From an uncultured Bacteroidales bacterium (GTDB lineage Bacteria; Bacteroidota; Bacteroidia; Bacteroidales; Paludibacteraceae), in contig ONPG01000003.1 of NCBI GenBank assembly GCA_900319645.1, positions 186,001 to 250,000 on the forward strand: a DNA stretch of 64,000 bases. The letters are read 5' to 3'. The notes under the pieces were generated by a model. It searched no databases. It saw nothing but the letters and a program-made list of their open reading frames with translations, and was not told the origin of the DNA. Position 1 is the stretch's first letter. Each line of letters begins with the position of its first letter. Shown here in pieces: positions 1 to 64,000 of this stretch. The position numbers and the translations under genes were made by a program.

Positions 1-907
1 GAGAACTCAAAGTAATCGGAGTAGTCGGAGTAGTCGGAGTACTCAGATACTCTTTCATTTCAGCGAAGAGCCAGGGATTGCCGAACGTAGCCCGACCGAC
101 CATAATCGCATCTACTCCGTAGCGGTCGAAGCACTCGCGTGCGCGCTCAGGCGTACACACGTCCCCGTTACCTATAATAGGTATATGCATGCGCGGGTTG
201 TTTTTGACTTCGCCTATCAGCGTCCAGTCGGCTTCGCCGCGGTACATCTGGCTGCGCGTACGGCCGTGGATAGCCAGTTCCTGAATACCACAGTCCTGCA
301 GGGCTTCGGCGAGATCCACAATAAAAGTTGAGGGTTGAGAGTTGATAGTTGATAGTTGATAGTTTTGAGATAAGCCCAGCGGATTGACACGCGGATGGAG
401 GTCGTTTTCGTCCCATCCGAGGCGGGTCTTGGCGGTTACGGGCGTGTGCACGGCATTGACGACCGCACGGGCGATCTCCAACATCTTAGGCACATCGCGC
501 AGGAGTCCTGCGCCGGCGCCCTTGCCCGCCACTTTCTTGACCGGACAGCCGAAATTGATATCTATGAAATCCGGGTGCGCCTGCTCGACGATACGTGCTG
601 CATCTGCCATCGCTTCGGGTTCGCGGCCGTAGATCTGGATAGCCACCGGCCGCTCGGCATCGTGGATCGTGAGTTTACGGGTGGTAGAAGCAATATCCCG
701 CACGAGCGCGTCGGCATTGACGAACTCGGTATATACCCGATCGGCTCCGTAGCGTTTGCAAAGCGCACGGAAAGCCGGATCGGTCACATCCTCCATAGGA
801 GCCAGATAGAGCGCGTTGCGCTCTGACCGCTGCGCTGTAAGACCGGCTTCGCCTGTAAGATCGCTTGCGCTGAAAGATCGTTCACTATTGTTCACTAAAA
901 GACTCAT
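1..907 (-). CDS. dusB: tRNA-dihydrouridine synthase DusB (3' end outside window)
   Basis: Flavoenzyme that reduces uridine to dihydrouridine in tRNA. The minus-strand frame opens at ATG 907 and stays open to base 1, so the C-terminus is missing. Family motifs seen: LAPMEDVTDPAFR near the N-terminus, DINFGCPVKKV, GAGLLRD, AIHGRTRSQMYRGEADW, GNGDV and VGRATFGNPW. Three stretches are unlike the family. The first ~27 residues come from short GC-rich hairpin repeats (808-884). A heptamer array (326-366) inserts QNYQLSTINSQPS between KTRLGWDEN and VDLAEALQDCGI. A 9-bp array (11-46) encodes STPTTPTTP after the last motif. The start overlaps the stop of the upstream HD gene (ATGA), so the two are co-transcribed. 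Identity is secure; folding around the inserts is inferred. Confidence 0.93.
   Translation of the reverse strand, partial: MSLLVNNSERSFSASDLTGEAGLTAQRSERNALYLAPMEDVTDPAFRALCKRYGADRVYTEFVNADALVRDIASTTRKLTIHDAERPVAIQIYGREPEAMADAARIVEQAHPDFIDINFGCPVKKVAGKGAGAGLLRDVPKMLEIARAVVNAVHTPVTAKTRLGWDENDLHPRVNPLGLSQNYQLSTINSQPSTFIVDLAEALQDCGIQELAIHGRTRSQMYRGEADWTLIGEVKNNPRMHIPIIGNGDVCTPERARECFDRYGVDAIMVGRATFGNPWLFAEMKEYLSTPTTPTTPITLSS
11..46. repeat. Four-unit 9-bp array near the dusB C-terminus
   Basis: AGTAATCGG, AGTAGTCGG twice, AGTACTCAG; encodes Ser/Thr-Pro repeats. Confidence 0.92.
326..366. repeat. Five-unit heptamer array inside dusB
   Basis: AGTTGAG, GGTTGAG, AGTTGAT three times, then a partial unit; in frame. 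Confidence 0.92.
808..884. repeat. Short GC-rich hairpin repeats at the dusB N-terminus
   Basis: GAGCGCGTTGCGCTC, then ~16-18-bp units GACCGCTGCGCTGTAA, GACCGGCTTCGCCTGTAA, GATCGCTTGCGCTGAAA, each with a small inverted repeat. Confidence 0.75.
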
Positions 908-2787
908 TTATTCAACGTGGGATAGGAGATACGGTGGTGGTTGAACGCTATGAGGCGTGATTTGAAGACGCGGCGGATGTCCTCGACGTCCTTGAAGGAG
1001 AGCGGTGTCTCGGCGAATTGTCCGTCTGCTATCTGGGCGTCAATCATCTGATCCACAGCGTTTCCGATGGATTGCTCGGTAAACTCGGAGAGGCTGCGCG
1101 AACGCGCCTCAACGGCGTCGGCCATCATCAGGATAGCCGCCTCTCTGGTGGTCGGTTTCGGCCCCGGATACTGGAAGAGTGCGGTCTCGACCTCTTCGCC
1201 CGGATGGGCGTTACACCAGGTGTTGTAGAAATAACGGACAAGCGAATTGCCGTGGTGGGTAGCAATAAAATTGACAATCACCTCTGGCAGATGGTTACGG
1301 CGTGCGATCTTGATGCCTTCCGACACATGGGCGATCACCACCTGCGCCGCGTCGCGCGGATCCATCTTGAGCAAGGGATTCTCCACGCCCGTCTGGTTCT
1401 CGACGTAATAGAGCGGGTCGGTCATCTTACCTATATCATGATAGAGCGCGCCCGTACGCACGAGGAGGGTGTTAGCTCCCACCTCTTTCGCCGCCTCGGA
1501 AGCCAGGTTGGAAACCTGCATCGAGTGCTGGAACGTACCGGGAGCACGTTCGGCGAGTGCGTGAAGCAGGTCGGAATTGATATCCGTAAGCTCGATGAGC
1601 GTGATAGACGAGATGAAACGGAAGAGGCGCTCGAAGATGAAAATCAAGCCGTAGCATCCTACCGTGAGAATCGCGCATATAAGGAAATAGAGGAACATCC
1701 ACGGGTCGATAGCCGTGACGACTCCGGTCTGTGCGAACGTGAAGGCGGTATAAGCCACTACCTGCGTCAGCATGATCCAGCCGGCTGTCTGTATGAGTTG
1801 CGCGCGACGCGTCATGTCGTTCAGCGACGAGACAGCTACCATGCCGACGGTGATCTGAATAAAGAAGAACTCCACGGGAGCCGGCGCAATCAGCGAGGCA
1901 ATCAGTATGGTCGTGAAATGCAGGAAGAGTGCGGTTCGGGAATCAAAGAAGACACGTGTGAGGATAGGCACCCAGGCAAAGGGAATCAGATAGATCGAGA
2001 GCGAAGAGAAACGCAGCAACGCACACGACAGACCAATAACGATGAAGATCTGGAGGCAGAAGAAGAGTACCGTGGAGGTGGAGCGCAAGTACTGCGGACG
2101 GAAGACATACAGATAGAGCACAAACAGGCAAAGGAAGAGGAAAACCAACATCGCTTCGCCGAAGACAGAGAGTGCGTGCTGCTTCTGTCCGAAGGAATCT
2201 CCCTCCAGTGTCCGGCTGAGCGATTGCAGGACTTGGTAGTGACGGTCGGTGACGATATCGCCCTGACCGATAATTTTCTCCCCCGCCTGCACTAATCCCT
2301 GGGTGGGAGAGATAGACGCCAGTTGTTTCTCGAGATAGGACTCCGTCATCGCCGTGTCGAGCGTGAGGTTGCGCGTACACTCGTAGCCGAAATGTTCGTA
2401 CGCCGACTTAGGCGTATAGACATCAGAGAGCGGATAGGTTCGCGCGAGGCTGTTCTGCACGATCGCGATACGACTGAAGCCGTTCTCCTGGATATACTCC
2501 ATTTCCTGGAGGGAGATAACCATTACCTGACGTTGCACACGCGGGATGTAGCGGAAATAGGGAGCAAAGGTCGAACGCATTCGCTCCTGCTCTTTGGCGA
2601 ACTGCTCATCCGTTTTGTAAATCGGGAAGTCATATTCAGCACGAAGCGTGGCGTACGCCCAGGGTTTGCCCACCTCGTAGTGGTAGCGGAGCGAGTTGTT
2701 ATACCTCGGGAAGAGGAGGACGAGGACAGCCGCCAAAAGGACGAATGCGCCGAGGCGGAAGACTTGATTTACTATTTTATCATTCAT
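904..2787 (-). CDS. 7TM-HD (PgpH-type) membrane phosphohydrolase
   Basis: 627-residue membrane protein of the 7TMR-HD family. Its best-known member, PgpH, hydrolyses the second messenger c-di-AMP. An N-terminal membrane anchor (about residues 10-27) is followed by an extracytoplasmic domain, then a block of about seven membrane helices (roughly 205-395) and a cytoplasmic HD domain. The HD domain carries HSMQVSNLA, the metal-binding HDIGK (YHDIGKMTDPLYY), IIAHVSEG and THHGNSLVRYF. It ends in ATGA shared with dusB, and the fused GGGPS-tadA gene begins about 40 bp downstream of its upstream neighbour in the same direction. Assignment to the family is firm. The c-di-AMP substrate is inferred from the family. 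Confidence 0.88.
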   Translation of the reverse strand: MNDKIVNQVFRLGAFVLLAAVLVLLFPRYNNSLRYHYEVGKPWAYATLRAEYDFPIYKTDEQFAKEQERMRSTFAPYFRYIPRVQRQVMVISLQEMEYIQENGFSRIAIVQNSLARTYPLSDVYTPKSAYEHFGYECTRNLTLDTAMTESYLEKQLASISPTQGLVQAGEKIIGQGDIVTDRHYQVLQSLSRTLEGDSFGQKQHALSVFGEAMLVFLFLCLFVLYLYVFRPQYLRSTSTVLFFCLQIFIVIGLSCALLRFSSLSIYLIPFAWVPILTRVFFDSRTALFLHFTTILIASLIAPAPVEFFFIQITVGMVAVSSLNDMTRRAQLIQTAGWIMLTQVVAYTAFTFAQTGVVTAIDPWMFLYFLICAILTVGCYGLIFIFERLFRFISSITLIELTDINSDLLHALAERAPGTFQHSMQVSNLASEAAKEVGANTLLVRTGALYHDIGKMTDPLYYVENQTGVENPLLKMDPRDAAQVVIAHVSEGIKIARRNHLPEVIVNFIATHHGNSLVRYFYNTWCNAHPGEEVETALFQYPGPKPTTREAAILMMADAVEARSRSLSEFTEQSIGNAVDQMIDAQIADGQFAETPLSFKDVEDIRRVFKSRLIAFNHHRISYPTLNK

Positions 2788-2830
2788 AAGCTATAGAGTT
2801 TTCTGGATTTCCGGAGTTCCGGAGTTCTGG

Positions 2831-4009
2831 TTAGCGTTTCCCGGCAAAGAAACGTTGTATTAGCGTTTTGCACTCTTCGGCGAGGACGCCGGAGGTGACT
2901 TGTGCTTTGGGGTGGAAAGCCCGCGGGGCATAGGTGGTGTAGCCTCGTTTGGGATCAGGTGCGCCATAGACGATACGGCTGATTTGCGCCCAACCGACGG
3001 CTCCTGCGCACATCGGACAGGGTTCGACGGTCACATAGAGTGTAGCATCCGGCAAGTACTTGCCACCGAGGGTCTGTGCAGCCGCCGTAATCGCCTGAAT
3101 CTCAGCGTGTGCCGTGACGTCCGTCAGCGTCTCCGTCAGGTTGTGTCCGCGTCCGATAATCTGTCCTTGCGAGACGATGACACAGCCGATAGGTATCTCA
3201 TCGGCTTCAAGCGCCTTCTCTGCTTCGCAGAGGGCGAGACGCATGAAGCGCTCGTCGGAAGAACTCGGAGGAATCGGAGTATTCGGAGAACTCTGAGTAA
3301 TCTGACAGAAATCTCTCAGTTCTTCGGGATGGGACTCGAAATGGTTGCCAATGACCACTATGTCTGCTCCTGCGGAATAGGCGGCTTGCATAGCATCGGG
3401 CGTGCGTATTCCTCCGCCAACGATAAGCGTGACAGATGTCTGCTCGCGCACAGCACGGATGATGTCGGGCGAGACAGGTGTCTTGGCGCCCGAACCGGCT
3501 TCGAGATAGATGGCTTTTTTGCCCATCAGTTCGGCGGCGATGGCTGTATCGATGATCGTTTGGACGCCTTCGGCGTTGTTGGGGTTGAGAGGCCGGGTAT
3601 TCGTGACGCGCATGGTAGATGTCTCTACTCCGCCGTCTATGAGAATATAGGCTGTCGGAATCACTTCGATATGCGAGTCGTGGATAGCACGAGCTGATTT
3701 AATATGTTGACCTACAAGGTATTCCGGGTTGTTTCCAGAAAGCAAAGAGAGGTATAAAATACCATCCGCCTCGGGTGTAAACTGTGCGGCGTTGCCGGGA
3801 AAGAGGATAATTGACAATTGAGAATTGACAATTGACAATTTCTCTCTGAGCGCACGGACGAAGGCCGTGGTGTCCCCACCGGTAGAGCCGCCGACAAAGA
3901 TGAAGTCAGGCAGGCAATCCGCGGAGAGCGGAAGCGCATTCAGATCGGCTTTCTCAGGATCGAGGAGAAGGGCGAGGGATTTATTATTTTCGCATTTGCC
4001 TATTTTCAC
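2831..4009 (-). CDS. Fusion: geranylgeranylglyceryl phosphate synthase (PcrB/GGGPS) + tRNA adenosine deaminase TadA
   Basis: One uninterrupted 392-residue frame holds two normally separate enzymes. Residues 1-236 match GGGP synthase, the TIM-barrel prenyltransferase joining a polyprenyl diphosphate to glycerol-1-phosphate: ALLLDPEKAD, FVGGSTGGD, LYLSLLSGNNPEYL, YLEAGSGAKTPVS, VGGGIRTPDAM. Residues ~258-392 are a full TadA, which makes inosine at the tRNA-Arg wobble position: HAEIQA (zinc ligand and catalytic Glu) and PCPMCAG. The linker (~237-257) is encoded by a five-copy 9-bp array (3262-3306). A five-copy heptamer array (3807-3841) replaces part of the barrel with EKLSIVNSQLSI before ILFPGN. 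TadA is normally essential, so the fusion is probably made and active. The start overlaps the gldD stop (ATGA). Confidence 0.9.
   Translation of the reverse strand: MKIGKCENNKSLALLLDPEKADLNALPLSADCLPDFIFVGGSTGGDTTAFVRALREKLSIVNSQLSIILFPGNAAQFTPEADGILYLSLLSGNNPEYLVGQHIKSARAIHDSHIEVIPTAYILIDGGVETSTMRVTNTRPLNPNNAEGVQTIIDTAIAAELMGKKAIYLEAGSGAKTPVSPDIIRAVREQTSVTLIVGGGIRTPDAMQAAYSAGADIVVIGNHFESHPEELRDFCQITQSSPNTPIPPSSSDERFMRLALCEAEKALEADEIPIGCVIVSQGQIIGRGHNLTETLTDVTAHAEIQAITAAAQTLGGKYLPDATLYVTVEPCPMCAGAVGWAQISRIVYGAPDPKRGYTTYAPRAFHPKAQVTSGVLAEECKTLIQRFFAGKR
3262..3306. repeat. Five-unit 9-bp array at the GGGPS-TadA junction
   Basis: AACTCGGAG, GAATCGGAG, TATTCGGAG, AACTCTGAG, TAATCTGAC; encodes the inter-domain linker. 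Confidence 0.92.
3807..3841. repeat. Five-unit heptamer array in the GGGPS domain
   Basis: ATAATTG, ACAATTG, AGAATTG, ACAATTG, ACAATTT; encodes KLSIVNSQLSII. Confidence 0.92.
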
Positions 4010-4674
4010 ATTTTCACATTTTGCCAGCGGAAGGTTTCTATCATCTTGATCACATCCGTGCGGAGGTAATTAAATACCGGCGCGAGGGAGTCGGCGTTGG
4101 GCGGGCAGTTGCAATAGACCGACGCGCGGAAGAAATGACGCGTGGAGTCGGTCAGGAAGAACTGGCAGGAAGAGGCCGTATTGCCCTCTAAATCAAAGAG
4201 TACGCCATAGACGCGGTCGGCAGGACGGTTGTAGTCTCTTTCGGGTATAGCCGAAGCGTGGGAGGCATTGTGATAGACCAGTTCGAGTGCATCGTCCGTG
4301 AGTGCCCGCAAGTTGCCCCGGACAGGTTTGTATGAGCAATGGATAGTGGCGTTCAGAGCCGGGTAATAGAGGTTGATCCAATAGGGTTCGGCTTGGTCGG
4401 TACGCGGCTGAACCACAGCGTTTTGCGAGAGGGCGAAAGAGTAAGGATAATTGATAGTTGACAATTGACAATTGATAATTGATAATTGCGGATTGGTGAT
4501 TGCGGATTGGAAATCCACATAGGCGGTGTCGGGAGGAGAGATACGGAAATAGCCGTACGGCTTGGGTATAGCCACACGGTTGCAGGCGACACATGCCAGC
4601 AAGAGAAAATTGATAATTGACAGTTGACAATTGACAATTATTTTATTTTTCGACCACAAGTTCATATTACTCAC
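4006..4674 (-). CDS. gldD: Gliding-motility lipoprotein GldD
   Basis: 222-residue lipoprotein of the GldD family, part of the gliding/type IX secretion-associated set in Bacteroidetes. Recognised by PKPYGYFRISPPD just after the lipobox and by the C-terminal pattern around SCQFFLTDSTRHFFRASVYCNCPPNADSLAPV. The N-terminus has a lipobox (LLAC or CVAC). The hydrophobic signal region itself, IIVNCQLSIINFLLLAC, is partly encoded by a five-copy heptamer array (4606-4640). A nine-unit heptamer array (4447-4509) inserts about 21 residues after AYVDFQS. The stop overlaps the next gene (ATGA). ATG 4665 is an alternative start. Family call is good; function is by homology only. Confidence 0.82.
   Translation of the reverse strand: MSNMNLWSKNKIIVNCQLSIINFLLLACVACNRVAIPKPYGYFRISPPDTAYVDFQSAITNPQLSIINCQLSTINYPYSFALSQNAVVQPRTDQAEPYWINLYYPALNATIHCSYKPVRGNLRALTDDALELVYHNASHASAIPERDYNRPADRVYGVLFDLEGNTASSCQFFLTDSTRHFFRASVYCNCPPNADSLAPVFNYLRTDVIKMIETFRWQNVKM
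4447..4509. repeat. Nine-unit heptamer array inside gldD
   Basis: ATAATTG, ATAGTTG, ACAATTG x2, ATAATTG x2, CGGATTG, GTGATTG, CGGATTG; 63 bp read in frame. Confidence 0.93.
4606..4640. repeat. Five-unit heptamer array in the gldD signal peptide
   Basis: AAAATTG, ATAATTG, ACAGTTG, ACAATTG, ACAATTA; encodes IVNCQLSIINF-type residues. Confidence 0.92.
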
Positions 4675-4831
4675 CTGCGCAGTTTACTCCAACCGGTTTA
4701 GAACCGGAGCAGTTTACTCCAAATTAGGTTGCAAAGGTAGTGATTTTTATTGAAACCAGAAAGAAAAAAGCGGAAATATTCTACTTTTTGCGGTAAAAAT
4801 GCACTTTTTTACAAATAATGTACGCGTGCGC

Positions 4832-4862
4832 TTGCGTAAATGAAAAATATTTTGTATCTTTG
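4832..4862 (+). promoter_or_regulatory. Promoter for manC
   Basis: TTG at 4832 and TATCTTTG at 4855, the Bacteroidetes -33/-7 pair with 23-nt offset. It implies a leader of about 185 nt carrying two tandem arrays. Confidence 0.75.
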
Positions 4863-4868
4863 CACGCT

Positions 4869-4903
4869 AATTGAAAATTGAAAACTAAAAATTGGACATT
4901 GAA
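4869..4903. repeat. Five-unit heptamer array in manC leader
   Basis: AATTGAA, AATTGAA, AACTAAA, AATTGGA, CATTGAA. Confidence 0.8.
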
Positions 4904-4967
4904 AGGAAGATAGGGGAAGGGATGTTGTCATGGTTGGGTTAGGTTTTTGTCCCGTTTTGGTCCGCAG

Positions 4968-5011
4968 AATCACCCATGAATCACCCATGAATCACCCATG
5001 AATCACCCATT
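4968..5011. repeat. AATCAC 11-bp array, four units (manC leader)
   Basis: AATCACCCATG three times plus AATCACCCATT, exactly 44 bp. Confidence 0.95.
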
Positions 5012-5054
5012 GTTAAGAAACAAAAAACCATAAAAAACACATAAAACAATTCGT

Positions 5055-6281
5055 ATGACAAAAAAAGAAAACAATTATTGCGTAATCATGGCCGGCGGGA
5101 TAGGCAGCCGTTTCTGGCCTTACAGTACGGCTGAGAAGCCGAAACAGTTTCTGGACTTTTTCGGAACAGGGAAAAGTTTGCTGCAGATGACCGTGGACCG
5201 TTTCCGTCCGATTGTACCGATAGAGAACATGTTTATCGTGACGAACATCGCCTACAAACAGATTATCTTGGAGCAGATTCCTGATCTGAACGAAGTGCAG
5301 ATCTTGTGCGAGCCGGCACGCAGGAATACCGCTCCGTGTATTGCTTACGCCACGGCTCATATCCGTGCGCTGTGTCTGCAAAGGGCTTACGGTTACACCA
5401 AAGAGAACCGCGGTTTCACGAAGGACGGCAAGTTGACAGCAGGTTCGGAGGAATCGCTTCTGCCAAGTTATTTAGACATCGACTGGAAGAAGCCGGAGAT
5501 GCAGGCGAATATCGTAGTGGCGGCAAGCGACCATCTGATTTTGGAAGAAGAGAAATTCCGCCAGACGATCCTGAAAGCCTTTGATTTCGTGAGCGAGAAC
5601 AAAGCCATCTGCACGTTAGGCATGCAGCCGACACGTCCGGAGACAGGATACGGGTATATCCAATATATAAATGAGCGCTCGCAAAGCGAGCTCAATGATG
5701 GAATGAGCGCGGCAAAGCCGCTCAATGATGGTATATATCCGGTGAAGACGTTTACAGAGAAGCCGAATTTAGAGATGGCGAAAGTGTTCCTTGAGAGCGG
5801 CGATTTCCTGTGGAACAGCGGCATTTTCATTTGGAACCTGCAGACGATCAGCGAGGCGTTCCGTTACCTGCTTCCGGAAGTGGCAGACCGATTCCGCGAA
5901 GGCGAGTTGCTGATGGGAACCGACCAGGAGGAGGATTTCATCGAGCAGATCTTCCCGAAATGTCCGAACATCAGTATCGATTACGGAATCATGGAGAAAG
6001 CGGAGAACGTGTTCGTTCTGCCGTCCAGTTTCGGCTGGAGCGACTTAGGCACGTGGGGCAGTCTGTACGACCTGAGCGAGAAAAACGCAGAAGGCAATGT
6101 GAGTCTGCACAGCGAGGCCCATTTCTATGAGGCGACAGGCAACATCGTCGTGCTGGAGAAAGGCAAGAAAGCGATTGTGCAAGGCGTGAACGACATGATC
6201 ATCGCCGAGCAGGACGGCAAGCTGTTAGTGTGCAAACGCGCAGAGGAACAGCGGATCAAGCAGTTTGTGAGCGAACTGTAA
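5055..6281 (+). CDS. manC: Mannose-1-phosphate guanylyltransferase
   Basis: Makes GDP-mannose from mannose-1-phosphate and GTP, for surface polysaccharide synthesis. Single nucleotidyltransferase domain with the signature MAGGIGSRFWPYSTAEKPKQF at residues ~12-32, ASDHLILEEE, PETGYGYIQY, FTEKP, GDFLWNSGIFIW and SSFGWSDLGTWGSLY. At 408 residues it is longer than the usual ~350-360. One insertion (~115-150) precedes IVVAASDH. A second, about 20 residues after YIQYINE, comes from two hairpin repeat units (5669-5731) that both encode LNDG. No isomerase domain is present, so this is the monofunctional type. It is transcribed alone; the next gene starts 156 bp on. Confidence 0.93.
   Translation: MTKKENNYCVIMAGGIGSRFWPYSTAEKPKQFLDFFGTGKSLLQMTVDRFRPIVPIENMFIVTNIAYKQIILEQIPDLNEVQILCEPARRNTAPCIAYATAHIRALCLQRAYGYTKENRGFTKDGKLTAGSEESLLPSYLDIDWKKPEMQANIVVAASDHLILEEEKFRQTILKAFDFVSENKAICTLGMQPTRPETGYGYIQYINERSQSELNDGMSAAKPLNDGIYPVKTFTEKPNLEMAKVFLESGDFLWNSGIFIWNLQTISEAFRYLLPEVADRFREGELLMGTDQEEDFIEQIFPKCPNISIDYGIMEKAENVFVLPSSFGWSDLGTWGSLYDLSEKNAEGNVSLHSEAHFYEATGNIVVLEKGKKAIVQGVNDMIIAEQDGKLLVCKRAEEQRIKQFVSEL
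5669..5731. repeat. Two hairpin repeat units inside manC
   Basis: Two ~31-bp units of the form AATGAGCG-stem-AAA-stem-CTCAATGATGG. The stems differ in sequence (CTCGC/GCGAG in one, GGC/GCC in the other), but each still pairs. They encode residues ~206-226 in frame. Confidence 0.8.
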
Positions 6282-6437
6282 CCTCTTTCCCCACAAGGGA
6301 GGGAGACACAGGGCTGACGCCCTGCGCACACAACAAAATGCGCAGAAAAAACCGGCACACAAAAGCTGCTTGATAAAGGGGAAAAAGAAAAAACAAAAAT
6401 AACAAAATAAATTACTTAATACATTAAATCACACATC

Positions 6438-8432
6438 ATGAGTTATCTGAATTTTGACAAGACAGTACTTGTTAATCTGGAGCGGTCGCTGCAGAAAGAG
6501 ATGATTCGGACCAACCGTGCAGGTGTCTATAACTCGACCACTTTGGTCGATTGCAACACCCGCAAGTACCACGGTCAGTTGGTGATGCCCTTGCCGGAGA
6601 TGGGCGGCGGCAATTTCGTGCTGCTGAGTTCTCTGGACGAGACAGTGATCCAACACGGCGCAGAGTTCAATCTGGGTCTGCACGAGTACGGTGACAATCA
6701 TTTCAGTCCGAACGGACACAAGTACATCCGCGAGTTTGACTGCGAGGTCATCTCGAAAACCATTTATCGCGTGGGCGCGATGGTTCTGCAAAAAGAGCGC
6801 ATGTTGGTAAGCTTCGAGCCTCGCGTGCTGATCCGCTACACCTTGCTGGAAAGCGGCAGCCCGACGACGTTGCGTTTCCGTCCGTTCTTAGCGTTCCGCA
6901 ACGTGAACGAGCTGACCCACGAGAACCCTCTTGCCAACCCGAACATGGACGAGTGCGAGAACGGCCGTGTGAACAGGATGTACCCGGGTTTCCCGGCCTT
7001 GTACATGCAGTTCAGCAAGGCAGTCGAGTACCACCACGACCCGCAGTGGTACAAAGATATCGAGTATCGCAAGGAGCGTGAACGCGGCTATGCGTACAAA
7101 GAGGATCTGCTGGTTCCGGGTTATTTCGAGTTGCCGATGAAGAAAGGCGAGAGCGTGATCTTCGCCGGCGGCGTGACCGAGTGCAAGACCGGTTCGCTGA
7201 AGACGATCTGGAAGAAAGAGATGGAACGCCGCAACGCCCGTGAGGACATGTTCTCGACGCTGAAGAACAGCGCGAGCCAGTTCTACAAACGCGAAGGGGA
7301 CAAGTGCTATATGTTAGCCGGTTTCCCGTGGTTCCAGGCAGATGCCCGCAACGCGTTCTTCTCCACTCCGAGCTGCACGCTGGATATCGACCGTCCGGAA
7401 TACTGGGACGCCATCATCAACAAGACCGCAGTTCCTGAGGTGGAGAGCTTCATGAAAGGTCGCAAGGACGAGGTGAAGATGAGCGGAATGGACGAGCCGG
7501 ACGCGTTGTTGTGGTTCGTACGTGCCGTACAGAAATACGCCCATAAATACACGGTGAAGGAGGCATCCGAGCTGTACGGTCAGTTGTGTCTGGATATTAT
7601 AAACTACTACCGCAAGCAGAACCATCCTCGTGCTTGGGTACACCAGAACGGCTTGATATGGGTGGATGGCACCCAGCGTCCGGCGACGTGGATGAACGCA
7701 ACGGAGAACGGCTGGCCGATTACCCCGCGTACGGGTTACGTGGTAGAGATCAACGCCTTGTGGTACAACGCTATGCGTTTCACCGCCGAGCTGCTACGCG
7801 AGATGGGCAAAGAGACGAGTGCCGACCTGATGGAATATCAGGCAGAGATCACCAAAGATTCGTTCGTCAAGACCTTCTGGAACGGATTGTATCTGAACGA
7901 CTACGTGATCGACAACTACGAGAACCGCGAGGTACGTCCGAACCAGATCTGGGCAGCAGGTCTGCCGTACAGCCCGCTGGACAAGAGACAGCAGAAAGCA
8001 GTGGTAGATATCTGTACGAAAGAGTTGCTGACTCCGAAGGGTCTGCGAACGCTTAGTCCGAAGAGCGGCGATTACCGTCCTATTTACCGCGGCGGTCAGC
8101 AGGAACGCGACCGCAATTTCCACAACGGACCCGTATGGCCGTTCACTATTGCCGCCTACTCGCGTGCCTATATGAACGTATATAAATACAGCGGCATCAG
8201 TTTCATGGAGCGCCTGTTGGTGGGCTTTGAGGCTGAGATGAGCGAACTGACAATCGGAACGCTGAACGAGATGTACGACGGCAACCCGCCGTACAAAGGC
8301 CACGGCGGCATGAGTTACGCTCCGAGCGTAGCGGCTGTAATCAGCGTATTGGACACGCTGAAGAAATACCGGTTGGCAGAAATCGAAAAAGAGAAAGAAG
8401 AAAACAACGAAGGAAAGGAGGCTGAGTTATGA
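6438..8432 (+). CDS. Glycogen debranching enzyme (amylo-alpha-1,6-glucosidase, GH133 type)
   Basis: 664-residue debranching enzyme that removes alpha-1,6 branches from glycogen. The N-terminal domain begins SYLNFDKTVLVNLERSLQ and carries RAGVYNSTTLVDCNTRKYHG, typical of the bacterial GDE N-domain. The C-terminal (alpha/alpha)6 domain carries GFPWF, LWFVRAVQKY, GLIWVDG, TPRTGYVVEINALWYNA, NQIWAAGLPYSPLD and NGPVWPFTIAAYSRAY. It is the first gene of a three-gene glycogen operon. Its TGA overlaps the ATG of the glycosyltransferase, and a GH57 protein follows. This order is conserved in Bacteroides, as I recall. The 156-bp upstream spacer shows no clear promoter. Confidence 0.92.
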   Translation: MSYLNFDKTVLVNLERSLQKEMIRTNRAGVYNSTTLVDCNTRKYHGQLVMPLPEMGGGNFVLLSSLDETVIQHGAEFNLGLHEYGDNHFSPNGHKYIREFDCEVISKTIYRVGAMVLQKERMLVSFEPRVLIRYTLLESGSPTTLRFRPFLAFRNVNELTHENPLANPNMDECENGRVNRMYPGFPALYMQFSKAVEYHHDPQWYKDIEYRKERERGYAYKEDLLVPGYFELPMKKGESVIFAGGVTECKTGSLKTIWKKEMERRNAREDMFSTLKNSASQFYKREGDKCYMLAGFPWFQADARNAFFSTPSCTLDIDRPEYWDAIINKTAVPEVESFMKGRKDEVKMSGMDEPDALLWFVRAVQKYAHKYTVKEASELYGQLCLDIINYYRKQNHPRAWVHQNGLIWVDGTQRPATWMNATENGWPITPRTGYVVEINALWYNAMRFTAELLREMGKETSADLMEYQAEITKDSFVKTFWNGLYLNDYVIDNYENREVRPNQIWAAGLPYSPLDKRQQKAVVDICTKELLTPKGLRTLSPKSGDYRPIYRGGQQERDRNFHNGPVWPFTIAAYSRAYMNVYKYSGISFMERLLVGFEAEMSELTIGTLNEMYDGNPPYKGHGGMSYAPSVAAVISVLDTLKKYRLAEIEKEKEENNEGKEAEL

Positions 8433-9691
8433 AAGCGTTAATGTTCGGATGGGAGTTTCCTCCTCATATCTTAGGCGGTTTGGGAACAGCGAGCTACGGT
8501 TTGACCCGCGGCATGGCCCAACAGGAAGATATGCATATCACTTTTGTTATCCCGAAGCCTTGGGGTGACGAGGACCAGAGTTTCCTGCGTATCATCGGCG
8601 CTAACAGCGTGCCGGTAGTGTGGAAAGACGTTAACTACGACTACGTGAAGCAGCGGATGGAGGGCAAGATGAGCCCGGAGGAGTATTACCACCTGCGCGA
8701 CGGCATCCAGTACGACTACCGCCGTATCGGGACCGACGACTTGGGCTGTATCGGTTTCTCAGGCCGCTATCCCGACAACCTGATCGAGGAAATAGGTAAC
8801 TACGAAGCCGTAGCGAGTGTGCTGGCACACAGCCTGGATTTTGATATTATCCACAGCCACGACTGGCTGACCTATCCGGCAGGTGTATTCGCCAAACATA
8901 TCAGCGGCAAACCGCTGGTTATCCACGTACACGCCACGGATTTCGACCGCAGCCGCGGCAATGTGAACCCAACGGTTTATGCCATCGAGAAACGCGGAAT
9001 GGACGAAGCCGACCATATCATGTGCGTGAGCAACCTGACGCGTCGCACGGTGATAGAGAAATACGGTATCGACCCGCGCAAAGTGAGCACGGTACACAAC
9101 GCCGTAGAGCCTCTGGCTCATCCGGAAGAGTTCACCAAGCCCGAGCGCAAGGACAAATTAGTGACCTTCCTCGGCCGTATCACGATGCAGAAAGGACCGG
9201 AGTATTTCGTAGAAGCCGCAGCCCGCGTGCTGAGCAAGACGAACGGTGTACGTTTCGTGATGGCCGGCAGCGGCGACAAGATGGCGGAGATGATCGACCT
9301 GGTAGCCAAACGCGGAATAGCCGACAAGTTCCACTTCCCGGGCTTCATGCGCGGCAAGCAGGTACAAGAGATGCTCGCCATGAGCGACGTATATATTATG
9401 CCATCCGTGAGCGAGCCGTTCGGTATCAGTCCGCTGGAAGCCATGCAGGTAGGCTGTCCGTCTATCATCAGTCATCAGTCGGGCTGCGCAGAGATCCTGC
9501 AGCACGCTATCAAGACAGACTACTGGGACATCGACGCTATGGCTGACGCTATCTACGCGATCGTCAAGTATCCGGCTATGTACAAGAGCCTGCATGAGTT
9601 AGGCCAGGCAGAGGTGAACAACATCCGCTGGTACGACGCAGGTCTGAAAGTGCGTAAGATATACGACGGCGTGATAAACCACACGTTATAA
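8429..9691 (+). CDS. GT4-type glycosyltransferase, probable glycogen synthase of the glycogen operon
   Basis: 420-residue GT-B glycosyltransferase. N-terminal domain: MFGWEFPPHILGGLGTASYG (donor/acceptor glycine loop) and DIIHSHDWLTYPAGVFA. C-terminal domain: VTFLGRITMQKGPEYFVEAA, RFVMAGSGDKM and the E-x7-E nucleotide-sugar motif in SVSEPFGISPLEAMQVGCP. Its place between the debranching enzyme and a GH57 protein, with an ATGA start overlap, makes glycogen chain elongation the likely role. Donor (UDP- or ADP-glucose) cannot be read from sequence. Followed by a 4 x 15-bp array before the next gene. Confidence 0.88.
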   Translation: MKALMFGWEFPPHILGGLGTASYGLTRGMAQQEDMHITFVIPKPWGDEDQSFLRIIGANSVPVVWKDVNYDYVKQRMEGKMSPEEYYHLRDGIQYDYRRIGTDDLGCIGFSGRYPDNLIEEIGNYEAVASVLAHSLDFDIIHSHDWLTYPAGVFAKHISGKPLVIHVHATDFDRSRGNVNPTVYAIEKRGMDEADHIMCVSNLTRRTVIEKYGIDPRKVSTVHNAVEPLAHPEEFTKPERKDKLVTFLGRITMQKGPEYFVEAAARVLSKTNGVRFVMAGSGDKMAEMIDLVAKRGIADKFHFPGFMRGKQVQEMLAMSDVYIMPSVSEPFGISPLEAMQVGCPSIISHQSGCAEILQHAIKTDYWDIDAMADAIYAIVKYPAMYKSLHELGQAEVNNIRWYDAGLKVRKIYDGVINHTL

Positions 9692-9750
9692 TTTACCATT
9701 TGGTCATTTACCATTTGGTCATTTATTTAGTAATTTAACCATTTAGTAAT
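9691..9750. repeat. Four-unit 15-bp tandem array between GT and GH57 genes
   Basis: Units ATTTACCATTTGGTC, ATTTACCATTTGGTC, then two diverged copies. On the minus strand the unit reads AAATGACCAAATGGT, the same family as the in-frame 15-bp array inside rdgB (63896-63970). Confidence 0.85.
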
Positions 9751-9761
9751 TTTTAGAAATT

Positions 9762-11027
9762 ATGAAAAATATATGTTTCTGCTTTCAGATGCACAGCCCT
9801 TATCGTCTGAAACGCTATCGCTTCTTTGAGATCGGCAATGACCATTACTACTATGATGACATGGCGACCGAGGAGCACATCAACTGGTTGGTTGAGACAT
9901 CGTATATGCCGTTGTGCCAGACCATCCGCGACATGATCAACCTGAGCAAAGGCAAGTTCCACTGCGCGCTGAGCGTCAGCGGTACGATGATCGAGATGTT
10001 CGAGCAGTTCAATCCCGAGATGATCGACATCCTGAAAGAGTTGGCCGGAACCAAGTGCGTAGAGTTCCTCGCCACTCCGTTCAGCTATTCGCTCGCAGCG
10101 GAATACAACCTGAGCGAGATGAAAGAGCAGCTGAAAAAACAGAGTGCCTTGGTGGAGAACGTGCTGGGCGTGAAGCCGCAAGCCATCTGGAACACCGAAT
10201 TGCTGTACACCGATGAGATTGCTTACAACCTGAACAAAATGGGTTACAAGCTGATTCTGACCGAAGGCGCCAAACATGTGCTGAGTTGGAAGACGCCGAA
10301 CAAGATGTATCAGTCGGCAGGTGCTCCGAAAATGAAAGTGCTGCTGCGCAACACCAACCTGAGCGACGAGTTGAGTTTCCACTTCTCGGATCCTAACTGG
10401 GGCAATTTCCCGATAGACGCAGAGAAATACGCCAACCAGCTGCATGCTCTGCCCGAAGGCGAGGATATCATCAATATATGGGTTGGCGCCGACACATTCG
10501 GTGTTCGCCAGAACGCAGGCAGCGGTATCTTTGATTTCCTGAAAGCTCTGCCTTACTACGCGTTGGAGCGTGAGATGGGCTTTATGACTCCGAGCGAGGC
10601 AGCCAAGAAAATGGCTGCTGAGGATGTTGTGTCCGCTCCTTATCCGCTGACCTGGAGCGGCGAGGCGAAAGACCTGAGCATTTACAACGGCAACGACCTG
10701 CAGCAGGAAGCTATCAATAAGCTGTACGCCGTAGCCGAGCGTGTTCATTTGTGCCAAGCCAAGAGTCTGAAGACCAACTGGTTGCGTTTGCAGGATGTCA
10801 ACTACCTGCACTACATGAACCACATTGACCAAGGCGAGACACAGTTCGAGTCTGCTTACGACGCGTTCATCAACTACATGAATATCCTTTCCGATTTCCT
10901 GCAGACCGTGGAAGAACAGTATCCGACAACCATTGAGAACGAAGAGTTGAACGAGCTGCTGAAGACCATCCGCAATCAGGAAGAGGAGATTCAGAAACTC
11001 AACGAGAAGCTCAAGAAAGCCAAATAA
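9762..11027 (+). CDS. GH57-family protein (alpha-amylase/glucanotransferase-like), catalytic motif altered
   Basis: 421-residue GH57-type protein, third gene of the glycogen operon. It keeps the family frame: FQMHSPYRLKRYRFFEIG, FHCALSVSGTMIEMF, the nucleophile motif WNTELLYTDE (Glu ~145), LTEGAKHVLSWKTPN and GIFDFLKALPYYALE. In Bacteroides homologues I recall motif 4 as MDYETFGEHQ, carrying the acid/base Asp. Here residues ~239-248 read VGADTFGVRQ, so the position expected to be Asp is Gly. Motif 1 reads HSP rather than HQP. The C-terminus ends in a short Lys/Glu-rich coiled coil. It may be inactive or binding-only. Family certain, activity doubtful. Confidence 0.85.
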   Translation: MKNICFCFQMHSPYRLKRYRFFEIGNDHYYYDDMATEEHINWLVETSYMPLCQTIRDMINLSKGKFHCALSVSGTMIEMFEQFNPEMIDILKELAGTKCVEFLATPFSYSLAAEYNLSEMKEQLKKQSALVENVLGVKPQAIWNTELLYTDEIAYNLNKMGYKLILTEGAKHVLSWKTPNKMYQSAGAPKMKVLLRNTNLSDELSFHFSDPNWGNFPIDAEKYANQLHALPEGEDIINIWVGADTFGVRQNAGSGIFDFLKALPYYALEREMGFMTPSEAAKKMAAEDVVSAPYPLTWSGEAKDLSIYNGNDLQQEAINKLYAVAERVHLCQAKSLKTNWLRLQDVNYLHYMNHIDQGETQFESAYDAFINYMNILSDFLQTVEEQYPTTIENEELNELLKTIRNQEEEIQKLNEKLKKAK

Positions 11028-11084
11028 CAAACACTTCCCCCTGTCCCTCCCTCACGGGAGGGGATCAGGGAGAGCGGAACTTGC

Positions 11085-13028
11085 TTGAATAGACGATTGT
11101 TCATAGTATTAGTGCTGTTGGCAGCGACCCTGTGGGCCGCTGCCAAACCGCCGCGCACGAAGACGGTGATCCACACATGGCAAATGCCGGGATTCACAGC
11201 CGTTGCGGATACTTTGGAACAATTCAACGACACCGCCACGCTGAACTACCACGACGTGGACGTACAACAGAACTACTCGCTGAGCAGTGCCACTAACGGC
11301 AACGTGCTGGTGTCGCCTATCGAGAGCCGTATTGTGCAAGACAGGCTGAAGACCATTGACGATCCGTTTGCATGGAGCCTGACACCATACGTGGTCACGC
11401 CTCAGCAGCAACGGTTTTTCAATACCACCACGCCATTCAGCACAGTTGCATACAAAAAAGGGTTTGTGACCGGACACGAAGAAAACGATATTGATTTTCT
11501 CTTCACCGGCAACATCGGTCGCAAGTTGAATTTAGGCGTAGAGATGGACTACCTGAACTCGGTGGGTCACTATGCCAACACGGCAGGTAAGTTGTACCGC
11601 GGATCCGTGTGGGGCAGTTACACCGGTGACCACTACAGCATGCACGCTGCTTTCGGATGGAGCCAACTGAGTTCGTATAACAATGGAGGACTGAAGGATG
11701 TAGAGGACCTGAAAAGCAGTTTGAACGCTGAAGATATCCCTGTAAGGCTGAATGCGATGATCGGTTACCGCTACCTGAGCGGCTATCTGCACAACCAATA
11801 CGCCATCTCGCACGAACGGGAATATGTGGATTCGATAGAAGTGATAGAGAACGGAAGACGGGTGAAGAAAGACACGGTGAAGACGCAGTTTATACCGTTA
11901 ATCACTTTCTCGCATATTTTCGAGACCAACAACTCGAACCGCCGGTATATAGAGAAGACCGCGGAACAGGGTTTTTACGACACGACCTATTACGACTCGA
12001 GCGCCACGCGTGACACGACAGACGTACTGACCATCCGCAACACGATAGCCGTGACTTTTTGCGAAGCATACAACACCAAGCTGAAGTTCGGAGCTACTGT
12101 TTTTGCCATGAACGAGTTTCAGCGATGGCTGCGCGACAGTGTGCCTTACGACAGTATATACGACTACAAATGGTCGAACAACACGTATATAGGCGGAGCC
12201 ATTCACAAGCACAGCGGCAAATATGTGCGGTATAACGTAGAGGGCCACGTGTGTCTGGTGGGCTACAAAATAGGTGAGTTCGACGTAGAGGGCAAGATAC
12301 GCACGCGTATTCCTATAGGAAAAGACTACTTGTTTGTCAACGCACGTGCTTTTGTCAAGAGCGAGAAGCCGAGCTGGTATTTGCAACATTACCGATCGAA
12401 CCACATCCAATGGGAGAACAACTTCGGTTTCAGTTACCGTGTGTTAGGCGGCGCAACCGTAGCCTATCCTACCCGTTGGATCAAACCGAGTGTGGATTTC
12501 AGTTTCGAGAACCGGACACGACCTATCTTCGTTTCCCATTCGGACTGGAAACCCAGACAATACAGCGGAAATGTACAGATAATAACCGGCGACGTGGGAT
12601 TAGACCTGACCACTCCGTGGATCAATCTGGAGAACCACGCGGTTATCCAACACACCACCAACGACAGCGTGATGCCTGTTCCGCTGTTGATTTTACAACA
12701 CAGGCTGTATTACCACGGAACGTGGTTCCGCGCCTTGGACGCACAGATAGGTGTGGATTTGCGGTATTTCACCCGTTACCACGCACCTGTATTGTGCCCC
12801 GCAACCGGCATGTTTGCCAACCAGCAGACCGAAGTGGCCGGCAATTACCCGTGGCTGAACGTATATGCCAATTTCTTTGTGCGTTCGATCCATTTACGAT
12901 TCTTCGCACAATACCAGCATTTCAACCACCTGTTTATGCACGACAACATCAACTATCTGACGATGCCCGGCTATCCGACCAACCGGGATGTATTCCGGGC
13001 AGGGTTGGCGTGGCACTTCTATAATTAA
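11085..13028 (+). CDS. Putative outer-membrane porin (Porin_10 type)
   Basis: 647-residue beta-barrel protein with a signal peptide (about residues 1-21, LFIVLVLLAATLWAAA). The body alternates aromatic and polar residues, as expected for strands. Recognisable stretches include NDIDFLFTGNIGRKLNLGVE, GHYANTAGKLYRGSVWGSYT, IPLITFSHIFE and a C-terminus DVFRAGLAWHFYN ending in an aromatic residue, as BAM substrates do. This fits the large 'putative porin' family of Bacteroidetes. The start is TTG at 11085; no ATG gives an intact signal peptide. It sits 57 bp after the glycogen operon and may be read through from it. Substrate unknown. Confidence 0.8.
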   Translation: MNRRLFIVLVLLAATLWAAAKPPRTKTVIHTWQMPGFTAVADTLEQFNDTATLNYHDVDVQQNYSLSSATNGNVLVSPIESRIVQDRLKTIDDPFAWSLTPYVVTPQQQRFFNTTTPFSTVAYKKGFVTGHEENDIDFLFTGNIGRKLNLGVEMDYLNSVGHYANTAGKLYRGSVWGSYTGDHYSMHAAFGWSQLSSYNNGGLKDVEDLKSSLNAEDIPVRLNAMIGYRYLSGYLHNQYAISHEREYVDSIEVIENGRRVKKDTVKTQFIPLITFSHIFETNNSNRRYIEKTAEQGFYDTTYYDSSATRDTTDVLTIRNTIAVTFCEAYNTKLKFGATVFAMNEFQRWLRDSVPYDSIYDYKWSNNTYIGGAIHKHSGKYVRYNVEGHVCLVGYKIGEFDVEGKIRTRIPIGKDYLFVNARAFVKSEKPSWYLQHYRSNHIQWENNFGFSYRVLGGATVAYPTRWIKPSVDFSFENRTRPIFVSHSDWKPRQYSGNVQIITGDVGLDLTTPWINLENHAVIQHTTNDSVMPVPLLILQHRLYYHGTWFRALDAQIGVDLRYFTRYHAPVLCPATGMFANQQTEVAGNYPWLNVYANFFVRSIHLRFFAQYQHFNHLFMHDNINYLTMPGYPTNRDVFRAGLAWHFYN

Positions 13029-13111
13029 TAGTTAATAATTAATAGTTAAAATAGTTAATAATTAATAGTTAATATCGTACGGCTTTGCCGATCGTTCGAG
13101 CAAAGCGAGAT
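13024..13111. repeat. Heptamer-like AT array and GTTCGAGCAAAGCGAG motif
   Basis: Heptamer-like TTAATAG/TTAATAA repeats (13024-13074) are followed by two short GC-rich units, one CGGCTTTGCCG hairpin and one ATCGTTCGAGCAAAGCGAGATAA (13089-13111). The second motif recurs at 37141-37163 with one mismatch. Confidence 0.75.
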
Positions 13112-13190
13112 AAAAATCATTTATATTGACAAATTGGCAGTTTCAGACTGACATAGATACATTAGCACGATTTTTGAGGTACAAAAAACA

Positions 13191-15482
13191 ATGCAAGTAA
13201 CACAACGATTAAATAAGATTTTGTTTTACGCCCGCGACGAGGCGGAGCGTTTGAGTTGTTCACAAGTGACGCCGGAGCATCTGCTGCTGGCCATCCTTCG
13301 GCTGAGTGAAGGTTCCGCCTATGAGTTGCTTATCCGCGCCTCGCTTCAACCGGAAATAGCGAAAGAGCAGTTGGACAAAAGCCTGCGTCAGGAGCCTCAG
13401 CCGATGGTAGTGATGGCAACAAGAGCGCCTCAGATAGACCGTTTGCTACGAATAGCAGAAGGCATCTGCCGCGAGTATCAGGCAGAAGCCGTTTGCACAG
13501 CGCACCTTCTGTTGGCAATCATGCGCGAGCAAGTGAACGGAGCAGCCGCTTATCTGGAAGAGAGTTGGGGAATGAGTTACGACCAGCTGGTCGAGTTGTA
13601 CGGTCAGCCACACTATACAGCTCAGGCTCCTACGGACGGCTACGGTCAGATGGGCGATGTGAATGATGTGCCGCAACAAGGCGGACAAAACCAGGAGAAG
13701 AGCAACAGCAAGAGCAAGACCACCGCGCTGGACAAGTTCGGTCGTGACCTGACACGCATGGCAGAGCAAGGCAAATTGGATCCGGTGGTAGGACGCGAGA
13801 AAGAAATAGAACGTGTCGTACAGATCCTAAGCCGGCGCAAGAAGAACAATCCTATACTGATAGGTGAAGCCGGTGTCGGCAAATCTGCCATCGTAGAGGG
13901 TTTGGCCCTTCGTATCAAGAGTGCGGAAGCCGGTGCGCTGCAAGGCAAACGCATTGTTACGCTGGACATCGCGTCGATGGTAGCCGGAACCACTTACCGC
14001 GGTCAGTTTGAGGAGCGGATGAAGAGCGTGATTAGCGAGTTGCAACGTCATCCGGAGATCATTCTGTTTATCGACGAGATCCACACGATTATAGGAGCAG
14101 GCAACGCGTCCGGTTCGCTGGATGCCGCGAACATCCTTAAACCCGCCTTGGCACGAGGGGAAGTACAATGTATCGGCGCCACGACGACCGCCGAGTACGC
14201 CAAGTCGATAGAAAAGGACGGCGCATTGGAGCGTCGTTTCCAGAAAGTGCCGGTACGTCCGACGACCACCGAAGAGACATTAGATATTCTGGAAAGGCTG
14301 AGTGAACGATACGGAGGTTATCACCACGTGGTATATTCGCAGGAAGTTTTGAAGACTTGTGTCCATTTAGCAGAACGGTATCTGACCGACAGAGCCTTCC
14401 CGGACAAAGCGATAGACGTCATGGACGAAGTGGGCGCACGCAGTCACGCGCGCCAACAAGCAACCGGCGAAGACGAGATGCCGCCGTACGCGATCACCAC
14501 AGACGATGTGGCCAGCGTAGTGAGTATGATGTCGAGTGTGCCGGTTCAGCGCGTGGCGCGCAGTGAGAACGAGCACTTGCTACACATGGCTGAGCGTTTG
14601 CGCGGAAGGATATTGGGTCAGGACAAAGCGGTCAACAGCGTAGTGAGAGCTATCCAGCGCAGCCGTTTGGGCCTGCGTGATCCGAAACGCCCGATAGGTA
14701 CGTTCTTCTTCCTGGGTCCGACGGGCGTAGGCAAGACTTATCTGGCACAATGTCTGGCGGAGGAGATGTTCGGCAGCAAAGACGCCATCATCCGTTTTGA
14801 CATGTCGGAGTATATGGAGAAACACACGGTGAGCCTGCTGGTAGGCGCTCCTCCGGGATATGTAGCCCACGAGGAAGGCGGCAAACTGACAGAGGCGGTA
14901 AGAAGAAAGCCCTACTCGATCGTTCTTTTTGACGAGATAGAGAAAGCTCACCCTGACATTTTCAATGTGTTGTTGCAAGTGCTGGACGAAGGTCGTCTGA
15001 CCGACAGGCAGGGGCATGTAGTGGATTTCCGCAACACGATTATTATCCTGACCAGCAATGTCGGCACACGTCAGTTGCAGGAGTTCGGTTCCGGAATCGG
15101 TTTCGGCACGCAGGAGATGGACCAACAAACGGTAAACAAAACTCTTATCAAAGCGCTGCAGAAACAATTCCCGCCGGAGTTTGTGAACCGTATTGACAAT
15201 GTGATTACCTTTGAACCGCTTAGTCGGGATATTATCGCCCGCATTGTGGGCATAGAGGTGAATCGTCTGCAGCAGAGACTGAAACCGCAAGGCCGAACGT
15301 TAGCCGTTGCGCAAGAAGCTATTACACAGTTGGTGGAACAGAGTTACGACCGCAAGAACGGTGCACGTCCTGTGAAACGCGCTGTACAGACTTATCTGGA
15401 AGACCCGCTGACAGATATATTGCTTCGTAAGCCTAATCAGAAACGAATAACAATCAAACATATCAAACAAGAATCATTATGA
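13191..15482 (+). CDS. clpC: ClpC/ClpA-type Clp ATPase lacking the middle domain
   Basis: 763-residue AAA+ unfoldase that feeds substrates to ClpP. Order: Clp N-domain repeats (1-145), a Ser/Gln/Lys-rich linker, AAA1 with Walker [10 protein letters not shown] (~226) and Walker [11 protein letters not shown], then AAA2 with [11 protein letters not shown] (~509), [12 protein letters not shown] and sensor region [18 protein letters not shown] is a plausible ClpP-docking loop. Usual ClpC proteins are ~830-850 residues. The difference lies at ~415-440, where [18 protein letters not shown] leads straight to [15 protein letters not shown] without the ~50-residue coiled-coil M-domain. Its last codons overlap trxA (ATGA). 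Function is clear; regulation may differ from ClpC. Confidence 0.92.
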
Positions 15483-15793
15483 CAGTAGAGATTACAGACG
15501 CTAACATCAAGGATGTGATCGCGTCCGGCAAACCTTTAGTAGTAGATTTCTGGGCTGCTTGGTGTGGTCCGTGCAAAATGATGCTGCCTATTCTGGAGGA
15601 GCTGAGCAACGACTACGAGGGTCGTGTGACCGTAGGCAAACTGAATGTGGATGACAATCCCGACACCTGCGAGGAGTACGGAATCATGAATATCCCGACG
15701 ATGCTGTTCTTCAAGGACGGTCAGTTGGTAAACCGTCACGTAGGAGCCAGCCGTAAACAAGATTTAGTTGCTATTTTTGATACGCTTTTGTAA
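15479..15793 (+). CDS. trxA: Thioredoxin
   Basis: 104-residue thioredoxin, the cytosolic disulfide reductant. Active site WAAWCGPCKMM with Cys29 and Cys32, cis-proline segment NIPTMLFFKDGQ, and the usual length. No signal peptide. It overlaps the end of clpC by ATGA, so redox and proteolytic functions are co-expressed. The sequence after it is AT-rich and leads into the tRNA-Arg promoter; no clear hairpin terminator is seen. Confidence 0.96.
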   Translation: MTVEITDANIKDVIASGKPLVVDFWAAWCGPCKMMLPILEELSNDYEGRVTVGKLNVDDNPDTCEEYGIMNIPTMLFFKDGQLVNRHVGASRKQDLVAIFDTLL

Positions 15794-15850
15794 AAAAACG
15801 CAGGAAAAACATTATTTTGCTATCAAAAACGATAAAAAAATAAGTTTTTT

Positions 15851-15881
15851 TTGCACAATTCAAAAAAAAGCAGTAATTTTG
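15851..15881 (+). promoter_or_regulatory. Promoter for tRNA-Arg (and probably rpoD)
   Basis: TTG at 15851 and TAATTTTG at 15874, 23-nt offset, followed by GCACGC. It precedes the tRNA by about 110 nt. Confidence 0.75.
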
Positions 15882-15885
15882 CACG

Positions 15886-15993
15886 CTATTTTGCCTATTT
15901 AGGCACGTTTTGTGTGTAAATAGGGAAATAGAAGGGGAAAATTAAGCCCCTTCCGGCGGAGGCCGGTTTCCCCTTTCAATGGGGACACCTCCG
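15886..15993 (+). other. Structured leader ahead of tRNA-Arg
   Basis: About 105 nt between the predicted start of transcription and the tRNA. It can fold with an outer stem AAGGGGAAA/TTTCCCCTT around an inner CCGGC..GCCGG hairpin (about 15932-15979). It could be a tRNA-processing leader or a small RNA; I cannot match it to a known family. Confidence 0.4.
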
Positions 15994-16067
15994 GGTCCGG
16001 TAGCTCAGCTGGATAGAGCAACAGCCTTCTAAGCTGTGGGTCTCGGGTTCGAATCCCGACCGGATCA
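15994..16067 (+). tRNA. tRNA-Arg (anticodon TCT)
   Basis: 74-nt cloverleaf. Acceptor GGTCCGG pairs with CCGGATC (one G-T), D-arm GCTC/GAGC, anticodon loop CTTCTAA in stem ACAGC/GCTGT, T-arm TCGGG-TTCGAAT-CCCGA, discriminator A. The CCA is not encoded. Confidence 0.96.
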
Positions 16068-16180
16068 CTTCGTCGTAAGTGGCTCGCCTAAGTGAATCCG
16101 CTATGCGGATTGAGGCGGCTCACACTTACTCCTCTCCGATTAAAACACAGCTTCGCCTGCGTTTTAATCGGTTGAAGCAG
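16068..16180. repeat. Two strong hairpins between tRNA-Arg and rpoD
   Basis: AATCCGC-TAT-GCGGATT lies inside a larger imperfect stem (about 16074-16132). A second hairpin has CCGATTAAAAC paired with GTTTTAATCGG (about 16136-16172). Neither has a T-tract, so they look like processing structures or REP-like palindromes rather than terminators. Confidence 0.7.
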
Positions 16181-16228
16181 GTGCACAGAAATTACTTATG
16201 ATGATAAGAGTATAATACAAGATATTAT

Positions 16229-17089
16229 ATGCGTCAATTAAAAATTACAAAATCCATTACCAACCGCGAATCCGCGAGTCTCGACAAGTATCTTCAGGAG
16301 ATAGGTCGGGAAGAGTTGATTTCGGTGGAAGAGGAAGTAGAGCTGGCCGGCCGAATCCGTAATGGCGACCGCGCAGCATTGGAGAAACTGACCAAGAGCA
16401 ATCTACGCTTCGTAGTGTCTGTAGCCAAACAGTATCAGAACCAAGGATTGAGTCTGCCCGATTTGATTAACGAGGGCAATTTAGGTTTGATTAAGGCTGC
16501 CGAGAAATTTGATGAGACCCGTGGTTTCAAGTTTATCTCCTATGCAGTATGGTGGATTCGTCAATCGATTCTTCAGGCCTTGGCAGAACAAAGCCGTATT
16601 GTGCGTTTGCCTCTAAACCAAGTAGGTTCGATGAACAAGATCAACAAAGCCTATCAGCGTTTTGAGCAGCAACACGAGCGTAAGCCGAGTGCAGAAGAGT
16701 TGGCCGAGATGTTGGAAATGCCCGTGGACAAGATAGCCGACACGCTGAAGATGTCGGGTCGCCACGTGAGCGTTGACGCTCCTTTTGTGGAGGGCGAGGA
16801 CAACAGTCTGATCGATGTGATGGTGAACGAAGATTCCCCCAACGCAGACCGCGGACTGATCAACGAATCGCTGGCTACAGAGATCGACCGAGCACTACAG
16901 ACCCTCACACCGAGAGAAGCGGATATCTTGCGTAAGTTTTTCGGAATCGGCACTCCTGAGAAGACACTGGAAGAAATCGGAGACGAGCTCCATCTTACAC
17001 GCGAACGCGTGCGCCAGATTAAAGAAAAGGCCATTCGCAAACTGAACCAAGGTCAACGCAGTCACATTTTGATGACCTATTTGGGTTAA
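16229..17089 (+). CDS. rpoD: Primary RNA polymerase sigma factor RpoD
   Basis: 286-residue housekeeping sigma factor of the short Bacteroidetes type; it lacks the long non-conserved region of proteobacterial RpoD. Seen: region 1.2 [12 protein letters not shown], region 2 [36 protein letters not shown] and the -10-recognition helix [10 protein letters not shown], region 3 [12 protein letters not shown], region 4 [15 protein letters not shown] and the HTH ETLxEIG-like [22 protein letters not shown] split across 260-280. It should recognise the TTG/TAnnTTTG promoters of this window. No promoter is seen immediately upstream and no terminator separates it from tRNA-Arg, so they may share a transcript. 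Confidence 0.96.
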
Positions 17090-17094
17090 ACTAA

Positions 17095-17120
17095 ACGCCT
17101 CCGAGAAGGAGGCGTTTTTT
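17095..17120 (+). terminator. rpoD terminator
   Basis: ACGCCTCC-GAGA-AGGAGGCGT followed by a T-run. Confidence 0.92.
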
Positions 17121-17169
17121 GTTTGAGATTGTTTGAGATGTTTGAAGTTGTTTGAAGTTGTTTGAAGTT
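17121..17169. repeat. Five-unit ~10-bp tandem array
   Basis: Units GTTTGAGATT, GTTTGAGAT, then GTTTGAAGTT three times, directly after the rpoD terminator. Confidence 0.9.
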
Positions 17170-17192
17170 TTTAACAAACAATTATAAACTAT

Positions 17193-17372
17193 TTAATCGA
17201 AGAGGGTTGGTTGGTCGCCCTCTTGTTTTTTGAGTATAGCCCGCATGAGTGTCTCGCGAATAAGACGGCTTCTGTTGGTGACTCCATAACGGTCACAGAA
17301 GCGATCCAGCGCACGCTGCTCACTATCGTTGAGCAGAATTGTGATTTTATGTTCGCGAGGGGGTTTACGCAC
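17193..17372 (-). CDS. Small ribbon-helix-helix-like DNA-binding protein
   Basis: 59 codons from GTG 17372 to TAA 17193. The protein reads VRKPPREHKITILLNDSEQ, then RALDRFCDRYGV, TNRSRLIRETLMRAILKKQ and EGDQPTLFD. The pattern is a basic N-terminus, a short beta strand (KITILLN) and two helices with a TNRSRLIRETL turn, which resembles ribbon-helix-helix (Arc/CopG) proteins. The frame continues upstream to the stop of the outer membrane protein gene (17433) without any ATG, so it is likely translated from the same mRNA. The exact start is uncertain (GTG is the only usual start codon). Target unknown. Confidence 0.6.
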   Translation of the reverse strand: MRKPPREHKITILLNDSEQRALDRFCDRYGVTNRSRLIRETLMRAILKKQEGDQPTLFD

Positions 17373-17432
17373 GGGGATGTTAAAATATTTAGTTAAATTG
17401 GTTACGAATCGGATGGGCGGGCGTTTTTTCTT

Positions 17433-18206
17433 TTAGAAATACAAACTCAGTTTGATTCCGGCGGAGACGAGGTTACGTCCGGTGGTGTTAGAGAACGGTA
17501 TCGGTTCCGTTTCACCAGAGGGAAGGACATATTCCGTAACCGTTACACGTGCCTGCTGGAGTTGGGCATAAGCCGTGAGAGCGAGAGCCGTATTTGGATT
17601 GAGCTGGCAACGGTAACCGAAATCGAGTCCCGTATAAAGTCCGCCGAGGTAATTCTTGCTTAACGCGATACCGTAACCAAGTGCGAGACCAAAGACAGGC
17701 GCATGTTTTTGCTCGGTAAAGGGCATTCTCAAGGCTGCTTGCACAGGCAGGAAATTATATTTCTCCGCTCCGAGGAAAAGTCCGTGATAGCCGATACCAG
17801 CTCCAGCAAAAATATGTCTTGAGCGAATGTGATGGCTTCCGACAAGAAAATCCACGGAGAATGTTCCTCCCGTTTTTTCTTTGGGCTGGACAGCCACACC
17901 TCCTGCCAACTCGAGAAGGATAGAGACTTTCTTGGACGGCATAACGGTCTCTTTGTTTTCTTCGTTAACGGTTTCCTGAACGGGTTCTTCGTTTGTGATC
18001 TCGACCACTTCCGTCCTCGGGTATTGGGATCGTGCTCCGGATTCGTCACGGATGATGACCACCTCTTCGTTTTGGAAGACAATTTCTCCTTTTACACGCG
18101 CGCCCGTACGTAATACTATTGTTTCCGCGTACGCGCACGAGGCGAACGCAACAAATAGAAGTAATATGGCAAGGCATTTTTTCATCGGAAAGAGGTGTTT
18201 TTTCAT
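17433..18206 (-). CDS. Secreted/outer-membrane beta-barrel protein with N-terminal SH3-like segment
   Basis: About 257 residues from ATG 18206 (ATG 18185 is an in-frame alternative that gives a cleaner signal peptide, KKCLAILLLFVAFASCAYA). After the signal peptide a short beta segment, TIVLRTGARVKGEIVFQNEEVVIIRDESG, resembles the small domain often found in Bacteroidetes envelope proteins. An acidic linker (EEPVQETVNEENKE) leads to a C-terminal half of about eight amphipathic strands ending SAGIKLSLYF, with a terminal aromatic residue. This suggests a small outer-membrane barrel of unknown function. The promoter -7 box lies 9 bp upstream of ATG 18206, so the mRNA is nearly leaderless. The RHH-like gene follows in the same direction. 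Confidence 0.7.
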   Translation of the reverse strand: MKKHLFPMKKCLAILLLFVAFASCAYAETIVLRTGARVKGEIVFQNEEVVIIRDESGARSQYPRTEVVEITNEEPVQETVNEENKETVMPSKKVSILLELAGGVAVQPKEKTGGTFSVDFLVGSHHIRSRHIFAGAGIGYHGLFLGAEKYNFLPVQAALRMPFTEQKHAPVFGLALGYGIALSKNYLGGLYTGLDFGYRCQLNPNTALALTAYAQLQQARVTVTEYVLPSGETEPIPFSNTTGRNLVSAGIKLSLYF

Positions 18207-18214
18207 ATTTTGCG

Positions 18215-18245
18215 CAAAAGTACTAAAAATTTTGCATATATGCAA
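18215..18245 (-). promoter_or_regulatory. Promoter for the outer membrane protein gene
   Basis: Minus strand TTG at 18245 and TACTTTTG at 18222-18215, 23-nt offset. The -33 element lies immediately beyond the rnr stop codon (18249-18247). Confidence 0.75.
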
Positions 18246-18246
18246 G

Positions 18247-19698
18247 TTAAACCAGCAAAAAATCAATTTGTGCGCGATTTTCGTCCACTCTGAGCACTTT
18301 AACCATGACCGGATCGCCCAACGTATATGCTCCCGCGTCGGAGACGAGTCGGTAGTTTTTCTCGTCGTGCTGCCAGTATTCACCGTTTCCGATGTTGGAG
18401 ATATGGACGAGTCCTTCGCAATGTGTCTCGTCGAGTTGCACAAAAAGTCCGAAATCGGTTACTCCGGAAATGTGTCCCGGAAGAACCTCTCCGATTTTGT
18501 CCGCCATAAACATCGCCTGGAACATCTTGATAGATTCGCGTTCGGCTTGCTGTGCTTCCTGTTCGCAAGCAGAACAATGGTCGCTTATCTCCTGCAGTTC
18601 ATCTTGTGTCCACGTAGTTGTTTTTCCGTTAAGGACGTATTTGTCCAAGAGCCTGTGGACCATGAGATCCGGGTAGCGGCGGATGGGAGAAGTGAAATGG
18701 GTATAGTGGGTGAAAGCAAGTCCGTAGTGCCCGATGTTATGGGTTGAATAGACCGCTTTCGCCTGTGCGCGGATGGTCAGCAGTTCGAGCACTTGCGGCT
18801 GAATGCGCGAGCCGAGACGCTTTTTGAATTCCTGCAGGTCGTCGAGTTTCTCCTGATTCGGTATGTCGTGAACGCGGTAGATGAACGGTCTTCCGCTGAC
18901 CGACCTTGCGACGGTACGATTCGCAAGGAGCATAAATTCCTCGATGAGATGATGGGCTTCGTTGGGTTCCTCAAAATAGATTTCTACCGGGCGGCCGTAT
19001 TTATCCAGCCGGAATCGCATTTCGGATTGCTCAATATCGAGTGCTCCGTTCAACATACGTGCTTGGCGAAGTTTGAGTGCAAGGGAGTTGAGGACAGAGA
19101 GCGCTTCCTCTATTTTGCCGTTATTCTCTGCTTTTCCGTCCGATTCGTTTTCGTCTCGTTTTCGACTCGTTTTCGTCTCGTTTTCGTCTCGTTTTCGAGT
19201 TTGACCACTACCAGACAAACAAATGAGGGCTTGCGCCTCGTCGTAATTGAGTCTTGCGTCGGAGCAGATGACCGTCCGGCAGATTTTGTGTTTGAGGACC
19301 CGTGCATCAGCGTCCATGGTAAAAATGACGGACATACAGAGTTTGTCCTCGCCGGGTCTGAGGGAGCAGAGGTTGTTGCAGAGGCGTTCCGGCAACATCG
19401 GGAGTACCCTATCGACCAGATAAACGGATGTTCCCCGGCGATAAGCGTCTTCGTCCTCTTTGCTGCCCGGTTTGACATAATAGGAGACATCGGCGATATG
19501 GACTCCGATGCGGAAGATTTTTTCGTGATCCCGTGATCCCGTGATCTCGTGATCCCGATCTTCTTTTACTTCCACAAAAGAGAGGGCGTCATCGAAATCC
19601 TTGGCATCGGCAGGATCGATGGTAAAGGTGAAAACATCGCGCATGTCGCGGCGACGCAAAATTTCCTGTTGGGGTATAGAATGTATCATGTTTGTCAT
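18247..19698 (-). CDS. rnr: Short RNase R-type exoribonuclease (RNB + S1 only)
   Basis: 483 residues from ATG 19698. RNB catalytic domain: DPADAKDFDDA (Asp28, 34, 36, 37 bind the metals), IGVHIADVSYYVKPGS, TSVYLVDRVLPMLPERLCN, LIEEFMLLANRTVA, STHNIGHYGLAFTHYTHFTSP-IRRYPDLMVHRLL. C-terminal S1 domain: PGHISGVTDFGLFVQLDE to the end. Typical RNase R is ~700 residues with two cold-shock domains before the RNB domain; here the frame begins just before RNB. A promoter ends 11 bp upstream of the ATG, so nothing larger is transcribed from it. Two tandem arrays are read in frame (19524-19555 and 19145-19199), and a segment before LLTIRAQAKAVYST is shorter than usual. Catalytic residues are intact. Confidence 0.88.
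   Translation of the reverse strand: MTNMIHSIPQQEILRRRDMRDVFTFTIDPADAKDFDDALSFVEVKEDRDHEITGSRDHEKIFRIGVHIADVSYYVKPGSKEDEDAYRRGTSVYLVDRVLPMLPERLCNNLCSLRPGEDKLCMSVIFTMDADARVLKHKICRTVICSDARLNYDEAQALICLSGSGQTRKRDENETKTSRKRDENESDGKAENNGKIEEALSVLNSLALKLRQARMLNGALDIEQSEMRFRLDKYGRPVEIYFEEPNEAHHLIEEFMLLANRTVARSVSGRPFIYRVHDIPNQEKLDDLQEFKKRLGSRIQPQVLELLTIRAQAKAVYSTHNIGHYGLAFTHYTHFTSPIRRYPDLMVHRLLDKYVLNGKTTTWTQDELQEISDHCSACEQEAQQAERESIKMFQAMFMADKIGEVLPGHISGVTDFGLFVQLDETHCEGLVHISNIGNGEYWQHDEKNYRLVSDAGAYTLGDPVMVKVLRVDENRAQIDFLLV
19145..19199. repeat. Five-unit 11-bp tandem array inside rnr
   Basis: Five consecutive units of TCGTTTTCGTC (with AC/AG variants), 55 bp. Read on the minus strand it encodes the charged peptide KRDENETKTSRKRDENES. 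Confidence 0.92.
19524..19555. repeat. Four-unit 8-bp tandem array inside rnr
   Basis: CGTGATCC, CGTGATCC, CGTGATCT, CGTGATCC (32 bp), encoding DRDHEITGSRDHE. The minus-strand unit GGATCACG belongs to the same family as the arrays before and inside mpl. Confidence 0.9.
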
Positions 19699-19708
19699 AA
19701 ATCGGGTA

Positions 19709-19739
19709 CAAAGGTACAAAAAAAAATGCATAAATGCAA
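19709..19739 (-). promoter_or_regulatory. Promoter for rnr
   Basis: Minus strand TTG at 19739 and TACCTTTG at 19716-19709, 23-nt offset. The first ATG is at 19698, so the transcript is leaderless or nearly so. Confidence 0.78.
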
Positions 19740-19766
19740 TAAACAGGTGCCAAAATCTTAAAAAAT

Positions 19767-19797
19767 TTGCATATCTCAAAAAAAAGTTGTAATTTTG
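19767..19797 (+). promoter_or_regulatory. Promoter for glgP
   Basis: TTG at 19767 and TAATTTTG at 19790, 23-nt offset; divergent from the rnr promoter. Confidence 0.78.
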
Positions 19798-19843
19798 TGC
19801 GCTATTTTGTGTGACTAATATAAAACTACAAACAATCATAACA

Positions 19844-22399
19844 ATGAAAATCAAAGTTAGTAATGTAAATCAGCCGGCATGGAAAGAGTGCAATATCCAC
19901 GCTACTCTGCCGGCAGATTTGAGCAAATTGCAAGAACTCGCTTACAACCTGTGGTGGAGCTGGAATGCAGGAGCAAAAGACCTGTTCCGCTCGATTGACG
20001 AAGACGCATGGCATCGTGCCGATTCCAACCCCGTAGTACTACTGAACATCATCAGCTACGACCGCATGGTAGAACTGTCGAAAGACAAGAAATTCATGAA
20101 CCAGCTGAACTCGGTATATGCCGAATTCCGCGAGTACATGGACACTCCCAAAGACAAAAAGAAACCGACCATTGCCTATTTCTCGATGGAATACGGTCTG
20201 AGCCACGTGCTGAAGATCTATTCCGGCGGCTTGGGAATCCTTGCCGGCGATTATATCAAAGAGGCATCTGATTGCAACGTTGACATGACGGCGATCGGTT
20301 TCCTGTATCGCTACGGCTATTTCACCCAGACGCTGAGTCCTGAAGGCCAGCAGATTGCCAACTACGAAGCCCAGAACTTCAGCAACCTGCCTATTACCCA
20401 GATGAAGGAGCAGGATGGTAGCAACATGATCGTAGAGGTACCTTATCCGGGTCGCACGGTGAAGGCTTACCTGTGGAAAGTGGCAGTCGGCCGTATGAAT
20501 CTGTATCTGTTAGATACTGATAATGAGCTAAATAGCGAGTGGGATCGTCAGATCACCCACCAGTTGTACGGCGGCGACTGGGAGAACCGTATCAAACAGG
20601 AGATCCTGTTGGGTATCGGCGGTATGTTGGCCCTGAAGAAATTAGGTATCACGAAAGATGTTTACCACTGCAACGAGGGTCACGCCGCTCTGATGGGCTT
20701 GCAGCGTCTGGTGGACCTGGTACAAGAAGGTCTGAGTTTCAACGAAGCCAAGGAAGTGGTACGTTCGAGCGGTCTGTACACCTGCCACACACCGGTTCCG
20801 GCAGGTCACGATTATTTCGAGGAAGGCTTGTTCTACAAATACATGAGCGAGTACGCCGAGAAACTCGGTATCGAGTGGCACGACCTGATCGGCATGGGCC
20901 GTACGAACCCCGACGACAACACGGAGAAATTCTCGATGAGCGTGTTCGCGCTGAACACCTGCCAGGAGGCAAACGGCGTTTCGTGGCTTCACGGCGAGGT
21001 ATCGAAGAAGATGTTCAGCCCCGTATGGCCGGGTTATTTCCCTGAAGAACTGCACGTTGACTACGTAACAAACGGTGTACACATGCCGACCTGGGCAGCT
21101 CATGAGTGGAAAGAGATCTATACAAAATATCTGCCGAAAGAGTGGTACAACGACCAGAGCAATTTAGAGATGTGGAAGCCATACAACGATATTCCCGATG
21201 ATGTAATCTGGAACACTCGTATGAGCCTGAAGCGCAAGATGATGGATTATATCAAGCAGAAATTCCGTGAGGACTGGATGAAGAGCCAAGGTGATCCTGC
21301 CCGTATCGTTCGCGCTCTGAACGAGATGCACCCGGACAACCTGATTATCGGTTTCGGTCGTCGTTTTGCGACCTACAAACGCGCTCACCTGCTGTTTACC
21401 GACCTGGAGCGTTTGGACAAACTGGTGAACAACCCGAACTACCCTGTTCAGTTCCTGTTTACCGGAAAAGCTCACCCGGCAGACGGCGGCGGTCAAGGTC
21501 TGATCAAACGTATTATCGAGATCAGCCGCATGCCTCAGTTCTTGGGTAAGATCATTTTCCTGGAGAACTACGACATGCGTCTTGCGAAGCGTCTGATCTC
21601 GGGTGTAGATATCTGGCTGAACACTCCGACCCGTCCGTTGGAGGCATCGGGAACATCCGGCGAGAAAGCCCAGATGAACGGCGTACTGAACTTCTCCGTG
21701 AAAGACGGATGGTGGTATGAGGGTTACGTAGAGAAAGCCGGTTGGTATCTGACCGAGAAACGTACTTACGAGAATCAGGCTCACCAGGATCAGTTGGATG
21801 CCGCAACCATCTACCAACTGCTTGAGAACGAGATCATTCCGTTGTATTACGCAAAGAACTCGAAGGGTTACAGCCCCGAGTGGATCCAGTATATCAAGAA
21901 CTCGGTAACGAAGATCACTCCTCGCTTCACCATGAAGCGAATGATCGACGACTACTTCAGCAAGTTCTACAACAAACTGGCAAAGCGTCACAGCCTGCTC
22001 ATGGGCGATAACTACAAGATTGCCAAAGAGATAGCCGCATGGAAAGAGAACATGGTGGCTCACTGGGACGAGATCGAGGTAGTCAGCAAGAAAGATGTTG
22101 ACCTGACCAACCTCAATGTGGGCGACAAGTTCAAAGTAGCCGTAGAGTTAGACACCAAGGGTCTGAACGACAAGGGTATCGGCGTAGAGCTGGTAGCCAT
22201 CCGCACTTCGACCCACAACAACGACAAGCTGTATGAGGTAGAGCCGTTGAAACTGGTGAAAGCCGACGGAAGCCATCTGTTCTTCGAGAACACGTATCAG
22301 CTTGATTATGCGGGCGGTATGAAGTTCGGTCTGCGTATGTATCCGCAGAACGAGTTGCTGCCCCACAGAATGGACTTCTGCTACGTACGGTGGATTTGA
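19844..22399 (+). CDS. glgP: Alpha-glucan (glycogen) phosphorylase
   Basis: 851-residue GT35 enzyme releasing glucose-1-phosphate from glycogen. It is the short-subunit 'alpha-glucan phosphorylase' type with an N-terminal DUF3417-like domain ([20 protein letters not shown]). Seen: [87 protein letters not shown] and the pyridoxal phosphate loop [19 protein letters not shown], whose Lys holds PLP. ATG 19844 is chosen because it opens the conserved N-terminus ([15 protein letters not shown]); an earlier in-frame ATG (19811) is close to the transcription start. It complements the synthesis/debranching operon at 6.4-11 kb but is separately promoted. Confidence 0.95.
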
Positions 22400-22450
22400 T
22401 CCGCCATGCATGGCGGATACGCCAAAAAAGACGCGTCGAGCGCGTCAAGA

Positions 22451-22491
22451 AAAAGTGGGTGTGTCAAAACAAATTGGCACACCCACTTTTG
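22451..22491. terminator. Bidirectional terminator between glgP and the LptF/G gene
   Basis: AAAAGTGGGTGTGTC paired with GGCACACCCACTTTT (one mismatch near the loop), between convergent genes. A separate perfect palindrome, TCCGCCATGCATGGCGGA, lies just upstream at about 22400-22417. Confidence 0.92.
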
Positions 22492-22527
22492 TTGGGATAC
22501 TGGTTGATTTTTAGAGAGGAGAGTTTT

Positions 22528-23541
22528 TTACTTGCTTGCGCGGATGTAGAGGGGAATGGAGATGGCGAGGAAGATGAGGTTAGGGAGCCACGCAGCCATG
22601 AAAGGAGACATGACGTTATTCACAGAGAATGTGGTACTTACGGTCGAGAAGAGGATATAAGCCGCCGTGAGAACGGTTCCTATTCCGAGGTTTTTGCCCA
22701 TTCCACCGCGCACTTTCCGGCTGGACATGGTAACTCCGAGGAGCGTCATGATAAACGCTCCGAGGGGCGAAGCCCAGCGTTTGTGATACTCGACTTCGAA
22801 GGCTTTGACGTTTCCTGCTCCTCGCGCTCGCTGGCGTTCAATATATGCACGTAGCTCAGGCGTGGTCATCTGCTCTGCGTCTTTTGCCGTGATAAACAGC
22901 TCTTTAGGAGTAATCGGAAGGGTGATATCCAAGCGGTTTCCACGATGGAGCGTCTCGTGCATTCCGTCGAAGATACGATGTGTGAAACGGTCCAAGTGCC
23001 AGTAGTAGAGCGAGTCGTAATAGATACGGTCCGCCGTGATACGTGAGGCAAGTGTTTTTCCGTTAAACTCCTCGAGTGAGCAACGGTATCCGATGGAGCT
23101 TCGACGCTGGAAAGATTCGATATAGAGGACTTTGCCGGGTTCGACTTCCATTTGGATGTTACGTGCATTTTCCTTGGTGAAATGCTCGATGTACATGTCC
23201 GTGAAATGTAACATTCGCGCTGAGCTCTTGGGTATCACCCATCCTCCAAGGAAGAATCCGAGGACAAAGAGCAAAGCGGCAGAGACGGCATAAGGGAGCA
23301 TGAGACGATGGTAGCTCATGCCCGCCGCCTGAATGGCAATAATTTCGGAATTGCCTGCCAGTTTGGAAGTGAAGAAGATGACAGAGATGAAGATGAACAG
23401 CGAACTGAACATGTTCATGTAGTAAGGAATAAACGGCAGGTAATAATCGAATATAATCTCCTGCAAAGAGACCTGGTTCTCGAAGAAATCGTCCATCTTT
23501 TCCGTCAAGTCGAAAACGATGGCGATACTGAGTATCAGCAC
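22528..23541 (-). CDS. LptF/LptG-family (YjgP/YjgQ) lipopolysaccharide export permease
   Basis: Inner-membrane permease of the Lpt complex. N-terminal helices (SIAIVFDLTEKMDDFFENQ, YYMNMFSSLFIFISVIFFTSKLAGNSEIIAIQAAGMSYHRL split over two helices), a periplasmic beta-jellyroll and C-terminal helices (SPLGAFIMTLLGVTMSSRK). GTG 23541 is the first standard start codon, but the conserved N-terminus extends upstream: the same frame reads LKRLDWYIIRKFLGTFFFSI up to about 23601 with no ATG/GTG/TTG before the stop at about 23622. The true start is therefore probably a rare codon (CTG 23601 or ATT 23613), or the start was lost. It follows tgt on the same strand. Confidence 0.88.
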   Translation of the reverse strand: MLILSIAIVFDLTEKMDDFFENQVSLQEIIFDYYLPFIPYYMNMFSSLFIFISVIFFTSKLAGNSEIIAIQAAGMSYHRLMLPYAVSAALLFVLGFFLGGWVIPKSSARMLHFTDMYIEHFTKENARNIQMEVEPGKVLYIESFQRRSSIGYRCSLEEFNGKTLASRITADRIYYDSLYYWHLDRFTHRIFDGMHETLHRGNRLDITLPITPKELFITAKDAEQMTTPELRAYIERQRARGAGNVKAFEVEYHKRWASPLGAFIMTLLGVTMSSRKVRGGMGKNLGIGTVLTAAYILFSTVSTTFSVNNVMSPFMAAWLPNLIFLAISIPLYIRASK

Positions 23542-23630
23542 AATAGAGAAGAAGAACGTGCCGAGGAACTTACGGATTATATACCAATCGAGACGCTTCA
23601 GGAGATTAAGAATTAAAAATTACGACATTT

Positions 23631-24764
23631 TTATAGCCTCTGCATCAGTTGTGGCATGACGGAGTTCATCCAGGAGGTGTAGTCTCCGGCGAGGATGTGC
23701 CGGCGTGCTTGTGTGACGAGGTCGAGATAGAACGCCAGATTGTGGATGGAGAGAATCTCCAAGCCCAGCATCTCCTGCGCGTGAATCAGATGTCTTGCAT
23801 AAGCGCGTGTGTATGCGTGATCGACATAGGATGTGCCGGTTGGATCGAGTTCTGTGAAATCGTCCTCCCATTTCTTGTTGCGGAGGTTCATGACTCCCTG
23901 CCAAGTGAAGATCATGCCGTTACGTCCGTTCCGTGTGGGCATGACACAGTCGAACATATCTATTCCTCGTGCTATACCTTCGAGGATGTTCCACGGCGTA
24001 CCGACGCCCATGAGGTAACGAGGTTTGTTCTCGGGCAAGATGCCGTTGCAGACCTCGATCATGTCGTACATTGTTTCCGTGGGTTCGCCGACGGCGAGAC
24101 CTCCGATGGCATAACCGTCTCTGTCTAAGTCTTTTAAGTGTTTGCAAGCGTCTTGACGCAAGTCGGTATAAGTGCAGCCCTGCACGATGGGGAACAAATG
24201 CTGTTTGTAGCCGTAGAGGTCTTGTGTGGTGTCAAAGCGCGCTATGCAACGGTCGAGCCATCTGTGGGTACGCTCCATGGAATCTTTGGCGTATTTGCGG
24301 TCCGCCGTTCCCGGGCAGCACTCATCGAACGCCATCATAATATCGGCTCCTATCTCTCGCTCGATGTCCATGACGGACTCGGGCGTGAAGAGCAGTTTGC
24401 GACCGTCGATATGGCTGGAGAAGCGAACTCCTTCTTCGGTCATTTTGCGGATGTCGGTCAGACTAAAGACCTGAAAACCACCGGAATCGGTAAGTATAGG
24501 TCTTGTCCATCCTTCGAACTTATGCAATCCTCCGGCTTTGTGCAGGATGTCTGTTCCCGGACGCAGGAAGAGATGATAGGTGTTGCCGAGAATGATCTGG
24601 GCGTTGATGTCTTCCTCGAGTTCCTTGCGTTGGACGCCTTTGACCGTTCCGACCGTTCCGACGGGCATGAAAATAGGCGTGAGGATGTCTCCGTGGTCCG
24701 TATGAATCACTCCGGCTCTTGGTCCGACCGCTTGGGATGTGCTATGTAGTTCGAAAAATGCCAT
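23631..24764 (-). CDS. tgt: tRNA-guanine transglycosylase (queuosine)
   Basis: 377-residue enzyme that swaps guanine-34 for a queuine precursor in tRNAs. Seen: HTDHGDILTPIFMPVGTVG, LGNTYHLFLRPGTDIL, ILTDSGGFQVFSL (catalytic Asp in DSGG), IMAFDECCPG, GGLAVGEPTETMYDM, YLMGVGTPWNILEGIARGID with nucleophile region DCVMPTRNGRNG. The classic CxCxxC zinc cluster is replaced by GTSYVDHAYTRAY with the distal His kept (SIHNLAFY). As I recall, other Bacteroidetes Tgt proteins show the same change. Downstream on the same strand is the LptF/G gene, as in other Bacteroidales. Start ATG 24764. Confidence 0.94.
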   Translation of the reverse strand: MAFFELHSTSQAVGPRAGVIHTDHGDILTPIFMPVGTVGTVKGVQRKELEEDINAQIILGNTYHLFLRPGTDILHKAGGLHKFEGWTRPILTDSGGFQVFSLTDIRKMTEEGVRFSSHIDGRKLLFTPESVMDIEREIGADIMMAFDECCPGTADRKYAKDSMERTHRWLDRCIARFDTTQDLYGYKQHLFPIVQGCTYTDLRQDACKHLKDLDRDGYAIGGLAVGEPTETMYDMIEVCNGILPENKPRYLMGVGTPWNILEGIARGIDMFDCVMPTRNGRNGMIFTWQGVMNLRNKKWEDDFTELDPTGTSYVDHAYTRAYARHLIHAQEMLGLEILSIHNLAFYLDLVTQARRHILAGDYTSWMNSVMPQLMQRL

Positions 24765-24768
24765 CTGA

Positions 24769-24800
24769 CAGTTTAACAGCTTAACGATTTAACAGTTTAA
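24769..24800. repeat. Four-unit 8-bp tandem array over the panD stop
   Basis: CAGTTTAA, CAGCTTAA, CGATTTAA, CAGTTTAA (32 bp), spanning the tgt/panD spacer. The panD stop (24789-24791) and its last residues (NTLNC) fall in or beside it. Confidence 0.88.
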
Positions 24801-25139
24801 CGTGTTTCCTGCTCCGGGGAATACGATACTCGGTTTGAAAGCCTTGGCCTCCTCGGGTGTCATGAGAGCATAAGCCATGATGATGACGGTATCTCCGACC
24901 CCGATGAGGTGCGCCGCCGCTCCGTTCATACAGATGCATCCCGAACCGCGTTTACCGGGAATGACATACGTCTCCAGACGTGCTCCGTTGGTGTTATCCA
25001 CCACCTGCACTCTCTCTCCGGCAAAGATATTTGCCGCTTCCATAAGCGCTTCGTCAATCGTGATCGAACCGATATACTCGAGGTTAGCCTCAGTCACCGT
25101 TACCCGATGAATCTTTGATTTCAGTATGTTCAGAAACAT
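24789..25139 (-). CDS. panD: Aspartate 1-decarboxylase
   Basis: 116-residue proenzyme that makes beta-alanine for pantothenate and coenzyme A. Self-cleavage site at Gly24-Ser25 ([10 protein letters not shown]), giving the pyruvoyl group; also [42 protein letters not shown]. The length is slightly short of the usual ~117-127. The last few residues, GNTLNC, are encoded by the 8-bp tandem array that also holds the stop codon. A clear promoter lies upstream, so it heads a panD-tgt-lptF/G transcript with a 24-bp panD-tgt gap. Confidence 0.96.
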
Positions 25140-25158
25140 AATTATCCAAATTAGCGTG

Positions 25159-25189
25159 CAAAGTTACGGAATTTTTTGGACATATGCAA
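25159..25189 (-). promoter_or_regulatory. Promoter for panD
   Basis: Minus strand TTG at 25189 and TAACTTTG at 25166-25159, 23-nt offset. Confidence 0.77.
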
Positions 25190-25266
25190 ATTTAAGTGCT
25201 GTTTTGCGCAAAAAAGAGGTGTTTTGGGTGGGAATGATGGCGGTATGGAGTCGGTAACGAGCCGCT

Positions 25267-25310
25267 AATCACGCTATAATAACGCTATAATCACGCTATA
25301 ATCACGCTAT
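25267..25310. repeat. AATCAC 11-bp array, four units (downstream of panD promoter)
   Basis: AATCACGCTAT, AATAACGCTAT, AATCACGCTAT, AATCACGCTAT, then TTTAACCAACAAA. The array and this 3' flank are identical to 44255-44311. Confidence 0.95.
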
Positions 25311-25413
25311 TTTAACCAACAAAAACACACCACGGCTATCCGCATAAGGGAGGGAGGCCGGATAGTATCCGGCGTAAAAGAAGAAAGACACAATGGGGAG
25401 GGAATGGGGAATG

Positions 25414-25464
25414 GAGAGGACGCGGGAAGGGAGAGGACGCGGGAAGGGAAAGGACGCGGGATAA
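25414..25464. repeat. Three-unit 17-bp tandem array
   Basis: GAGAGGACGCGGGAAGG twice and GAAAGGACGCGGGATAA once; purine-rich on the plus strand, with weaker copies just before. Confidence 0.88.
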
Positions 25465-25636
25465 CATCCCGCATTTATATAAACAGAGGCCAGCCTCCAT
25501 CCAAATGACAAGTGGAAGCGACACGCAGAAGTGATAAGTGGAGTTGACAAAATGTAAGTGTAAAGTGGAGTTTACAAGAATTTTGTCAAATGGATTGTAC
25601 ATTTTTTGGAAATTTAACACTTTTTGGGCAAAAAAT

Positions 25637-25667
25637 TTGGTAGGGTCAGAAAAAGGCAGTAATTTTG
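25637..25667 (+). promoter_or_regulatory. Promoter for the small secreted protein
   Basis: TTG at 25637 and TAATTTTG at 25660, 23-nt offset, giving a leader of about 230 nt. Confidence 0.72.
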
Positions 25668-25900
25668 CAGCGGATTTCAAAAACGAGGGTACCAAAACCC
25701 CTTGAACGAGGGAACCAAAACCCTTGAATATAAAGTTAAAAGTCATTTAGAGACAGAAATCATAAAATGACAGAAGTCTAAAAGATGAAGTCAAAAATGG
25801 CGTATAACCCAAAGGAAACCGCAAACGGTTAGTCCCGAAAAGAAATTCCGCAAACGGGTGCGTTAACCCGAAACTCGATCTTTAAAAGAAAGGTACAAAA

Positions 25901-26188
25901 ATGAAAAAGGTATGTATTAGTCTGTTGACCATCTTGTCGTTGGTAGCAGGAGTGACCTTAGCCAATGCCGCCAAAAACACCAACGATAATTTTACAGTTC
26001 GCTTCCGCGAAAACACGCTCGTAGTAGCATCTACCGGAATGGAGGAAGCCCGCATTTATTCGATGCAAGGCAAGCTGCTACAAAAAGAGCAAGGCAAGTT
26101 TGTAGAATTCCCGTTGGAGCGCGGCACTTACAGGCTCTACGCCAAAGTAAACGGCAACACGGTCACACGGAGAATAGAACTTCGTTAA
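25901..26188 (+). CDS. Small secreted protein resembling a free-standing T9SS C-terminal domain
   Basis: 95 residues: signal peptide (KKVCISLLTILSLVAGVTLANA, cleaved near residue 23) followed by about 70 residues. The mature part ends in the strand pattern ARIYSMQGKLLQ - EFPLERGTYRLYAKV - TRRIEL. That is the layout of type A C-terminal sorting domains of type IX secretion cargo (V-x-[VI]-Y-[DNS]-x-x-G, then L-x-x-G-x-Y). Almost nothing precedes this domain, so there is no passenger. It has its own promoter, a long repeat-containing leader and its own terminator, which suggests a short, possibly abundant transcript. Function unknown; the domain match is by eye. Confidence 0.72.
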   Translation: MKKVCISLLTILSLVAGVTLANAAKNTNDNFTVRFRENTLVVASTGMEEARIYSMQGKLLQKEQGKFVEFPLERGTYRLYAKVNGNTVTRRIELR

Positions 26189-26222
26189 AAAAATGGTTTT
26201 TAAGGTTAAAAAAGTTTGGTTG

Positions 26223-26247
26223 GGGACGCGAAAGCGTCCCTTTTTTT
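26223..26247 (+). terminator. Terminator after the small secreted protein
   Basis: GGGACGC-GAAA-GCGTCCC followed by seven T. Confidence 0.94.
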
Positions 26248-26332
26248 GTGCATGGAAGTGAGGATTGGAAGGAAAAAAGTGAAAGATAGAAAATGCAGTT
26301 TGCAGATTTTTGGCACAAATTGAGGATTTTTC

Positions 26333-26363
26333 TTGCGTATATCAAAAAAAAGTTGTACCTTTG
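26333..26363 (+). promoter_or_regulatory. Promoter for typA
   Basis: TTG at 26333 and TACCTTTG at 26356, 23-nt offset. Confidence 0.77.
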
Positions 26364-26454
26364 CAGGCTAAATATTGTGGCGCACTACGCGCGCCTATAT
26401 GCACGACCAATAAAGAAAAGCAGAACCAAGTACGCGAAAGCGCCCAAAAGACAT

Positions 26455-28269
26455 ATGCAGAACATTAGAAATATAGCAATTATTGCACACGTTGACCACG
26501 GAAAAACGACCTTGGTCGATAAGATGCTGTACACAGCCAAAGTGGTCAGCAGTCAGAAATCCGAGTTCAGCAATCAGCCTCAAGAGTTGATACTGGACAA
26601 CAACGACCTGGAGCGTGAACGTGGTATCACTATCCTCGCGAAGAACGTAGCCATCGAGTACAAAGGCGTGAAAATCAATGTGATTGACACTCCGGGGCAC
26701 GCTGATTTCGGAGGTGAAGTGGAACGTGTGCTGAACATGGCGGACGGCGTGTTGTTGCTGGTAGATGCCTTTGAAGGTCCGATGCCGCAGACACGTTTCG
26801 TGCTGCAGAAAGCACTCGAATTAGGTTTGAAACCCATCGTGGTGATCAACAAAGTAGATAAACTCAACTGCCGTCCGGACGAGGTGCAAGAAGAGGTGTT
26901 CGACCTCATGTGTAACCTGAACGCAACCGACGATCAGCTTGATTTCCAGACGCTTTACGGAAGTGCGAAGAACGGCTGGATGTCGAAAGACTGGAAGAAG
27001 CCGACTACGGATCTGACCGATCTCATGGACGCCATCTTAGAGTATATTCCTGCTCCGGAAGACAATCCCGGTACGCCGCAGATGTTGGTTACTTCGCTGG
27101 ACTACAACAGTTATGTCGGCCGAATCGCGATCGGTCGTGTTCATCGCGGAGAGTTCAAAGACGGACAGAACGTGACGCTGGCAAAGAAAGACGGCACGAT
27201 GGTCAAAACGAAGATCAAGGAGCTGCACACTTTCTCCGGCATGGGACACGTGAAGACGGACGTAGTCAAGAACGGGGACATCTGCGCGATGATCGGTATC
27301 GACGGTTTTGAGATCGGCGACACGGTATGCGACTACGAGAATCCGGAACCGCTCAAACCGATTGCGATAGACGAGCCGACGATGAGTATGACGTTCTGCA
27401 TCAACGACAGTCCGTTCTTCGGACAGGACGGTAAGTTCGTGACCAGCCGTCACATCCAGGACCGTTTGAACAAAGAGCTGGAGAAGAACCTGGCTCTGCG
27501 TGTAGAGAAAGGCGCGGAGGAGAGCAGTTGGCGAGTGTTCGGTCGCGGCGTGCTGCATCTGAGCGTGCTGATCGAGACCATGCGTCGCGAGGGATACGAG
27601 CTGCAAGTAGGTCAGCCGCAGGTGATCATCAAAGAGATTGACGGCGTCAAGTGCGAGCCGGTAGAGAGCCTGACGGTCAACACGCCGGAAGAGTGCTCGG
27701 GCAAGATCATCGAGTTCGTGAGCACCCACAAAGGCGAGATGACGAAGATGGAGATGGTGAACGACCGCGTCCATCTGGAGTTCACTATTCCGAGCCGCGG
27801 TATCATGGGAATGCGTACATATGTGATGAACGTGAGTGCCGGCGAAGCGATCATGGCACACCGTTTCCTGGAGTACCAGCCGTGGAAAGGCGAGATCGTG
27901 AAGCGAAACAACGGCAGTTTGATCGCCATGGAAGCCGGAACGGCTTATGCTTATGCGCTGGACAAGTTGCAGGACCGCGGTAAGTTCTTTATCGACCCGC
28001 AGGAGGAAGTGTATGCAGGTCAGGTAGTGGGCGAAAACGCCAAAGAGGGCGACATCGTCATCAACGTGACCAAGAGCAAGAAACTGACGAATATGCGCTC
28101 GAAAAGTGCGGACGACAAAGCCGTTCTGCCACCGCCCGTGAGAATGAGTCTGGAGGAAGCCTTGGAGTACATCAAAGAGGACGAGTACGTAGAGGTAACT
28201 CCGCACGCTATGCGTATCCGCAAGATCATTCTCGACGAGCTGGAGCGCAAACGCGCAGGAAGAGCGTGA
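26455..28269 (+). CDS. typA: Ribosome-associated translational GTPase TypA/BipA
   Basis: 604-residue EF-G-like GTPase that aids ribosome assembly and stress adaptation. G1 [16 protein letters not shown]2 region [12 protein letters not shown]3 [16 protein letters not shown]4 NKVDK; then domain II, and the BipA C-terminal domain with [20 protein letters not shown] and [24 protein letters not shown] in two parts. ATG 26455 is chosen because the conserved N-terminus ([15 protein letters not shown]) begins there; upstream in-frame codons lie before the predicted transcript start. tig follows 57 bp later, separated by a 9-bp array. Confidence 0.96.
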
Positions 28270-28273
28270 GGAG

Positions 28274-28309
28274 GAATCTGAGTTATCGGAGTAATCAGAA
28301 AAATCATTA
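28274..28309. repeat. Four-unit 9-bp array between typA and tig
   Basis: GAATCTGAG, TTATCGGAG, TAATCAGAA, AAATCATTA; same family as the CGGAGTANT arrays in dusB (11-46) and the GGGPS-TadA linker (3262-3306). Confidence 0.75.
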
Positions 28310-28325
28310 AAAAACAATCATAAAA

Positions 28326-29654
28326 ATGAAAATTGAACAAAGTGAATTGAAGAACCTGACAGGCGTTATTACGCTCACTATCGAGCCCGCTGATTATCAG
28401 GAAGAAGTAGCAAAACAACTGAAAGAAGTACGTCACAAAGCACAGATGCCGGGTTTCCGTCCGGGAATGGTTCCGGCCGGGCTGGTAAAGAAAATGTACG
28501 GCAAAGGTATTTTAGCAGACGTGCTGAACAAAGCCGTAGGCGAGAACCTGCAGAAACACATCGAGGACAACAAACTGCAGATCTTAGGTGATCCTCTGCC
28601 AAGCGAGAACTCGCCGAAGATCGACCTCGACAACGAGGACACTTTCACCTTTATGTTCGACATCGCCGTAGCTCCGGAGTTCGACGCCAAGCTGAACGGC
28701 AAGAACAAACTGACGGAATATGAGATCGAGGTAACCGACGAGATGGTGAACAACCAGGTTAACTCGTACGCAGAGCGCTTCGGCGATTATGTATCCGCCG
28801 AGGAGGTAGCAGAAGGCGACATCGTCAAGGGTTTGGTCAAGCAGGTTGATGGCGAGATCGTGAAAGAGAACGCCGTGCTCAATCCGGCATACATGAAGGA
28901 CAAAGAGCAGCAGAAGCTGTTCCTCGGCGCGAAGAAAGGTGCAACAGTGACCTTCAACCCGGCAAAAGCTTTTGAGAGCGAGGTAGAGGTTAGTTCGCTG
29001 TTAGGAATCACCAAAGAGCAGGCTAAGGAACTGAAGAGCGATTTCACCTTCGAGATCCAGGAGATCACCCGTCACACAGCCGCCAAGATTGACAGCGAGC
29101 TGTTCGCGAAAGTGTATGGCGAGAACGCTCCGAAAGACGAGGCTGAGTTCCGCGCAAAAGTGAAAGCCGAGATCGAGGCAAACATGGCCGAGGACAGCAA
29201 ATACAAGTTCGGTCTGGATGCCAAAGAGGCGATCATGAAGAAGATGGAAGGTCTGGAGTTCCCAGTTGACTTCCTCAAACGCTGGGTACTTGCCACCAAC
29301 GAGAAGATGACACAGGAAGAACTGGACAAAGACTTCGACAAGATGCTGGACGAACTGAAATGGCACCTGGCGAAAGACCAGCTGATGAAAGAATACAACA
29401 TCGACGTGCAGAAAGAGGACGTAGAGGCATACGCCAAAGAAGTGGCCAGAATGCAGTTCATGCAATACGGTCTGATGCACGTGGATGACCAGTATCTGAC
29501 CAACTACGCCAACGAGATGCTCAAGCAGGAGAACCAACTGCGCGGTATCGTAGAGCGCGTGGCCGAAAACAAGATCTACGACGCGCTGAAAGGCGTAGCC
29601 AAGATCGAGAAGAAACAGATCTCGCACGCCGATTTCGGTAAACTGTTTAACTAA
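28326..29654 (+). CDS. tig: Trigger factor
   Basis: 442-residue ribosome-bound chaperone and prolyl isomerase. N-terminal ribosome-binding domain with the signature MPGFRPGMVPAGLVKKMYGKG; central PPIase-like domain (about 155-250, GDIVKGLVKQVDG onward) which is degenerate, as in other Bacteroidetes; and a long helical C-terminal chaperone domain. The length is typical of the phylum. It probably shares the typA transcript. Start ATG 28326 opens the family N-terminus MKIEQSELKNLTGVITL. Confidence 0.95.
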   Translation: MKIEQSELKNLTGVITLTIEPADYQEEVAKQLKEVRHKAQMPGFRPGMVPAGLVKKMYGKGILADVLNKAVGENLQKHIEDNKLQILGDPLPSENSPKIDLDNEDTFTFMFDIAVAPEFDAKLNGKNKLTEYEIEVTDEMVNNQVNSYAERFGDYVSAEEVAEGDIVKGLVKQVDGEIVKENAVLNPAYMKDKEQQKLFLGAKKGATVTFNPAKAFESEVEVSSLLGITKEQAKELKSDFTFEIQEITRHTAAKIDSELFAKVYGENAPKDEAEFRAKVKAEIEANMAEDSKYKFGLDAKEAIMKKMEGLEFPVDFLKRWVLATNEKMTQEELDKDFDKMLDELKWHLAKDQLMKEYNIDVQKEDVEAYAKEVARMQFMQYGLMHVDDQYLTNYANEMLKQENQLRGIVERVAENKIYDALKGVAKIEKKQISHADFGKLFN

Positions 29655-29662
29655 TTGGTCGA

Positions 29663-29694
29663 GATCACGAGATGACGTGATCACGTGACCACGA
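29663..29694. repeat. Four-unit 8-bp array ahead of mpl
   Basis: GATCACGA, GATGACGT, GATCACGT, GACCACGA (32 bp), ending 5 bp before the mpl ATG at 29700. It offers an in-frame GTG (29685) that is probably not the real start. Confidence 0.9.
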
Positions 29695-29699
29695 AAAAT

Positions 29700-31127
29700 A
29701 TGGTTCATATTCATTTCATAGCTATAGGAGGAGCGGCGATGCACAATCTGGCATTGGCCGTAGCCTCCAAGGCGGGATACAAAGTAACCGGGTCGGACGA
29801 CGAGATCTTCGACCCGGCGTTGAGTCACCTGCGTGACGCAGGTCTGCTGCCCGATGAGATGGGTTGGCATCCCGAACGTATCACGCGTGACATAGACGCT
29901 ATTATATTAGGAATGCACGCGCGCGAGGATAATCCCGAGTTGGTTCGCGCAAGAGAGTTGGGACTGAAGATCTATTCGTTCCCCGAATATCTCTACGAGC
30001 AGACCAAAGACAAGATCCGTATCGTAGTAGGCGGAAGCCACGGCAAGACGACTACGACGAGCATGATTCTGTATGTGCTCAACCGCCTCGGTATCGAAGC
30101 CGACTACATGGTAGGCGCACAGATTGAGGGATTCGAGCGGATGGTTCGTCTGAGTGACACGGCTAAATATGCTGTGTTTGAGGGCGATGAGTATCTGACC
30201 AGCCCGCTTGATCTGAGAAGCAAGTTCCTTTGGTATCACCCGCACGTGGCTATCCTGACAGGTATTGCATGGGACCATATCAACGTGTTCCCGACTTTTC
30301 CGGAATATGTGGAGACGTTCAGGAAGTTTGTGAACAGCATCGAGCCGGAAGGCAGTTTTATCTACTATCAGGGCGATGAGAACCTGAGAATGTTAGCCGA
30401 CGAAATCAGGAGATCACGAGACCACGAGATCACGGCCATTCCTTACGACGCTTACGATGGGAAGGTGGAGATGCAGGTGTTCGGGCGGCACAACATGCAG
30501 AACCTGCAGGCCGCGATGTTAGCCTGTCATTGCATCGGCGTGAAGCCGGAGGATTTCTACCGCGAGATAAGCACGTTTACCGGTGCGAGCAACCGTCTGG
30601 AGAAGATATGCGAGACGGAGAGCTCTGTGGCATACAAGGATTTTGCACACAGCCCGAGCAAACTGAAGGCGACCATCAATGCCGTACGTGAGCGCTATCC
30701 GGAGAAAAAACTGATTGCGTGCATGGAGTTGCACACCTTCTCCAGCCTGATGGCGGATTTCCTGCCTCAATACAAAGGCTGCATGGCAGAGGCGGATGTG
30801 GCGTACGTGTATTTCAACCCGAAAGTGATTGAACACAAGCGTCTTACGCCGATCACGAAGGAAGAAGTACGCGAGGCATTCGGCACAACGAACGTGACGG
30901 TTTTCACCGAGAGCGAAGCGCTGCAAGAGGCATTGAGGAAATGCACAAAGGAACCATGTACCAAGTACAAAGGCGTAGCTTTGTTGATGATGTCGAGCGG
31001 CACATTCGACGGAGTGGATGTCAAGCAGTTTGCTACAGAATTGTTGGAAACTGATCTGGAGAACGGTACGCTCATCATCGAGAAGAACGGCGTGAAATAT
31101 AACGCTATCGGTAATGTAATCAAGTAA
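29700..31127 (+). CDS. mpl: Mur ligase family protein, murein tripeptide recycling ligase (Mpl-like), with odd C-terminal tail
   Basis: 475 residues from ATG 29700. Mpl reattaches the tripeptide L-Ala-gamma-D-Glu-meso-DAP to UDP-MurNAc during wall recycling. Seen: MVHIHFIAIGGAAMHNLAL, the ATP loop VVGGSHGKTTTTSMIL, EGDEYLTSPLDLRSKFLWYHPHVAILT in two parts, TGIAWDHINVFPTF, FTGASNRLE, DFAHSPSKLKATI. A 4 x 8-bp array (30403-30434) inserts RRSRDHEIT. After the expected end (LLMMSSGTFDGVD...) there is an extra tail, LENGTLIIEKNGVKYNAIGN, plus VIK. The secreted protein encoded next ends almost identically. No signal peptide is present. Enzyme identity good; tail unexplained. Confidence 0.9.
   Translation: MVHIHFIAIGGAAMHNLALAVASKAGYKVTGSDDEIFDPALSHLRDAGLLPDEMGWHPERITRDIDAIILGMHAREDNPELVRARELGLKIYSFPEYLYEQTKDKIRIVVGGSHGKTTTTSMILYVLNRLGIEADYMVGAQIEGFERMVRLSDTAKYAVFEGDEYLTSPLDLRSKFLWYHPHVAILTGIAWDHINVFPTFPEYVETFRKFVNSIEPEGSFIYYQGDENLRMLADEIRRSRDHEITAIPYDAYDGKVEMQVFGRHNMQNLQAAMLACHCIGVKPEDFYREISTFTGASNRLEKICETESSVAYKDFAHSPSKLKATINAVRERYPEKKLIACMELHTFSSLMADFLPQYKGCMAEADVAYVYFNPKVIEHKRLTPITKEEVREAFGTTNVTVFTESEALQEALRKCTKEPCTKYKGVALLMMSSGTFDGVDVKQFATELLETDLENGTLIIEKNGVKYNAIGNVIK
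30403..30434. repeat. Four-unit 8-bp array inside mpl
   Basis: AAATCAGG, AGATCACG, AGACCACG, AGATCACG (32 bp), in frame, encoding part of EIRRSRDHEIT. Confidence 0.9.
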
Positions 31128-31146
31128 GATTTGTTACTTTTTCAGA

Positions 31147-31185
31147 AAAAATGGCACTTGCATTTGCGAGTGTCATTTTTTTTTT
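31147..31185 (+). terminator. mpl terminator, overlapping the next promoter
   Basis: AAAAATGGCACT pairs with AGTGTCATTTTT (12 bp with one G-U) around a 10-nt loop, followed by a T-run. The -33 TTG (31164) of the next promoter is in the loop. Confidence 0.85.
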
Positions 31186-31194
31186 GTAATTTTG
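31164..31194 (+). promoter_or_regulatory. Promoter for the secreted repeat protein
   Basis: TTG at 31164 and TAATTTTG at 31187, 23-nt offset; 26 nt from the -7 box to ATG 31221. Confidence 0.77.
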
Positions 31195-31220
31195 TAGGCA
31201 ATATTAAAACCAAGAAGAAT

Positions 31221-32819
31221 ATGAAAAGATTAACTTATCTATTTTGCGCGCTGATGATGCTCACCGGCGCACAGGTTGTACAGGCAGCCAAGACGTACGA
31301 CCTGAAGATTAGCGACTACGAACCGGAGTATTTTAAGCAGAACAACGATGTCTATCTGCTCATGCACACCGAAGATGAAGCGATGGCTATCCGTCTGGAT
31401 ATTATCGTGGAGGATGGACAGCAGTTCTTCACCAACGGCAAGACTTACACATGGGAGGATATGATGCATACATTCTGCTACGCCTATGTACGGGACGAGT
31501 TCAAGGAGTATAAATTTGCCGACGCCACCTTCACGTGGCGTTTGGACGAACTGGGCTTGGAGCACTTTGCAGGCTCGGCTACCGATTCGCTGGGCAACAT
31601 CTACAACTTCCACTACGATGTGCTGCCGTATATCCCTACCGGAGACACGATTGAGATGACTTTCACCCATTCCTTGCGACTGGAGCACGATGGCGAATGG
31701 TATTTCTCAGGAACAGAAGGCGAGTATTACGTTCTCTTCACGCTTATCAACGAGGGCAACTCGCCTGTCGGACACTACGATGCACAAAATATCGATATCG
31801 AGTATTCGTATATTGACAGACCTGCCGCGAGCGGCGACCACGAGATATTCCTTTTCCACCATGCAGAAATAGACATCACCGAGGCTACAGATGATACCCT
31901 CAAGATAGAAGCACTCGTGGCGGCTATGGACACTAATGTCTATCGCATCCACATGTTCTATTTAGAACCCAAGCCGATCACCAAGAAAACCATCACCGCC
32001 ACCAACCTCTATATCAATACCGATTACCTGTACGGTATGATCGGCGCATTCCAGGTGGAGGCATCGAATGACGACCACTACATCAAAATGGCGTTCACGC
32101 CAATGACCGATGAACTGAATATCTACGACACCTATCTCATCTCTACCCTGACACCGAATATGGGCTATGTGACGGATTATTCTCAATCCGAGGAGGATGG
32201 TATCGAGATTTATCAAGGCACAATCACCATCTCCAAGACCGATAATAGCGCAGTACTGACGGGAACGATTCTCTGCTACGACAACACCGAGTACACCCTC
32301 GACCTTTCTTATGTAGTGCCGGAGAAGACGCGCGAGGAGGACCTGAATATAGACGGACTGACGCTCCATTTAGACCAAGGAGCATGGCGAATCAGCGGCT
32401 ACAATGCAGACAAAACACAGTTTGTTTCGCTGGTTCTCAATGATTTCGGAATAGAAGGCACATACGATTTCGTGAAGACGAGTCCCTTGTACTCCTATCT
32501 GGTAACGGATATCACATGGCAGAGCGGAGAGGTGGAGTCCTACTTGTATTACGAATTGAGAGACGCCAATCTGACGGTCTCGCTGAACCCAACGGACAGC
32601 GTTGTGACAATCACCGGCACGATGCTCATGCAGCGAGACACCGATCCGCGTGACGTTCCGCTATACAATGTCCAGCTACGCAGCAAAGCCGATACCGAAG
32701 CCGTAGAGAACCTGCGAACCGAGACCTCCGCCACCAAACGCTTGGAGAACGGCCGGATCGTCATCGAGAAAAACGGCGTGAAATATACCGTTACCGGAAA
32801 CGTCATCGGACGTCACTAA
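31221..32819 (+). CDS. Secreted protein with internal repeats and a T9SS-like C-terminal tail
   Basis: 532 residues from ATG 31221, which opens a clean signal peptide (KRLTYLFCALMMLTGAQVVQA). The mature protein is acidic and beta-rich and seems to hold about three related units, each ending in a strand pattern such as AVLTGTILCYDNTEYTLDL or VTITGTMLMQRDTD. I do not recognise a named domain. The C-terminus, after a Thr-rich linker, reads RLENGRIVIEKNGVKYTVTG plus NVIGRH. This is a short tail type also seen at the end of the DUF4874/DUF4832 protein (40.7 kb) and, unexpectedly, of Mpl. Probably exported or surface-attached. Function unknown. Confidence 0.75.
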   Translation: MKRLTYLFCALMMLTGAQVVQAAKTYDLKISDYEPEYFKQNNDVYLLMHTEDEAMAIRLDIIVEDGQQFFTNGKTYTWEDMMHTFCYAYVRDEFKEYKFADATFTWRLDELGLEHFAGSATDSLGNIYNFHYDVLPYIPTGDTIEMTFTHSLRLEHDGEWYFSGTEGEYYVLFTLINEGNSPVGHYDAQNIDIEYSYIDRPAASGDHEIFLFHHAEIDITEATDDTLKIEALVAAMDTNVYRIHMFYLEPKPITKKTITATNLYINTDYLYGMIGAFQVEASNDDHYIKMAFTPMTDELNIYDTYLISTLTPNMGYVTDYSQSEEDGIEIYQGTITISKTDNSAVLTGTILCYDNTEYTLDLSYVVPEKTREEDLNIDGLTLHLDQGAWRISGYNADKTQFVSLVLNDFGIEGTYDFVKTSPLYSYLVTDITWQSGEVESYLYYELRDANLTVSLNPTDSVVTITGTMLMQRDTDPRDVPLYNVQLRSKADTEAVENLRTETSATKRLENGRIVIEKNGVKYTVTGNVIGRH

Positions 32820-32881
32820 GCATGCACAGACATTTTTGTGCGAGATGACGTGCCCTGCGGCTAATCATCTGTGAAACAAAA

Positions 32882-32911
32882 GAAAGTGCCCGGAATGATC
32901 CGAGCACTTTC
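32882..32911. terminator. Bidirectional terminator between convergent genes
   Basis: GAAAGTGC...GCACTTTC hairpin with an inner CCG/CGG, flanked by A/T-rich runs. Confidence 0.85.
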
Positions 32912-32916
32912 ATTTT

Positions 32917-34830
32917 CTAACTTAAAGCGGCGAGGTTCTTTTCGTTCAGCAGTTCCTTGCCCTCGGGCGTATAGGCGTAGTCGATACGGTCCTGGAAATA
33001 GTTTTCCACTTTGCCACGGACGACTTTCATGGTGGAGTTGACGAGGTGGTTCTGCTCGGTCCACGCCTCGGGAAGCACAGCAACAGCTGCCGGGAGCCAC
33101 GCCTCTGGGAAGACACCTTCGTTCCTGCCTCCGGGCCGATACGAATCGATCTCGCTTTGAATCTTTTGGAGCATACACTCCTTACCTTCGCGTGTGGCAG
33201 GATCCTTGCCTTGCTCCTTCGCCCAAGCTTGCAACGCCTCTTTGTTCGGGACCATCAGCAGGATGGTGTAAGGATCCTGGTTGTTGTGCAAGATACACTG
33301 GTCCACATATATACTTCCGTCCGTCAGCGAGTCCTCGAATCCCTCGGGGCTGTATTTCTCGCCGTCGGCACGTATCAGAAGCGATTTGAAACGTCCCACC
33401 ACCCAGAGATAGCCCGGATGATCCTTGGTCACATATCCCATATCGCCGGTGTGAAGCCATCCGTCCACGATAGTGGAAGCGGTACTCTCAGGATTCTTCC
33501 AATATCCCGCCATGACGTTCTCACCCCGGATGACAATCTCGCCTCTCTCGCCGTCCGGCACTACCTTTCCCTCAGCGTCGCATATCTTCAGGTCAAGCGG
33601 TTTGACGATTCTTCCGCTGGAGCCGAAGATAGCTCCCTCCATCGAGTTAGAGCAGATGATTGGCGTAGCTTCGCTTAGACCGTAGCCCTGAAACATCGGC
33701 ATTCCCACCGCGCAGAAATAGCGTTGCAACGCAATGTCGAGCAAAGCCCCTCCGCCGACAAAGAATCGCATTCTTCCTCCGAAATTCTCCCTCACGGCTT
33801 TGAATATCAGTCGGTCGAACAGTTTCACCAAGGGCCATCTCCATGCGTTACGCCATCCTCCTCTGTTCCAATACTCACGGTTGTAAGCGATGGCATTGTT
33901 CAAAGCGAAGTTATAGAGCCGTTCCACTTTCTCGCCCTTCGCATGAATAGCAGTTTCTATACTTTTACGGAAATTACGCGCCAAGGCAGGGACAGAAAGC
34001 ATCACATGTGGCCGAACTTCGCGGATGGCAATCGGTATATTCCGAAGGGTCGCCATCGCCGTTTTTCCCACCGGAACCGTAGCTATACTGCCTCCGTACG
34101 ACATCATCGTATAGAATCCCGCCACATGTGCAAAACAATGGTCAAGCGGCAGGATGATAAGCATCACATCGTCCAACTGGCAATGAATGACAGAACTACC
34201 CTGCTCCACGTTCGCCGTGTAATTGCGGTGGGTTAAGAGAATACCTTTCGGGTCCGCCGTTGTGCCGGAGGTATAACTGATGTTGGCATAATCGTCCGGC
34301 GCGACACTCTCATAGCGTGCGCGGAAGGAATCAGGGTCTTTTGCCAAGAGGGCGTCTCCGAGCCGGATGACTTCGTCGATACTTATCTCCTTGTCCTCGT
34401 AATGGTCAATCGGGTCAAAGACGATGACGCGTTCTACTTGCGGACAATCGGGCATGATCTTCCGTATTTTAGGCAACTGCTGTTCGGAGGTCATGACAAA
34501 GCGTGCATCGGAATGGCGGATACGGAAGAGCAAATCACCTGCGTCCTCCAGTTTGATACTCAGCGGCACATTGACACCTCCGGCATAGAGGATACCGAGT
34601 TCGCCGGTTACCCAGAGGTTACGTCCCTGGCTGAGTAACGCTACGCGTTCACCTTTGTTCAGCCCCAAAGCCATCAGTCCGGCTCCGATACGGTGGGCTA
34701 TCTCACGTGTCTCGCGGAAAGTGGTCTCCGTCCAAACATCATCTATTTTTTCTCTCAGGAACACGTGCTCGCTATATTCATGCGTGTAGTGCTCCACAAA
34801 ATCAATAATTGTCGGTTTCTTTTTCATCAT
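32917..34830 (-). CDS. fadD: Long-chain fatty acid-CoA ligase (AMP-forming)
   Basis: 637-residue ANL-superfamily adenylate-forming enzyme that activates fatty acids to acyl-CoA. Seen: the P-loop-like ANISYTSGTTADPKGILLTH, the core YGLSEATPIICSNS, WLHTGDMGYVTKDHPGYLWVVGR in two parts with the hinge following VGRFK, and C-terminal STMKVVRGKVENYF. There is no signal peptide. The length and an extended N-terminal region fit the long-chain acyl-CoA synthetase group. It is transcribed alone from its own promoter, divergent from cysK. Substrate chain length is inferred from the family. Confidence 0.92.
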   Translation of the reverse strand: MMKKKPTIIDFVEHYTHEYSEHVFLREKIDDVWTETTFRETREIAHRIGAGLMALGLNKGERVALLSQGRNLWVTGELGILYAGGVNVPLSIKLEDAGDLLFRIRHSDARFVMTSEQQLPKIRKIMPDCPQVERVIVFDPIDHYEDKEISIDEVIRLGDALLAKDPDSFRARYESVAPDDYANISYTSGTTADPKGILLTHRNYTANVEQGSSVIHCQLDDVMLIILPLDHCFAHVAGFYTMMSYGGSIATVPVGKTAMATLRNIPIAIREVRPHVMLSVPALARNFRKSIETAIHAKGEKVERLYNFALNNAIAYNREYWNRGGWRNAWRWPLVKLFDRLIFKAVRENFGGRMRFFVGGGALLDIALQRYFCAVGMPMFQGYGLSEATPIICSNSMEGAIFGSSGRIVKPLDLKICDAEGKVVPDGERGEIVIRGENVMAGYWKNPESTASTIVDGWLHTGDMGYVTKDHPGYLWVVGRFKSLLIRADGEKYSPEGFEDSLTDGSIYVDQCILHNNQDPYTILLMVPNKEALQAWAKEQGKDPATREGKECMLQKIQSEIDSYRPGGRNEGVFPEAWLPAAVAVLPEAWTEQNHLVNSTMKVVRGKVENYFQDRIDYAYTPEGKELLNEKNLAALS

Positions 34831-34846
34831 TTGGAGTTTTAGGCGA

Positions 34847-34877
34847 CAAAATTACGAATTTTTTCTCGAATAAGCAA
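34847..34877 (-). promoter_or_regulatory. Promoter for fadD
   Basis: Minus strand TTG at 34877 and TAATTTTG at 34854-34847, 23-nt offset. Confidence 0.77.
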
Positions 34878-34926
34878 GCAAAATGACACTTTTCTGCAAT
34901 AATCGTTTATTTTTTATAAAAAGTAC

Positions 34927-34957
34927 TTGCATATTTTAAAAAAATGTAGTAATTTTG
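34927..34957 (+). promoter_or_regulatory. Promoter for cysK-cysE
   Basis: TTG at 34927 and TAATTTTG at 34950, 23-nt offset, followed by CAGTCC. Confidence 0.78.
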
Positions 34958-34989
34958 CAGTCCATCATGTAAACGTGATAAATGAGTTT

Positions 34990-35898
34990 ATGAATATATA
35001 CAGAGAATTGACAGAATTGGTAGGGCACACGCCTTTGTTGGAATTGACGGATCTGCCCGGCCAACAAGCACGTTTGTTGCTCAAGTTGGAATATTTCAAC
35101 CCGGGGGGCAGCGTAAAGGACCGTATCGCCCTGGCGATGATAGAAGACGCTGAGGAACGCGGTTTGCTCAGCCCGGGAGCCACCATCGTAGAGCCGACGA
35201 GCGGCAATACCGGCGTTGGTCTGGCGTGGGTGGGAGCCGCTAAAGGCTACCATGTCATACTCACGATGCCGGACACGATGTCGGTAGAACGGCGTAACCT
35301 GCTGAAAGCGTACGGCGCACAGTTGGAACTAACTCCGGGCACAGAAGGTATGAAGGGTGCTATAGCCAAGGCTGAGCAACTATGCCGCGAAATCCCCGGT
35401 GCCATCATCCTCGGTCAGTTCACAAATCCTGCCAACCCTGCGGCTCACCGCCGCACGACGGGCGAAGAGATATGGAAAGATACCGACGGACAAGTGGATC
35501 TATTCGTAGCCGGTATCGGTACGGGCGGAACGGTAAGCGGAACCGGGCAAGCCCTGAAAGCGCATAAACCCAATGTGGAGATTATCGGCGTAGAGCCGGC
35601 TTCATCGGCTGTGCTGACCTCGGGTCAGGCCGGGAAGCACAAGATACAAGGTATCGGAGCTGGTTTTGTTCCTGCCACGTACGATGCTGCAACCGTGGAC
35701 CGGGTGTTGACCGTGACGGACGAAGAGGCTTATGCTGCAGCACGCAGGCTGGCGGCAGAGCACGGACTGCTGGTCGGTATTTCCTCCGGAGCCGCTTTTC
35801 ACGCTGCATACACTTTAGCCTGCCAACCGGAAAACAGCGGAAAGATGATCGTAGCACTCCTGCCAGACACCGGAGAGCGATACTTGTCGGTTTTATAA
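34990..35898 (+). CDS. cysK: Cysteine synthase (O-acetylserine sulfhydrylase)
   Basis: 302-residue PLP enzyme that makes cysteine from O-acetylserine and sulfide. The PLP lysine lies in PGGSVKDRIALAMI; the substrate loop is EPTSGNTGVGLAWVGAAKGY; the phosphate loop is GIGTGGTVSGTGQAL. ATG 34990 is used because it opens the family N-terminus (MNIYRELTELVGHTPLLEL); the earlier in-frame ATG overlaps the promoter. Serine acetyltransferase follows after 15 bp, giving the complete two-step cysteine pathway in one operon. Confidence 0.96.
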   Translation: MNIYRELTELVGHTPLLELTDLPGQQARLLLKLEYFNPGGSVKDRIALAMIEDAEERGLLSPGATIVEPTSGNTGVGLAWVGAAKGYHVILTMPDTMSVERRNLLKAYGAQLELTPGTEGMKGAIAKAEQLCREIPGAIILGQFTNPANPAAHRRTTGEEIWKDTDGQVDLFVAGIGTGGTVSGTGQALKAHKPNVEIIGVEPASSAVLTSGQAGKHKIQGIGAGFVPATYDAATVDRVLTVTDEEAYAAARRLAAEHGLLVGISSGAAFHAAYTLACQPENSGKMIVALLPDTGERYLSVL

Positions 35899-35913
35899 GA
35901 CGGATAGCATCCT

Positions 35914-36687
35914 ATGAACATTCCTTCGCATAGTGAATTACAGAAAATCATGCGCCTTATGCGCTCGATAGTCTTTCCCGAGTACTATCCGAGCCGTGAT
36001 TTCTCAGACCAGATCCTCCGCGGTCTGCTCTATTCGCAACTTTCTACGGTCATGTGCCGTTCTTGCGGTCAATCGAACAGCGAGTGTGTGGGAGCTGTGG
36101 CAGATGCTTTTATCCAGGCATTGCCTGAGATCACGCGGCTTTTGCATACCGATGTAGAGGCGGCTTTGCACAACGATCCCGCCGTTTCTTCGCCCGCCGA
36201 GGTGATTCTCTGCTATCCGTTCGTGACCGCCCTGCTTCATCATCGTACAGCACATTGCCTTCTGCAACTCGGCGTGCCGCTGCTACCACGTATGTTGAGC
36301 GAGATGGCGCATAGCGAGACGGGAATTGACATCCATCCTGCTGCTACCATCGGCGAGTATTTCTGTATCGACCACGGAACAGGAGTGGTCATCGGCGAGA
36401 CTTCGGTTATCGGGAATCATGTGATGCTCTATCAAGGCGTGACACTCGGAGCGAAGAGTTTTACGTATGACGAAGAAGGCAAACCGATGAACGTGCCGCG
36501 TCATCCTATTTTGGAAGACCATGTGACGGTTTACTCCAACACGTCTATTCTCGGACGGGTGACCATCGGACACGACACCATCATCGGCGGTAACATATGG
36601 CTGACGCACAGCGTACCGCCTCATTCACGCGTATTGCAACAGAAAGCCGTAGAGGCTCCATCGTTTGCCGAAGGCGAAGGCATATAA
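35914..36687 (+). CDS. cysE: Serine O-acetyltransferase (EpsC type)
   Basis: 257-residue hexapeptide-repeat acetyltransferase supplying O-acetylserine to CysK. Helical N-terminal domain, then the left-handed beta helix: MLSEMAHSETGIDIHPAATI, IDHGTGVVIGETSVIGNHV, YQGVTLGAKS, HPILEDHVTVYSNTSILGRV and IGGNIWLTHSVPP. It resembles the longer EpsC/plant-like serine acetyltransferases rather than short CysE. The C-terminus is not the classic Gly-Ile peptide for CysK binding, although the last two residues are GI. Co-transcribed with cysK. Confidence 0.92.
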   Translation: MNIPSHSELQKIMRLMRSIVFPEYYPSRDFSDQILRGLLYSQLSTVMCRSCGQSNSECVGAVADAFIQALPEITRLLHTDVEAALHNDPAVSSPAEVILCYPFVTALLHHRTAHCLLQLGVPLLPRMLSEMAHSETGIDIHPAATIGEYFCIDHGTGVVIGETSVIGNHVMLYQGVTLGAKSFTYDEEGKPMNVPRHPILEDHVTVYSNTSILGRVTIGHDTIIGGNIWLTHSVPPHSRVLQQKAVEAPSFAEGEGI

Positions 36688-36715
36688 ACAGACAAAACTT
36701 ATTCCATCAAACAAT

Positions 36716-37138
36716 ATGACCAAACAACAGAAACGTGATTACCTATATATGCGCATGGCGCGCACATGGGCAGAAAACAGTTACTGCGTGCGCCGCAAAG
36801 TGGGTGCATTGTTAGTGAAAGACCAGATGATAATATCTGACGGCTATAACGGTACGCCTTCGGGTTTTGAGAATATCTGCGAGGACGAGAACAACGTGAG
36901 CAAACCCTATGTGCTGCATGCCGAAGCGAACGCTTTAACCAAAGTGGCCCGCTCCAACAACAGTTCGGATGGCGCAACCCTTTACGTGACCGCCAGCCCT
37001 TGCCTGGAGTGCTCCAAACTGATTATCCAGTCGGGTATCAAGCGCGTGGTTTATGGCGAGGAATACCGTCTCATGGACGGCGTGGAACTGCTCAAGCGCG
37101 CAGGAGTGGAAGTAGAACTATTGGAAAGTGAAAGTTGA
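36716..37138 (+). CDS. dCMP deaminase (ComEB family)
   Basis: 140 residues from ATG 36716, a zinc-dependent cytidine/deoxycytidylate deaminase that makes dUMP for thymidylate synthesis. Zinc and catalytic motif HAEANAL, second zinc motif SPCLECSKLIIQSG; N-terminal YLYMRMARTWAENSYCVRRK and VGALLVKDQMIISDGYNGTP are typical. An earlier in-frame ATG (36665) lies inside the upstream gene and is less likely. It starts 28 bp after cysE on the same strand, so it is probably part of the same transcript. The downstream spacer carries the GTTCGAGCARAGCGAG motif. Confidence 0.93.
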   Translation: MTKQQKRDYLYMRMARTWAENSYCVRRKVGALLVKDQMIISDGYNGTPSGFENICEDENNVSKPYVLHAEANALTKVARSNNSSDGATLYVTASPCLECSKLIIQSGIKRVVYGEEYRLMDGVELLKRAGVEVELLESES

Positions 37139-37140
37139 AA

Positions 37141-37163
37141 TAATCGTTCGAGCAGAGCGAGAT
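37141..37163. repeat. ATCGTTCGAGCAGAGCGAGATAA motif
   Basis: Second copy, with one mismatch, of the motif at 13089-13111. It is followed by AAAACTGAAAA-type A-rich sequence before ctpA. Confidence 0.75.
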
Positions 37164-37199
37164 AAGAAAACTGAAAAATTAAAATTGTAAGTTGAAAGG

Positions 37200-38807
37200 A
37201 TGAAGAAATATTTATTACCTGTTTTGACCGTTGTAGGCATGGGGTTGGGAATCCTGATCGGTTCGGCACTAACCCAGAATGCCAATGCCCAGCGGATCAC
37301 GTTCCGCAACGGATCGTGGAACATCGAGACATCCAAAGTGGATCGTCTGCTTCAACTCATGGAGACCGCCTATGTCGATAGCCTCAACATAGACAGCATC
37401 ACAGACGAGGCGATGACCGATCTTGTTCAGAAACTGGATCCCCACTCGGCATACATTCCGAAAGAGGACTTGGAGATGGTCAATTCCGAGCTCTCGGGTT
37501 CGTTCTCGGGCATCGGCGTGCAGTTTACGATCCAGCAAGATACGATCCGTATTATTGCCGTCATAGCCGGCGGTCCGAGCGAAGGCGTCGGCGTGCTGGC
37601 TGGCGACAAGATCATTACCGTGGATGACAGCCTGTTTGTGGGCAAGAAAATCAACAACGAGAAAGTCATGCGGACGTTGCGGGGCGAGAAAGGGACCAAG
37701 GTCAAATTGGGTATCCAGCGTGCCGGGACAGCAGAGTTGCTCTATTACACCATCACCCGTGGTGACATCCCTGTTAATTCGGTCGATGCCAAGTTCATCA
37801 TCGACAAAAGTCCGAAGACCAAAATCGGTTTCGTGCGGGTCAATAAGTTCGGCGAGACCACTTATCGCGAGTTCATTACGGCTCTGGCGGAGTTGAAGGC
37901 GAAAGGCGCGACGAGTTATATTGTCGATCTGAGGGAGAACTCAGGAGGCTACATGGAGCAAGCTATCCGTATGGCGAATGAGTTTTTGGACCGAGGCGAC
38001 CTTATTGTGTATGCCGAAGGCCGTGCTTATCCGCGTTACGAAGCGGCCGCTAACGGAGCCGGACGATTCAGGGACGTGCCTCTGGTCGTATTGATAGACG
38101 ATTTCTCGGCTTCGGCAAGCGAGATCTTCTCCGGAGCCATGCAGGATAATGACCGTGCACAGATTGTAGGCCGTCGCTCGTTCGGCAAAGGTCTGGTACA
38201 ACAACAGATGCCCTTCGCCGACGGAAGCGCTATCCGTCTGACCGTAGCACGCTATTACACGCCGTCGGGACGTTGCATCCAGAAGCCCTATACGCTCGGC
38301 GATCAGGAGGATTACCAAAAGGAACTATTGGAGCGATTTGATCACGGAGAGTTCTATTCCGCCGATTCCGTTCATTTCTCCGACACGACCGCCTATTACA
38401 CCAAGTCGGGCAGAATAGTACGCGGAGGAGGAGGAATCATGCCGGATATTTTTGTGGGACGTGACACGACGCTCAATACCCCGTGGTACAACCGTTGCGT
38501 GAACCTGGCTATCACATACCAGTTTGCTTACCGCTATACCGATGCCCACCGCAAGCAACTGAGCCAATACAAGGACTGGAAGAGTATGGAGCAATATCTC
38601 AACCGTCAAAACATCTTGCGTGAGTTTGTTGATTTTGCGGAGGAGAAAGGGATTGAGCCTAATGAGAAAGAGATACAGAAGTCCAAGCCGCTGATGATGC
38701 GCCTTCTGAATGCGTATATCGTACGCAACATATTGGGTGACGAAGGCTTCTTCCCTCTCTTTGAGCGCGACGACGAGATCACCAAGAAAGCAATCGAGAT
38801 ACTATGA
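37200..38807 (+). CDS. ctpA: C-terminal processing (tail-specific) protease, S41 family
   Basis: 535-residue periplasmic protease anchored or exported by an N-terminal hydrophobic segment (LLPVLTVVGMGLGILIGSALT). Order: helical N-domain (DPHSAYIPKEDLEMVNSELSG), PDZ domain (GIGVQFTIQQDTIRIIAVIA, GDKIITVDD), then the S41 core, with the Ser in IDDFSASASEIFSGAMQDND and the Lys in GRRSFGKGLVQQQMPFADGS, plus VARYYTPSGRCIQKPY. The catalytic Ser/Lys pair is intact. Its end overlaps the ATG of the DUF4874/DUF4832 gene (ATGA), so the two are translationally coupled. Confidence 0.93.
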   Translation: MKKYLLPVLTVVGMGLGILIGSALTQNANAQRITFRNGSWNIETSKVDRLLQLMETAYVDSLNIDSITDEAMTDLVQKLDPHSAYIPKEDLEMVNSELSGSFSGIGVQFTIQQDTIRIIAVIAGGPSEGVGVLAGDKIITVDDSLFVGKKINNEKVMRTLRGEKGTKVKLGIQRAGTAELLYYTITRGDIPVNSVDAKFIIDKSPKTKIGFVRVNKFGETTYREFITALAELKAKGATSYIVDLRENSGGYMEQAIRMANEFLDRGDLIVYAEGRAYPRYEAAANGAGRFRDVPLVVLIDDFSASASEIFSGAMQDNDRAQIVGRRSFGKGLVQQQMPFADGSAIRLTVARYYTPSGRCIQKPYTLGDQEDYQKELLERFDHGEFYSADSVHFSDTTAYYTKSGRIVRGGGGIMPDIFVGRDTTLNTPWYNRCVNLAITYQFAYRYTDAHRKQLSQYKDWKSMEQYLNRQNILREFVDFAEEKGIEPNEKEIQKSKPLMMRLLNAYIVRNILGDEGFFPLFERDDEITKKAIEIL

Positions 38808-40759
38808 AACGTTTATTCTTCACAATGACCGTCCTGTTTTTGGCAGGGGCATTGACTGCAGGAACCGTGAACTACACGGCAGACGACTCAACTATTTTCC
38901 CGAATCCGGAGCGGGGATTCATCACCATGCTCACCGGGCATCTGTCCGCCCAGAGTCCTTATGCCGTCAAGGGTTCGGAGAGTGAACTGAGGGGCAAGCA
39001 ATCGAGCGAGAAGATGTCGATTGTGTTGGTTCATTACTATTTGGAGAATTTCCGCACGACCGCCCAACTGCCGGACGCCGTTCTGAACGGATTCGACGAA
39101 GACATGCAGGTGTTGCGCAATTTAGGCATGAAAGCGATTGTCCGTTTCTCCTATGCGGAAGGCACATACGGATCAGGCAAGAGCGAGTCCGCCAAAGACG
39201 CTTCGCTGGAGATCGTGCAGCAGCATCTGGCACAATACAAATCCCACTGGGAGTCCAATTCGGATGTGATCTTTGTCTTCCAAGCCGGTATCGTGGGAGC
39301 ATGGGGCGAGTGGTATTATTCGGACCATTTCGGCAACCAGACCAGCCATATGAACGATAGCCGCAGGGCACTTCTGGACACCTTGCTTCAAACGGTTCCT
39401 GAAGACCGTTGCATCCAGATCCGTACTCCGCTCTTCAAGACCGAGTATCTCGGGGATGCTACTCCTCTGAATGAGACCGAGGCGTATAGCGGTTCTCCGA
39501 AAGCCCGTCTGGCACATCATAATGACGCATTCCTCTATATGCCGGACAACATGGGCACGTATAGCGATACCACCAAACAGAAACCATATATTGCTCAGGA
39601 AACGCTCTATGTGCCTATAGGCGGCGAGACGAATATCGAGAGCACCTCTCAGGCCGCTACCGAGGCCTCGTATGACGTCACTATAGCCGAGATGAGCCGC
39701 CTCCATTGGACGTTTATCCAAAGCGGATTCTCGGAGACTGTAACGAATATGTGGCGTCAGAACGGTACGTTTGACGAACTCAACCGCCGGTTGGGTTATC
39801 GTCTGCAACTGGTAAGCGGCACGTATGGAGAAGAGGTTCCGCAGGGCGGTAAGTTATCCGTCAGTATGCAAATCCGCAATACCGGTTTTGCTCCTCTATA
39901 CAACAAACGGACCGCGTATATCGTTCTCAGGAACAGCAACTATTCCTATTCCCTGCCTCTCACGTCCGACCCTCGTACATGGCTGCCTAACGGCGTAGTG
40001 AGCACGGTAAGCGAGAACATCTCTATTCCCAAGAACATCCCAGCAGGCAGTTACCAGCTCTATCTCTATCTGCCCGATGCCTATTCGAGGCTGGAGGACG
40101 ATCCGCGGTATGCCGTACGTCTGGCTAACACAGGCGTGTGGGAGGAAAGTACCGGCATGAACGCCCTCCTTGCCGAGGTGGAAGTGACGGAGTCGTCCGA
40201 CCCGGAACCTGTGGATCCTGACGCTCCTGTTGTGCTGCCAGCCACACTCAACAAGAACAACGTAAAAGCCTATTCGGACAACATGACCTGGTACAACACG
40301 AACTATTTCGATTTCGGTCCGGAAGATGCCGAGAACATCGACCGTTGGGCGGAATGGGAAGTCGAGTTACGCTATCCGGGTAAGTATATTGTCTCTGCCA
40401 CGGGCTACTATCCGAATGGTCACCAGTGGGAGATCGTGCTTGTGAATACCCCCACTAAATACCAGCTTCCCGCCTCATGGGCAGAAGGCGTACAAACCGA
40501 GACAGGCGAAAGCACGTGGGACCTGAGCAGTTTCAGCAAAGGCACTTACACCCTGCGCGTACAAAATATCATGGAGTGGGGTCAGCCGAAACTCAAGAGT
40601 CTTACGCTCGAGTATGACGGCGAACTGCCTACCGATGTGGAAAGTACAGACCATCCCGTTCTCTCTCCGCGAACACAAAAAGTGCTGAAAGACCAGATGC
40701 TCTATATCCGTCAGGGAGACAAGACTTACACTCCTGACGGTCGTGAGATAGCAGAGTAA
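38804..40759 (+). CDS. Secreted DUF4874/DUF4832 protein with beta-sandwich module and T9SS-like tail
   Basis: 651 residues with a signal peptide (KRLFFTMTVLFLAGALTAG). The first ~200 residues match DUF4874 (IFPNPERGFI, MSIVLVHYYLENFRT, GMKAIVRFSYAEG, GAWGEWYYSDHFGN). DUF4832 follows to about 460, ending VRLANTGVWEESTGMN-ALLAEVEV. The two domains together form a glycosidase-like envelope protein of unknown activity. A C-terminal beta-sandwich (~475-610, WAEWEVELRYPGKYIVSATG) resembles carbohydrate-binding modules. The tail QKVLKDQMLYIRQGDKTYTP plus DGREIAE is of the short Bacteroidales cargo type. Coupled to ctpA. Likely acts on or binds a surface or environmental polysaccharide (inference). 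Confidence 0.82.
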   Translation: MKRLFFTMTVLFLAGALTAGTVNYTADDSTIFPNPERGFITMLTGHLSAQSPYAVKGSESELRGKQSSEKMSIVLVHYYLENFRTTAQLPDAVLNGFDEDMQVLRNLGMKAIVRFSYAEGTYGSGKSESAKDASLEIVQQHLAQYKSHWESNSDVIFVFQAGIVGAWGEWYYSDHFGNQTSHMNDSRRALLDTLLQTVPEDRCIQIRTPLFKTEYLGDATPLNETEAYSGSPKARLAHHNDAFLYMPDNMGTYSDTTKQKPYIAQETLYVPIGGETNIESTSQAATEASYDVTIAEMSRLHWTFIQSGFSETVTNMWRQNGTFDELNRRLGYRLQLVSGTYGEEVPQGGKLSVSMQIRNTGFAPLYNKRTAYIVLRNSNYSYSLPLTSDPRTWLPNGVVSTVSENISIPKNIPAGSYQLYLYLPDAYSRLEDDPRYAVRLANTGVWEESTGMNALLAEVEVTESSDPEPVDPDAPVVLPATLNKNNVKAYSDNMTWYNTNYFDFGPEDAENIDRWAEWEVELRYPGKYIVSATGYYPNGHQWEIVLVNTPTKYQLPASWAEGVQTETGESTWDLSSFSKGTYTLRVQNIMEWGQPKLKSLTLEYDGELPTDVESTDHPVLSPRTQKVLKDQMLYIRQGDKTYTPDGREIAE

Positions 40760-40798
40760 GGGAGACAGAATGACACAGATCGTATCGTCGGAACACAG

Positions 40799-40832
40799 AT
40801 CAGGCCCGCCGGTTGGCGAGCCTGATTTTTTG
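40799..40832 (+). terminator. Terminator after the DUF4874/DUF4832 gene
   Basis: ATCAGGC...GCCTGAT with an inner GCC/GGC, followed by a T-run. Confidence 0.9.
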
Positions 40833-40850
40833 CAAGTGTATAGACTTGGT

Positions 40851-42296
40851 TTATAGCGCCTTGAGGGCAGCCAGCACATAGCGATAGAATTTCTGCACAG
40901 TAGCGATATTCACACGCTCGTCCGGGCTATGCGGGTGCTCGATGGTCGGACCGAAGGAGATCATCTCCATTCCCTCGTATTTGCTACCGATGATGCCGCA
41001 CTCGAGTCCTGCGTGGATGATGACGATACGGGGCTCTTTGCCAAACTCCTTGATATAGGTCTGTTTCATCGTCGCGAGCAAGGAGCTCTTGAGGTTGGGT
41101 TTCCATCCCGGGTATGCACCGCTGAACTCCACTTCTGCTCCTGCGAGCGAGAAAGCGGACTGGATGATGGAAGCCAGTTCCTCTTTGCGGCTCTCGACGC
41201 TTGAGCGTGTCAAGCAGCAAACCGTCACTTTGCCTTCTTCCATGCTGATCATAGCGAGGTTGTTGCTGGTCTCGACGATGTCACGAGCCTCGGGAATGAC
41301 ACGATATACTCCGTGCGGACAGAGCGTAATGGCATGAATCAGGTAATCCTGCACGTCTTCGGGCATCTCTTTCTTGGGGCACTCGATTTCTTTGGCTGTG
41401 AAGCGTATGCCTCCGTCCACTCCGTCGTATTCGCTCAGCCAGAGGTCTTCGTAACGGTCCACGAGATCCTGCACGTCCTGATAGCTGTCCGCCGGGATGG
41501 TGATGACCGCTGCAGCCTCGCGCGGGATAGCGTTTCTAAGCGAACCGCCTTCTACATATGCCAGACGAGCCTCATAGTTGGCGACTGCGTCTTTGAGGAA
41601 ACGGAACAGCAGTTTGATAGCGTTAGCCCGTTGGAGATGGATGTCGCATCCCGAGTGTCCGCCTTTGCATCCTTTGAGTTCGACACGCAGGGCGATGTCG
41701 CCTTTCTCTGTCTCTACCTCGTTATAGGTAAAGGTGGCGTTCACGTCTATACCTCCCGCACAACCGACATAGAGTTCTCCTTCGGTCTCGCTGTCGAGGT
41801 TGAGCAGGTACTTGCCTTGCAGCCAACCGCTCTTGAGGTCGTTAGCGCCATACATACCTGTCTCTTCGTCAATCGTAAAGAACGCCTCCAAAGGCGGGTG
41901 AACGGCGTTTTTGTCTGCCAGGATAGCCATCGCCGTAGCCACACCTATTCCATTGTCCGCTCCGAGAGTTGTGCCGTCAGCTGTTACCCATTCGCCATTC
42001 TCCTCCACGTACGCCTGGATGGCATCTTTCTCAAAATCAAACTCTTTGTCGCAGTTCTTCTGGGGAACCATATCCATGTGTCCCTGGAGTATCACCCCCG
42101 GGTGGTTCTCCATTCCCGGCGAAGCCGGTTTGCGGATGAGCACGTTGCCGATTTCGTCCTGCAAAGTCTCCAAGCCGAGGCTCTTACCGTAGTTAACCAA
42201 GAAATCCGCAATCTCCTTGCGTTTGCCGCTCGGACGCGGAATCTGCGTGAGGTTGTAGAAACTCTCCCACAAGCCTTTAGGTTCCAAATTTTTCAT
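40851..42296 (-). CDS. pepD: Aminoacyl-histidine dipeptidase (M20 family)
   Basis: 481-residue di-zinc peptidase hydrolysing Xaa-His and other dipeptides. Metal and catalytic motifs: GHMDMVPQ, DGTTLGADNGIGVA, FTIDEETGMYGAN (catalytic Glu), NLDSETEGELYVGCAGG, HAGLECGIIGSKYEG and a final SFGPTIEHPHSPDERVNI. The length and domain order are typical. It lies 12 bp downstream of ansA on the same strand, so it is co-transcribed from the ansA promoter; both break down peptides or amino acids. Confidence 0.95.
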   Translation of the reverse strand: MKNLEPKGLWESFYNLTQIPRPSGKRKEIADFLVNYGKSLGLETLQDEIGNVLIRKPASPGMENHPGVILQGHMDMVPQKNCDKEFDFEKDAIQAYVEENGEWVTADGTTLGADNGIGVATAMAILADKNAVHPPLEAFFTIDEETGMYGANDLKSGWLQGKYLLNLDSETEGELYVGCAGGIDVNATFTYNEVETEKGDIALRVELKGCKGGHSGCDIHLQRANAIKLLFRFLKDAVANYEARLAYVEGGSLRNAIPREAAAVITIPADSYQDVQDLVDRYEDLWLSEYDGVDGGIRFTAKEIECPKKEMPEDVQDYLIHAITLCPHGVYRVIPEARDIVETSNNLAMISMEEGKVTVCCLTRSSVESRKEELASIIQSAFSLAGAEVEFSGAYPGWKPNLKSSLLATMKQTYIKEFGKEPRIVIIHAGLECGIIGSKYEGMEMISFGPTIEHPHSPDERVNIATVQKFYRYVLAALKAL

Positions 42297-42308
42297 GTTA
42301 TACAGTAT

Positions 42309-43358
42309 TTAGTTGTTATCAATAGTGACTTCTCCGCAGAGGTCGGTCATCAGCAGTTTTTTCACCAAGGCGGGATTGTCGCCATGTTCTCCGAGGAGGT
42401 ACATCATTTTCGTGAGTAGCGCCTCGGTCGTTATGTCGTAGCCAGAGAGGACTCCGGCTTTCATCAGATTGAGCGAGACGGCATAGAGTCCCATCTCGAC
42501 CGAACCGGTATTGCATTGGGTTTTGTTGACGATGATGATGCCTTTGTCCACCGCTGCTTTGAGTTCGCGGTAGAGCCATTTGTCGCTGGGTGCATTTCCT
42601 GCTCCGAAAGTCTCCAAGACCAGCGCCCGCAATCCTTTGGTCCGCAACACAGCCCGCACGACAGATTGTTGGATACCGGGGAAGAGTTTCAGGACCGCCA
42701 CGTTCGGGTCATAGGCGGTATGCAAGTGCAGTTCGGCATTCACGTCGTTGTAATGAACCAGATGCGGCTGATAAGTGATATGCACTCCCGCTTTCGCCAG
42801 CGCAGGATAGTTATAGCTGTTGAAGGCGGAGAAATGCTCTGCATTCCTCTTGGTAGTCCGATTCGCCCGGAACAAACGGTCCTCGAAGAAGACGGTCACC
42901 TCGGGGACGATAGCATCTCCGTCTTCGTCCTGCGCCGCCGCAATCTCGATGGCGGTCATGAGGTTCTCCTTGGCATCACTACGGAGCACACCCACAGGTA
43001 GTTGCGAGCCTGTAAAGACAACCGGTTTGTTCAGACCTTCCAGCATAAAACTGAGTGCAGATGCCGAATAGCTCATCGTGTCTGTTCCGTGCAGGATGAC
43101 GAACCCGTCGTAGTCCTCATAGCGGTCATAGACCATTTGCGCCATTTGCGCCCATTTGTCGGGCCCTATATCCGAGGAATCGAAAAGCGGATTGAATGCC
43201 TCTATATCCACCTGAATCTCTCCGGCGAAGAGTTCGGGCATATAGGCTTTGAAGGTCTCCATGTCCGCCGGGACAAGTGCGCCGGACGACTTGTCACGTA
43301 CCATGGTGATGGTTCCTCCTGTTGAGATCAACAGCACTTTGTGTAATGTCTTACCCAT
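42309..43358 (-). CDS. ansA: Type I asparaginase
   Basis: 349 residues from ATG 43358. Hydrolyses asparagine to aspartate and ammonia. First catalytic Thr in LLISTGGTITMV, second in LHGTDTMSYSASALSFML, with FTGSQLPVG and SDAKENLMTAIEIA. No signal peptide, so it is the cytoplasmic type. ATG 43358 is preferred because a strong Shine-Dalgarno sequence (AAGGAGG, seven bases before it), rare in this window, precedes it. An in-frame ATG further upstream overlaps the promoter. pepD follows in the same transcript. Confidence 0.94.
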   Translation of the reverse strand: MGKTLHKVLLISTGGTITMVRDKSSGALVPADMETFKAYMPELFAGEIQVDIEAFNPLFDSSDIGPDKWAQMAQMVYDRYEDYDGFVILHGTDTMSYSASALSFMLEGLNKPVVFTGSQLPVGVLRSDAKENLMTAIEIAAAQDEDGDAIVPEVTVFFEDRLFRANRTTKRNAEHFSAFNSYNYPALAKAGVHITYQPHLVHYNDVNAELHLHTAYDPNVAVLKLFPGIQQSVVRAVLRTKGLRALVLETFGAGNAPSDKWLYRELKAAVDKGIIIVNKTQCNTGSVEMGLYAVSLNLMKAGVLSGYDITTEALLTKMMYLLGEHGDNPALVKKLLMTDLCGEVTIDNN

Positions 43359-43388
43359 AATTTTCCTCCTTTTCGGGCTTTTGCGGCG

Positions 43389-43419
43389 CAAAAGTACAAA
43401 AATATTTTCATATATGCAA
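43389..43419 (-). promoter_or_regulatory. Promoter for ansA-pepD
   Basis: Minus strand TTG at 43419 and TACTTTTG at 43396-43389, 23-nt offset; overlaps the opposing promoter. Confidence 0.75.
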
Positions 43420-43436
43420 ATTTTTTCGTACCTTTG
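43406..43436 (+). promoter_or_regulatory. Probable promoter for the response regulator
   Basis: TACCTTTG at 43429; the -33 position (43406) is TTT rather than TTG, so it is likely weaker than the others. Confidence 0.55.
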
Positions 43437-43480
43437 CACAAAATTAATTTATTATTTTCAATTTTCAACTTTCAATTCCC

Positions 43481-44146
43481 ATGTCCCGCCTTCTGATTAT
43501 CGATACCGACATCTCTCTTGCTACAGTCCTGAGCGATTATCTTACATCGCGCGGCTATCAGGCACAATTCCTCACGAGTGGCAAAGCCGCTTTGGCTGCC
43601 ATGGAGCAAAAGCCGTTTGATGTTGTGCTGACGGAGTTGCATGTGGACGGAATCAACGGTTTTGATCTTGTGCGCGAACTCAGGCGTCGCTATCCGCCTT
43701 TGCCCTTGATTGTACTCACGTCACGAATCGAACGCGAGTCGCAGATACGGGCTTTCAAGAACGGAGCGGATGATTATGTAACGAAACCGTTCTCGATGGA
43801 CATCCTCATCTGCAGGATTGAGGCTATTCTGCGCAGAATACGGCAGGATGAAGAGAACAGACAGCGTGTTTTTGACCTGAACGGGCACACTTTTGATGCC
43901 GTGCATGAGACTTTTGGCGGTCAGCATATGTCTTCCCGCGAAGCGGCTGTATTGCTGATGCTCTGCCGCAAGGAAGGCGAAGTGGTGGACAAACACCATA
44001 TACTCACGTCCATATGGAAGGAGGACAATACGTTCACGGCCCGCAGTCTGGGCGTGTTTATCCACCATTTGCGCCACTATCTGGAACCCGCCGGCTACCA
44101 TATAATTGCCGTACGCGGGCAGGGTTACAAGTTGATTCAGAACTAA
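43481..44146 (+). CDS. Orphan OmpR-family response regulator with altered phosphorylation site
   Basis: 221-residue DNA-binding regulator: receiver domain (1-120) plus winged helix (135-221, SSREAAVLLMLCRKEGEVV, SLGVFIHHLRHYLEP, IIAVRGQGYKLIQ). Aligning FDVVLTELHVDGINGF with the usual FDLxxLDxxMPxxDGF puts Glu52 where the phosphorylated Asp should be. The acidic pair near the N-terminus reads IIDTD, with Thr9 in place of the second acid. Thr80 and Lys102 (GADDYVTKPF) are kept. No histidine kinase gene is adjacent. It may be constitutively active or not phosphorylated. Own terminator (44183-44217). Confidence 0.9.
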   Translation: MSRLLIIDTDISLATVLSDYLTSRGYQAQFLTSGKAALAAMEQKPFDVVLTELHVDGINGFDLVRELRRRYPPLPLIVLTSRIERESQIRAFKNGADDYVTKPFSMDILICRIEAILRRIRQDEENRQRVFDLNGHTFDAVHETFGGQHMSSREAAVLLMLCRKEGEVVDKHHILTSIWKEDNTFTARSLGVFIHHLRHYLEPAGYHIIAVRGQGYKLIQN

Positions 44147-44182
44147 AAAATCGTTTTTCTGTCCTTTTTCGAGGCTGTTTAG

Positions 44183-44217
44183 CACCTTTTTCCACGTCGG
44201 AAAGAGGTGTTTTTTTG
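44183..44217 (+). terminator. Response-regulator terminator
   Basis: CACCTTTTTCC-ACGTC-GGAAAGAGGTG followed by eight T. Confidence 0.88.
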
Positions 44218-44254
44218 CGTTTTTATGCAGGTTTCAGGTCGGAATCGTCCCGCG

Positions 44255-44298
44255 AATCACGCTATAATAACGCTATAATCACGCTATAATCACGCTAT
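44255..44298. repeat. AATCAC 11-bp array, four units (between regulator and rpe)
   Basis: Same four units and same 3' flank TTTAACCAACAAA as 25267-25310. Confidence 0.95.
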
Positions 44299-44367
44299 TT
44301 TAACCAACAAATCAGCAAGCGGAAAGCGGAAAACGGAAAGGAGAAAAAAAATAATCGTGTTTTTTTC

Positions 44368-44398
44368 TTGCACATGTCAAAAAAATGTTGTACCTTTG
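44368..44398 (+). promoter_or_regulatory. Promoter for rpe
   Basis: TTG at 44368 and TACCTTTG at 44391, 23-nt offset. Confidence 0.77.
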
Positions 44399-44495
44399 CA
44401 GCATATTTCCGAAATGACGGGAACGGCAGAATGGCGGGAACGGATAAATGACGGAAAGGACAGAATGACGGACTTAAAAAACAATTGAATACCCT

Positions 44496-45146
44496 ATGAA
44501 ACGCATAGCACCTTCGGTATTGTCTGCGGATTTTGGGAATCTGAGACAGGACTTGGAAATGATCAACCGTAGCGAGGCAGACTGGCTGCACGTGGATGTC
44601 ATGGACGGCGTGTTCGTACCGAATATCTCTTTCGGTTTTCCGCTGATGGTTCCTATGCGGAAGTATTGTACCAAACCGCTGGACGTGCATCTGATGATCG
44701 TTCATCCGGAGAAATACGTGGAGCGTTTCTGCGACGCAGGAGCTTATTCGGTCGGATTCCATCTGGAGGCGGTAGAGGATCCGTTGCCCATATTAGAGCT
44801 GATCAAAGCAAAAGGCGTGCGGACCTGTCTGACCATCAATCCTGATATAGATGTGAAACGGCTCGTGCCTTATTTGGACAAAGTGGATATGGTGTTGCTG
44901 ATGAGTGTTTTTGCCGGTTTCGGCGGGCAGAAATTCATTCCCGAGACGATGGACAAAATCCGCTTCATCCGCCAGGAGATAGACCGAAGAGGTCTGAAGA
45001 CGCTCGTGGAGATAGACGGCGGCGTGAACACCGAGAACGCACAGGCACTATTCAAGGCAGGAGCCGATGTGCTGGTAGCCGGAAGCGCAGTCTTCGGAGC
45101 AGAAGATCCGGAGGAAGCGATTAGGAAGATGAAAACTGAAAACTGA
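44496..45146 (+). CDS. rpe: Ribulose-phosphate 3-epimerase
   Basis: 216-residue TIM-barrel enzyme of the pentose phosphate pathway (ribulose-5-P to xylulose-5-P). Seen: IAPSVLSADFGNLRQDLEMI, WLHVDVMDGVFVPNISFGFP, KPLDVHLMIVHPEKYV, LMSVFAGFGGQKFIPETMDK, VEIDGGVNTENA and DVLVAGSAVFGAEDP. The active-site Asp/His residues are intact. The very last residues (KTEN) come from the heptamer array that fills the rpe-comEC gap, so its stop lies inside repeats. Confidence 0.96.
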   Translation: MKRIAPSVLSADFGNLRQDLEMINRSEADWLHVDVMDGVFVPNISFGFPLMVPMRKYCTKPLDVHLMIVHPEKYVERFCDAGAYSVGFHLEAVEDPLPILELIKAKGVRTCLTINPDIDVKRLVPYLDKVDMVLLMSVFAGFGGQKFIPETMDKIRFIRQEIDRRGLKTLVEIDGGVNTENAQALFKAGADVLVAGSAVFGAEDPEEAIRKMKTEN

Positions 45147-45194
45147 AAGGGGAAAACTGAAGAGGGAAAACTGAAAACTGAAAACTGAGAAATG
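45132..45194. repeat. Nine-unit heptamer array joining rpe stop and comEC start
   Basis: Nine 7-bp units, mostly AAAACTG with AAAGGGG, AAGAGGG and a final AGAAATG. The rpe stop (45144-45146) and the comEC ATG (45192) both lie within it. Confidence 0.88.
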
Positions 45195-46586
45195 AAATCA
45201 TACCCGATGATAGCAGTATTGGCAATCGTGATTGCCGTGCTGCTATTATTGGATAAATACCGGCCGGACGTGCTGCTCTATCAGACAGAATGTGAGACGA
45301 TTGACAGTATGCGGGTGTATGCTTTTGCGGTCGGAAAAGAAAAAGCGAAAGTAACAAGCGGCAAGACAGACCGATACGAAGCAGAGGCATTGGGCGTCGG
45401 GAAAGTACTCCTATATATCCTGCGCGACAGTACGCGTACGCGCCCGCAAACAGGCGATACCCTTATTACCCGGACACGTATCCGGCGAGGCGGACACATA
45501 CGGCGGTTTGACTACGGGCTTTACCTGAGAAGACAAGGTATCACGGGAACGGTATACGCAGGAGAGTACGTATTGAAAACCGGAAACAAACGGGATGAGC
45601 CATCTTTACAAGAGCGGTTGTACAAGAGGCTGGAAGCGAGCGGATTACGCGGAGACGAACTGGCGACGACAGGCGCTTTGACCTTGGGATACAAAGAAGA
45701 TCTGGATCCGCTTTTACGCAGACGATTTCAGGCGTCGGGAGCAGCACATGTGCTGGCAGTAAGCGGTTTGCACACAGGGATTCTCTACGGACTGCTGATA
45801 GCCATTCTGACATTAGGCGGGCGATTGAAGCCGATGCATGAGGACCGAACAGGCCGATGGTTGCTCAGTTGCGTGCTGATAGCCGCTATGTGGGGCTACG
45901 CATGGCTCACAGGAATGACACCTTCGGTAGTACGATGTGTGGTGATGGTCACGATGGTGGAAATAGGAAAGATGATCTACCGCCACAGCCCGACACTCAA
46001 CACGATAGCCGCAGCCGCCGTATTGATTCTGATAGTAAGGCCGATGGACTTATGGAGCGTGAGTTTTCAACTCTCCTTTGCCGCCACAGCCGCCATCGTG
46101 ATCGTGGCACGAGACGCGGAATTCAAACTACACAGGTTGGAATGGGAAAACAGTCTGCCGGGGAAAATGCTCAGTTGGATAGCCGGAACCATCCTCATCA
46201 GTATAGCGGCACAACTGGGAACAATTCCTATTACGATGTACCTGTTCGGGCAAGTGAGCAATTATTTTCTGCTGACGAACCTGATTGTACTGCCACTTGC
46301 AAGCCTGTTAGTTCCCTGCGGTTTGGCAAGCGTGGCGTTGGGAGGAAGTGGTTTGGGACAACTTATCGGCTATCTGACAAGCGGTTTGGCATGGATGATG
46401 AACCATGCCGTCGGATGGATAGAGCGCCTACCGGGCAGTAGTTCCGCCGTAGTTATCAGTCTGCCGATGGTGGGACTGCTATACGGAGCTATCGTCATGG
46501 GATGGCTGACCATACACAAGAGCCTTTGGTGGCTCACGGGCGTCATAGCCGCCATCATCACTTTTTGCATATTATATACCTTATGA
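45192..46586 (+). CDS. comEC: ComEC/Rec2-type competence channel, short form
   Basis: 464-residue polytopic membrane protein that carries single-stranded DNA across the inner membrane during uptake. N-terminal helix, an OB-like domain (GRVLLYI-type strand, TRTRPQTGDTLI), then the Competence domain with SGAAHVLAVSGLHTGILYGL and a run of helices to the C-terminus. Many ComEC proteins have a C-terminal metallo-beta-lactamase-like nuclease domain and are ~700 residues or more; here the protein ends after the last helix. The start codon is the last unit of a heptamer array. xseA overlaps its stop (ATGA). Confidence 0.87.
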   Translation: MKSYPMIAVLAIVIAVLLLLDKYRPDVLLYQTECETIDSMRVYAFAVGKEKAKVTSGKTDRYEAEALGVGKVLLYILRDSTRTRPQTGDTLITRTRIRRGGHIRRFDYGLYLRRQGITGTVYAGEYVLKTGNKRDEPSLQERLYKRLEASGLRGDELATTGALTLGYKEDLDPLLRRRFQASGAAHVLAVSGLHTGILYGLLIAILTLGGRLKPMHEDRTGRWLLSCVLIAAMWGYAWLTGMTPSVVRCVVMVTMVEIGKMIYRHSPTLNTIAAAAVLILIVRPMDLWSVSFQLSFAATAAIVIVARDAEFKLHRLEWENSLPGKMLSWIAGTILISIAAQLGTIPITMYLFGQVSNYFLLTNLIVLPLASLLVPCGLASVALGGSGLGQLIGYLTSGLAWMMNHAVGWIERLPGSSSAVVISLPMVGLLYGAIVMGWLTIHKSLWWLTGVIAAIITFCILYTL

Positions 46587-47698
46587 ATACATTTCTTACC
46601 CTTTCGCAGTTATGCGCAGAGATAGAGGACGCTCTGAGTGAGAGCCTGCAGCCGACCTATTGGGTGCAAGCCGAGATCAGCAGCCTCAGTCAGCGTGGCG
46701 GACATATGTACTTGGAGTTGGTTGAGTCGAAAGGCCCGACAGGCGTCAAGTCATACGGAGGACCGAACATGCAAGCCAAAATGCGTGCGACCTGCTGGTC
46801 GGGAACGAACGAAATGCTGATGGCATATTTCGAGAGCGAGACAGGACAAACGCTTCAAGTGGGAATGACCGTTCTGGTAGAAGCGGAAGTGCAGTTTCAC
46901 GCGGTTTACGGTCTGAGTCTGTCAATCGTAGGTATCGACCCGAGTTATACTGTTGGCGAGATGGCGCGCAAACGCCAGCAGACAATCTTGCAGTTGGAGA
47001 AAGACGGTCTGATGGACGCGCAACAGTTGCTTCCGCTCCCGACACTCATCCAACGGATAGCCGTCATCTCTTCGCCTTCTGCCGCCGGTTATGGCGATTT
47101 CTGCCACCAGTTGGAACAAAGCGGTTACCGTTTCGAGACCACGCTCTTTGGCGCTATTATGCAAGGCGATGGAGCCGAACGATCTATCCTTGCCGCTTTG
47201 GAAGATATCGGGAAATACGAAAACGGCGCTTTTGACTGCGTGGCGATCATCCGCGGCGGAGGCGCAACAACCGATTTGAGTTGTTTTGACCAATATACTC
47301 TATGTGCAGTATGCGCGCAGTTTGACCTGCCGATATTGAGCGGAATAGGTCACACGCGTGACGTGAGCGTGCTGGACATGGTGGCGCATGAGGCTCTGAA
47401 AACGCCCACAGCCGTAGCCGAATGGCTGATACACAGGATGGACGCTCAGGCGGCACGTATCGAACAGTTGCTTCTGCGTCTGAGACGCACGGGCGAGAGA
47501 CAGATACTCATCCGCCGGCATCGTGTGGAACTGTTGGAACAACGGATAGCAGCCTGCAATCCCGAGCGAATCTACCGGATGGGGTATAGTTTGCTTACCA
47601 AGAACGGCAAGGTCGTCCGTTCGGTTCAGGAGTTGAGCAAAGGCGACCGGATAGAGAGCCATTTGGCGGACGGAAAAGTGCAAAGTACGATCGACTGA
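46583..47698 (+). CDS. xseA: Exodeoxyribonuclease VII large subunit
   Basis: 371 residues from ATG 46583, which overlaps the comEC stop. Large subunit of ExoVII, which degrades single-stranded DNA. N-terminal OB domain (TLSQLCAEIEDALSESLQPTYWVQAEISS), then RIAVISSPSAAGYGDF, DCVAIIRGGGATTDLSCFD, PILSGIGHTRDVSVLDMVAH, LKTPTAVAEWL. It is shorter than the usual ~400-450, mainly in the coiled-coil region. No small subunit (xseB) follows; an HhH protein comes next. Coupling to comEC suggests a link with processing of incoming DNA (inference). Confidence 0.93.
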   Translation: MNTFLTLSQLCAEIEDALSESLQPTYWVQAEISSLSQRGGHMYLELVESKGPTGVKSYGGPNMQAKMRATCWSGTNEMLMAYFESETGQTLQVGMTVLVEAEVQFHAVYGLSLSIVGIDPSYTVGEMARKRQQTILQLEKDGLMDAQQLLPLPTLIQRIAVISSPSAAGYGDFCHQLEQSGYRFETTLFGAIMQGDGAERSILAALEDIGKYENGAFDCVAIIRGGGATTDLSCFDQYTLCAVCAQFDLPILSGIGHTRDVSVLDMVAHEALKTPTAVAEWLIHRMDAQAARIEQLLLRLRRTGERQILIRRHRVELLEQRIAACNPERIYRMGYSLLTKNGKVVRSVQELSKGDRIESHLADGKVQSTID

Positions 47699-47720
47699 GG
47701 CTCAGGAGTGGCTCCATGTT

Positions 47721-48473
47721 ATGTTATCAACAGAGCAATACATAGGCGTAGCGGCTTTATTCGTGATAGCAGCCAGCACGTGGTTTTTTGTCGTCAGCCG
47801 TCCTCCGGAAAGTATTTCTTCGCAGCAGGAAGCGGAAGCCGTCTGGCAGGCACACGACAGTCTCCGCAAAGACAGTATAGCGCGTGTGAAAGCGCGGAGA
47901 GACAGTCTCCGGCAGGCACGATGGGCACATTACAAAGACTCGTGCAAGCGTGCGGATGACGCCCGTTTTGCCGCCTGGAACGCAGAAAGAAAGGCCCGTT
48001 ACGATTCTTTCCGGATAGCCGACTCGCTTTGGCATGACAGCGTGGGTTGGCGTTTTGCGCGGCATGTGAAGAAAGATACGATCCTTGACCTGAACCATTG
48101 TGACACCACCGAATTACAATACATCCGCGGCATCGGTCGTTATACGGCTATGCGGATTATCGAGTACCGGGAGCGTTTAGGCGGCTACTACAGCCCGAGT
48201 CAGCTGACAGACCCTCCCTTCGCAAAGCTTCGTTTGGACACTTTGCTCGGGCATTTTACGGCTTCGCCGGAAGACGTTCATAAAATAGACGTAAACAGCT
48301 GTAGTACAGAGGATTTAAGCCATCATCCATACTTGCGGTACGAGCAAGCGAAGGCTATCTATCTTATGCGAAGGAAGTATGTTCGCTTAGAGGGAATTGA
48401 CGACCTGCGAAGTGTCAAGCAATTAGACTCCACAGACATCGAAAAAATACGCAATTATCTCCGGTTTGAATAA
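47721..48473 (+). CDS. Helix-hairpin-helix protein, ComEA-like, membrane anchored
   Basis: 250 residues. An N-terminal membrane helix (VAALFVIAASTWFFVV, ~8-25), then a highly charged helical stretch (~45-110, repeated RKDSIARVKARRDSLRQ-like heptads) predicted to be a coiled coil. Two helix-hairpin-helix DNA-binding modules follow: LDLNHCDTTELQYIRGIGRY plus TAMRIIEYRERLGGYYSPSQ, and IDVNSCSTEDLSHHPYLRYE plus QAKAIYLMRRKY. The layout resembles ComEA, the DNA receptor of competence systems. Third gene after comEC and xseA on the same strand, 22 bp downstream. Confidence 0.85.
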   Translation: MLSTEQYIGVAALFVIAASTWFFVVSRPPESISSQQEAEAVWQAHDSLRKDSIARVKARRDSLRQARWAHYKDSCKRADDARFAAWNAERKARYDSFRIADSLWHDSVGWRFARHVKKDTILDLNHCDTTELQYIRGIGRYTAMRIIEYRERLGGYYSPSQLTDPPFAKLRLDTLLGHFTASPEDVHKIDVNSCSTEDLSHHPYLRYEQAKAIYLMRRKYVRLEGIDDLRSVKQLDSTDIEKIRNYLRFE

Positions 48474-48499
48474 AATTCGCAAAAAAAACGCGTGCGCGC

Positions 48500-48530
48500 T
48501 TGCGTATGTCAAAAAAAAGCAGTAACTTTG
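48500..48530 (+). promoter_or_regulatory. Promoter for ddl
   Basis: TTG at 48500 and TAACTTTG at 48523, 23-nt offset. Confidence 0.77.
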
Positions 48531-48557
48531 TAGCCAAATTCGCAAAACAAGATCAAA

Positions 48558-49580
48558 ATGAAAAGAAATATAGCCATCATAGCCGGCGGAGACAGTAGCG
48601 AATATGAGGTTTCGCTCCGCTCGGCAAAAGGAATTCTGTCCTTCATGGACCAGACCCGTTACAACGTAACGATTGTACGCCTTCACGGTCACGACTGGTG
48701 TGCCCTGCCCGATGCAGATATAGAGCACGATGACCTGACGAGCGGCGGTATCGCCATCGACCGTAATGATTTCTCGTACATGTACCAAGGCGAGAAACGT
48801 ACGTTTGATTTCGCCTATATCACCATCCACGGCACACCGGGCGAGAACGGCGTGCTGCAAGGCTATCTGGACCTAATAGGACTACCCTATTCCTGTTGCG
48901 GCGTGCTGGCAGCTTCGATCACGTTCAACAAATACACGTGCAACCACTATCTGCGCAGCTTCGGATTCCGCATAGCGGAAAGTGTTCTGATCCGCAAAGA
49001 CGAATGGGCAAGCATGACCAAAGACGAGGCGTTTGCCCAGCAAATGGCAGAGCGAACCGGTTTGCCATGCTTCATCAAATCGAATGTGGGCGGTTCCTCG
49101 TTCGGATGCTCGAAAGTGAAGACCGTGGATGCAGTCGTGCCCGCCATAGAACGTGCTTTTGAAGAAGGCGACGAGGTGATTTGCGAGGCATACATGAAGG
49201 GAACCGAGGTGACCTGCGGCGTGTATAAGACCAAAGAGAAAGCCGTGGCGTTCCCCATTACCGAAGTAGTGACGAAAAACGAGTTCTTTGACTACGACGC
49301 CAAATACCGCGGACAAGTGGATGAGATCACTCCGGCACGCATCCCTGACAGCGTACGCGACAAGATCCAAGCCGACACCCTGCGCATATACGACATCCTC
49401 GGCTGCCACGGTATCATCCGCGTGGACTGGATCATAACCGACGGCGAGGTGAACAACCTGCTCGAGGTCAACACCACTCCGGGTATGACTCCCACCAGCT
49501 TCATTCCCCAGCAAGTACGTGCCGCCGGACTTGAGATCAAAGAAGTGCTGGCAGACATTATAGAAGACCACTTCGCATAA
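48558..49580 (+). CDS. ddl: D-alanine--D-alanine ligase
   Basis: 340-residue ATP-grasp enzyme making the D-Ala-D-Ala dipeptide of peptidoglycan. Seen: IAIIAGGDSSEYEVSLRSAK, HGTPGENGVLQGYLDLIGLP, SCCGVLAASITFNK, CFIKSNVGGSSFGCSKV, EAYMKGTEVTCGVYK and the metal-binding RVDWIITDGEVNNLLEVNTT plus PGMTPTSF. The length fits the Bacteroidetes group. It heads a transcript with the prenyl synthase 11 bp downstream, so a wall precursor enzyme and an isoprenoid enzyme are linked. Confidence 0.95.
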   Translation: MKRNIAIIAGGDSSEYEVSLRSAKGILSFMDQTRYNVTIVRLHGHDWCALPDADIEHDDLTSGGIAIDRNDFSYMYQGEKRTFDFAYITIHGTPGENGVLQGYLDLIGLPYSCCGVLAASITFNKYTCNHYLRSFGFRIAESVLIRKDEWASMTKDEAFAQQMAERTGLPCFIKSNVGGSSFGCSKVKTVDAVVPAIERAFEEGDEVICEAYMKGTEVTCGVYKTKEKAVAFPITEVVTKNEFFDYDAKYRGQVDEITPARIPDSVRDKIQADTLRIYDILGCHGIIRVDWIITDGEVNNLLEVNTTPGMTPTSFIPQQVRAAGLEIKEVLADIIEDHFA

Positions 49581-49591
49581 CCCCAAAGATT

Positions 49592-50560
49592 ATGACAGAC
49601 ATTAACAAAGCCATCGAATCCCTGCCCTGGGACAAAGAGCCGCGAGGCCTGTACGAACCGATAGCATACACATTGGCTTCGGGCGGCAAGCGTTTGCGAC
49701 CGACGCTGGCACTCATAGCCGCAGAAGCCATCGTCAACGGCGGACTCCTCAACGGCGACGTGATAGACCATGTTATGCCTGCGGCCTTGGCCCTTGAGGT
49801 GTTTCATAACTTCACCCTGCTGCACGACGACGTCATGGATCGTGCGCAAGTGCGCCGTGGACGTCCGACCGTACACGTCAAATGGGACGACAACACAGCC
49901 ATCCTGTCCGGCGACCAGATGCTCATAGAAGCATACAAACTGCTCTCGGACGTACCAGCCGACAAACTGCCGAAAGTGTTGAAATGGTTCAACGAGATGG
50001 CAACAGGTATCTGCGAAGGACAACAATACGACGTGGATTTCGAGCACGCCAACCAGGTGAGCATTGACGACTACATGATGATGATAGAGAAAAAGACCTC
50101 GGTTCTGCTCGCTTATGCCATGAAGATTGGCGGCTACATAGCGGGCGCCAACGAGTCGCAGCAAGAAGCACTCTATCAGTTCGGTCTGCATATAGGACTT
50201 GCTTTCCAGATCCAGGACGACATACTGGATGTCTATGGCGACCCGAAGACCTTCGGCAAAGCTATCGGAGGCGACATCTGCTGCAACAAGAAGACCTTCC
50301 TTCTTCTTACCGCCATGGAGCGAGCCGACGGCGAGACTAAAGCCGAGTTGCTGCAATGGATGATGGCCAGCGGCAAAGACACAGAGAAAATAGCCGCTGT
50401 GACCGCCATCTACAACCGCTTAGGCGTACGCGAAGCAGGCGAAGCCGTGATCGAGCAACACACCTCCAAGGCCTTGCAACAACTGGATCGTCTGCCGGCC
50501 AACTACGCAACCGAACAAATGCGCCAACTGGCAGAGAAATTAGTAACCCGAATATCATAA
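49592..50560 (+). CDS. Polyprenyl (trans-isoprenyl) diphosphate synthase
   Basis: 322-residue head-to-tail prenyltransferase. First Asp-rich motif LLHDDVMDRAQVRRGRPTVH, second QIQDDILDVYGD, with the IPP-binding GGKRLRPTLALIAAEA and DQMLIEAYKLL. The residues before the first Asp-rich motif (FHNFTLLHDD) suggest a short-to-medium chain product (farnesyl or geranylgeranyl), but this cannot be fixed by eye. A geranylgeranyl product would supply the GGGP synthase at 2.8-4.0 kb. Follows ddl in the same transcript. Confidence 0.92.
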   Translation: MTDINKAIESLPWDKEPRGLYEPIAYTLASGGKRLRPTLALIAAEAIVNGGLLNGDVIDHVMPAALALEVFHNFTLLHDDVMDRAQVRRGRPTVHVKWDDNTAILSGDQMLIEAYKLLSDVPADKLPKVLKWFNEMATGICEGQQYDVDFEHANQVSIDDYMMMIEKKTSVLLAYAMKIGGYIAGANESQQEALYQFGLHIGLAFQIQDDILDVYGDPKTFGKAIGGDICCNKKTFLLLTAMERADGETKAELLQWMMASGKDTEKIAAVTAIYNRLGVREAGEAVIEQHTSKALQQLDRLPANYATEQMRQLAEKLVTRIS

Positions 50561-50580
50561 CCGACAAATCGTATCTGTCT

Positions 50581-51348
50581 ATGCCATACAGACGATTACC
50601 CAACACGGATTTAGCACGCTTGCGCTCCTTGCAAACCGCCCTGCAACGCGCAGAGATAACAGGGTTTAACGAGCAAGTGCTGCCCTATAAACTGCAAAGC
50701 GAAATACAACAGTTTCTCTCGCAGTTTGAGAACACCGTGCTACAATCCAAGGAAAACTACACCACCAAGGTGAGCGCCAACAAACAATACCGCCACAAGG
50801 TACAAAAAGCAAGGATGTATATCTCCCATTTCATCCAAGTCTTCAACCTGGCGGTTATTCGCGGCGAGATCAAGAAAGAGCAAAAGAAACTCTACGGACT
50901 CGACCCGGAAAACCATATTGTTCCGGACTTGTCCACCGAGGAGAGCCTGTTAGAATGGGGAAAGAAAATCATCGAGGGCGAGCAAAAGCGAACCGCTGCA
51001 GGCGGATTTGCCATCTACAACCCCGCGATAAGCAAGGTCAAAGTGCACTATGACATCTTCTGCGAACACATGCAGAGCCACCAGTTCCATGTCCAGACGA
51101 CCAACCGCGTACAGGGCGACCTGGGTGAGTTGCGCAAGCAGGCTGACGCACTCATTGTGCAGATTTGGGATTTGGTGGAGCACTATTTCCGTCAGGAACT
51201 ACCCTATTCCAAAATGCAGAAATGCAAGCAATACGGCCTGATATACTATTACCGCAAGGGCGAAAAGAAACTCTCAGCCGAAACCGACCGAGAGTTGCAA
51301 CGAATAAGAGACAGCCAACAGGCTATCCAATGGTCTCCTGAGGAGTGA
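50581..51348 (+). CDS. Conserved hypothetical helical protein
   Basis: 255 residues from ATG 50581, which follows the prenyl synthase by 20 bp. Mostly helical and highly charged, without signal peptide or membrane segments. Many Gln/Lys/Glu, and a region LPYSKMQKCKQYGLIYYYRKGEKK near the C-terminus (given here in one motif of key residues Y-S-K-M-Q and Y-Y-Y-R-K). I do not recognise a domain. Its 3' end overlaps the convergent cyclo-ligase gene by 26 bp, so both ends are tightly packed. Role unknown. Confidence 0.7.
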   Translation: MPYRRLPNTDLARLRSLQTALQRAEITGFNEQVLPYKLQSEIQQFLSQFENTVLQSKENYTTKVSANKQYRHKVQKARMYISHFIQVFNLAVIRGEIKKEQKKLYGLDPENHIVPDLSTEESLLEWGKKIIEGEQKRTAAGGFAIYNPAISKVKVHYDIFCEHMQSHQFHVQTTNRVQGDLGELRKQADALIVQIWDLVEHYFRQELPYSKMQKCKQYGLIYYYRKGEKKLSAETDRELQRIRDSQQAIQWSPEE

Positions 51349-51925
51349 CCACGCGATCTACGCGCACGTCTAACAAGGTATGAGGGATGTCATGCTTCTG
51401 GAGTTGGAACGTGTAGCAAACACCTATTTTGGTCGAACTGCGATGTCTGCGCAGAAAACGGTCGTAATAGCCGCGTCCACGTCCGATACGATGGCAATGA
51501 CGGTCGAAAATAACGCCCGGTACGAGAATAAGGTCAATCTTACCTTTATAGGTCTCGGTCTGCGGTTCAGGCACACCAAAACGTCCCTTGCGCAAGGAAT
51601 CCTCGCCGTCATACGGGCGGACCTCCATTCCCCAACGGTGGGTAACCGGCAAAAGCAAAGTCTTCTGACCGTAATACTTGGCCAACAAAGGACGCAAATC
51701 CACCTCGTTGTGAATGGGATAATAGAGCATAACCGTTTTCGCCTGGCGGAAAGAAGACATCCTCTCGATCTGGTCCATTACACGTGCGGAATAATCCGCC
51801 ACCTGCTCGGGAGAGAGAATACGACGCTCCTGCTCCACAACACCGCGAAGAGACAACTGCTTGCGGCGGGCACGAGCCCAAGGCAATGTGTGCCAAAAAT
51901 CCAATAGTTGCGATTTGAATAACAT
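51323..51925 (-). CDS. 5-formyltetrahydrofolate cyclo-ligase
   Basis: 200-residue enzyme converting 5-formyl-THF to 5,10-methenyl-THF with ATP. Seen: N-terminal RKQLSLRG helix, VMLYYPIHNEVDLRPLL, KTLLLPVT, FGVPEP and the family signature IDLILVPGVIFDRHCHRIGR followed by GRGYYDRFL. The length is normal. Start ATG 51925 lies 32 bp after the -7 box of a clear promoter. The 3' end overlaps the convergent hypothetical gene. (6S RNA is encoded beside this gene in some proteobacteria; no such RNA is evident here.). Confidence 0.93.
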   Translation of the reverse strand: MLFKSQLLDFWHTLPWARARRKQLSLRGVVEQERRILSPEQVADYSARVMDQIERMSSFRQAKTVMLYYPIHNEVDLRPLLAKYYGQKTLLLPVTHRWGMEVRPYDGEDSLRKGRFGVPEPQTETYKGKIDLILVPGVIFDRHCHRIGRGRGYYDRFLRRHRSSTKIGVCYTFQLQKHDIPHTLLDVRVDRVVTPQETIG

Positions 51926-51956
51926 ATAGTGTTGTATATTTTTTGAATTGAGACTG

Positions 51957-51987
51957 CAAAATTACTGCTTTTTTCCGAAATAAACAA
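51957..51987 (-). promoter_or_regulatory. Promoter for 5-FTHF cyclo-ligase
   Basis: Minus strand TTG at 51987 and TAATTTTG at 51964-51957, 23-nt offset. Confidence 0.77.
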
Positions 51988-52019
51988 ATTATTCGGACAA
52001 ATAATGAAAGTTTAAACGA

Positions 52020-53357
52020 ATGAAACGATTTTTATACCTATTTATAGTGCTGACCATAGTGGTTTTGACCGCATGTGACTCCACGAGCAGCTCAAGTACC
52101 ACCCGCTCCTCAGTAGCCCAACTGACGGCTTTTGCGTTTGCCAATGACACCAAAAGGCCGGCTCTGTCAAAAGCCGTTTTTACGGTGGAAGAGAGAGTGG
52201 ACACCGGTTTGGTGTGGAACCGCGATTCGATTCAATACGGGACATCACTGGATACCGTCATACCCCGATTTACGTTCGCGGCTACACCGGGAGCAGCCTT
52301 TGTCCGCACTCCGGATACCTTGTGCGTTCTAACCGGTAACGACACTCTCAATTTCAGCAAGCAACCGATCTATCTCACCATCCGTTCAGCAGACAGCAAG
52401 ACCCTCAAGACATACGAGATCAAAGCGTCTGTTCACCAGGTGGATCCGGATCTGTACGCATGGGAACAGATAGCCGATTCCATTTATCCGCAGGATGACA
52501 GCGAGCAGAAAGTGGTCAGTTTGAACAATAATTTTGTGATGATCAAGAGCAACGGTTTCGAGCTGAACGCTTATGAGTCGGAGGACGGCGAGGACTGGGT
52601 TGATTTGGGCGAACCGGAAGGCCTGCCTATAGGCACCCGAGTAAGGCAGATCATCAGTTCAGGCGACACACTTTACTACGGCGACGGAAAGAACATCTAC
52701 ACCTCGGCGGACGCAATCGAATGGACTGCGCATAGCGTCAACTATACCGTTCAGACCATGGTCCTCTATTGGAACAAAGAGGTGTGGGCACTCGTGGACA
52801 ACTCTTATCAGGAATTGGCTATCTGGAAAAAAGGATCCCTGAAACTAACGGGATTGAAAGCATTCAATGATGTGTTCCCCATAAGCGATTTCGCAACCGT
52901 TTGTTTCAATAGTGCCAGCGAACGCGAGAGAGCTATGATCATCGGCGGATTTGCTGAAAACGGACGCTCGCTCAACACACGATGGAACCTCGAATACTCG
53001 CCGCATATACCGGAAAACGGAGGTTACCGGATGGAGGAATACTCTATCGACCGCCCTCAATTCACCAGCCTCACAGGTGCATCGGTCATCTGGTACAACA
53101 ACCAGCTGATGATGTTCGGAGGCGTGAACGCGGACATGAACTATTTCGGCAGAGACATCCTCATTTCCAAAGACGAAGGACTGAACTGGGTTATCGCCGA
53201 TACCGTCAAAAACCGCTTGCCGGAAGTCTATCACGCGCGTCAGAAACAGAATACGATCGTGCGCGACAACAATATTTATCTCTTCGGAGGTCAGGACGCC
53301 ACGCGGACTTATAGCGACGTGTATAAAGGAAGACTCAACTCTATCGGATGGAAATAA
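52020..53357 (+). CDS. DUF6242-like lipoprotein (beta-propeller-like)
   Basis: 445-residue exported lipoprotein: signal LYLFIVLTIVVLTAC with lipobox LTAC, then a Ser/Thr-rich linker. A DUF6242-type N-domain follows (~35-150, TAFAFANDTKRPALSKAVFT, VIPRFTFAATPGAAF). The rest contains repeated WEQIADSIYPQ / VWYNNQLMMFGGVNADM / NNIYLFGGQDATRTYSDVYKG motifs typical of kelch or Asp-box-like propeller blades. Similar proteins are common and uncharacterised in Bacteroides. Probably on the cell surface. No promoter of the standard type is obvious directly upstream. Confidence 0.8.
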   Translation: MKRFLYLFIVLTIVVLTACDSTSSSSTTRSSVAQLTAFAFANDTKRPALSKAVFTVEERVDTGLVWNRDSIQYGTSLDTVIPRFTFAATPGAAFVRTPDTLCVLTGNDTLNFSKQPIYLTIRSADSKTLKTYEIKASVHQVDPDLYAWEQIADSIYPQDDSEQKVVSLNNNFVMIKSNGFELNAYESEDGEDWVDLGEPEGLPIGTRVRQIISSGDTLYYGDGKNIYTSADAIEWTAHSVNYTVQTMVLYWNKEVWALVDNSYQELAIWKKGSLKLTGLKAFNDVFPISDFATVCFNSASERERAMIIGGFAENGRSLNTRWNLEYSPHIPENGGYRMEEYSIDRPQFTSLTGASVIWYNNQLMMFGGVNADMNYFGRDILISKDEGLNWVIADTVKNRLPEVYHARQKQNTIVRDNNIYLFGGQDATRTYSDVYKGRLNSIGWK

Positions 53358-53374
53358 GCATCTGACTTAATGTT

Positions 53375-53418
53375 AATCACGGTATCTCGTCGGTATGTCG
53401 TCGGTATATCGCAGGGAT
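53375..53418. repeat. AATCAC 11-bp array, four diverged units (upstream of pgk)
   Basis: AATCACGGTAT, CTCGTCGGTAT, GTCGTCGGTAT, ATCGCAGGGAT; period 11 is kept while the unit drifts. Confidence 0.8.
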
Positions 53419-53468
53419 AGTATCAAACCAGAAACTACAAACAAATAACTCAATAAATACACATTATT

Positions 53469-54719
53469 ATGACAATTGACAAATTCAATTTCGCCGGCAA
53501 GAAGGCGATTGTCCGTGTGGACTTCAATGTGCCCCTGGACGAAAATGGAAAGATCACAGATGACACCCGTATCCGTGGCGCACTCCCCACTCTGAAACAC
53601 ATCCTCAACAACGGAGGAGCGTTGATCATTATGAGCCACATGGGAAAACCCAAAGGCAAAGTGCAGGCTAAGTTCAGCCTCGGTCAGATCAAAGACGCTG
53701 TAGCAGCGGCACTCGGTTGCCCTGTACAATTCGCAGAGGACTGCGCAAAAGCACAAGCACAGGCCGCCGCCCTCAAACCGGGCGAGGTACTTCTGCTGGA
53801 GAACCTGCGTTTCTATCCCGAGGAGGAAGGCAAACCGGTTGGAATCGAGAAAGAAGATCCCGCTTATGAGCCGGCTAAGAAAGAGATGAAAGCACGTCAG
53901 AAAGAGTTCGCCAAGACCCTTGCTTCGTATGCAGACTGCTACGTAATGGACGCATTCGGAACCGCACACCGCAAACACGCTTCGACGGCTGTTATCGCAG
54001 ACTACTTCGACGCAGACAACAAGATGCTCGGCTTCCTCATGGAGAAAGAAGTGAACGCTGTGGACGCCATCCTGAAGGATATCAAACGTCCGTTCGTAGC
54101 TATCATGGGCGGCTCGAAAGTAAGCTCCAAGATCGGTATCATCGAGAACCTGCTCGGCAAAGTGGACAAACTGATCCTCTGCGGCGGTATGACCTATACT
54201 TTTGCCAAAGCACACGGCGGCGAGATCGGCAACTCGATTGTAGAGCTCGACAAACTCGACGTAGCTCTTGGCGTTGAGGAACTGGCCAAGAAGAACGGTG
54301 TGGAACTCGTTATGGCAGAAGACGCTATCTGCGGCGACAGCTTCAGCAACGAAGCCAAGCAGCAGGTTTGCCCGTCCAACGCTATTCCTGAGGGTTGGGA
54401 AGGAATGGATGCAGGTCCGAAAGCACAGAAAGCTTTCGCGGACGCTATCCGTGGCGCAAAGACAATCCTTTGGAACGGTCCTGCAGGCGTGTTCGAGTTT
54501 GACAATTTCTGCGACGGAAGCCGTGCTATCGGTAACGCAATCGCCGAGGCTACCGCTAACGGCGCTTTCTCGCTCATCGGTGGTGGTGACAGCGTAGCTT
54601 GCGTCAACAAGTTCGGTCTCGCTGACCAGGTATCGTATATTTCCACCGGTGGAGGCGCTCTGCTTGAGGCTATCGAAGGCAAGATTCTCCCGGGTATTGC
54701 AGCAATCAAAGGAGAATAA
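53469..54719 (+). CDS. pgk: Phosphoglycerate kinase
   Basis: 416-residue glycolytic kinase (1,3-bisphosphoglycerate + ADP to 3-phosphoglycerate + ATP). Seen: [103 protein letters not shown] and [13 protein letters not shown]. Complete and typical for Bacteroidetes. A four-unit 11-bp array lies in the upstream spacer. A DUF3127 gene follows after 3 bp. Confidence 0.97.
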
Positions 54720-54722
54720 ATC

Positions 54723-55151
54723 ATGGAAGTAGTTGGTAAGATTATTCAGGTACTTCCTGAGCAAAGCGGTGTGGGACGCACCGGTAACCCGTGGAAAGTG
54801 CAACCATACGTGCTGGAAACGCTTGACCAATATCCCCGCAAAGTGCATTTTGAGGTTTTCGGCGAGGAGCGTATCAAACAGAACCCTTGTGCAATTGATC
54901 AGCTGGTAACGGTCAGTTTCGACATCGAGAGCCGTGAGTTCAACGGACGTTGGTACACCTCTATCCGTGCATGGAAGATTCAGCAGGGTGACACCACCCA
55001 GCAGGGAGCTGCTCCCGCAGCTCAGCCGGTAGTAGCACAGCCCGCAGCGGCTCCTGCTCCGGCAGCACAGCCTATGGAGAACCCTGCGACAGCTAATGTT
55101 GATCCTTTTGACGCAACAGCCGGAGACGACTCCAGCCAACTGCCCTTCTAA
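54723..55151 (+). CDS. DUF3127 protein with SSB-like acidic C-terminal tip
   Basis: 142 residues. The N-terminal half (MEVVGKIIQVLPEQSGVGRT, YVLETLDQYPRKVHFEVFGE, SFDIESREFNGRWYTSIRAW) is the DUF3127 domain, probably an OB-like fold. The rest is a low-complexity Ala/Pro/Gln linker ending GDDSSQLPF. That layout copies single-stranded DNA-binding protein: OB domain, disordered linker, acidic tip ending in Pro-Phe that docks partner proteins. Function is unknown; an ssDNA or protein-docking role is inferred. It lies 3 bp after pgk and 0 bp before the phosphoesterase gene. Confidence 0.85.
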   Translation: MEVVGKIIQVLPEQSGVGRTGNPWKVQPYVLETLDQYPRKVHFEVFGEERIKQNPCAIDQLVTVSFDIESREFNGRWYTSIRAWKIQQGDTTQQGAAPAAQPVVAQPAAAPAPAAQPMENPATANVDPFDATAGDDSSQLPF

Positions 55152-56135
55152 ATGCGCAAATGGATTAAAATAATCGTCTGGACACTCTTGCTGGCGGCCG
55201 GTGTAATCGTTTGCATCGTCCGCTGGCAAGCGTGGTTCGGTATGCCGGACGAACCGGTTTGGAGAGGCAACACGCTCGGATACGTATTCCCGACGTTTGC
55301 CGGGGATTCCGTACACGGATTCGTGGCAACCGACCAGGGTTGGCAGGACACCGTAACACCACAATCCTTGGATCTTTTAGTACTTGGGGACGTACACAAC
55401 CGCCTCACGTACGCTGAATACGACACGCTCGCAGCACGTGTGCCGCAAGCAGATGCAGTCGTTCAAGTCGGCGACTGGATGGATCGTGGGCAGAAGTATT
55501 ACCATCAACTCCTGCTCCGCGAATGGACAGAGAGTTCGCTGTGCGGTCTGCCGGTTATCAATTGTCCGGGCAACCATGAATATACCAAAGGTATTCACAA
55601 GACGCTGTTGCCCGAATGGCTGGAGTGGTTTCCACAGCCCGTGGAAGACATTGCTGTTCCCGGTATTTTCTATCATGTGGACTTTCCTCAACTGCGTTTC
55701 ATCGTCATCGACTCCAACTCCATCGACCTGCTGGTCTATCGCACACGCGTGCTGACATGGCTACGCGACCTGCTGAACACAGCCGAGGGGCGTTATGTGG
55801 TGGTAATGATGCATCATCCTGCTATCTCGGCATGCAAAGGACGTTTTAATCCCACTATCTACGCCACGTTCCGTTATGCGCTCGGTCAAATTGACCTGAG
55901 TATTGCGGGACACGACCACAGTTACATGCGCAAGGGACATTTCGTCGTCGTCAACGCGGCAGGCAAAGCCAAGCCACAGAAGGACAGCACGAATTTCGAG
56001 TTCGCCTATCCCGATCCCGTCTATTCGGTTATCACTCTTCCAGACTACACCTCGGCTGAAAGTCCGTTCATTTTCCGTACGTATCGGATGAGTGACGGTG
56101 TACTAATTGACAGTTTGTATGTTGATCACCACTGA
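55152..56135 (+). CDS. Membrane-anchored metallophosphoesterase
   Basis: 327 residues: an N-terminal membrane helix (IKIIVWTLLLAAGVIVCIV) then a calcineurin-type phosphoesterase. The metal motifs are complete: LGDVHNR (D-x-H), VGDWMDRG, NCPGNHEYTKG, MMHHPAIS and IAGHDHSYMRKG. This group is related to purple acid phosphatase-like enzymes; the substrate is unknown. The active domain should face the periplasm. It starts directly after the DUF3127 stop and overlaps the recO start by 17 bp, so it sits mid-operon. Confidence 0.88.
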   Translation: MRKWIKIIVWTLLLAAGVIVCIVRWQAWFGMPDEPVWRGNTLGYVFPTFAGDSVHGFVATDQGWQDTVTPQSLDLLVLGDVHNRLTYAEYDTLAARVPQADAVVQVGDWMDRGQKYYHQLLLREWTESSLCGLPVINCPGNHEYTKGIHKTLLPEWLEWFPQPVEDIAVPGIFYHVDFPQLRFIVIDSNSIDLLVYRTRVLTWLRDLLNTAEGRYVVVMMHHPAISACKGRFNPTIYATFRYALGQIDLSIAGHDHSYMRKGHFVVVNAAGKAKPQKDSTNFEFAYPDPVYSVITLPDYTSAESPFIFRTYRMSDGVLIDSLYVDHH

Positions 56136-56721
56136 AGCGATTGTTCTCTCGCTACAGCCGCACTCCGATAAGGCGCATATACTCCATACATACACGCGCG
56201 CAAGTGGGCGCGTAAATTATATGGTGTATGGTCTCGGGCGCAAACATTCCGGTGCTATCTATACTCCAATGGCCCTCTTGCAGCTCACAGCCGAGCAGCC
56301 TCCCGCCAATTCAAAACGTCCTCCGACGTTGCGCGAAGCAACACTTTCCATCTCGCCTATCGGGCTTCGCACACCCGACCTCACCAAACAAACCATCGCA
56401 CTCTTTCTGAGCGAGGTACTCTTTCACACACTCAAGCATCCCATGGAAGATCCGGAGATGTTTGAATATTTGAGCAATGCGGTTCGTCTGTTGGAGCAAG
56501 AAAAAGAGCCGCAGAATTTCCATTTGCAGTTTCTTATCGGTTTGGCAGAGAGGCTGGGATTTGCTATCGACGAGCAAGCCCATCCCGAACTGGTCCGACT
56601 ACCACTCACACGCGCGGAACGACAAAAACAACTGAGGCAGCTTTGCAGCTACCTCAGCGAGAATATCGACACGTGGCAACAGCCACGGTCATTGGATATA
56701 CTGACGGAAATCTTCGATTAA
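56119..56721 (+). CDS. recO: DNA repair protein RecO, shortened
   Basis: 200 residues from ATG 56119. RecO loads RecA on SSB-coated DNA in gap repair. The N-terminal OB domain is clear (TTEAIVLSLQPHSDKAHILH, GRVNYMVYGLGRKHSG, YTPMALLQL), as is the helical C-domain (LFLSEVLFHTLKH, FHLQFLIGLAERLGF, SLDILTEIF). Family members are usually ~240-250. The missing part is the segment after LAERLGF, where a zinc-binding or structured loop normally lies; here it runs directly into a Arg/Gln-rich helix. Its stop is 1 bp from the convergent sufB stop. Confidence 0.87.
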   Translation: MLITTEAIVLSLQPHSDKAHILHTYTRASGRVNYMVYGLGRKHSGAIYTPMALLQLTAEQPPANSKRPPTLREATLSISPIGLRTPDLTKQTIALFLSEVLFHTLKHPMEDPEMFEYLSNAVRLLEQEKEPQNFHLQFLIGLAERLGFAIDEQAHPELVRLPLTRAERQKQLRQLCSYLSENIDTWQQPRSLDILTEIFD

Positions 56722-56722
56722 A

Positions 56723-58165
56723 CTATCCCACACTACCTTCGAGACTCACTTGCAGCAGTTTTTGCGCTTCGACTGCAAACTCCATCGGCAGTTTGTCCAT
56801 TACCTCTTTGGCATAACCGTTCACTATCAGTCCCACAGCATCTTCCACACCGATGCCTCGCTGACGGCAATAGAAGAGTTGGTCGTCGCTGATCTTGCTG
56901 GTCGTGGCTTCGTGCTCGACCGTAGCGGTCGGATTCATGATCTGCATGTCGGGGAAGGTGTGCGCGCCGCATTTGTCTCCCAAGAGCAAACTGTCACACT
57001 GGCTGTAGTTACGTCCGTTGACAGCTCCTTTTCCCATCTTCACGAGACCGCGGTAAGCGTTCTGACTTTTTCCGGCAGAGATACCTTTGCTGACGATTCG
57101 GCTGCGGGTGTTGGCACCTATGTGAATCATCTTCGTACCTGTATCCGCCTGCTGGTAGTTGTTGGTGACGGCTACCGAATAGAACTCTGCGGTCGAGTTG
57201 TCTCCGCGCAGAATACAGCTCGGGTATTTCCAAGTGATGGCGCTACCCGTCTCCACTTGTGTCCAGCTCAGGCGCGCGTTCTCGTATGTAATACCTCGTT
57301 TGGTCACGAAATTGAAGATGCCTCCTTTGCCGTCTTTGTCACCGGGATACCAGTTCTGGACGGTCGAATACTTGACTTCAGCATCCTTGCGGACCACTAT
57401 CTCCACGATGGCGGCATGCAGTTGGTTCTCGTCACGCATCGGAGCCGTGCAGCCCTCCAGATAACTGAGGTACGCCCCTTCGTCTGCTATCAGAAGTGTC
57501 CGCTCAAACTGACCTGTGTTTCCGGCATTGATACGGAAATAGGTACTCAGTTCCATCGGGCAGCGCACTCCTTTGGGAATATAGACGAACGAACCATCGG
57601 AGAACACAGCGGAATTGAGTGCGGCATAGAAATTATCGCTCGGCGGAACGACCGAGCCGAGGTATTCGCGGACCAAATCCGGGTGCTCCTTGACAGCTTC
57701 GCTGATGGAGCAGAAGATAATCCCTTTCTCTGCAAGTGTCTGGCGGAATGTCGTTTTGACAGACACGGAGTCCATGACGGCATCCACCGCCATGTTTCCT
57801 GCCAGCGCGGCACGTTCCTCCAAAGGAATACCAAGTTTGTCGAAGGTCTTCATGATCTCCGGATCAATCTCCTCCTTTGTACCTTGTTCTTTGCTTTGTG
57901 CCTTCTTCGGAGCGGCATAATAGGAAATCGCCTGAAAATCAATCTCGGGGATCTGCAGATGTGCCCATGTCGGCACTTTCATCGTCAGCCATTTTCGGTA
58001 TGCTTTCAGGCGGAAGTCGAGCATCCATTCCGGTTCGCCTTTCTTCGCGGAGATGAGACGGATGATATCTTCGTTCAGCCCAGCAGGCACGATGTCCGTC
58101 TCCACGTCGGTCGTGAAGCCGTACTTGTATTCCTGGGAAGTAATATTTTGAATCAGTTCATCCAA
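56723..58165 (-). CDS. sufB: Fe-S cluster assembly protein SufB
   Basis: 480-residue scaffold subunit of the SUF system. Typical length and features: [80 protein letters not shown] plus [63 protein letters not shown]. The other suf genes are not next to it: recO is convergent downstream. Upstream on the same strand is tRNA-Cys, separated by a hairpin, with a promoter before the tRNA. Confidence 0.96.
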
Positions 58166-58186
58166 ATCTTCTATTCTTTAATAACG

Positions 58187-58213
58187 AAAAGTCACCCTTT
58201 CCGAGTGACTTTT
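58187..58213 (-). terminator. Hairpin between tRNA-Cys and sufB
   Basis: Minus strand AAAAGTCAC...GTGACTTTT. Weak as a terminator because it lacks a long T-run; may act as partial terminator or processing signal. Confidence 0.7.
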
Positions 58214-58218
58214 CTGTG

Positions 58219-58290
58219 AGGCCGGTAGCGGAGTCAAACCGCTCTAGACGGTTTTGCAGACCGTTGACTAAGTCGCTCATCCAACCGGCC
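58219..58290 (-). tRNA. tRNA-Cys (anticodon GCA)
   Basis: 72-nt cloverleaf read from 58290. Acceptor GGCCGGT/ACCGGCC, anticodon loop CTGCAAA, T-arm AGCGG-TTTGACT-CCGCT, discriminator U as expected for tRNA-Cys. CCA not encoded. Confidence 0.94.
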
Positions 58291-58329
58291 GTATTTTAAC
58301 TTTTGAGCTCTTTTTCTCAAAAGCGGGTG

Positions 58330-58360
58330 CAAAGGTACAACAAAATTTTGACATGTGCAA
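58330..58360 (-). promoter_or_regulatory. Promoter for tRNA-Cys and probably sufB
   Basis: Minus strand TTG at 58360 and TACCTTTG at 58337-58330, 23-nt offset. Confidence 0.78.
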
Positions 58361-58412
58361 ATATTTGTGCAGTTTTTTGCGAAAAAAGTGCTTATTTTGC
58401 CCTTTATGCCCC

Positions 58413-59735
58413 TTATTTCAAGTGAATCACCAATCTAAGAGGCTTATTATCGGCCGCCGAAGCTTTGTATTGAAGCAGTACTTGGTCGTCAGGAACGTTC
58501 ACTTTGACGCCGATCAGTTCCGCCCATGGTGACAATTTCTTCCGGGCTTTGCGGTTTCGGTTGTTCGTTTGTTTGGCCTTCGCTTTGGAGTTGCTCTTTT
58601 TCTTCGCGGGAGGAGCGATTACACCTTGCTGCAAAGCCGTTTCCGTTTCTGAGGAGGAAGCCACACTAAGTGGTCTCTCGGCAAGACGGCTACATACTTC
58701 CGCAAAACGCACACGTTCCTGCGCATTCATCCCAACAGCCGAACCTTCGTTCTCGTCGGGAGCCGAAACCGACATTATTTTCTTCCAGTCAGACGCGCTA
58801 ATCTCCTCGGATATATAATAAGGTTCCTCGCACGTCACGAGCGAGAAATGGATCTTTCTTCCTTTCACGCGGATGTTCTGTGTCAGCGCAGGAGCCTCAG
58901 GCAGCGGCTGTTTCATCGGATCATCCGGCAGGGAGAATGCCACCCGCAGGCCTATATACCCGGCTGATGTTTCCGGCTTGAACCACCTGCGTACCGACAG
59001 ATGGCTGTTGGCGATACACTCGTCGTAACTGCCACCTCGAACCACACGGTATGAACCTGTATCTGCTCCTATTGGATCCGGCTCCGTGGACAACTGGTAA
59101 GGGCCGTACAAGTCCTGACACCATTCTGACACATTGCCCGTCATGTCATATAGCCCTAATTCATTCGGTCGTTTGCGCCCGACAGGGTGTGTCCACTGCC
59201 CCGCCACGACGTATGTCCATCCGACGGAGTCCGCCTCGTTAGCGCCCGCGAAGCGGAAACCTTTGCTCTTCGCGCCACCACGGGCTGCATATTCCCATTC
59301 AGCCTCCGTCGGCAGACGGAAGGCATAGCCCGTTATACTATCCAGCCTGCGAACGAACTCCTGTGCGTCATTCCAGGTCACAAAGGACACAGGATGAGTC
59401 GGATAGCCCTGAGGACCGAGCATTTCTTTCTCCGGCATCACAGCGTGCCACAGACGATTCGTTACTTCCGTCTCTGCAATATAATAGGGCGAAAGGAACA
59501 CCAAATGCGCCGGCTTATTCGTATAGATGTCTCGGTCGTATTGGTCTTGTGTCGCGCCCATTACAAACGAACCGCCTTCCACTCTTTGCATGGTCAGCTC
59601 CACTCCGTTCACTTCCACACGAATCGTCCGCAAGGAATCCGGCACTTGCGGTTTCTTGCGAGCAGACACAGGTAACTGCATTGCCCATAAAGCAAGGACT
59701 ACAGTTCCTAATCGAAAAGAAAAATATTTACTCAT
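58413..59735 (-). CDS. Exported SUMF1/formylglycine-generating-enzyme-like protein
   Basis: 440 residues with signal peptide (FRLGTVVLALWAMQLPVSA). The SUMF1/FGE-type domain covers ~40-265: MQRVEGGSFVMGATQDQYDR, PAHLVFLSPYYIAETEVTNR, PTHPVSFVTWNDAQEFVRRL, FRLPTEAEWEYAARGGAKSK, YDMTGNVSEWCQDLYG, VVRGGSYDECIANSHLSVRR. In Bacteroidetes this fold occurs in GldJ/GldK of the gliding/T9SS machine, but there is no lipobox here. The C-terminal ~170 residues form a separate region with a very basic low-complexity stretch (~385-410, Lys/Asn/Arg). It is not clear whether it is an enzyme. Own transcription unit. Confidence 0.82.
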   Translation of the reverse strand: MSKYFSFRLGTVVLALWAMQLPVSARKKPQVPDSLRTIRVEVNGVELTMQRVEGGSFVMGATQDQYDRDIYTNKPAHLVFLSPYYIAETEVTNRLWHAVMPEKEMLGPQGYPTHPVSFVTWNDAQEFVRRLDSITGYAFRLPTEAEWEYAARGGAKSKGFRFAGANEADSVGWTYVVAGQWTHPVGRKRPNELGLYDMTGNVSEWCQDLYGPYQLSTEPDPIGADTGSYRVVRGGSYDECIANSHLSVRRWFKPETSAGYIGLRVAFSLPDDPMKQPLPEAPALTQNIRVKGRKIHFSLVTCEEPYYISEEISASDWKKIMSVSAPDENEGSAVGMNAQERVRFAEVCSRLAERPLSVASSSETETALQQGVIAPPAKKKSNSKAKAKQTNNRNRKARKKLSPWAELIGVKVNVPDDQVLLQYKASAADNKPLRLVIHLK

Positions 59736-59884
59736 TACGTCCTTTTAGCACAAATATCGTGCCACAGCCACCTCTTTCCGTTCCTTCTATCTGCATTTTC
59801 TCTTTTTTATGGAACTTTCCACCTGCCGACTTAGGCTTCAAACAAGCAAAAATGAACAAAAAAGCGTTTCTCTGCCGATAATAT

Positions 59885-59915
59885 TTGTGTATGTGGGATT
59901 TTTTCTGTATCTTTG
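59885..59915 (+). promoter_or_regulatory. Promoter for nucleosidase-rlmI
   Basis: TTG at 59885 and TATCTTTG at 59908, 23-nt offset. Confidence 0.77.
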
Positions 59916-59931
59916 CACAAAATTTACGAAT

Positions 59932-60438
59932 ATGGCAAAATTTATCATTCAAGCGGAAGAAGGCGAACGCGAGTTGAGGGAAAAAGTGCTGGCATTGATG
60001 AGCGAAGCGGCACGTGCCGAATGGAGCCAGGCAGAGGTGATCTATACGGGTGTCGGAGGCATCAATATCATCCGCGCTCTTCAGACACTCCCACGCGAGT
60101 CCGAGATACTCAATATCGGCTATGCCGGTAGTGCCAATTTCGAGGTGGGAACATGGGCGCAAGTGACCGAAGTAAGGCTCAACCATCCCAATGTCACCTA
60201 TCCTGAACCCACTCTGGACAATTTCTCGATTCTCCTTCCGGATCAGGAGGGAATATGTCAAGCGATATGCTATACCAACTGCGATTTTGTGCTCGCTTCC
60301 GATTACAAAGACTGCGTGTTCGACATGGAATTGGCGTTTATCGCCGCACTCGGCTTCGCCAAAATACACAGCCTCAAGTATGTGAGTGACAATCTCTCGC
60401 TTCATGATTACCACGATTTCACACACGGCGTAGAATGA
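59932..60438 (+). CDS. Short nucleoside phosphorylase/MTA-SAH nucleosidase-like protein
   Basis: 168 residues from ATG 59932. Matches the phosphorylase superfamily: VIYTGVGGINIIRALQTLPR, ILNIGYAGSANFEVGTW, DYKDCVFDMELAFIAALGF (the DME-type Glu binds the ribose) and LKYVSDNLSLHDYHDF with the catalytic Asp in VSDN. MTA/SAH nucleosidases are normally ~230; this is a compact form. Its stop overlaps the rlmI start (ATGA), linking a possible SAH-removing enzyme to an SAM-dependent methyltransferase. Exact substrate not fixed. Confidence 0.8.
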   Translation: MAKFIIQAEEGERELREKVLALMSEAARAEWSQAEVIYTGVGGINIIRALQTLPRESEILNIGYAGSANFEVGTWAQVTEVRLNHPNVTYPEPTLDNFSILLPDQEGICQAICYTNCDFVLASDYKDCVFDMELAFIAALGFAKIHSLKYVSDNLSLHDYHDFTHGVE

Positions 60439-61658
60439 CAACCATCTATCTCAAACCACATAAAGAAGAATCACTCAAAAGATGGCATCCTTGGGTTTTC
60501 TCCGGTGCCATCGCTCGTATCGCCTTGGATAAGAACTATCCGTATGACGAACCGCAAGAAGGCGAGCTGGTATGCGTACGTGCAAGCACCTGCGATGTAT
60601 TAGGCGTGGGGCATTGGCAGGTAGGAAGTATTGCCGTACGCATATTGGCCTTTGGTGTGGAGGAGTTGCCTGCGGATTTCTGGAGCGAACGTATCCGCGC
60701 CGCATACAATGTACGGAAATCTGTCGGTCTCATACGTCCGGACAACAACACTTTCCGTCTCATTCACGGCGAGGGCGATTTTCTGCCGGGTTTGATAGTG
60801 GATGTGTATGCCGAGACGGCTGTCCTTCAGGCTCACTCGATAGGCATGCACCTGAATAGAGAAGCCATCGCCAAAGCCATCGTGGGCAACGTGCCACAAG
60901 TGAAGAACGTCTATTACAAGAGCGACGACACCTTGCCTTTCAAGGCTGCGATAGAAGGCGAAAAGACAGGGTGGCTTATAGCCGACCAACTGCCTGCGGA
61001 GGAGAATCCGGACTTCTGGTCGGTAGAGAACGGCCTCTCTTTCCGTATCGACTGGTTGCGCGGACAGAAGACGGGCTTTTTCATCGACCAGCGGGAAAAT
61101 CGGGCACTCGTAGAACGCTATGCCGCCGGCAAGGATGTACTGAATATGTTCTGTTATACGGGCGGTTTTTCGCTTTATGCTTTGCGCGGAGGAGCCAAGA
61201 GCGTAGATAGTGTAGATGTCAGCCAGAAAGCGATTGATTTAGTGAATGTTAATGTGGCACGCAATTTCCCCGATGCCGACAATCATACCGCGGTTGCACA
61301 GGATGCTTTCGAGTATCTGAGTGCCCAGAAAGCGCAGAACAGGACTTTCGATTTGATCATTCTCGACCCGCCTGCATTCGCCAAACACAGGGACGCGGTC
61401 AAGAACGCCTTGCGCGGCTATCAGCGTATCAACGCCAAAGCGATAGAGATGATCCGTCCGGGAGGAATACTCTTCACTTTTTCGTGTTCACAGGCGGTGG
61501 ATAAAGAGGCTTTCCGTCTCGCAGTCTTCAGCGCAGCCGCACAGGTCGGGCGGAAAGTCCGCATCCTGCATCAGCTCCATCAGCCGCAAGACCATCCTAT
61601 TAACATTTACCATCCCGAAGGAGAATATCTGAAAGGTTTAGTTTTATACGTAGAGTAA
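60435..61658 (+). CDS. rlmI: Class I rRNA (cytosine-C5) methyltransferase, RlmI type
   Basis: 407-residue SAM-dependent methyltransferase acting on 23S rRNA cytosine in E. coli. N-terminal PUA domain (YLKPHKEESLKRWHPWVFSG), central EEHD-like domain (FRLIHGEGDFLPGLIVDVYA), then the Rossmann methyltransferase: FFIDQRENRALVERYA, VLNMFCYTGGFSLYALRGGA, SVDSVDVSQKAIDLV and the catalytic DLIILDPPAFAKHRDAV, with FTFSCSQAVDKEAF. Complete. Translationally coupled to the nucleosidase. Confidence 0.93.
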   Translation: MTTIYLKPHKEESLKRWHPWVFSGAIARIALDKNYPYDEPQEGELVCVRASTCDVLGVGHWQVGSIAVRILAFGVEELPADFWSERIRAAYNVRKSVGLIRPDNNTFRLIHGEGDFLPGLIVDVYAETAVLQAHSIGMHLNREAIAKAIVGNVPQVKNVYYKSDDTLPFKAAIEGEKTGWLIADQLPAEENPDFWSVENGLSFRIDWLRGQKTGFFIDQRENRALVERYAAGKDVLNMFCYTGGFSLYALRGGAKSVDSVDVSQKAIDLVNVNVARNFPDADNHTAVAQDAFEYLSAQKAQNRTFDLIILDPPAFAKHRDAVKNALRGYQRINAKAIEMIRPGGILFTFSCSQAVDKEAFRLAVFSAAAQVGRKVRILHQLHQPQDHPINIYHPEGEYLKGLVLYVE

Positions 61659-61688
61659 AGGCAATAAACAATTGAAGATCTGAGAAAT

Positions 61689-62588
61689 ATGCAGTTAGTT
61701 TGTTTCGACACAGAGACCACAGGCCTGGATGTGCAGAAAGAACATATCATCCAGCTTTCGCTGGTTAAGTTTGATACCGACAGTTGGCAGACCATTGACC
61801 AGCGAGACTGGTATATTCTGCCGGAAGGTCCGTTCAGTATTCCTGCGGAAGCAGAGGCGGTTCACCATATCAGCAAAGCTTTTCTCATGGAGAATGGCGT
61901 AAGTTTGAGAAGTATATACGACGAACTGATTGCCTTCACCAAGGATTGTGACCTGCTCAGTTACAACGGCAACGGCTATGATGCGCCCATCTTGCATTAT
62001 AACCTCAAGCGTATCGGCAAGGATTTCCAGTTCGACGGGCGCACGTGGTACGACGCACTCCTGCTCGAGCGCATCCATACGGCCGGCATGGTGGACGAGA
62101 ACGGAGAGAAAGTGCACAACAACCTGACATCCGCCTATACTCGGTATTACGGTCACCCGTTCGAGGGGGCGCACAACTCGCTGGATGATGTGATGGCCAC
62201 CATTGAGGTCTTCAAAGCCCAAGTGGCGGCACACGGATGGGCTTGGGCACAAAGGGATGAGTTCGGTTTTATTTCTTTCGACCGATGGCTACAGAAACGC
62301 GGAGCGTATTACTATCTCGCGCAAGGAGCACATCGTGGAGAGAGCATCGAGTCCATGCTGCGTGTGGACAAGAGTTATCTTGAATGGATGGTTGACAAAT
62401 GTCAGTGGACCGACCCGCAGACCCGTGACATTCTCGCTCCCTATCTCGGCAGATCTGTTGCTCCGAGCACACCAAGCACTCCGAGTGCTCCTAACGCCTC
62501 TTGTGCGACGAACACCACGCTACCTAATTCTTCTGGCAAAAAGCGCGGCAAACCGACCATCTCGGACGCAGATTTGAGTCTTTTTTGA
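61689..62588 (+). CDS. DnaQ-like 3'-5' exonuclease (DEDDh) with repeat-built tail
   Basis: 299 residues. The DEDDh exonuclease domain covers ~1-190: LVCFDTETTGLDVQ (DxE), LLSYNGNGYDAPILHYNL (second D) and AHNSLDDVMAT (H-x4-D). A helical C-domain follows (~190-255, GFISFDRWLQKRGAYYYLAQ, LEWMVDKCQW), which resembles the C-terminal domain of some stand-alone exonucleases. A linker APSTPSTPSAPNA, encoded by a four-unit 9-bp array (62463-62498), leads to a basic end SGKKRGKPTISDADLSLF. Role in repair or proofreading is inferred. Starts 30 bp after rlmI. Confidence 0.88.
   Translation: MQLVCFDTETTGLDVQKEHIIQLSLVKFDTDSWQTIDQRDWYILPEGPFSIPAEAEAVHHISKAFLMENGVSLRSIYDELIAFTKDCDLLSYNGNGYDAPILHYNLKRIGKDFQFDGRTWYDALLLERIHTAGMVDENGEKVHNNLTSAYTRYYGHPFEGAHNSLDDVMATIEVFKAQVAAHGWAWAQRDEFGFISFDRWLQKRGAYYYLAQGAHRGESIESMLRVDKSYLEWMVDKCQWTDPQTRDILAPYLGRSVAPSTPSTPSAPNASCATNTTLPNSSGKKRGKPTISDADLSLF
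62463..62498. repeat. Four-unit 9-bp array in exonuclease gene
   Basis: CCGAGCACA, CCAAGCACT, CCGAGTGCT, CCTAACGCC; encodes the Ser-Thr-Pro linker. Confidence 0.8.
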
Positions 62589-62637
62589 GCTTTATCCCCC
62601 GAAAAACGCTAATTTTTGACAAAAAAAGCAAAAAAAT

Positions 62638-62668
62638 TTGCATATGTCAAAAAAAAGCAGTACTTTTG
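62638..62668 (+). promoter_or_regulatory. Promoter for initiator tRNA
   Basis: TTG at 62638 and TACTTTTG at 62661, 23-nt offset. Confidence 0.77.
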
Positions 62669-62730
62669 CATTCGCGTTTGGTTAGAAGACCGCGCTTTGC
62701 GCTTAATTTGAGTCTTGCCGGACGCTCGAT

Positions 62731-62802
<72 letters not shown>

Positions 62803-62807
62803 CTACC

Positions 62808-62846
62808 AAAAACAGACAGCATTTTCTGCTGCCTGTTTTCTTTTTC
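62808..62846 (+). terminator. Initiator tRNA terminator
   Basis: AAAACAGACAGCA pairs with TGCTGCCTGTTTT (one mismatch), followed by T-rich sequence. Confidence 0.9.
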
Positions 62847-62906
62847 GTGTTTTTTTGCGCTTTATGAGGACATTTTGTCGGCTTTGTCTCTCGATAGTGT
62901 TCCGAG

Positions 62907-62961
62907 AATCTCCCCCTAATCACCCCGTAATCACGCGCTAATCACCCCCTTATCACCCCCT
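62907..62961. repeat. AATCAC 11-bp array, five units (after initiator tRNA)
   Basis: AATCTCCCCCT, AATCACCCCGT, AATCACGCGCT, AATCACCCCCT, TATCACCCCCT, 55 bp. Confidence 0.92.
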
Positions 62962-63016
62962 TTTTAGTAACGTTTTACCAAAGTTCAGGTGTTAAGGGCA
63001 CTTTCAAATCAACATA

Positions 63017-63056
63017 AAGTAATTTAAAGTAATTTAAAGTAATTTAAAGTAATTTT
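63017..63056. repeat. Four-unit 10-bp array
   Basis: AAAGTAATTT four times without change, just after the DUF2147 stop. Confidence 0.95.
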
Positions 63057-63066
63057 AGAATTGCTC

Positions 63067-63501
63067 TTAATTTGCGCGGAGCCAAGTCTGGTTTCTGCCG
63101 AGGAAGCCCCGTTTGTCAAGCGAACCGCGAAGAATGAGTTTGCCGTCCTTCAGGTAGATTTTGCCATAATAGAATTTGCCGGACTCGGGATCAAGTACGT
63201 TTCCTCCGACGAGTTCGCCCTTCTCCTCTTTCATGCCGCGGATGATGACCAGCCCTTCGAGCGGCTGATTGTGGTCCGCCTCTTTACATTCTGTACAGAG
63301 CAGACCGGGTTCGCCGACCAGCATTTTCGAGATCTTACCGTAGTAGAGTCCATCGGAAGCTTTATACACAGTAACGATTGAACGCACCTCTCCGGTTTTG
63401 TCATCTACGGTTTTCCAGTCGCCAAGAATGGCGGACACTTGTGCTGACAAACCCATTCCTGCTGCGAGAAAGAGGCCAAGAAAAAAGAATTTACGTGTCA
63501 T
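63067..63501 (-). CDS. Exported DUF2147 protein
   Basis: 144 residues from ATG 63501, opening a signal peptide (RKFFFLGLFLAAGMGLSA). The mature part is a DUF2147 domain: ILGDWKTVDDKTGEVRSIVT, GLYYGKISKML, CTECKEADHNQPLEGLVIIR, GGNVLDPESGKFYYGKIYLK, LDKRGFLGRNQTWLR. The family is a small beta-barrel, lipocalin-like fold of unknown function, common in the Bacteroidetes envelope. Two cysteines (C-T-E-C) could form a disulfide. Transcribed divergently from rdgB from overlapping promoters. Confidence 0.9.
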   Translation of the reverse strand: MTRKFFFLGLFLAAGMGLSAQVSAILGDWKTVDDKTGEVRSIVTVYKASDGLYYGKISKMLVGEPGLLCTECKEADHNQPLEGLVIIRGMKEEKGELVGGNVLDPESGKFYYGKIYLKDGKLILRGSLDKRGFLGRNQTWLRAN

Positions 63502-63540
63502 AATGTGGTTAAATTTTACGATTTGATTGATTTTCGGCTG

Positions 63541-63571
63541 CAAAATTACAAAAATTATTGCGTATATGCAA
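63541..63571 (-). promoter_or_regulatory. Promoter for the DUF2147 gene
   Basis: Minus strand TTG at 63571 and TAATTTTG at 63548-63541, 23-nt offset; interlocked with the opposing promoter. Confidence 0.78.
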
Positions 63572-63588
63572 ATTTTTTCGTAATTTTG
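63558..63588 (+). promoter_or_regulatory. Promoter for rdgB
   Basis: TTG at 63558 and TAATTTTG at 63581, 23-nt offset. The two -33 elements face each other in TTGCGTATATGCAA. Confidence 0.78.
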
Positions 63589-63591
63589 CAG

Positions 63592-63690
63592 CGGATATGT
63601 GTGCGTGTGCATGTTTGCACGTGCGTGTAATCGCGATTACACGTGCGCAAAATTAAGAACGTGTGCGTGAATACACATGTGCAAAAAATA
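63592..63690. other. GT/CA-alternating leader with 20-bp palindrome
   Basis: Runs of alternating purine-pyrimidine (GTGTGCGTGTGCATG and similar) surround the palindrome CGTGTAATCGCGATTACACG. It lies in the presumed rdgB leader. Confidence 0.75.
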
Positions 63691-63703
63691 ATAAAGAATA
63701 AAG

Positions 63704-64000
63704 ATGAGACTTGTATTTGCATCCAACAACCGCCATAAGTTAGAAGAGGTCAGGCAGATTATGCCCGCCGGCGTGGAAGTGCTGAGCCTGCAAGAAGCAG
63801 GTTTCTTCGCCGAGATAGAGGAGACAGGCACCACCTTAGCGGAGAACAGTATGATCAAAGCTCGAACCGTGGCTGATTTTCTCCAAAAAAAGAAGGCAAA
63901 TGAGCAGGTGGTTAATGAGCAAACGGCAAATGGTCAGACGGTAAATGACCTGAAGGCGGATGAGTTAGGCGTTTTTGCGGATGATACGGGTCTGGAGATA
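63704..64000 (+). CDS. rdgB: XTP/dITP diphosphatase RdgB (3' end outside window)
   Basis: House-cleaning NTP pyrophosphatase that removes ITP/XTP. 99 codons are in the window. Seen: MRLVFASNNRHKLEEVRQIM (the T/SNN-x-HK start), VEVLSLQEAGFFAEIEETGT, NSMIKARTVADFL and GVFADDTGLEI. Between DFLQKKK and GVFADDTGLEI, where the family has a short helix-loop, lies an in-frame five-unit 15-bp array (63896-63970) encoding five pentapeptides of the form [AV]-N-[EGD]-[QL]-x, ANEQV to ADELG. The rest of the gene is beyond the window. Confidence 0.93.
   Translation, partial: MRLVFASNNRHKLEEVRQIMPAGVEVLSLQEAGFFAEIEETGTTLAENSMIKARTVADFLQKKKANEQVVNEQTANGQTVNDLKADELGVFADDTGLEI
63896..63970. repeat. Five-unit 15-bp array inside rdgB
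   Basis: GCAAATGAGCAGGTG, GTTAATGAGCAAACG, GCAAATGGTCAGACG, GTAAATGACCTGAAG, GCGGATGAGTTAGGC. Same family as the intergenic array at 9691-9750. Confidence 0.9.

What the first reader, a model, noticed from the sequence alone, without database searches (positions are those of the whole stretch)
11..63970. A dense population of very short tandem arrays with fixed copy number (4-5) but many unit lengths
Twenty or so arrays occur in 64 kb. Unit lengths counted: 7 bp (326, 3807, 4447, 4606, 4869, 45132), 8 bp (19524, 24769, 29663, 30403), 9 bp (11, 3262, 28274, 62463), 10 bp (17121, 63017), 11 bp (4968, 19145, 25267, 44255, 53375, 62907), 15 bp (9691, 63896). Copy number is four or five in almost all (nine in two heptamer arrays), so array length scales with unit length while copy number stays constant. 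Each family appears at unlinked loci, both between and inside genes. Ordinary slippage would give scattered copy numbers. The pattern suggests a specific array-making or array-spreading process, perhaps templated, that I cannot match to a known element.
Basis: partly seen in the sequence, partly recalled or inferred. Interest (0 to 1): 0.88.

Follow-up and report, generated by a model that had tools for sequence, protein, structure and literature searches.

The report
Short DNA repeats rewriting gene spacers
In a genus of herbivore-gut bacteria the short stretches between genes are often replaced by small repeat arrays in a species-specific repeat dialect, and one 11-base repeat family, not seen in the other Bacteroidales genomes searched, looks like a new DNA element placed near promoters.

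Summary
A 443-kb sample of the genome holds 202 arrays (period 5-25, score>=40) against 2-10 in six Markov nulls. A general "fixed 4-5 copies" is not supported: heptamers fall off from the detection floor (3:19, 4:14, 5:9, 6:2).

The observation hides two things.

(1) Fast spacer turnover across the genus. Many orthologous spacers are unrelated though the flanking genes are over 90% identical; in L068/L118 the genomes are 97.6% identical. Identical heptamer units recur about 4.5-12 times more often within a genome than between genomes. One promoter site keeps 4.3-4.9 copies in eight species with five different units.

(2) A distinct element of about 100 bp: usually 3-7 phased 11-bp units AATCAC+N5 with conserved flanks. 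Its pattern occurs in 44 of 61 genus genomes and 0 of 158 other Bacteroidales, though a reversed control also rings in 24 of the 61. The core is nearly invariant, N5 species-specific. About half lie between divergent genes. I read it as a protein-binding iteron cluster that spreads by copying.

No array-making enzyme was found.

The parts
4967..5010 (+). AATCAC element: GAATCACCCAT x4, 100% matches, in the 5' leader of the manC-like gene (5055-6281)
   Evidence: TRF; same unit at other sites of the genome; flanks
25266..25310 (+). AATCAC element, unit AATCACGCTAT x4.1, with second unit AATAACGCTAT
   Evidence: TRF; same internal variant and same right flank TTTTAACCAACAAA as 44255
44255..44298 (+). 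AATCAC element, unit AATCACGCTAT x4.0, same internal variant as 25266
   Evidence: TRF
62907..62961 (+). AATCAC element, subfamily AATCACCCCCT x5, after tRNA-Met (62731-62803)
   Evidence: TRF; tRNA; same subfamily in genome G059
3809..3840 (-). heptamer array AATTGAC x4.6 inside the PcrB part of ORF 2831-4009 (peptide KLSIVNSQLSI)
   Evidence: TRF; translation; Pfam
3255..3302 (-). 9-bp array that codes the linker between PcrB and deaminase (TadA-like) domains in one ORF (QITQSSPNTPIPPSSS)
   Evidence: TRF; translation; Pfam PcrB 14-230 and deaminase 251-389
4446..4488 (.). heptamer array GATAATT x6.1, non-coding by my caller
4608..4639 (.). heptamer array AATTGAC x4.6, non-coding by my caller
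4869..4904 (+). degenerate heptamer array AATTGAA x5.1, just after the manC promoter-like motif
326..364 (-). heptamer array AGTTGAG x5.6 inside ORF 2-796 (peptide NYQLSTINSQPST)
11..41 (-). 9-bp array x3.4 in the same ORF (peptide STPTTPTTPI)
9689..9752 (.). 15-bp array x4.4 starting at the stop codon of ORF 8429-9691
13021..13074 (.). heptamer/23-bp array ATAGTTA, 7.4 copies, at the end of ORF 11085-13028
17119..17169 (.). 10-bp array TTGTTTGAAG x5.2 behind ORF 16229-17089
19145..19197 (-). 11-bp array x4.8 inside an RNase R-like ORF (18247-19854), residues 220-237, where the query has extra residues against solved RNase R
19524..19557 (-). 8-bp array x4.2 inside the same ORF, residues 100-111, where the query has extra residues against solved RNase R
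24768..24801 (.). 8/16-bp array x4.2 just outside the start of the TGT-like ORF 23631-24764
28274..28307 (.). degenerate 9-bp array in the typA-tig spacer, not in the TRF list
   Evidence: sequence; orthologous spacers
29660..29694 (.). 8-bp array CGAGATCA x4.4 in the tig-mpl spacer
30400..30434 (+). 8-bp array ACGAGATC x4.4 inside the Mpl/MurC-like ORF 29685-31127; some relatives hold other arrays there
45130..45197 (.). heptamer array TGAAAAC x9.7 across the spacer between ORFs 44496-45146 and 45192-46586
53380..53411 (.). 11-bp array CGGTATATCGT x2.9 in the spacer before the phosphoglycerate kinase gene
63015..63055 (.). 10-bp array TAAAGTAATT x4.1, perfect
63891..63948 (+). 15-bp array x3.9 inside an RdgB/Ham1-like ORF (name recalled; no family search was run on it)

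Best explanation
The arrays are a mixed population, not one element. In this genus short tandem arrays are born often (probably by polymerase slippage or short tandem duplication). They are then copied between sites of the same genome, so that each species acquires its own repeat dialect. Copying can replace a whole spacer and sometimes rewrites it at about constant length. Selection keeps arrays where they do little harm: spacers, and in-frame loops of proteins. Within this background one family is a discrete element of about 100 bp: a left flank of up to 33 bp, usually 3-7 phased 11-bp iterons [A/T]AT[C/A]AC+N5, and a right flank of about 22 bp. It most likely works as a cluster of head-to-tail binding sites for an unknown DNA-binding protein, parked away from promoters and about half the time between divergent genes. 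Shown: abundance, turnover, unit sharing, flanks, pattern of substitutions, location. Inferred: slippage as birth step, ectopic copying as spreading step, selection, protein binding.
For: Abundance over null; 154 arrays of score>=50 in 63 loci that I assigned to the genus by similarity (2.08 per 10 kb) against 6 in 16 outgroup loci (0.32). Turnover: L068/L118, 97.6% identical over 12 kb, have unrelated typA-tig spacers while flanking 100-bp windows are 95-100% identical, bar one inside tig (88 of 97); the 83% relative L069 shares L118's version. In the 85-90% class 61 of 81 orthologous spacers are no more alike than unrelated ones, 57 of 71 with an array and 4 of 10 without. Dialects: identical heptamer units in 8 of 94 within-genome against 19 of 2753 between-genome pairs (2 of 500 permutations reach it); for the window's genome 86 of 1399 against 44 of 3245 (3 of 500). 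11-mers within one mismatch: 59 of 402 pairs within the window's genome against 0 of 812 with others. Same place and copy number with different units at one promoter. Element: pattern in 44 of 61 genus genomes, 0 of 158 other Bacteroidales; core positions 2, 3, 5 and 6 hold 5 mismatches in 246 interior units of six unit sets against 132 in the five N positions; flank blocks; 37 of 76 arrays between divergent genes; promoter-like motifs peak 100-200 bp away on both sides.
Against: No copying enzyme was identified. The reversed control pattern rings in 24 of 61 genus genomes; without G039 the totals are 763 matches against 102 control, and in G039 they are equal (103 and 102) (summed by hand), so 11-bp arrays with other cores exist and some of the 44 are weak: 23 genomes have at least five matches and more than twice the control. 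One search pairs are not independent, and a look at ten alignments shows that L090/L091 is a gene-calling artefact and L100/L103 only a copy-number change; at 75-80% gene identity arrays make no difference (113 of 154 with, 63 of 85 without). With tig, manC and ychF loci alone the dialect test is weak (18 of 500 permutations for identical units, 93 of 500 for <=1 mismatch). Only 11 pairs of AATCAC loci in different species lie next to similar genes at >=50% identity, and the neighbours show no common theme, so a regulon is not shown. A place between divergent promoters is also where a harmless insertion would survive. Orientation to co-directional genes is not clear (23 against 14). Most AATCAC sites were picked by a pattern containing the core; the G000 and G047 sets were not (31 and 56 units). 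Sets of only two exact-core units occur in G047. All genus genomes appear to be metagenome-assembled drafts.
Confidence: 0.5

Rival explanations
1. Ordinary local slippage and tandem duplication in unconstrained spacers, with no copying between sites; shared units reflect base composition and a few sequences that expand easily.
For: Broad copy numbers; copy-number differences at the same array in L065/L066 and L100/L103; weak dialect test on three loci alone (set A).
Against: Unit sharing within genomes, shared internal variants and flanks of dispersed 11-mers, whole-spacer replacement, rewriting at the same place and copy number.
Confidence: 0.25
2. Spacer alleles are exchanged by homologous recombination between strains and species; arrays ride along and the pattern is allele replacement.
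For: Tails of some spacers resemble those of other species; a ComEC-like competence gene lies in the window.
Against: The flanks of the replaced L068/L118 spacer show no clear donor tract (one tig window at 88 of 97); it does not explain how arrays arise or the dialects.
Confidence: 0.15
3. The AATCAC element is a selfish dispersed repeat, like a REP or MITE, mobilised in trans and without regulatory function; divergent spacers are simply where it survives.
For: Patchy presence (44 of 61 genomes), species-specific subfamilies with shared flanks, neighbours without a theme; one Y1_Tnp match over the cut-off in the own genome.
Against: Substitutions avoid the core and the window's genome has no sets of two, which fits a binding site better. 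No link between the Y1_Tnp gene and the arrays was found or sought.
Confidence: 0.3
4. The 11-bp arrays act in RNA as Rho-utilisation or attenuation sites: C-containing, G-poor, evenly spaced.
For: Many units have no or one G on the AATCAC strand; 11-nt spacing.
Against: Only 2 of 76 lie between convergent genes and 37 between divergent ones; no clear strand preference.
Confidence: 0.07

Closest known systems
TAACTGA heptamer direct repeats of Beggiatoaceae, cyanobacteria and a few Bacteroidetes (PMC4679880; abstract and two sections read)
   Same: Short intergenic heptamer arrays of a few copies, scattered over the genome; close relatives can lack them
   Different: There one unit dominates and related heptamers are rarely repeated; here there are many units, different sets in different species, further unit lengths, and an 11-bp family with a constrained core
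Tandem repeats of Borg elements (PMC9879509; abstract, one section and part of the discussion read)
   Same: Fast-evolving arrays both in spacers and in genes
   Different: Borg units are described as essentially unique to each region and, in genes, divisible by three; here units recur at unlinked loci, copies are imperfect, units of 7, 8 and 11 bp also lie in genes, and the arrays are on genome contigs of a bacterium
CarH operators of tandem 11-bp direct repeats (PMC9304148; passages seen)
   Same: 11-bp direct repeats, three to five units
   Different: Core nnnnTnnACAn and a place over the -35 box; here AATCAC+N5, commonly 100-200 bp from a promoter-like motif, at many unlinked loci
OmpR/PhoB-type operators (PMC4832192: start of abstract seen in a search listing, 7-bp direct repeats with 4-bp spacer)
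   Same: 11-bp period of direct repeats with a conserved part and a free spacer
   Different: Usually 3-7 units with conserved flanks, spacer bases shared species-wide, no regulon theme found

Membership tests
TAACTGA-type heptamer repeats | Unit TAACTGA dominant, related heptamers rarely repeated | tested here: not met
   Many related heptamer units are repeated in this genome; no TAACTGA consensus unit in the list
TAACTGA-type heptamer repeats | Heptamer arrays mostly intergenic, just upstream of start codons | tested here: inconclusive
   Mostly intergenic, but of 24 between co-directional genes 13 have their middle within 30 bp of the preceding stop, and at one promoter they overlap the promoter region
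Borg-type tandem repeats | Unit sequence essentially unique to each region | tested here: not met
   Units shared between unlinked loci
Borg-type tandem repeats | Units in genes divisible by three, giving amino-acid repeats | tested here: not met
   In-gene units of 7, 8 and 11 bp in the window besides 9 and 15; the ORFs stay open, and three in-gene differences between L065 and L066 are +18, +12 and +18 nt
CarH operator | 11-bp tandem direct repeats, three or more | tested here: met
   11-bp period, usually 3-7 units; only counted sets of three or more
CarH operator | Core TnnACA | tested here: not met
   Core is AATCAC followed by species-specific bases
CarH operator | Overlaps the -35 promoter element | tested here: not met
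   Promoter-like motifs peak 100-200 bp from the array
OmpR/PhoB operator | Bound head-to-tail by a response regulator | not testable with these tools
   Needs a binding experiment
REP/MITE-like mobile repeat | Dispersed copies with shared flanks and defined ends | tested here: met
   Flank identity falls to about 0.3 after up to 33 bp left and about 22 bp right; the left flank of the G047 set is weak (0.35-0.38)
REP/MITE-like mobile repeat | Terminal inverted repeats or hairpin; cognate transposase | tested here: inconclusive
   One Y1_Tnp match, 28.6 bits, cut-off 23, in the own genome; inverted termini were not searched
Phase-variable simple repeats | Copy number varies between cells or strains | not testable with these tools
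   No reads or strain sets; copy number differs between related genomes at single arrays

The most novel reading that the evidence does not exclude
The genus has an active array-copying process that overwrites non-coding DNA, often at constant length, with tandem arrays taken from elsewhere in the genome. It gives each species its own repeat dialect, and a genus-specific 11-bp iteron element at divergent promoters is its domesticated form, read by a dedicated DNA-binding protein.
Probability: 0.27. Interest if true: 0.88.

Novelty: new variant of a known kind. Interest (0 to 1): 0.7.

Why it matters
Bacterial spacers are usually treated as drifting slowly or as fixed by regulation. Here a whole spacer can be replaced while the neighbouring genes stay about 97% identical, and repeat units are shared across unlinked sites of one genome, which suggests a copying mechanism. 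If confirmed, it makes the origin of heptamer and 11-bp arrays directly testable (AATTGAY-type heptamers occur patchily across Bacteroidales), shows a route by which genes gain loops and fuse (the PcrB-deaminase linker), and gives a bait, the AATCAC array, for finding the protein that may read it.

Tried and rejected
Constant copy number as a general law: rejected. Reverse transcriptase as array maker: no RVT_1 match in the own genome (relatives were not searched). Ku-dependent end joining: 0 of 41 genus genomes. A regulon for the AATCAC arrays: neighbours in the window's genome look like manC, ispD, lysS, ychF, recQ and dnaE genes among others (read from the proteins, names recalled; the manC-like gene also by Pfam), no theme. 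Strand preference of the 11-mer arrays: 69 against 18 by downstream gene looked strong, but most of these are divergent, where orientation means nothing; among co-directional genes it is 23 against 14. Rho sites: kept as a rival. Stop codons in all frames as the reason for heptamers behind genes: considered, dropped without a count because several units carry no stop. Conserved position of AATCAC arrays: 11 locus pairs of different species next to similar genes at >=50% identity, not tested against a proper null; at ychF 2 of 30 upstream regions match an exact search for three cores, or none for the G000 locus itself, whose fetched flank starts on the other side of a different gene copy or start (the G000 array is seen in L057). 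A search for the deaminase motif upstream of manC found nothing in any of 22 loci, the window's own included, so it says nothing. Papers: eight searches showed no description of this genus's arrays or of AATCAC iterons; only open-access PubMed Central text was searched, and of the listed papers I opened three.

Full report
Host. The window is bases 186001-250000 of contig 20 of a 2.64-Mb draft genome in 48 contigs, 84% complete. The nearest named records are gut and rumen genomes titled Bacteroidales or Paludibacteraceae bacterium. The promoter motif TAnnTTTG used below is the Bacteroidetes -7 element, recalled and not taken from a call.

The observation. TRF lists 22 of the 24 arrays; the other two are visible but degenerate. 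In 443,374 bp of this genome there are 202 arrays of period 5-25 at score>=40 (122 at >=50), against 2-10 (0-1) in three order-3 and three order-5 Markov sequences. In 63 loci around tig that I assigned to the genus by similarity (739 kb) there are 154 arrays of score>=50 and period 6-40, against 6 in 16 outgroup loci (186 kb); some genus loci have none. A scan that needs about 11 net matched positions shows copy numbers falling from the detection floor for period 7, a mode of 4 for period 8, a flat 2-5 for period 11 and mostly 2-3 for longer periods. So the arrays are real and not chance, but a constant copy number of 4-5 is not a general rule.

Two exceptions deserve notice. First, the 11-mer family AATCACCCATG: in the sample, sets of size 3:1, 4:3, 5:5, 6:1, 7:1, none of 2, and 129 singles against a mean of 97.7 for permuted units. 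Second, a divergent promoter region upstream of manC. One search gave 30 loci; 23 were examined and 15 were laid out on the leftward -7 motif. Eight of the 15 (L256, L260, L265, L266, L267, L270, L271, L272) carry a heptamer array that starts 16-18 bp from the motif, with 4.9, 4.3, 4.6, 4.6, 4.6, 4.6, 4.6 and 4.9 copies; L258 shows one by eye. Up to rotation and strand they use five units (AAAATTC, AAAATTG, AAAAATT, AAAGTTG, AAAGGTG). L253 (the window's genome), L261 and L268 have no clean array but a stretch of about the same length there (judged by eye). Unit changes at constant length are not what insertion of new copies gives.

Turnover of spacers. At the typA-tig junction 38 loci gave 12-211 bp between stop and start; many hold visibly different short arrays, some close relatives share one sequence (L083, L086, L088, L089), and several have none; the last bases before the start codon are often alike (by eye). 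Over 780 orthologous spacer pairs, not independent because many are this one spacer, those no more alike than the 95th percentile of unrelated spacers are 5 of 8 where gene ends are 95-100% identical, 7 of 19 at 90-95%, 61 of 81 at 85-90%, 141 of 176 at 80-85%, 176 of 239 at 75-80% and 193 of 250 at 60-75%. At 85-90% these are 57 of 71 pairs with an array in at least one member and 4 of 10 without; at 75-80% there is no difference (113 of 154, 63 of 85). Of the 60 closest pairs listed, 12 spacers are at least 95% identical, 38 at most 55%, and 10 lie between. Ten alignments were inspected: both L068/L118 spacers and one L073/L074 spacer in the top class are replaced, L100/L103 is a copy-number change, L097/L100 is unclear, and L090/L091 in the next class is a gene-calling artefact. 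The clearest case is L068 against L118, 97.6% identical over 12 kb: the typA-tig spacer is 76 bp of 8-mers in one and 159 bp of unrelated sequence in the other, while flanking 100-bp windows are 95-100% identical apart from one inside tig (88 of 97). L069, an 83% relative, shares L118's spacer, so L068 is probably the changed one.

Dialects. In the window's genome 59 of 402 pairs of 11-mer arrays have units within one mismatch, against 0 of 812 pairs with other genomes; for heptamers 178 of 857 against 137 of 1722. Identical heptamer units at different loci: 6 of 65 within-genome against 17 of 1749 between-genome pairs using tig, manC and ychF loci only (18 of 500 label permutations reach this); 8 of 94 against 19 of 2753 when AATCAC sites of G039, G016 and G047 are added (2 of 500); 86 of 1399 within the window's genome against 44 of 3245 between it and 61 tig loci of other genomes (3 of 500). 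With <=1 mismatch the first set is not significant (93 of 500). G059 sites and one duplicated locus (L241) were left out there; an earlier run that held them is superseded.

Arrays inside genes. In the window, arrays fall inside an RNase R-like gene (two), a PcrB-like domain, the joint of that domain with a TadA-like deaminase domain, an Mpl/MurC-like gene (its NCBIfam matches are below the curated cut-offs) and others. Against a solved RNase R both RNase arrays fall where the query has extra residues. Between L065 and L066 three in-gene arrays differ by +18, +12 and +18 nt. At the loop of the Mpl-like protein that holds the window's array 30400-30434 (sequence), five relatives matched a search expression: ATCAGCC heptamers in L065, L066 and L081, AAAATTC-type heptamers in L061 and another insert in L059; the window itself and the other loci did not match the expression.

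The AATCAC element. A pattern of three ATCAC cores at 11-bp period has a match in 44 of 61 genus genomes, own included, and in 0 of 158 other Bacteroidales genomes from 139 other genera, only two of them of the same family. Against this: the reversed control rings in 24 of the 61; leaving out G039 the totals are 763 matches and 102 control matches, and in G039 103 and 102 (summed by hand from the table). I think AATCACTAATT arrays contain the control motif, but that was not tested; it also fits 11-bp arrays with other cores, which exist (for example ACGAATTATTA and AACGAACAACC). Twenty-three genomes have at least five matches and more than twice the control. The five bases after the core differ by species: CCATG here, TAATT in G039, CCAAG/CTAAG in G047, CCACT/CCCCT/CTAAG in G059, ATAAT and others in G016. 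In 246 interior units of six unit sets, two of them from G059 and partly overlapping, mismatches at positions 1-6 are 11 (all A to T), 1, 2, 12 (mostly C to A), 0 and 2; the five following positions hold 132. The G000 and G047 sites were not picked by the core: they show 0 and 6 mismatches at positions 2-6 (the six all at position 4) against 6 and 42 in N5, in 31 and 56 units. Of 91 arrays with three or more exact cores, copies are 3:25, 4:24, 5:27, 6:12, 7:2, 10:1; sets of two exact-core units also occur in G047. Around the array up to 33 bp left and about 22 bp right are alike between copies of one species, and identity then drops to about 0.3; the left flank of the G047 set is weak. The variant unit and right flank shared by 25266 and 44255 show copying of a block. 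Against G041, whose ManC is 86% identical, the window's genome has about 90 bp more between promoter and start, including the element, while the promoter itself aligns.

Place of the element. Of the 91 arrays, 76 have called genes on both sides: 37 between divergent genes, 23 and 14 between co-directional genes, 2 between convergent ones; one lies inside a gene and 14 have a neighbour missing. Spacers over 100 bp in the window's genome are 21 of 120 divergent and 11 of 120 convergent. Promoter-like motifs peak 100-200 bp from the array on both sides: 32 forward motifs in two 50-bp bins and 31 reverse motifs in two bins, with 1.6 expected per bin. The gene caller is crude and misses genes.

How it probably works. 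A conserved core, a free spacer, near-helical spacing and usually three or more units are marks of head-to-tail binding sites; CarH (PMC9304148, passages) and OmpR/PhoB-type regulators (PMC4832192, abstract start in a listing) bind direct repeats of 11-bp period. It is not a CarH operator by core or place. The shared N5 within a species needs copying as well as binding. Birth by slippage, spread by ectopic copying or recombination, and reading by a protein are inferences. Known tandem-repeat systems differ as listed: TAACTGA repeats (PMC4679880) and Borg repeats (PMC9879509). Heptamers of the AATTGAY type match in 29 of 158 other Bacteroidales genomes, though in a few (such as G084 and G180) the reversed control matches as often. 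So the heptamer part is a known kind of thing, while the AATCAC element and the concert of change look new.

Limits. Draft genomes, no reads, no strains, no expression data; orthologous-spacer counts are not independent; the spreading mechanism is unknown. The explanations listed as best and rival are not mutually exclusive, so their confidences need not sum to one.

Noticed in passing
window 2831-4009 (-): PcrB-like and deaminase (TadA-like) domains fused in one ORF through an array-coded linker.
   Followed up: partly
window 831-880, 5670-5731; typA-tig and tig-mpl spacers of L063, L074, L077, L104: A second kind of spacer repeat: a short conserved piece (for example CTGTAAGACCG) alternating with small variable palindromes such as GCTTCGC.
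   Followed up: no
genus genomes, tig hits: Many genomes match trigger factor only in two pieces, about residues 1-159 and 253-441, as if the middle domain were lost in part of the genus.
   Followed up: no
genus genomes, manC hits: Many relatives match the window's ManC-like protein in two pieces with a gap at about residues 107-149, a possible in-gene insertion.
   Followed up: no
L149 (G051 contig 17 end): An AATCAC array lies 9 bases from a contig end, so such arrays may break assemblies and be undercounted.
   Followed up: no
L199, L200, L203, L206, L212 (G059): AATCACCCCCT arrays are accompanied by AAAGGTG heptamer arrays, a composite block repeated at unlinked loci.
   Followed up: partly
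window genome sample: Five arrays of 69-bp period in 443 kb, not examined.
   Followed up: no
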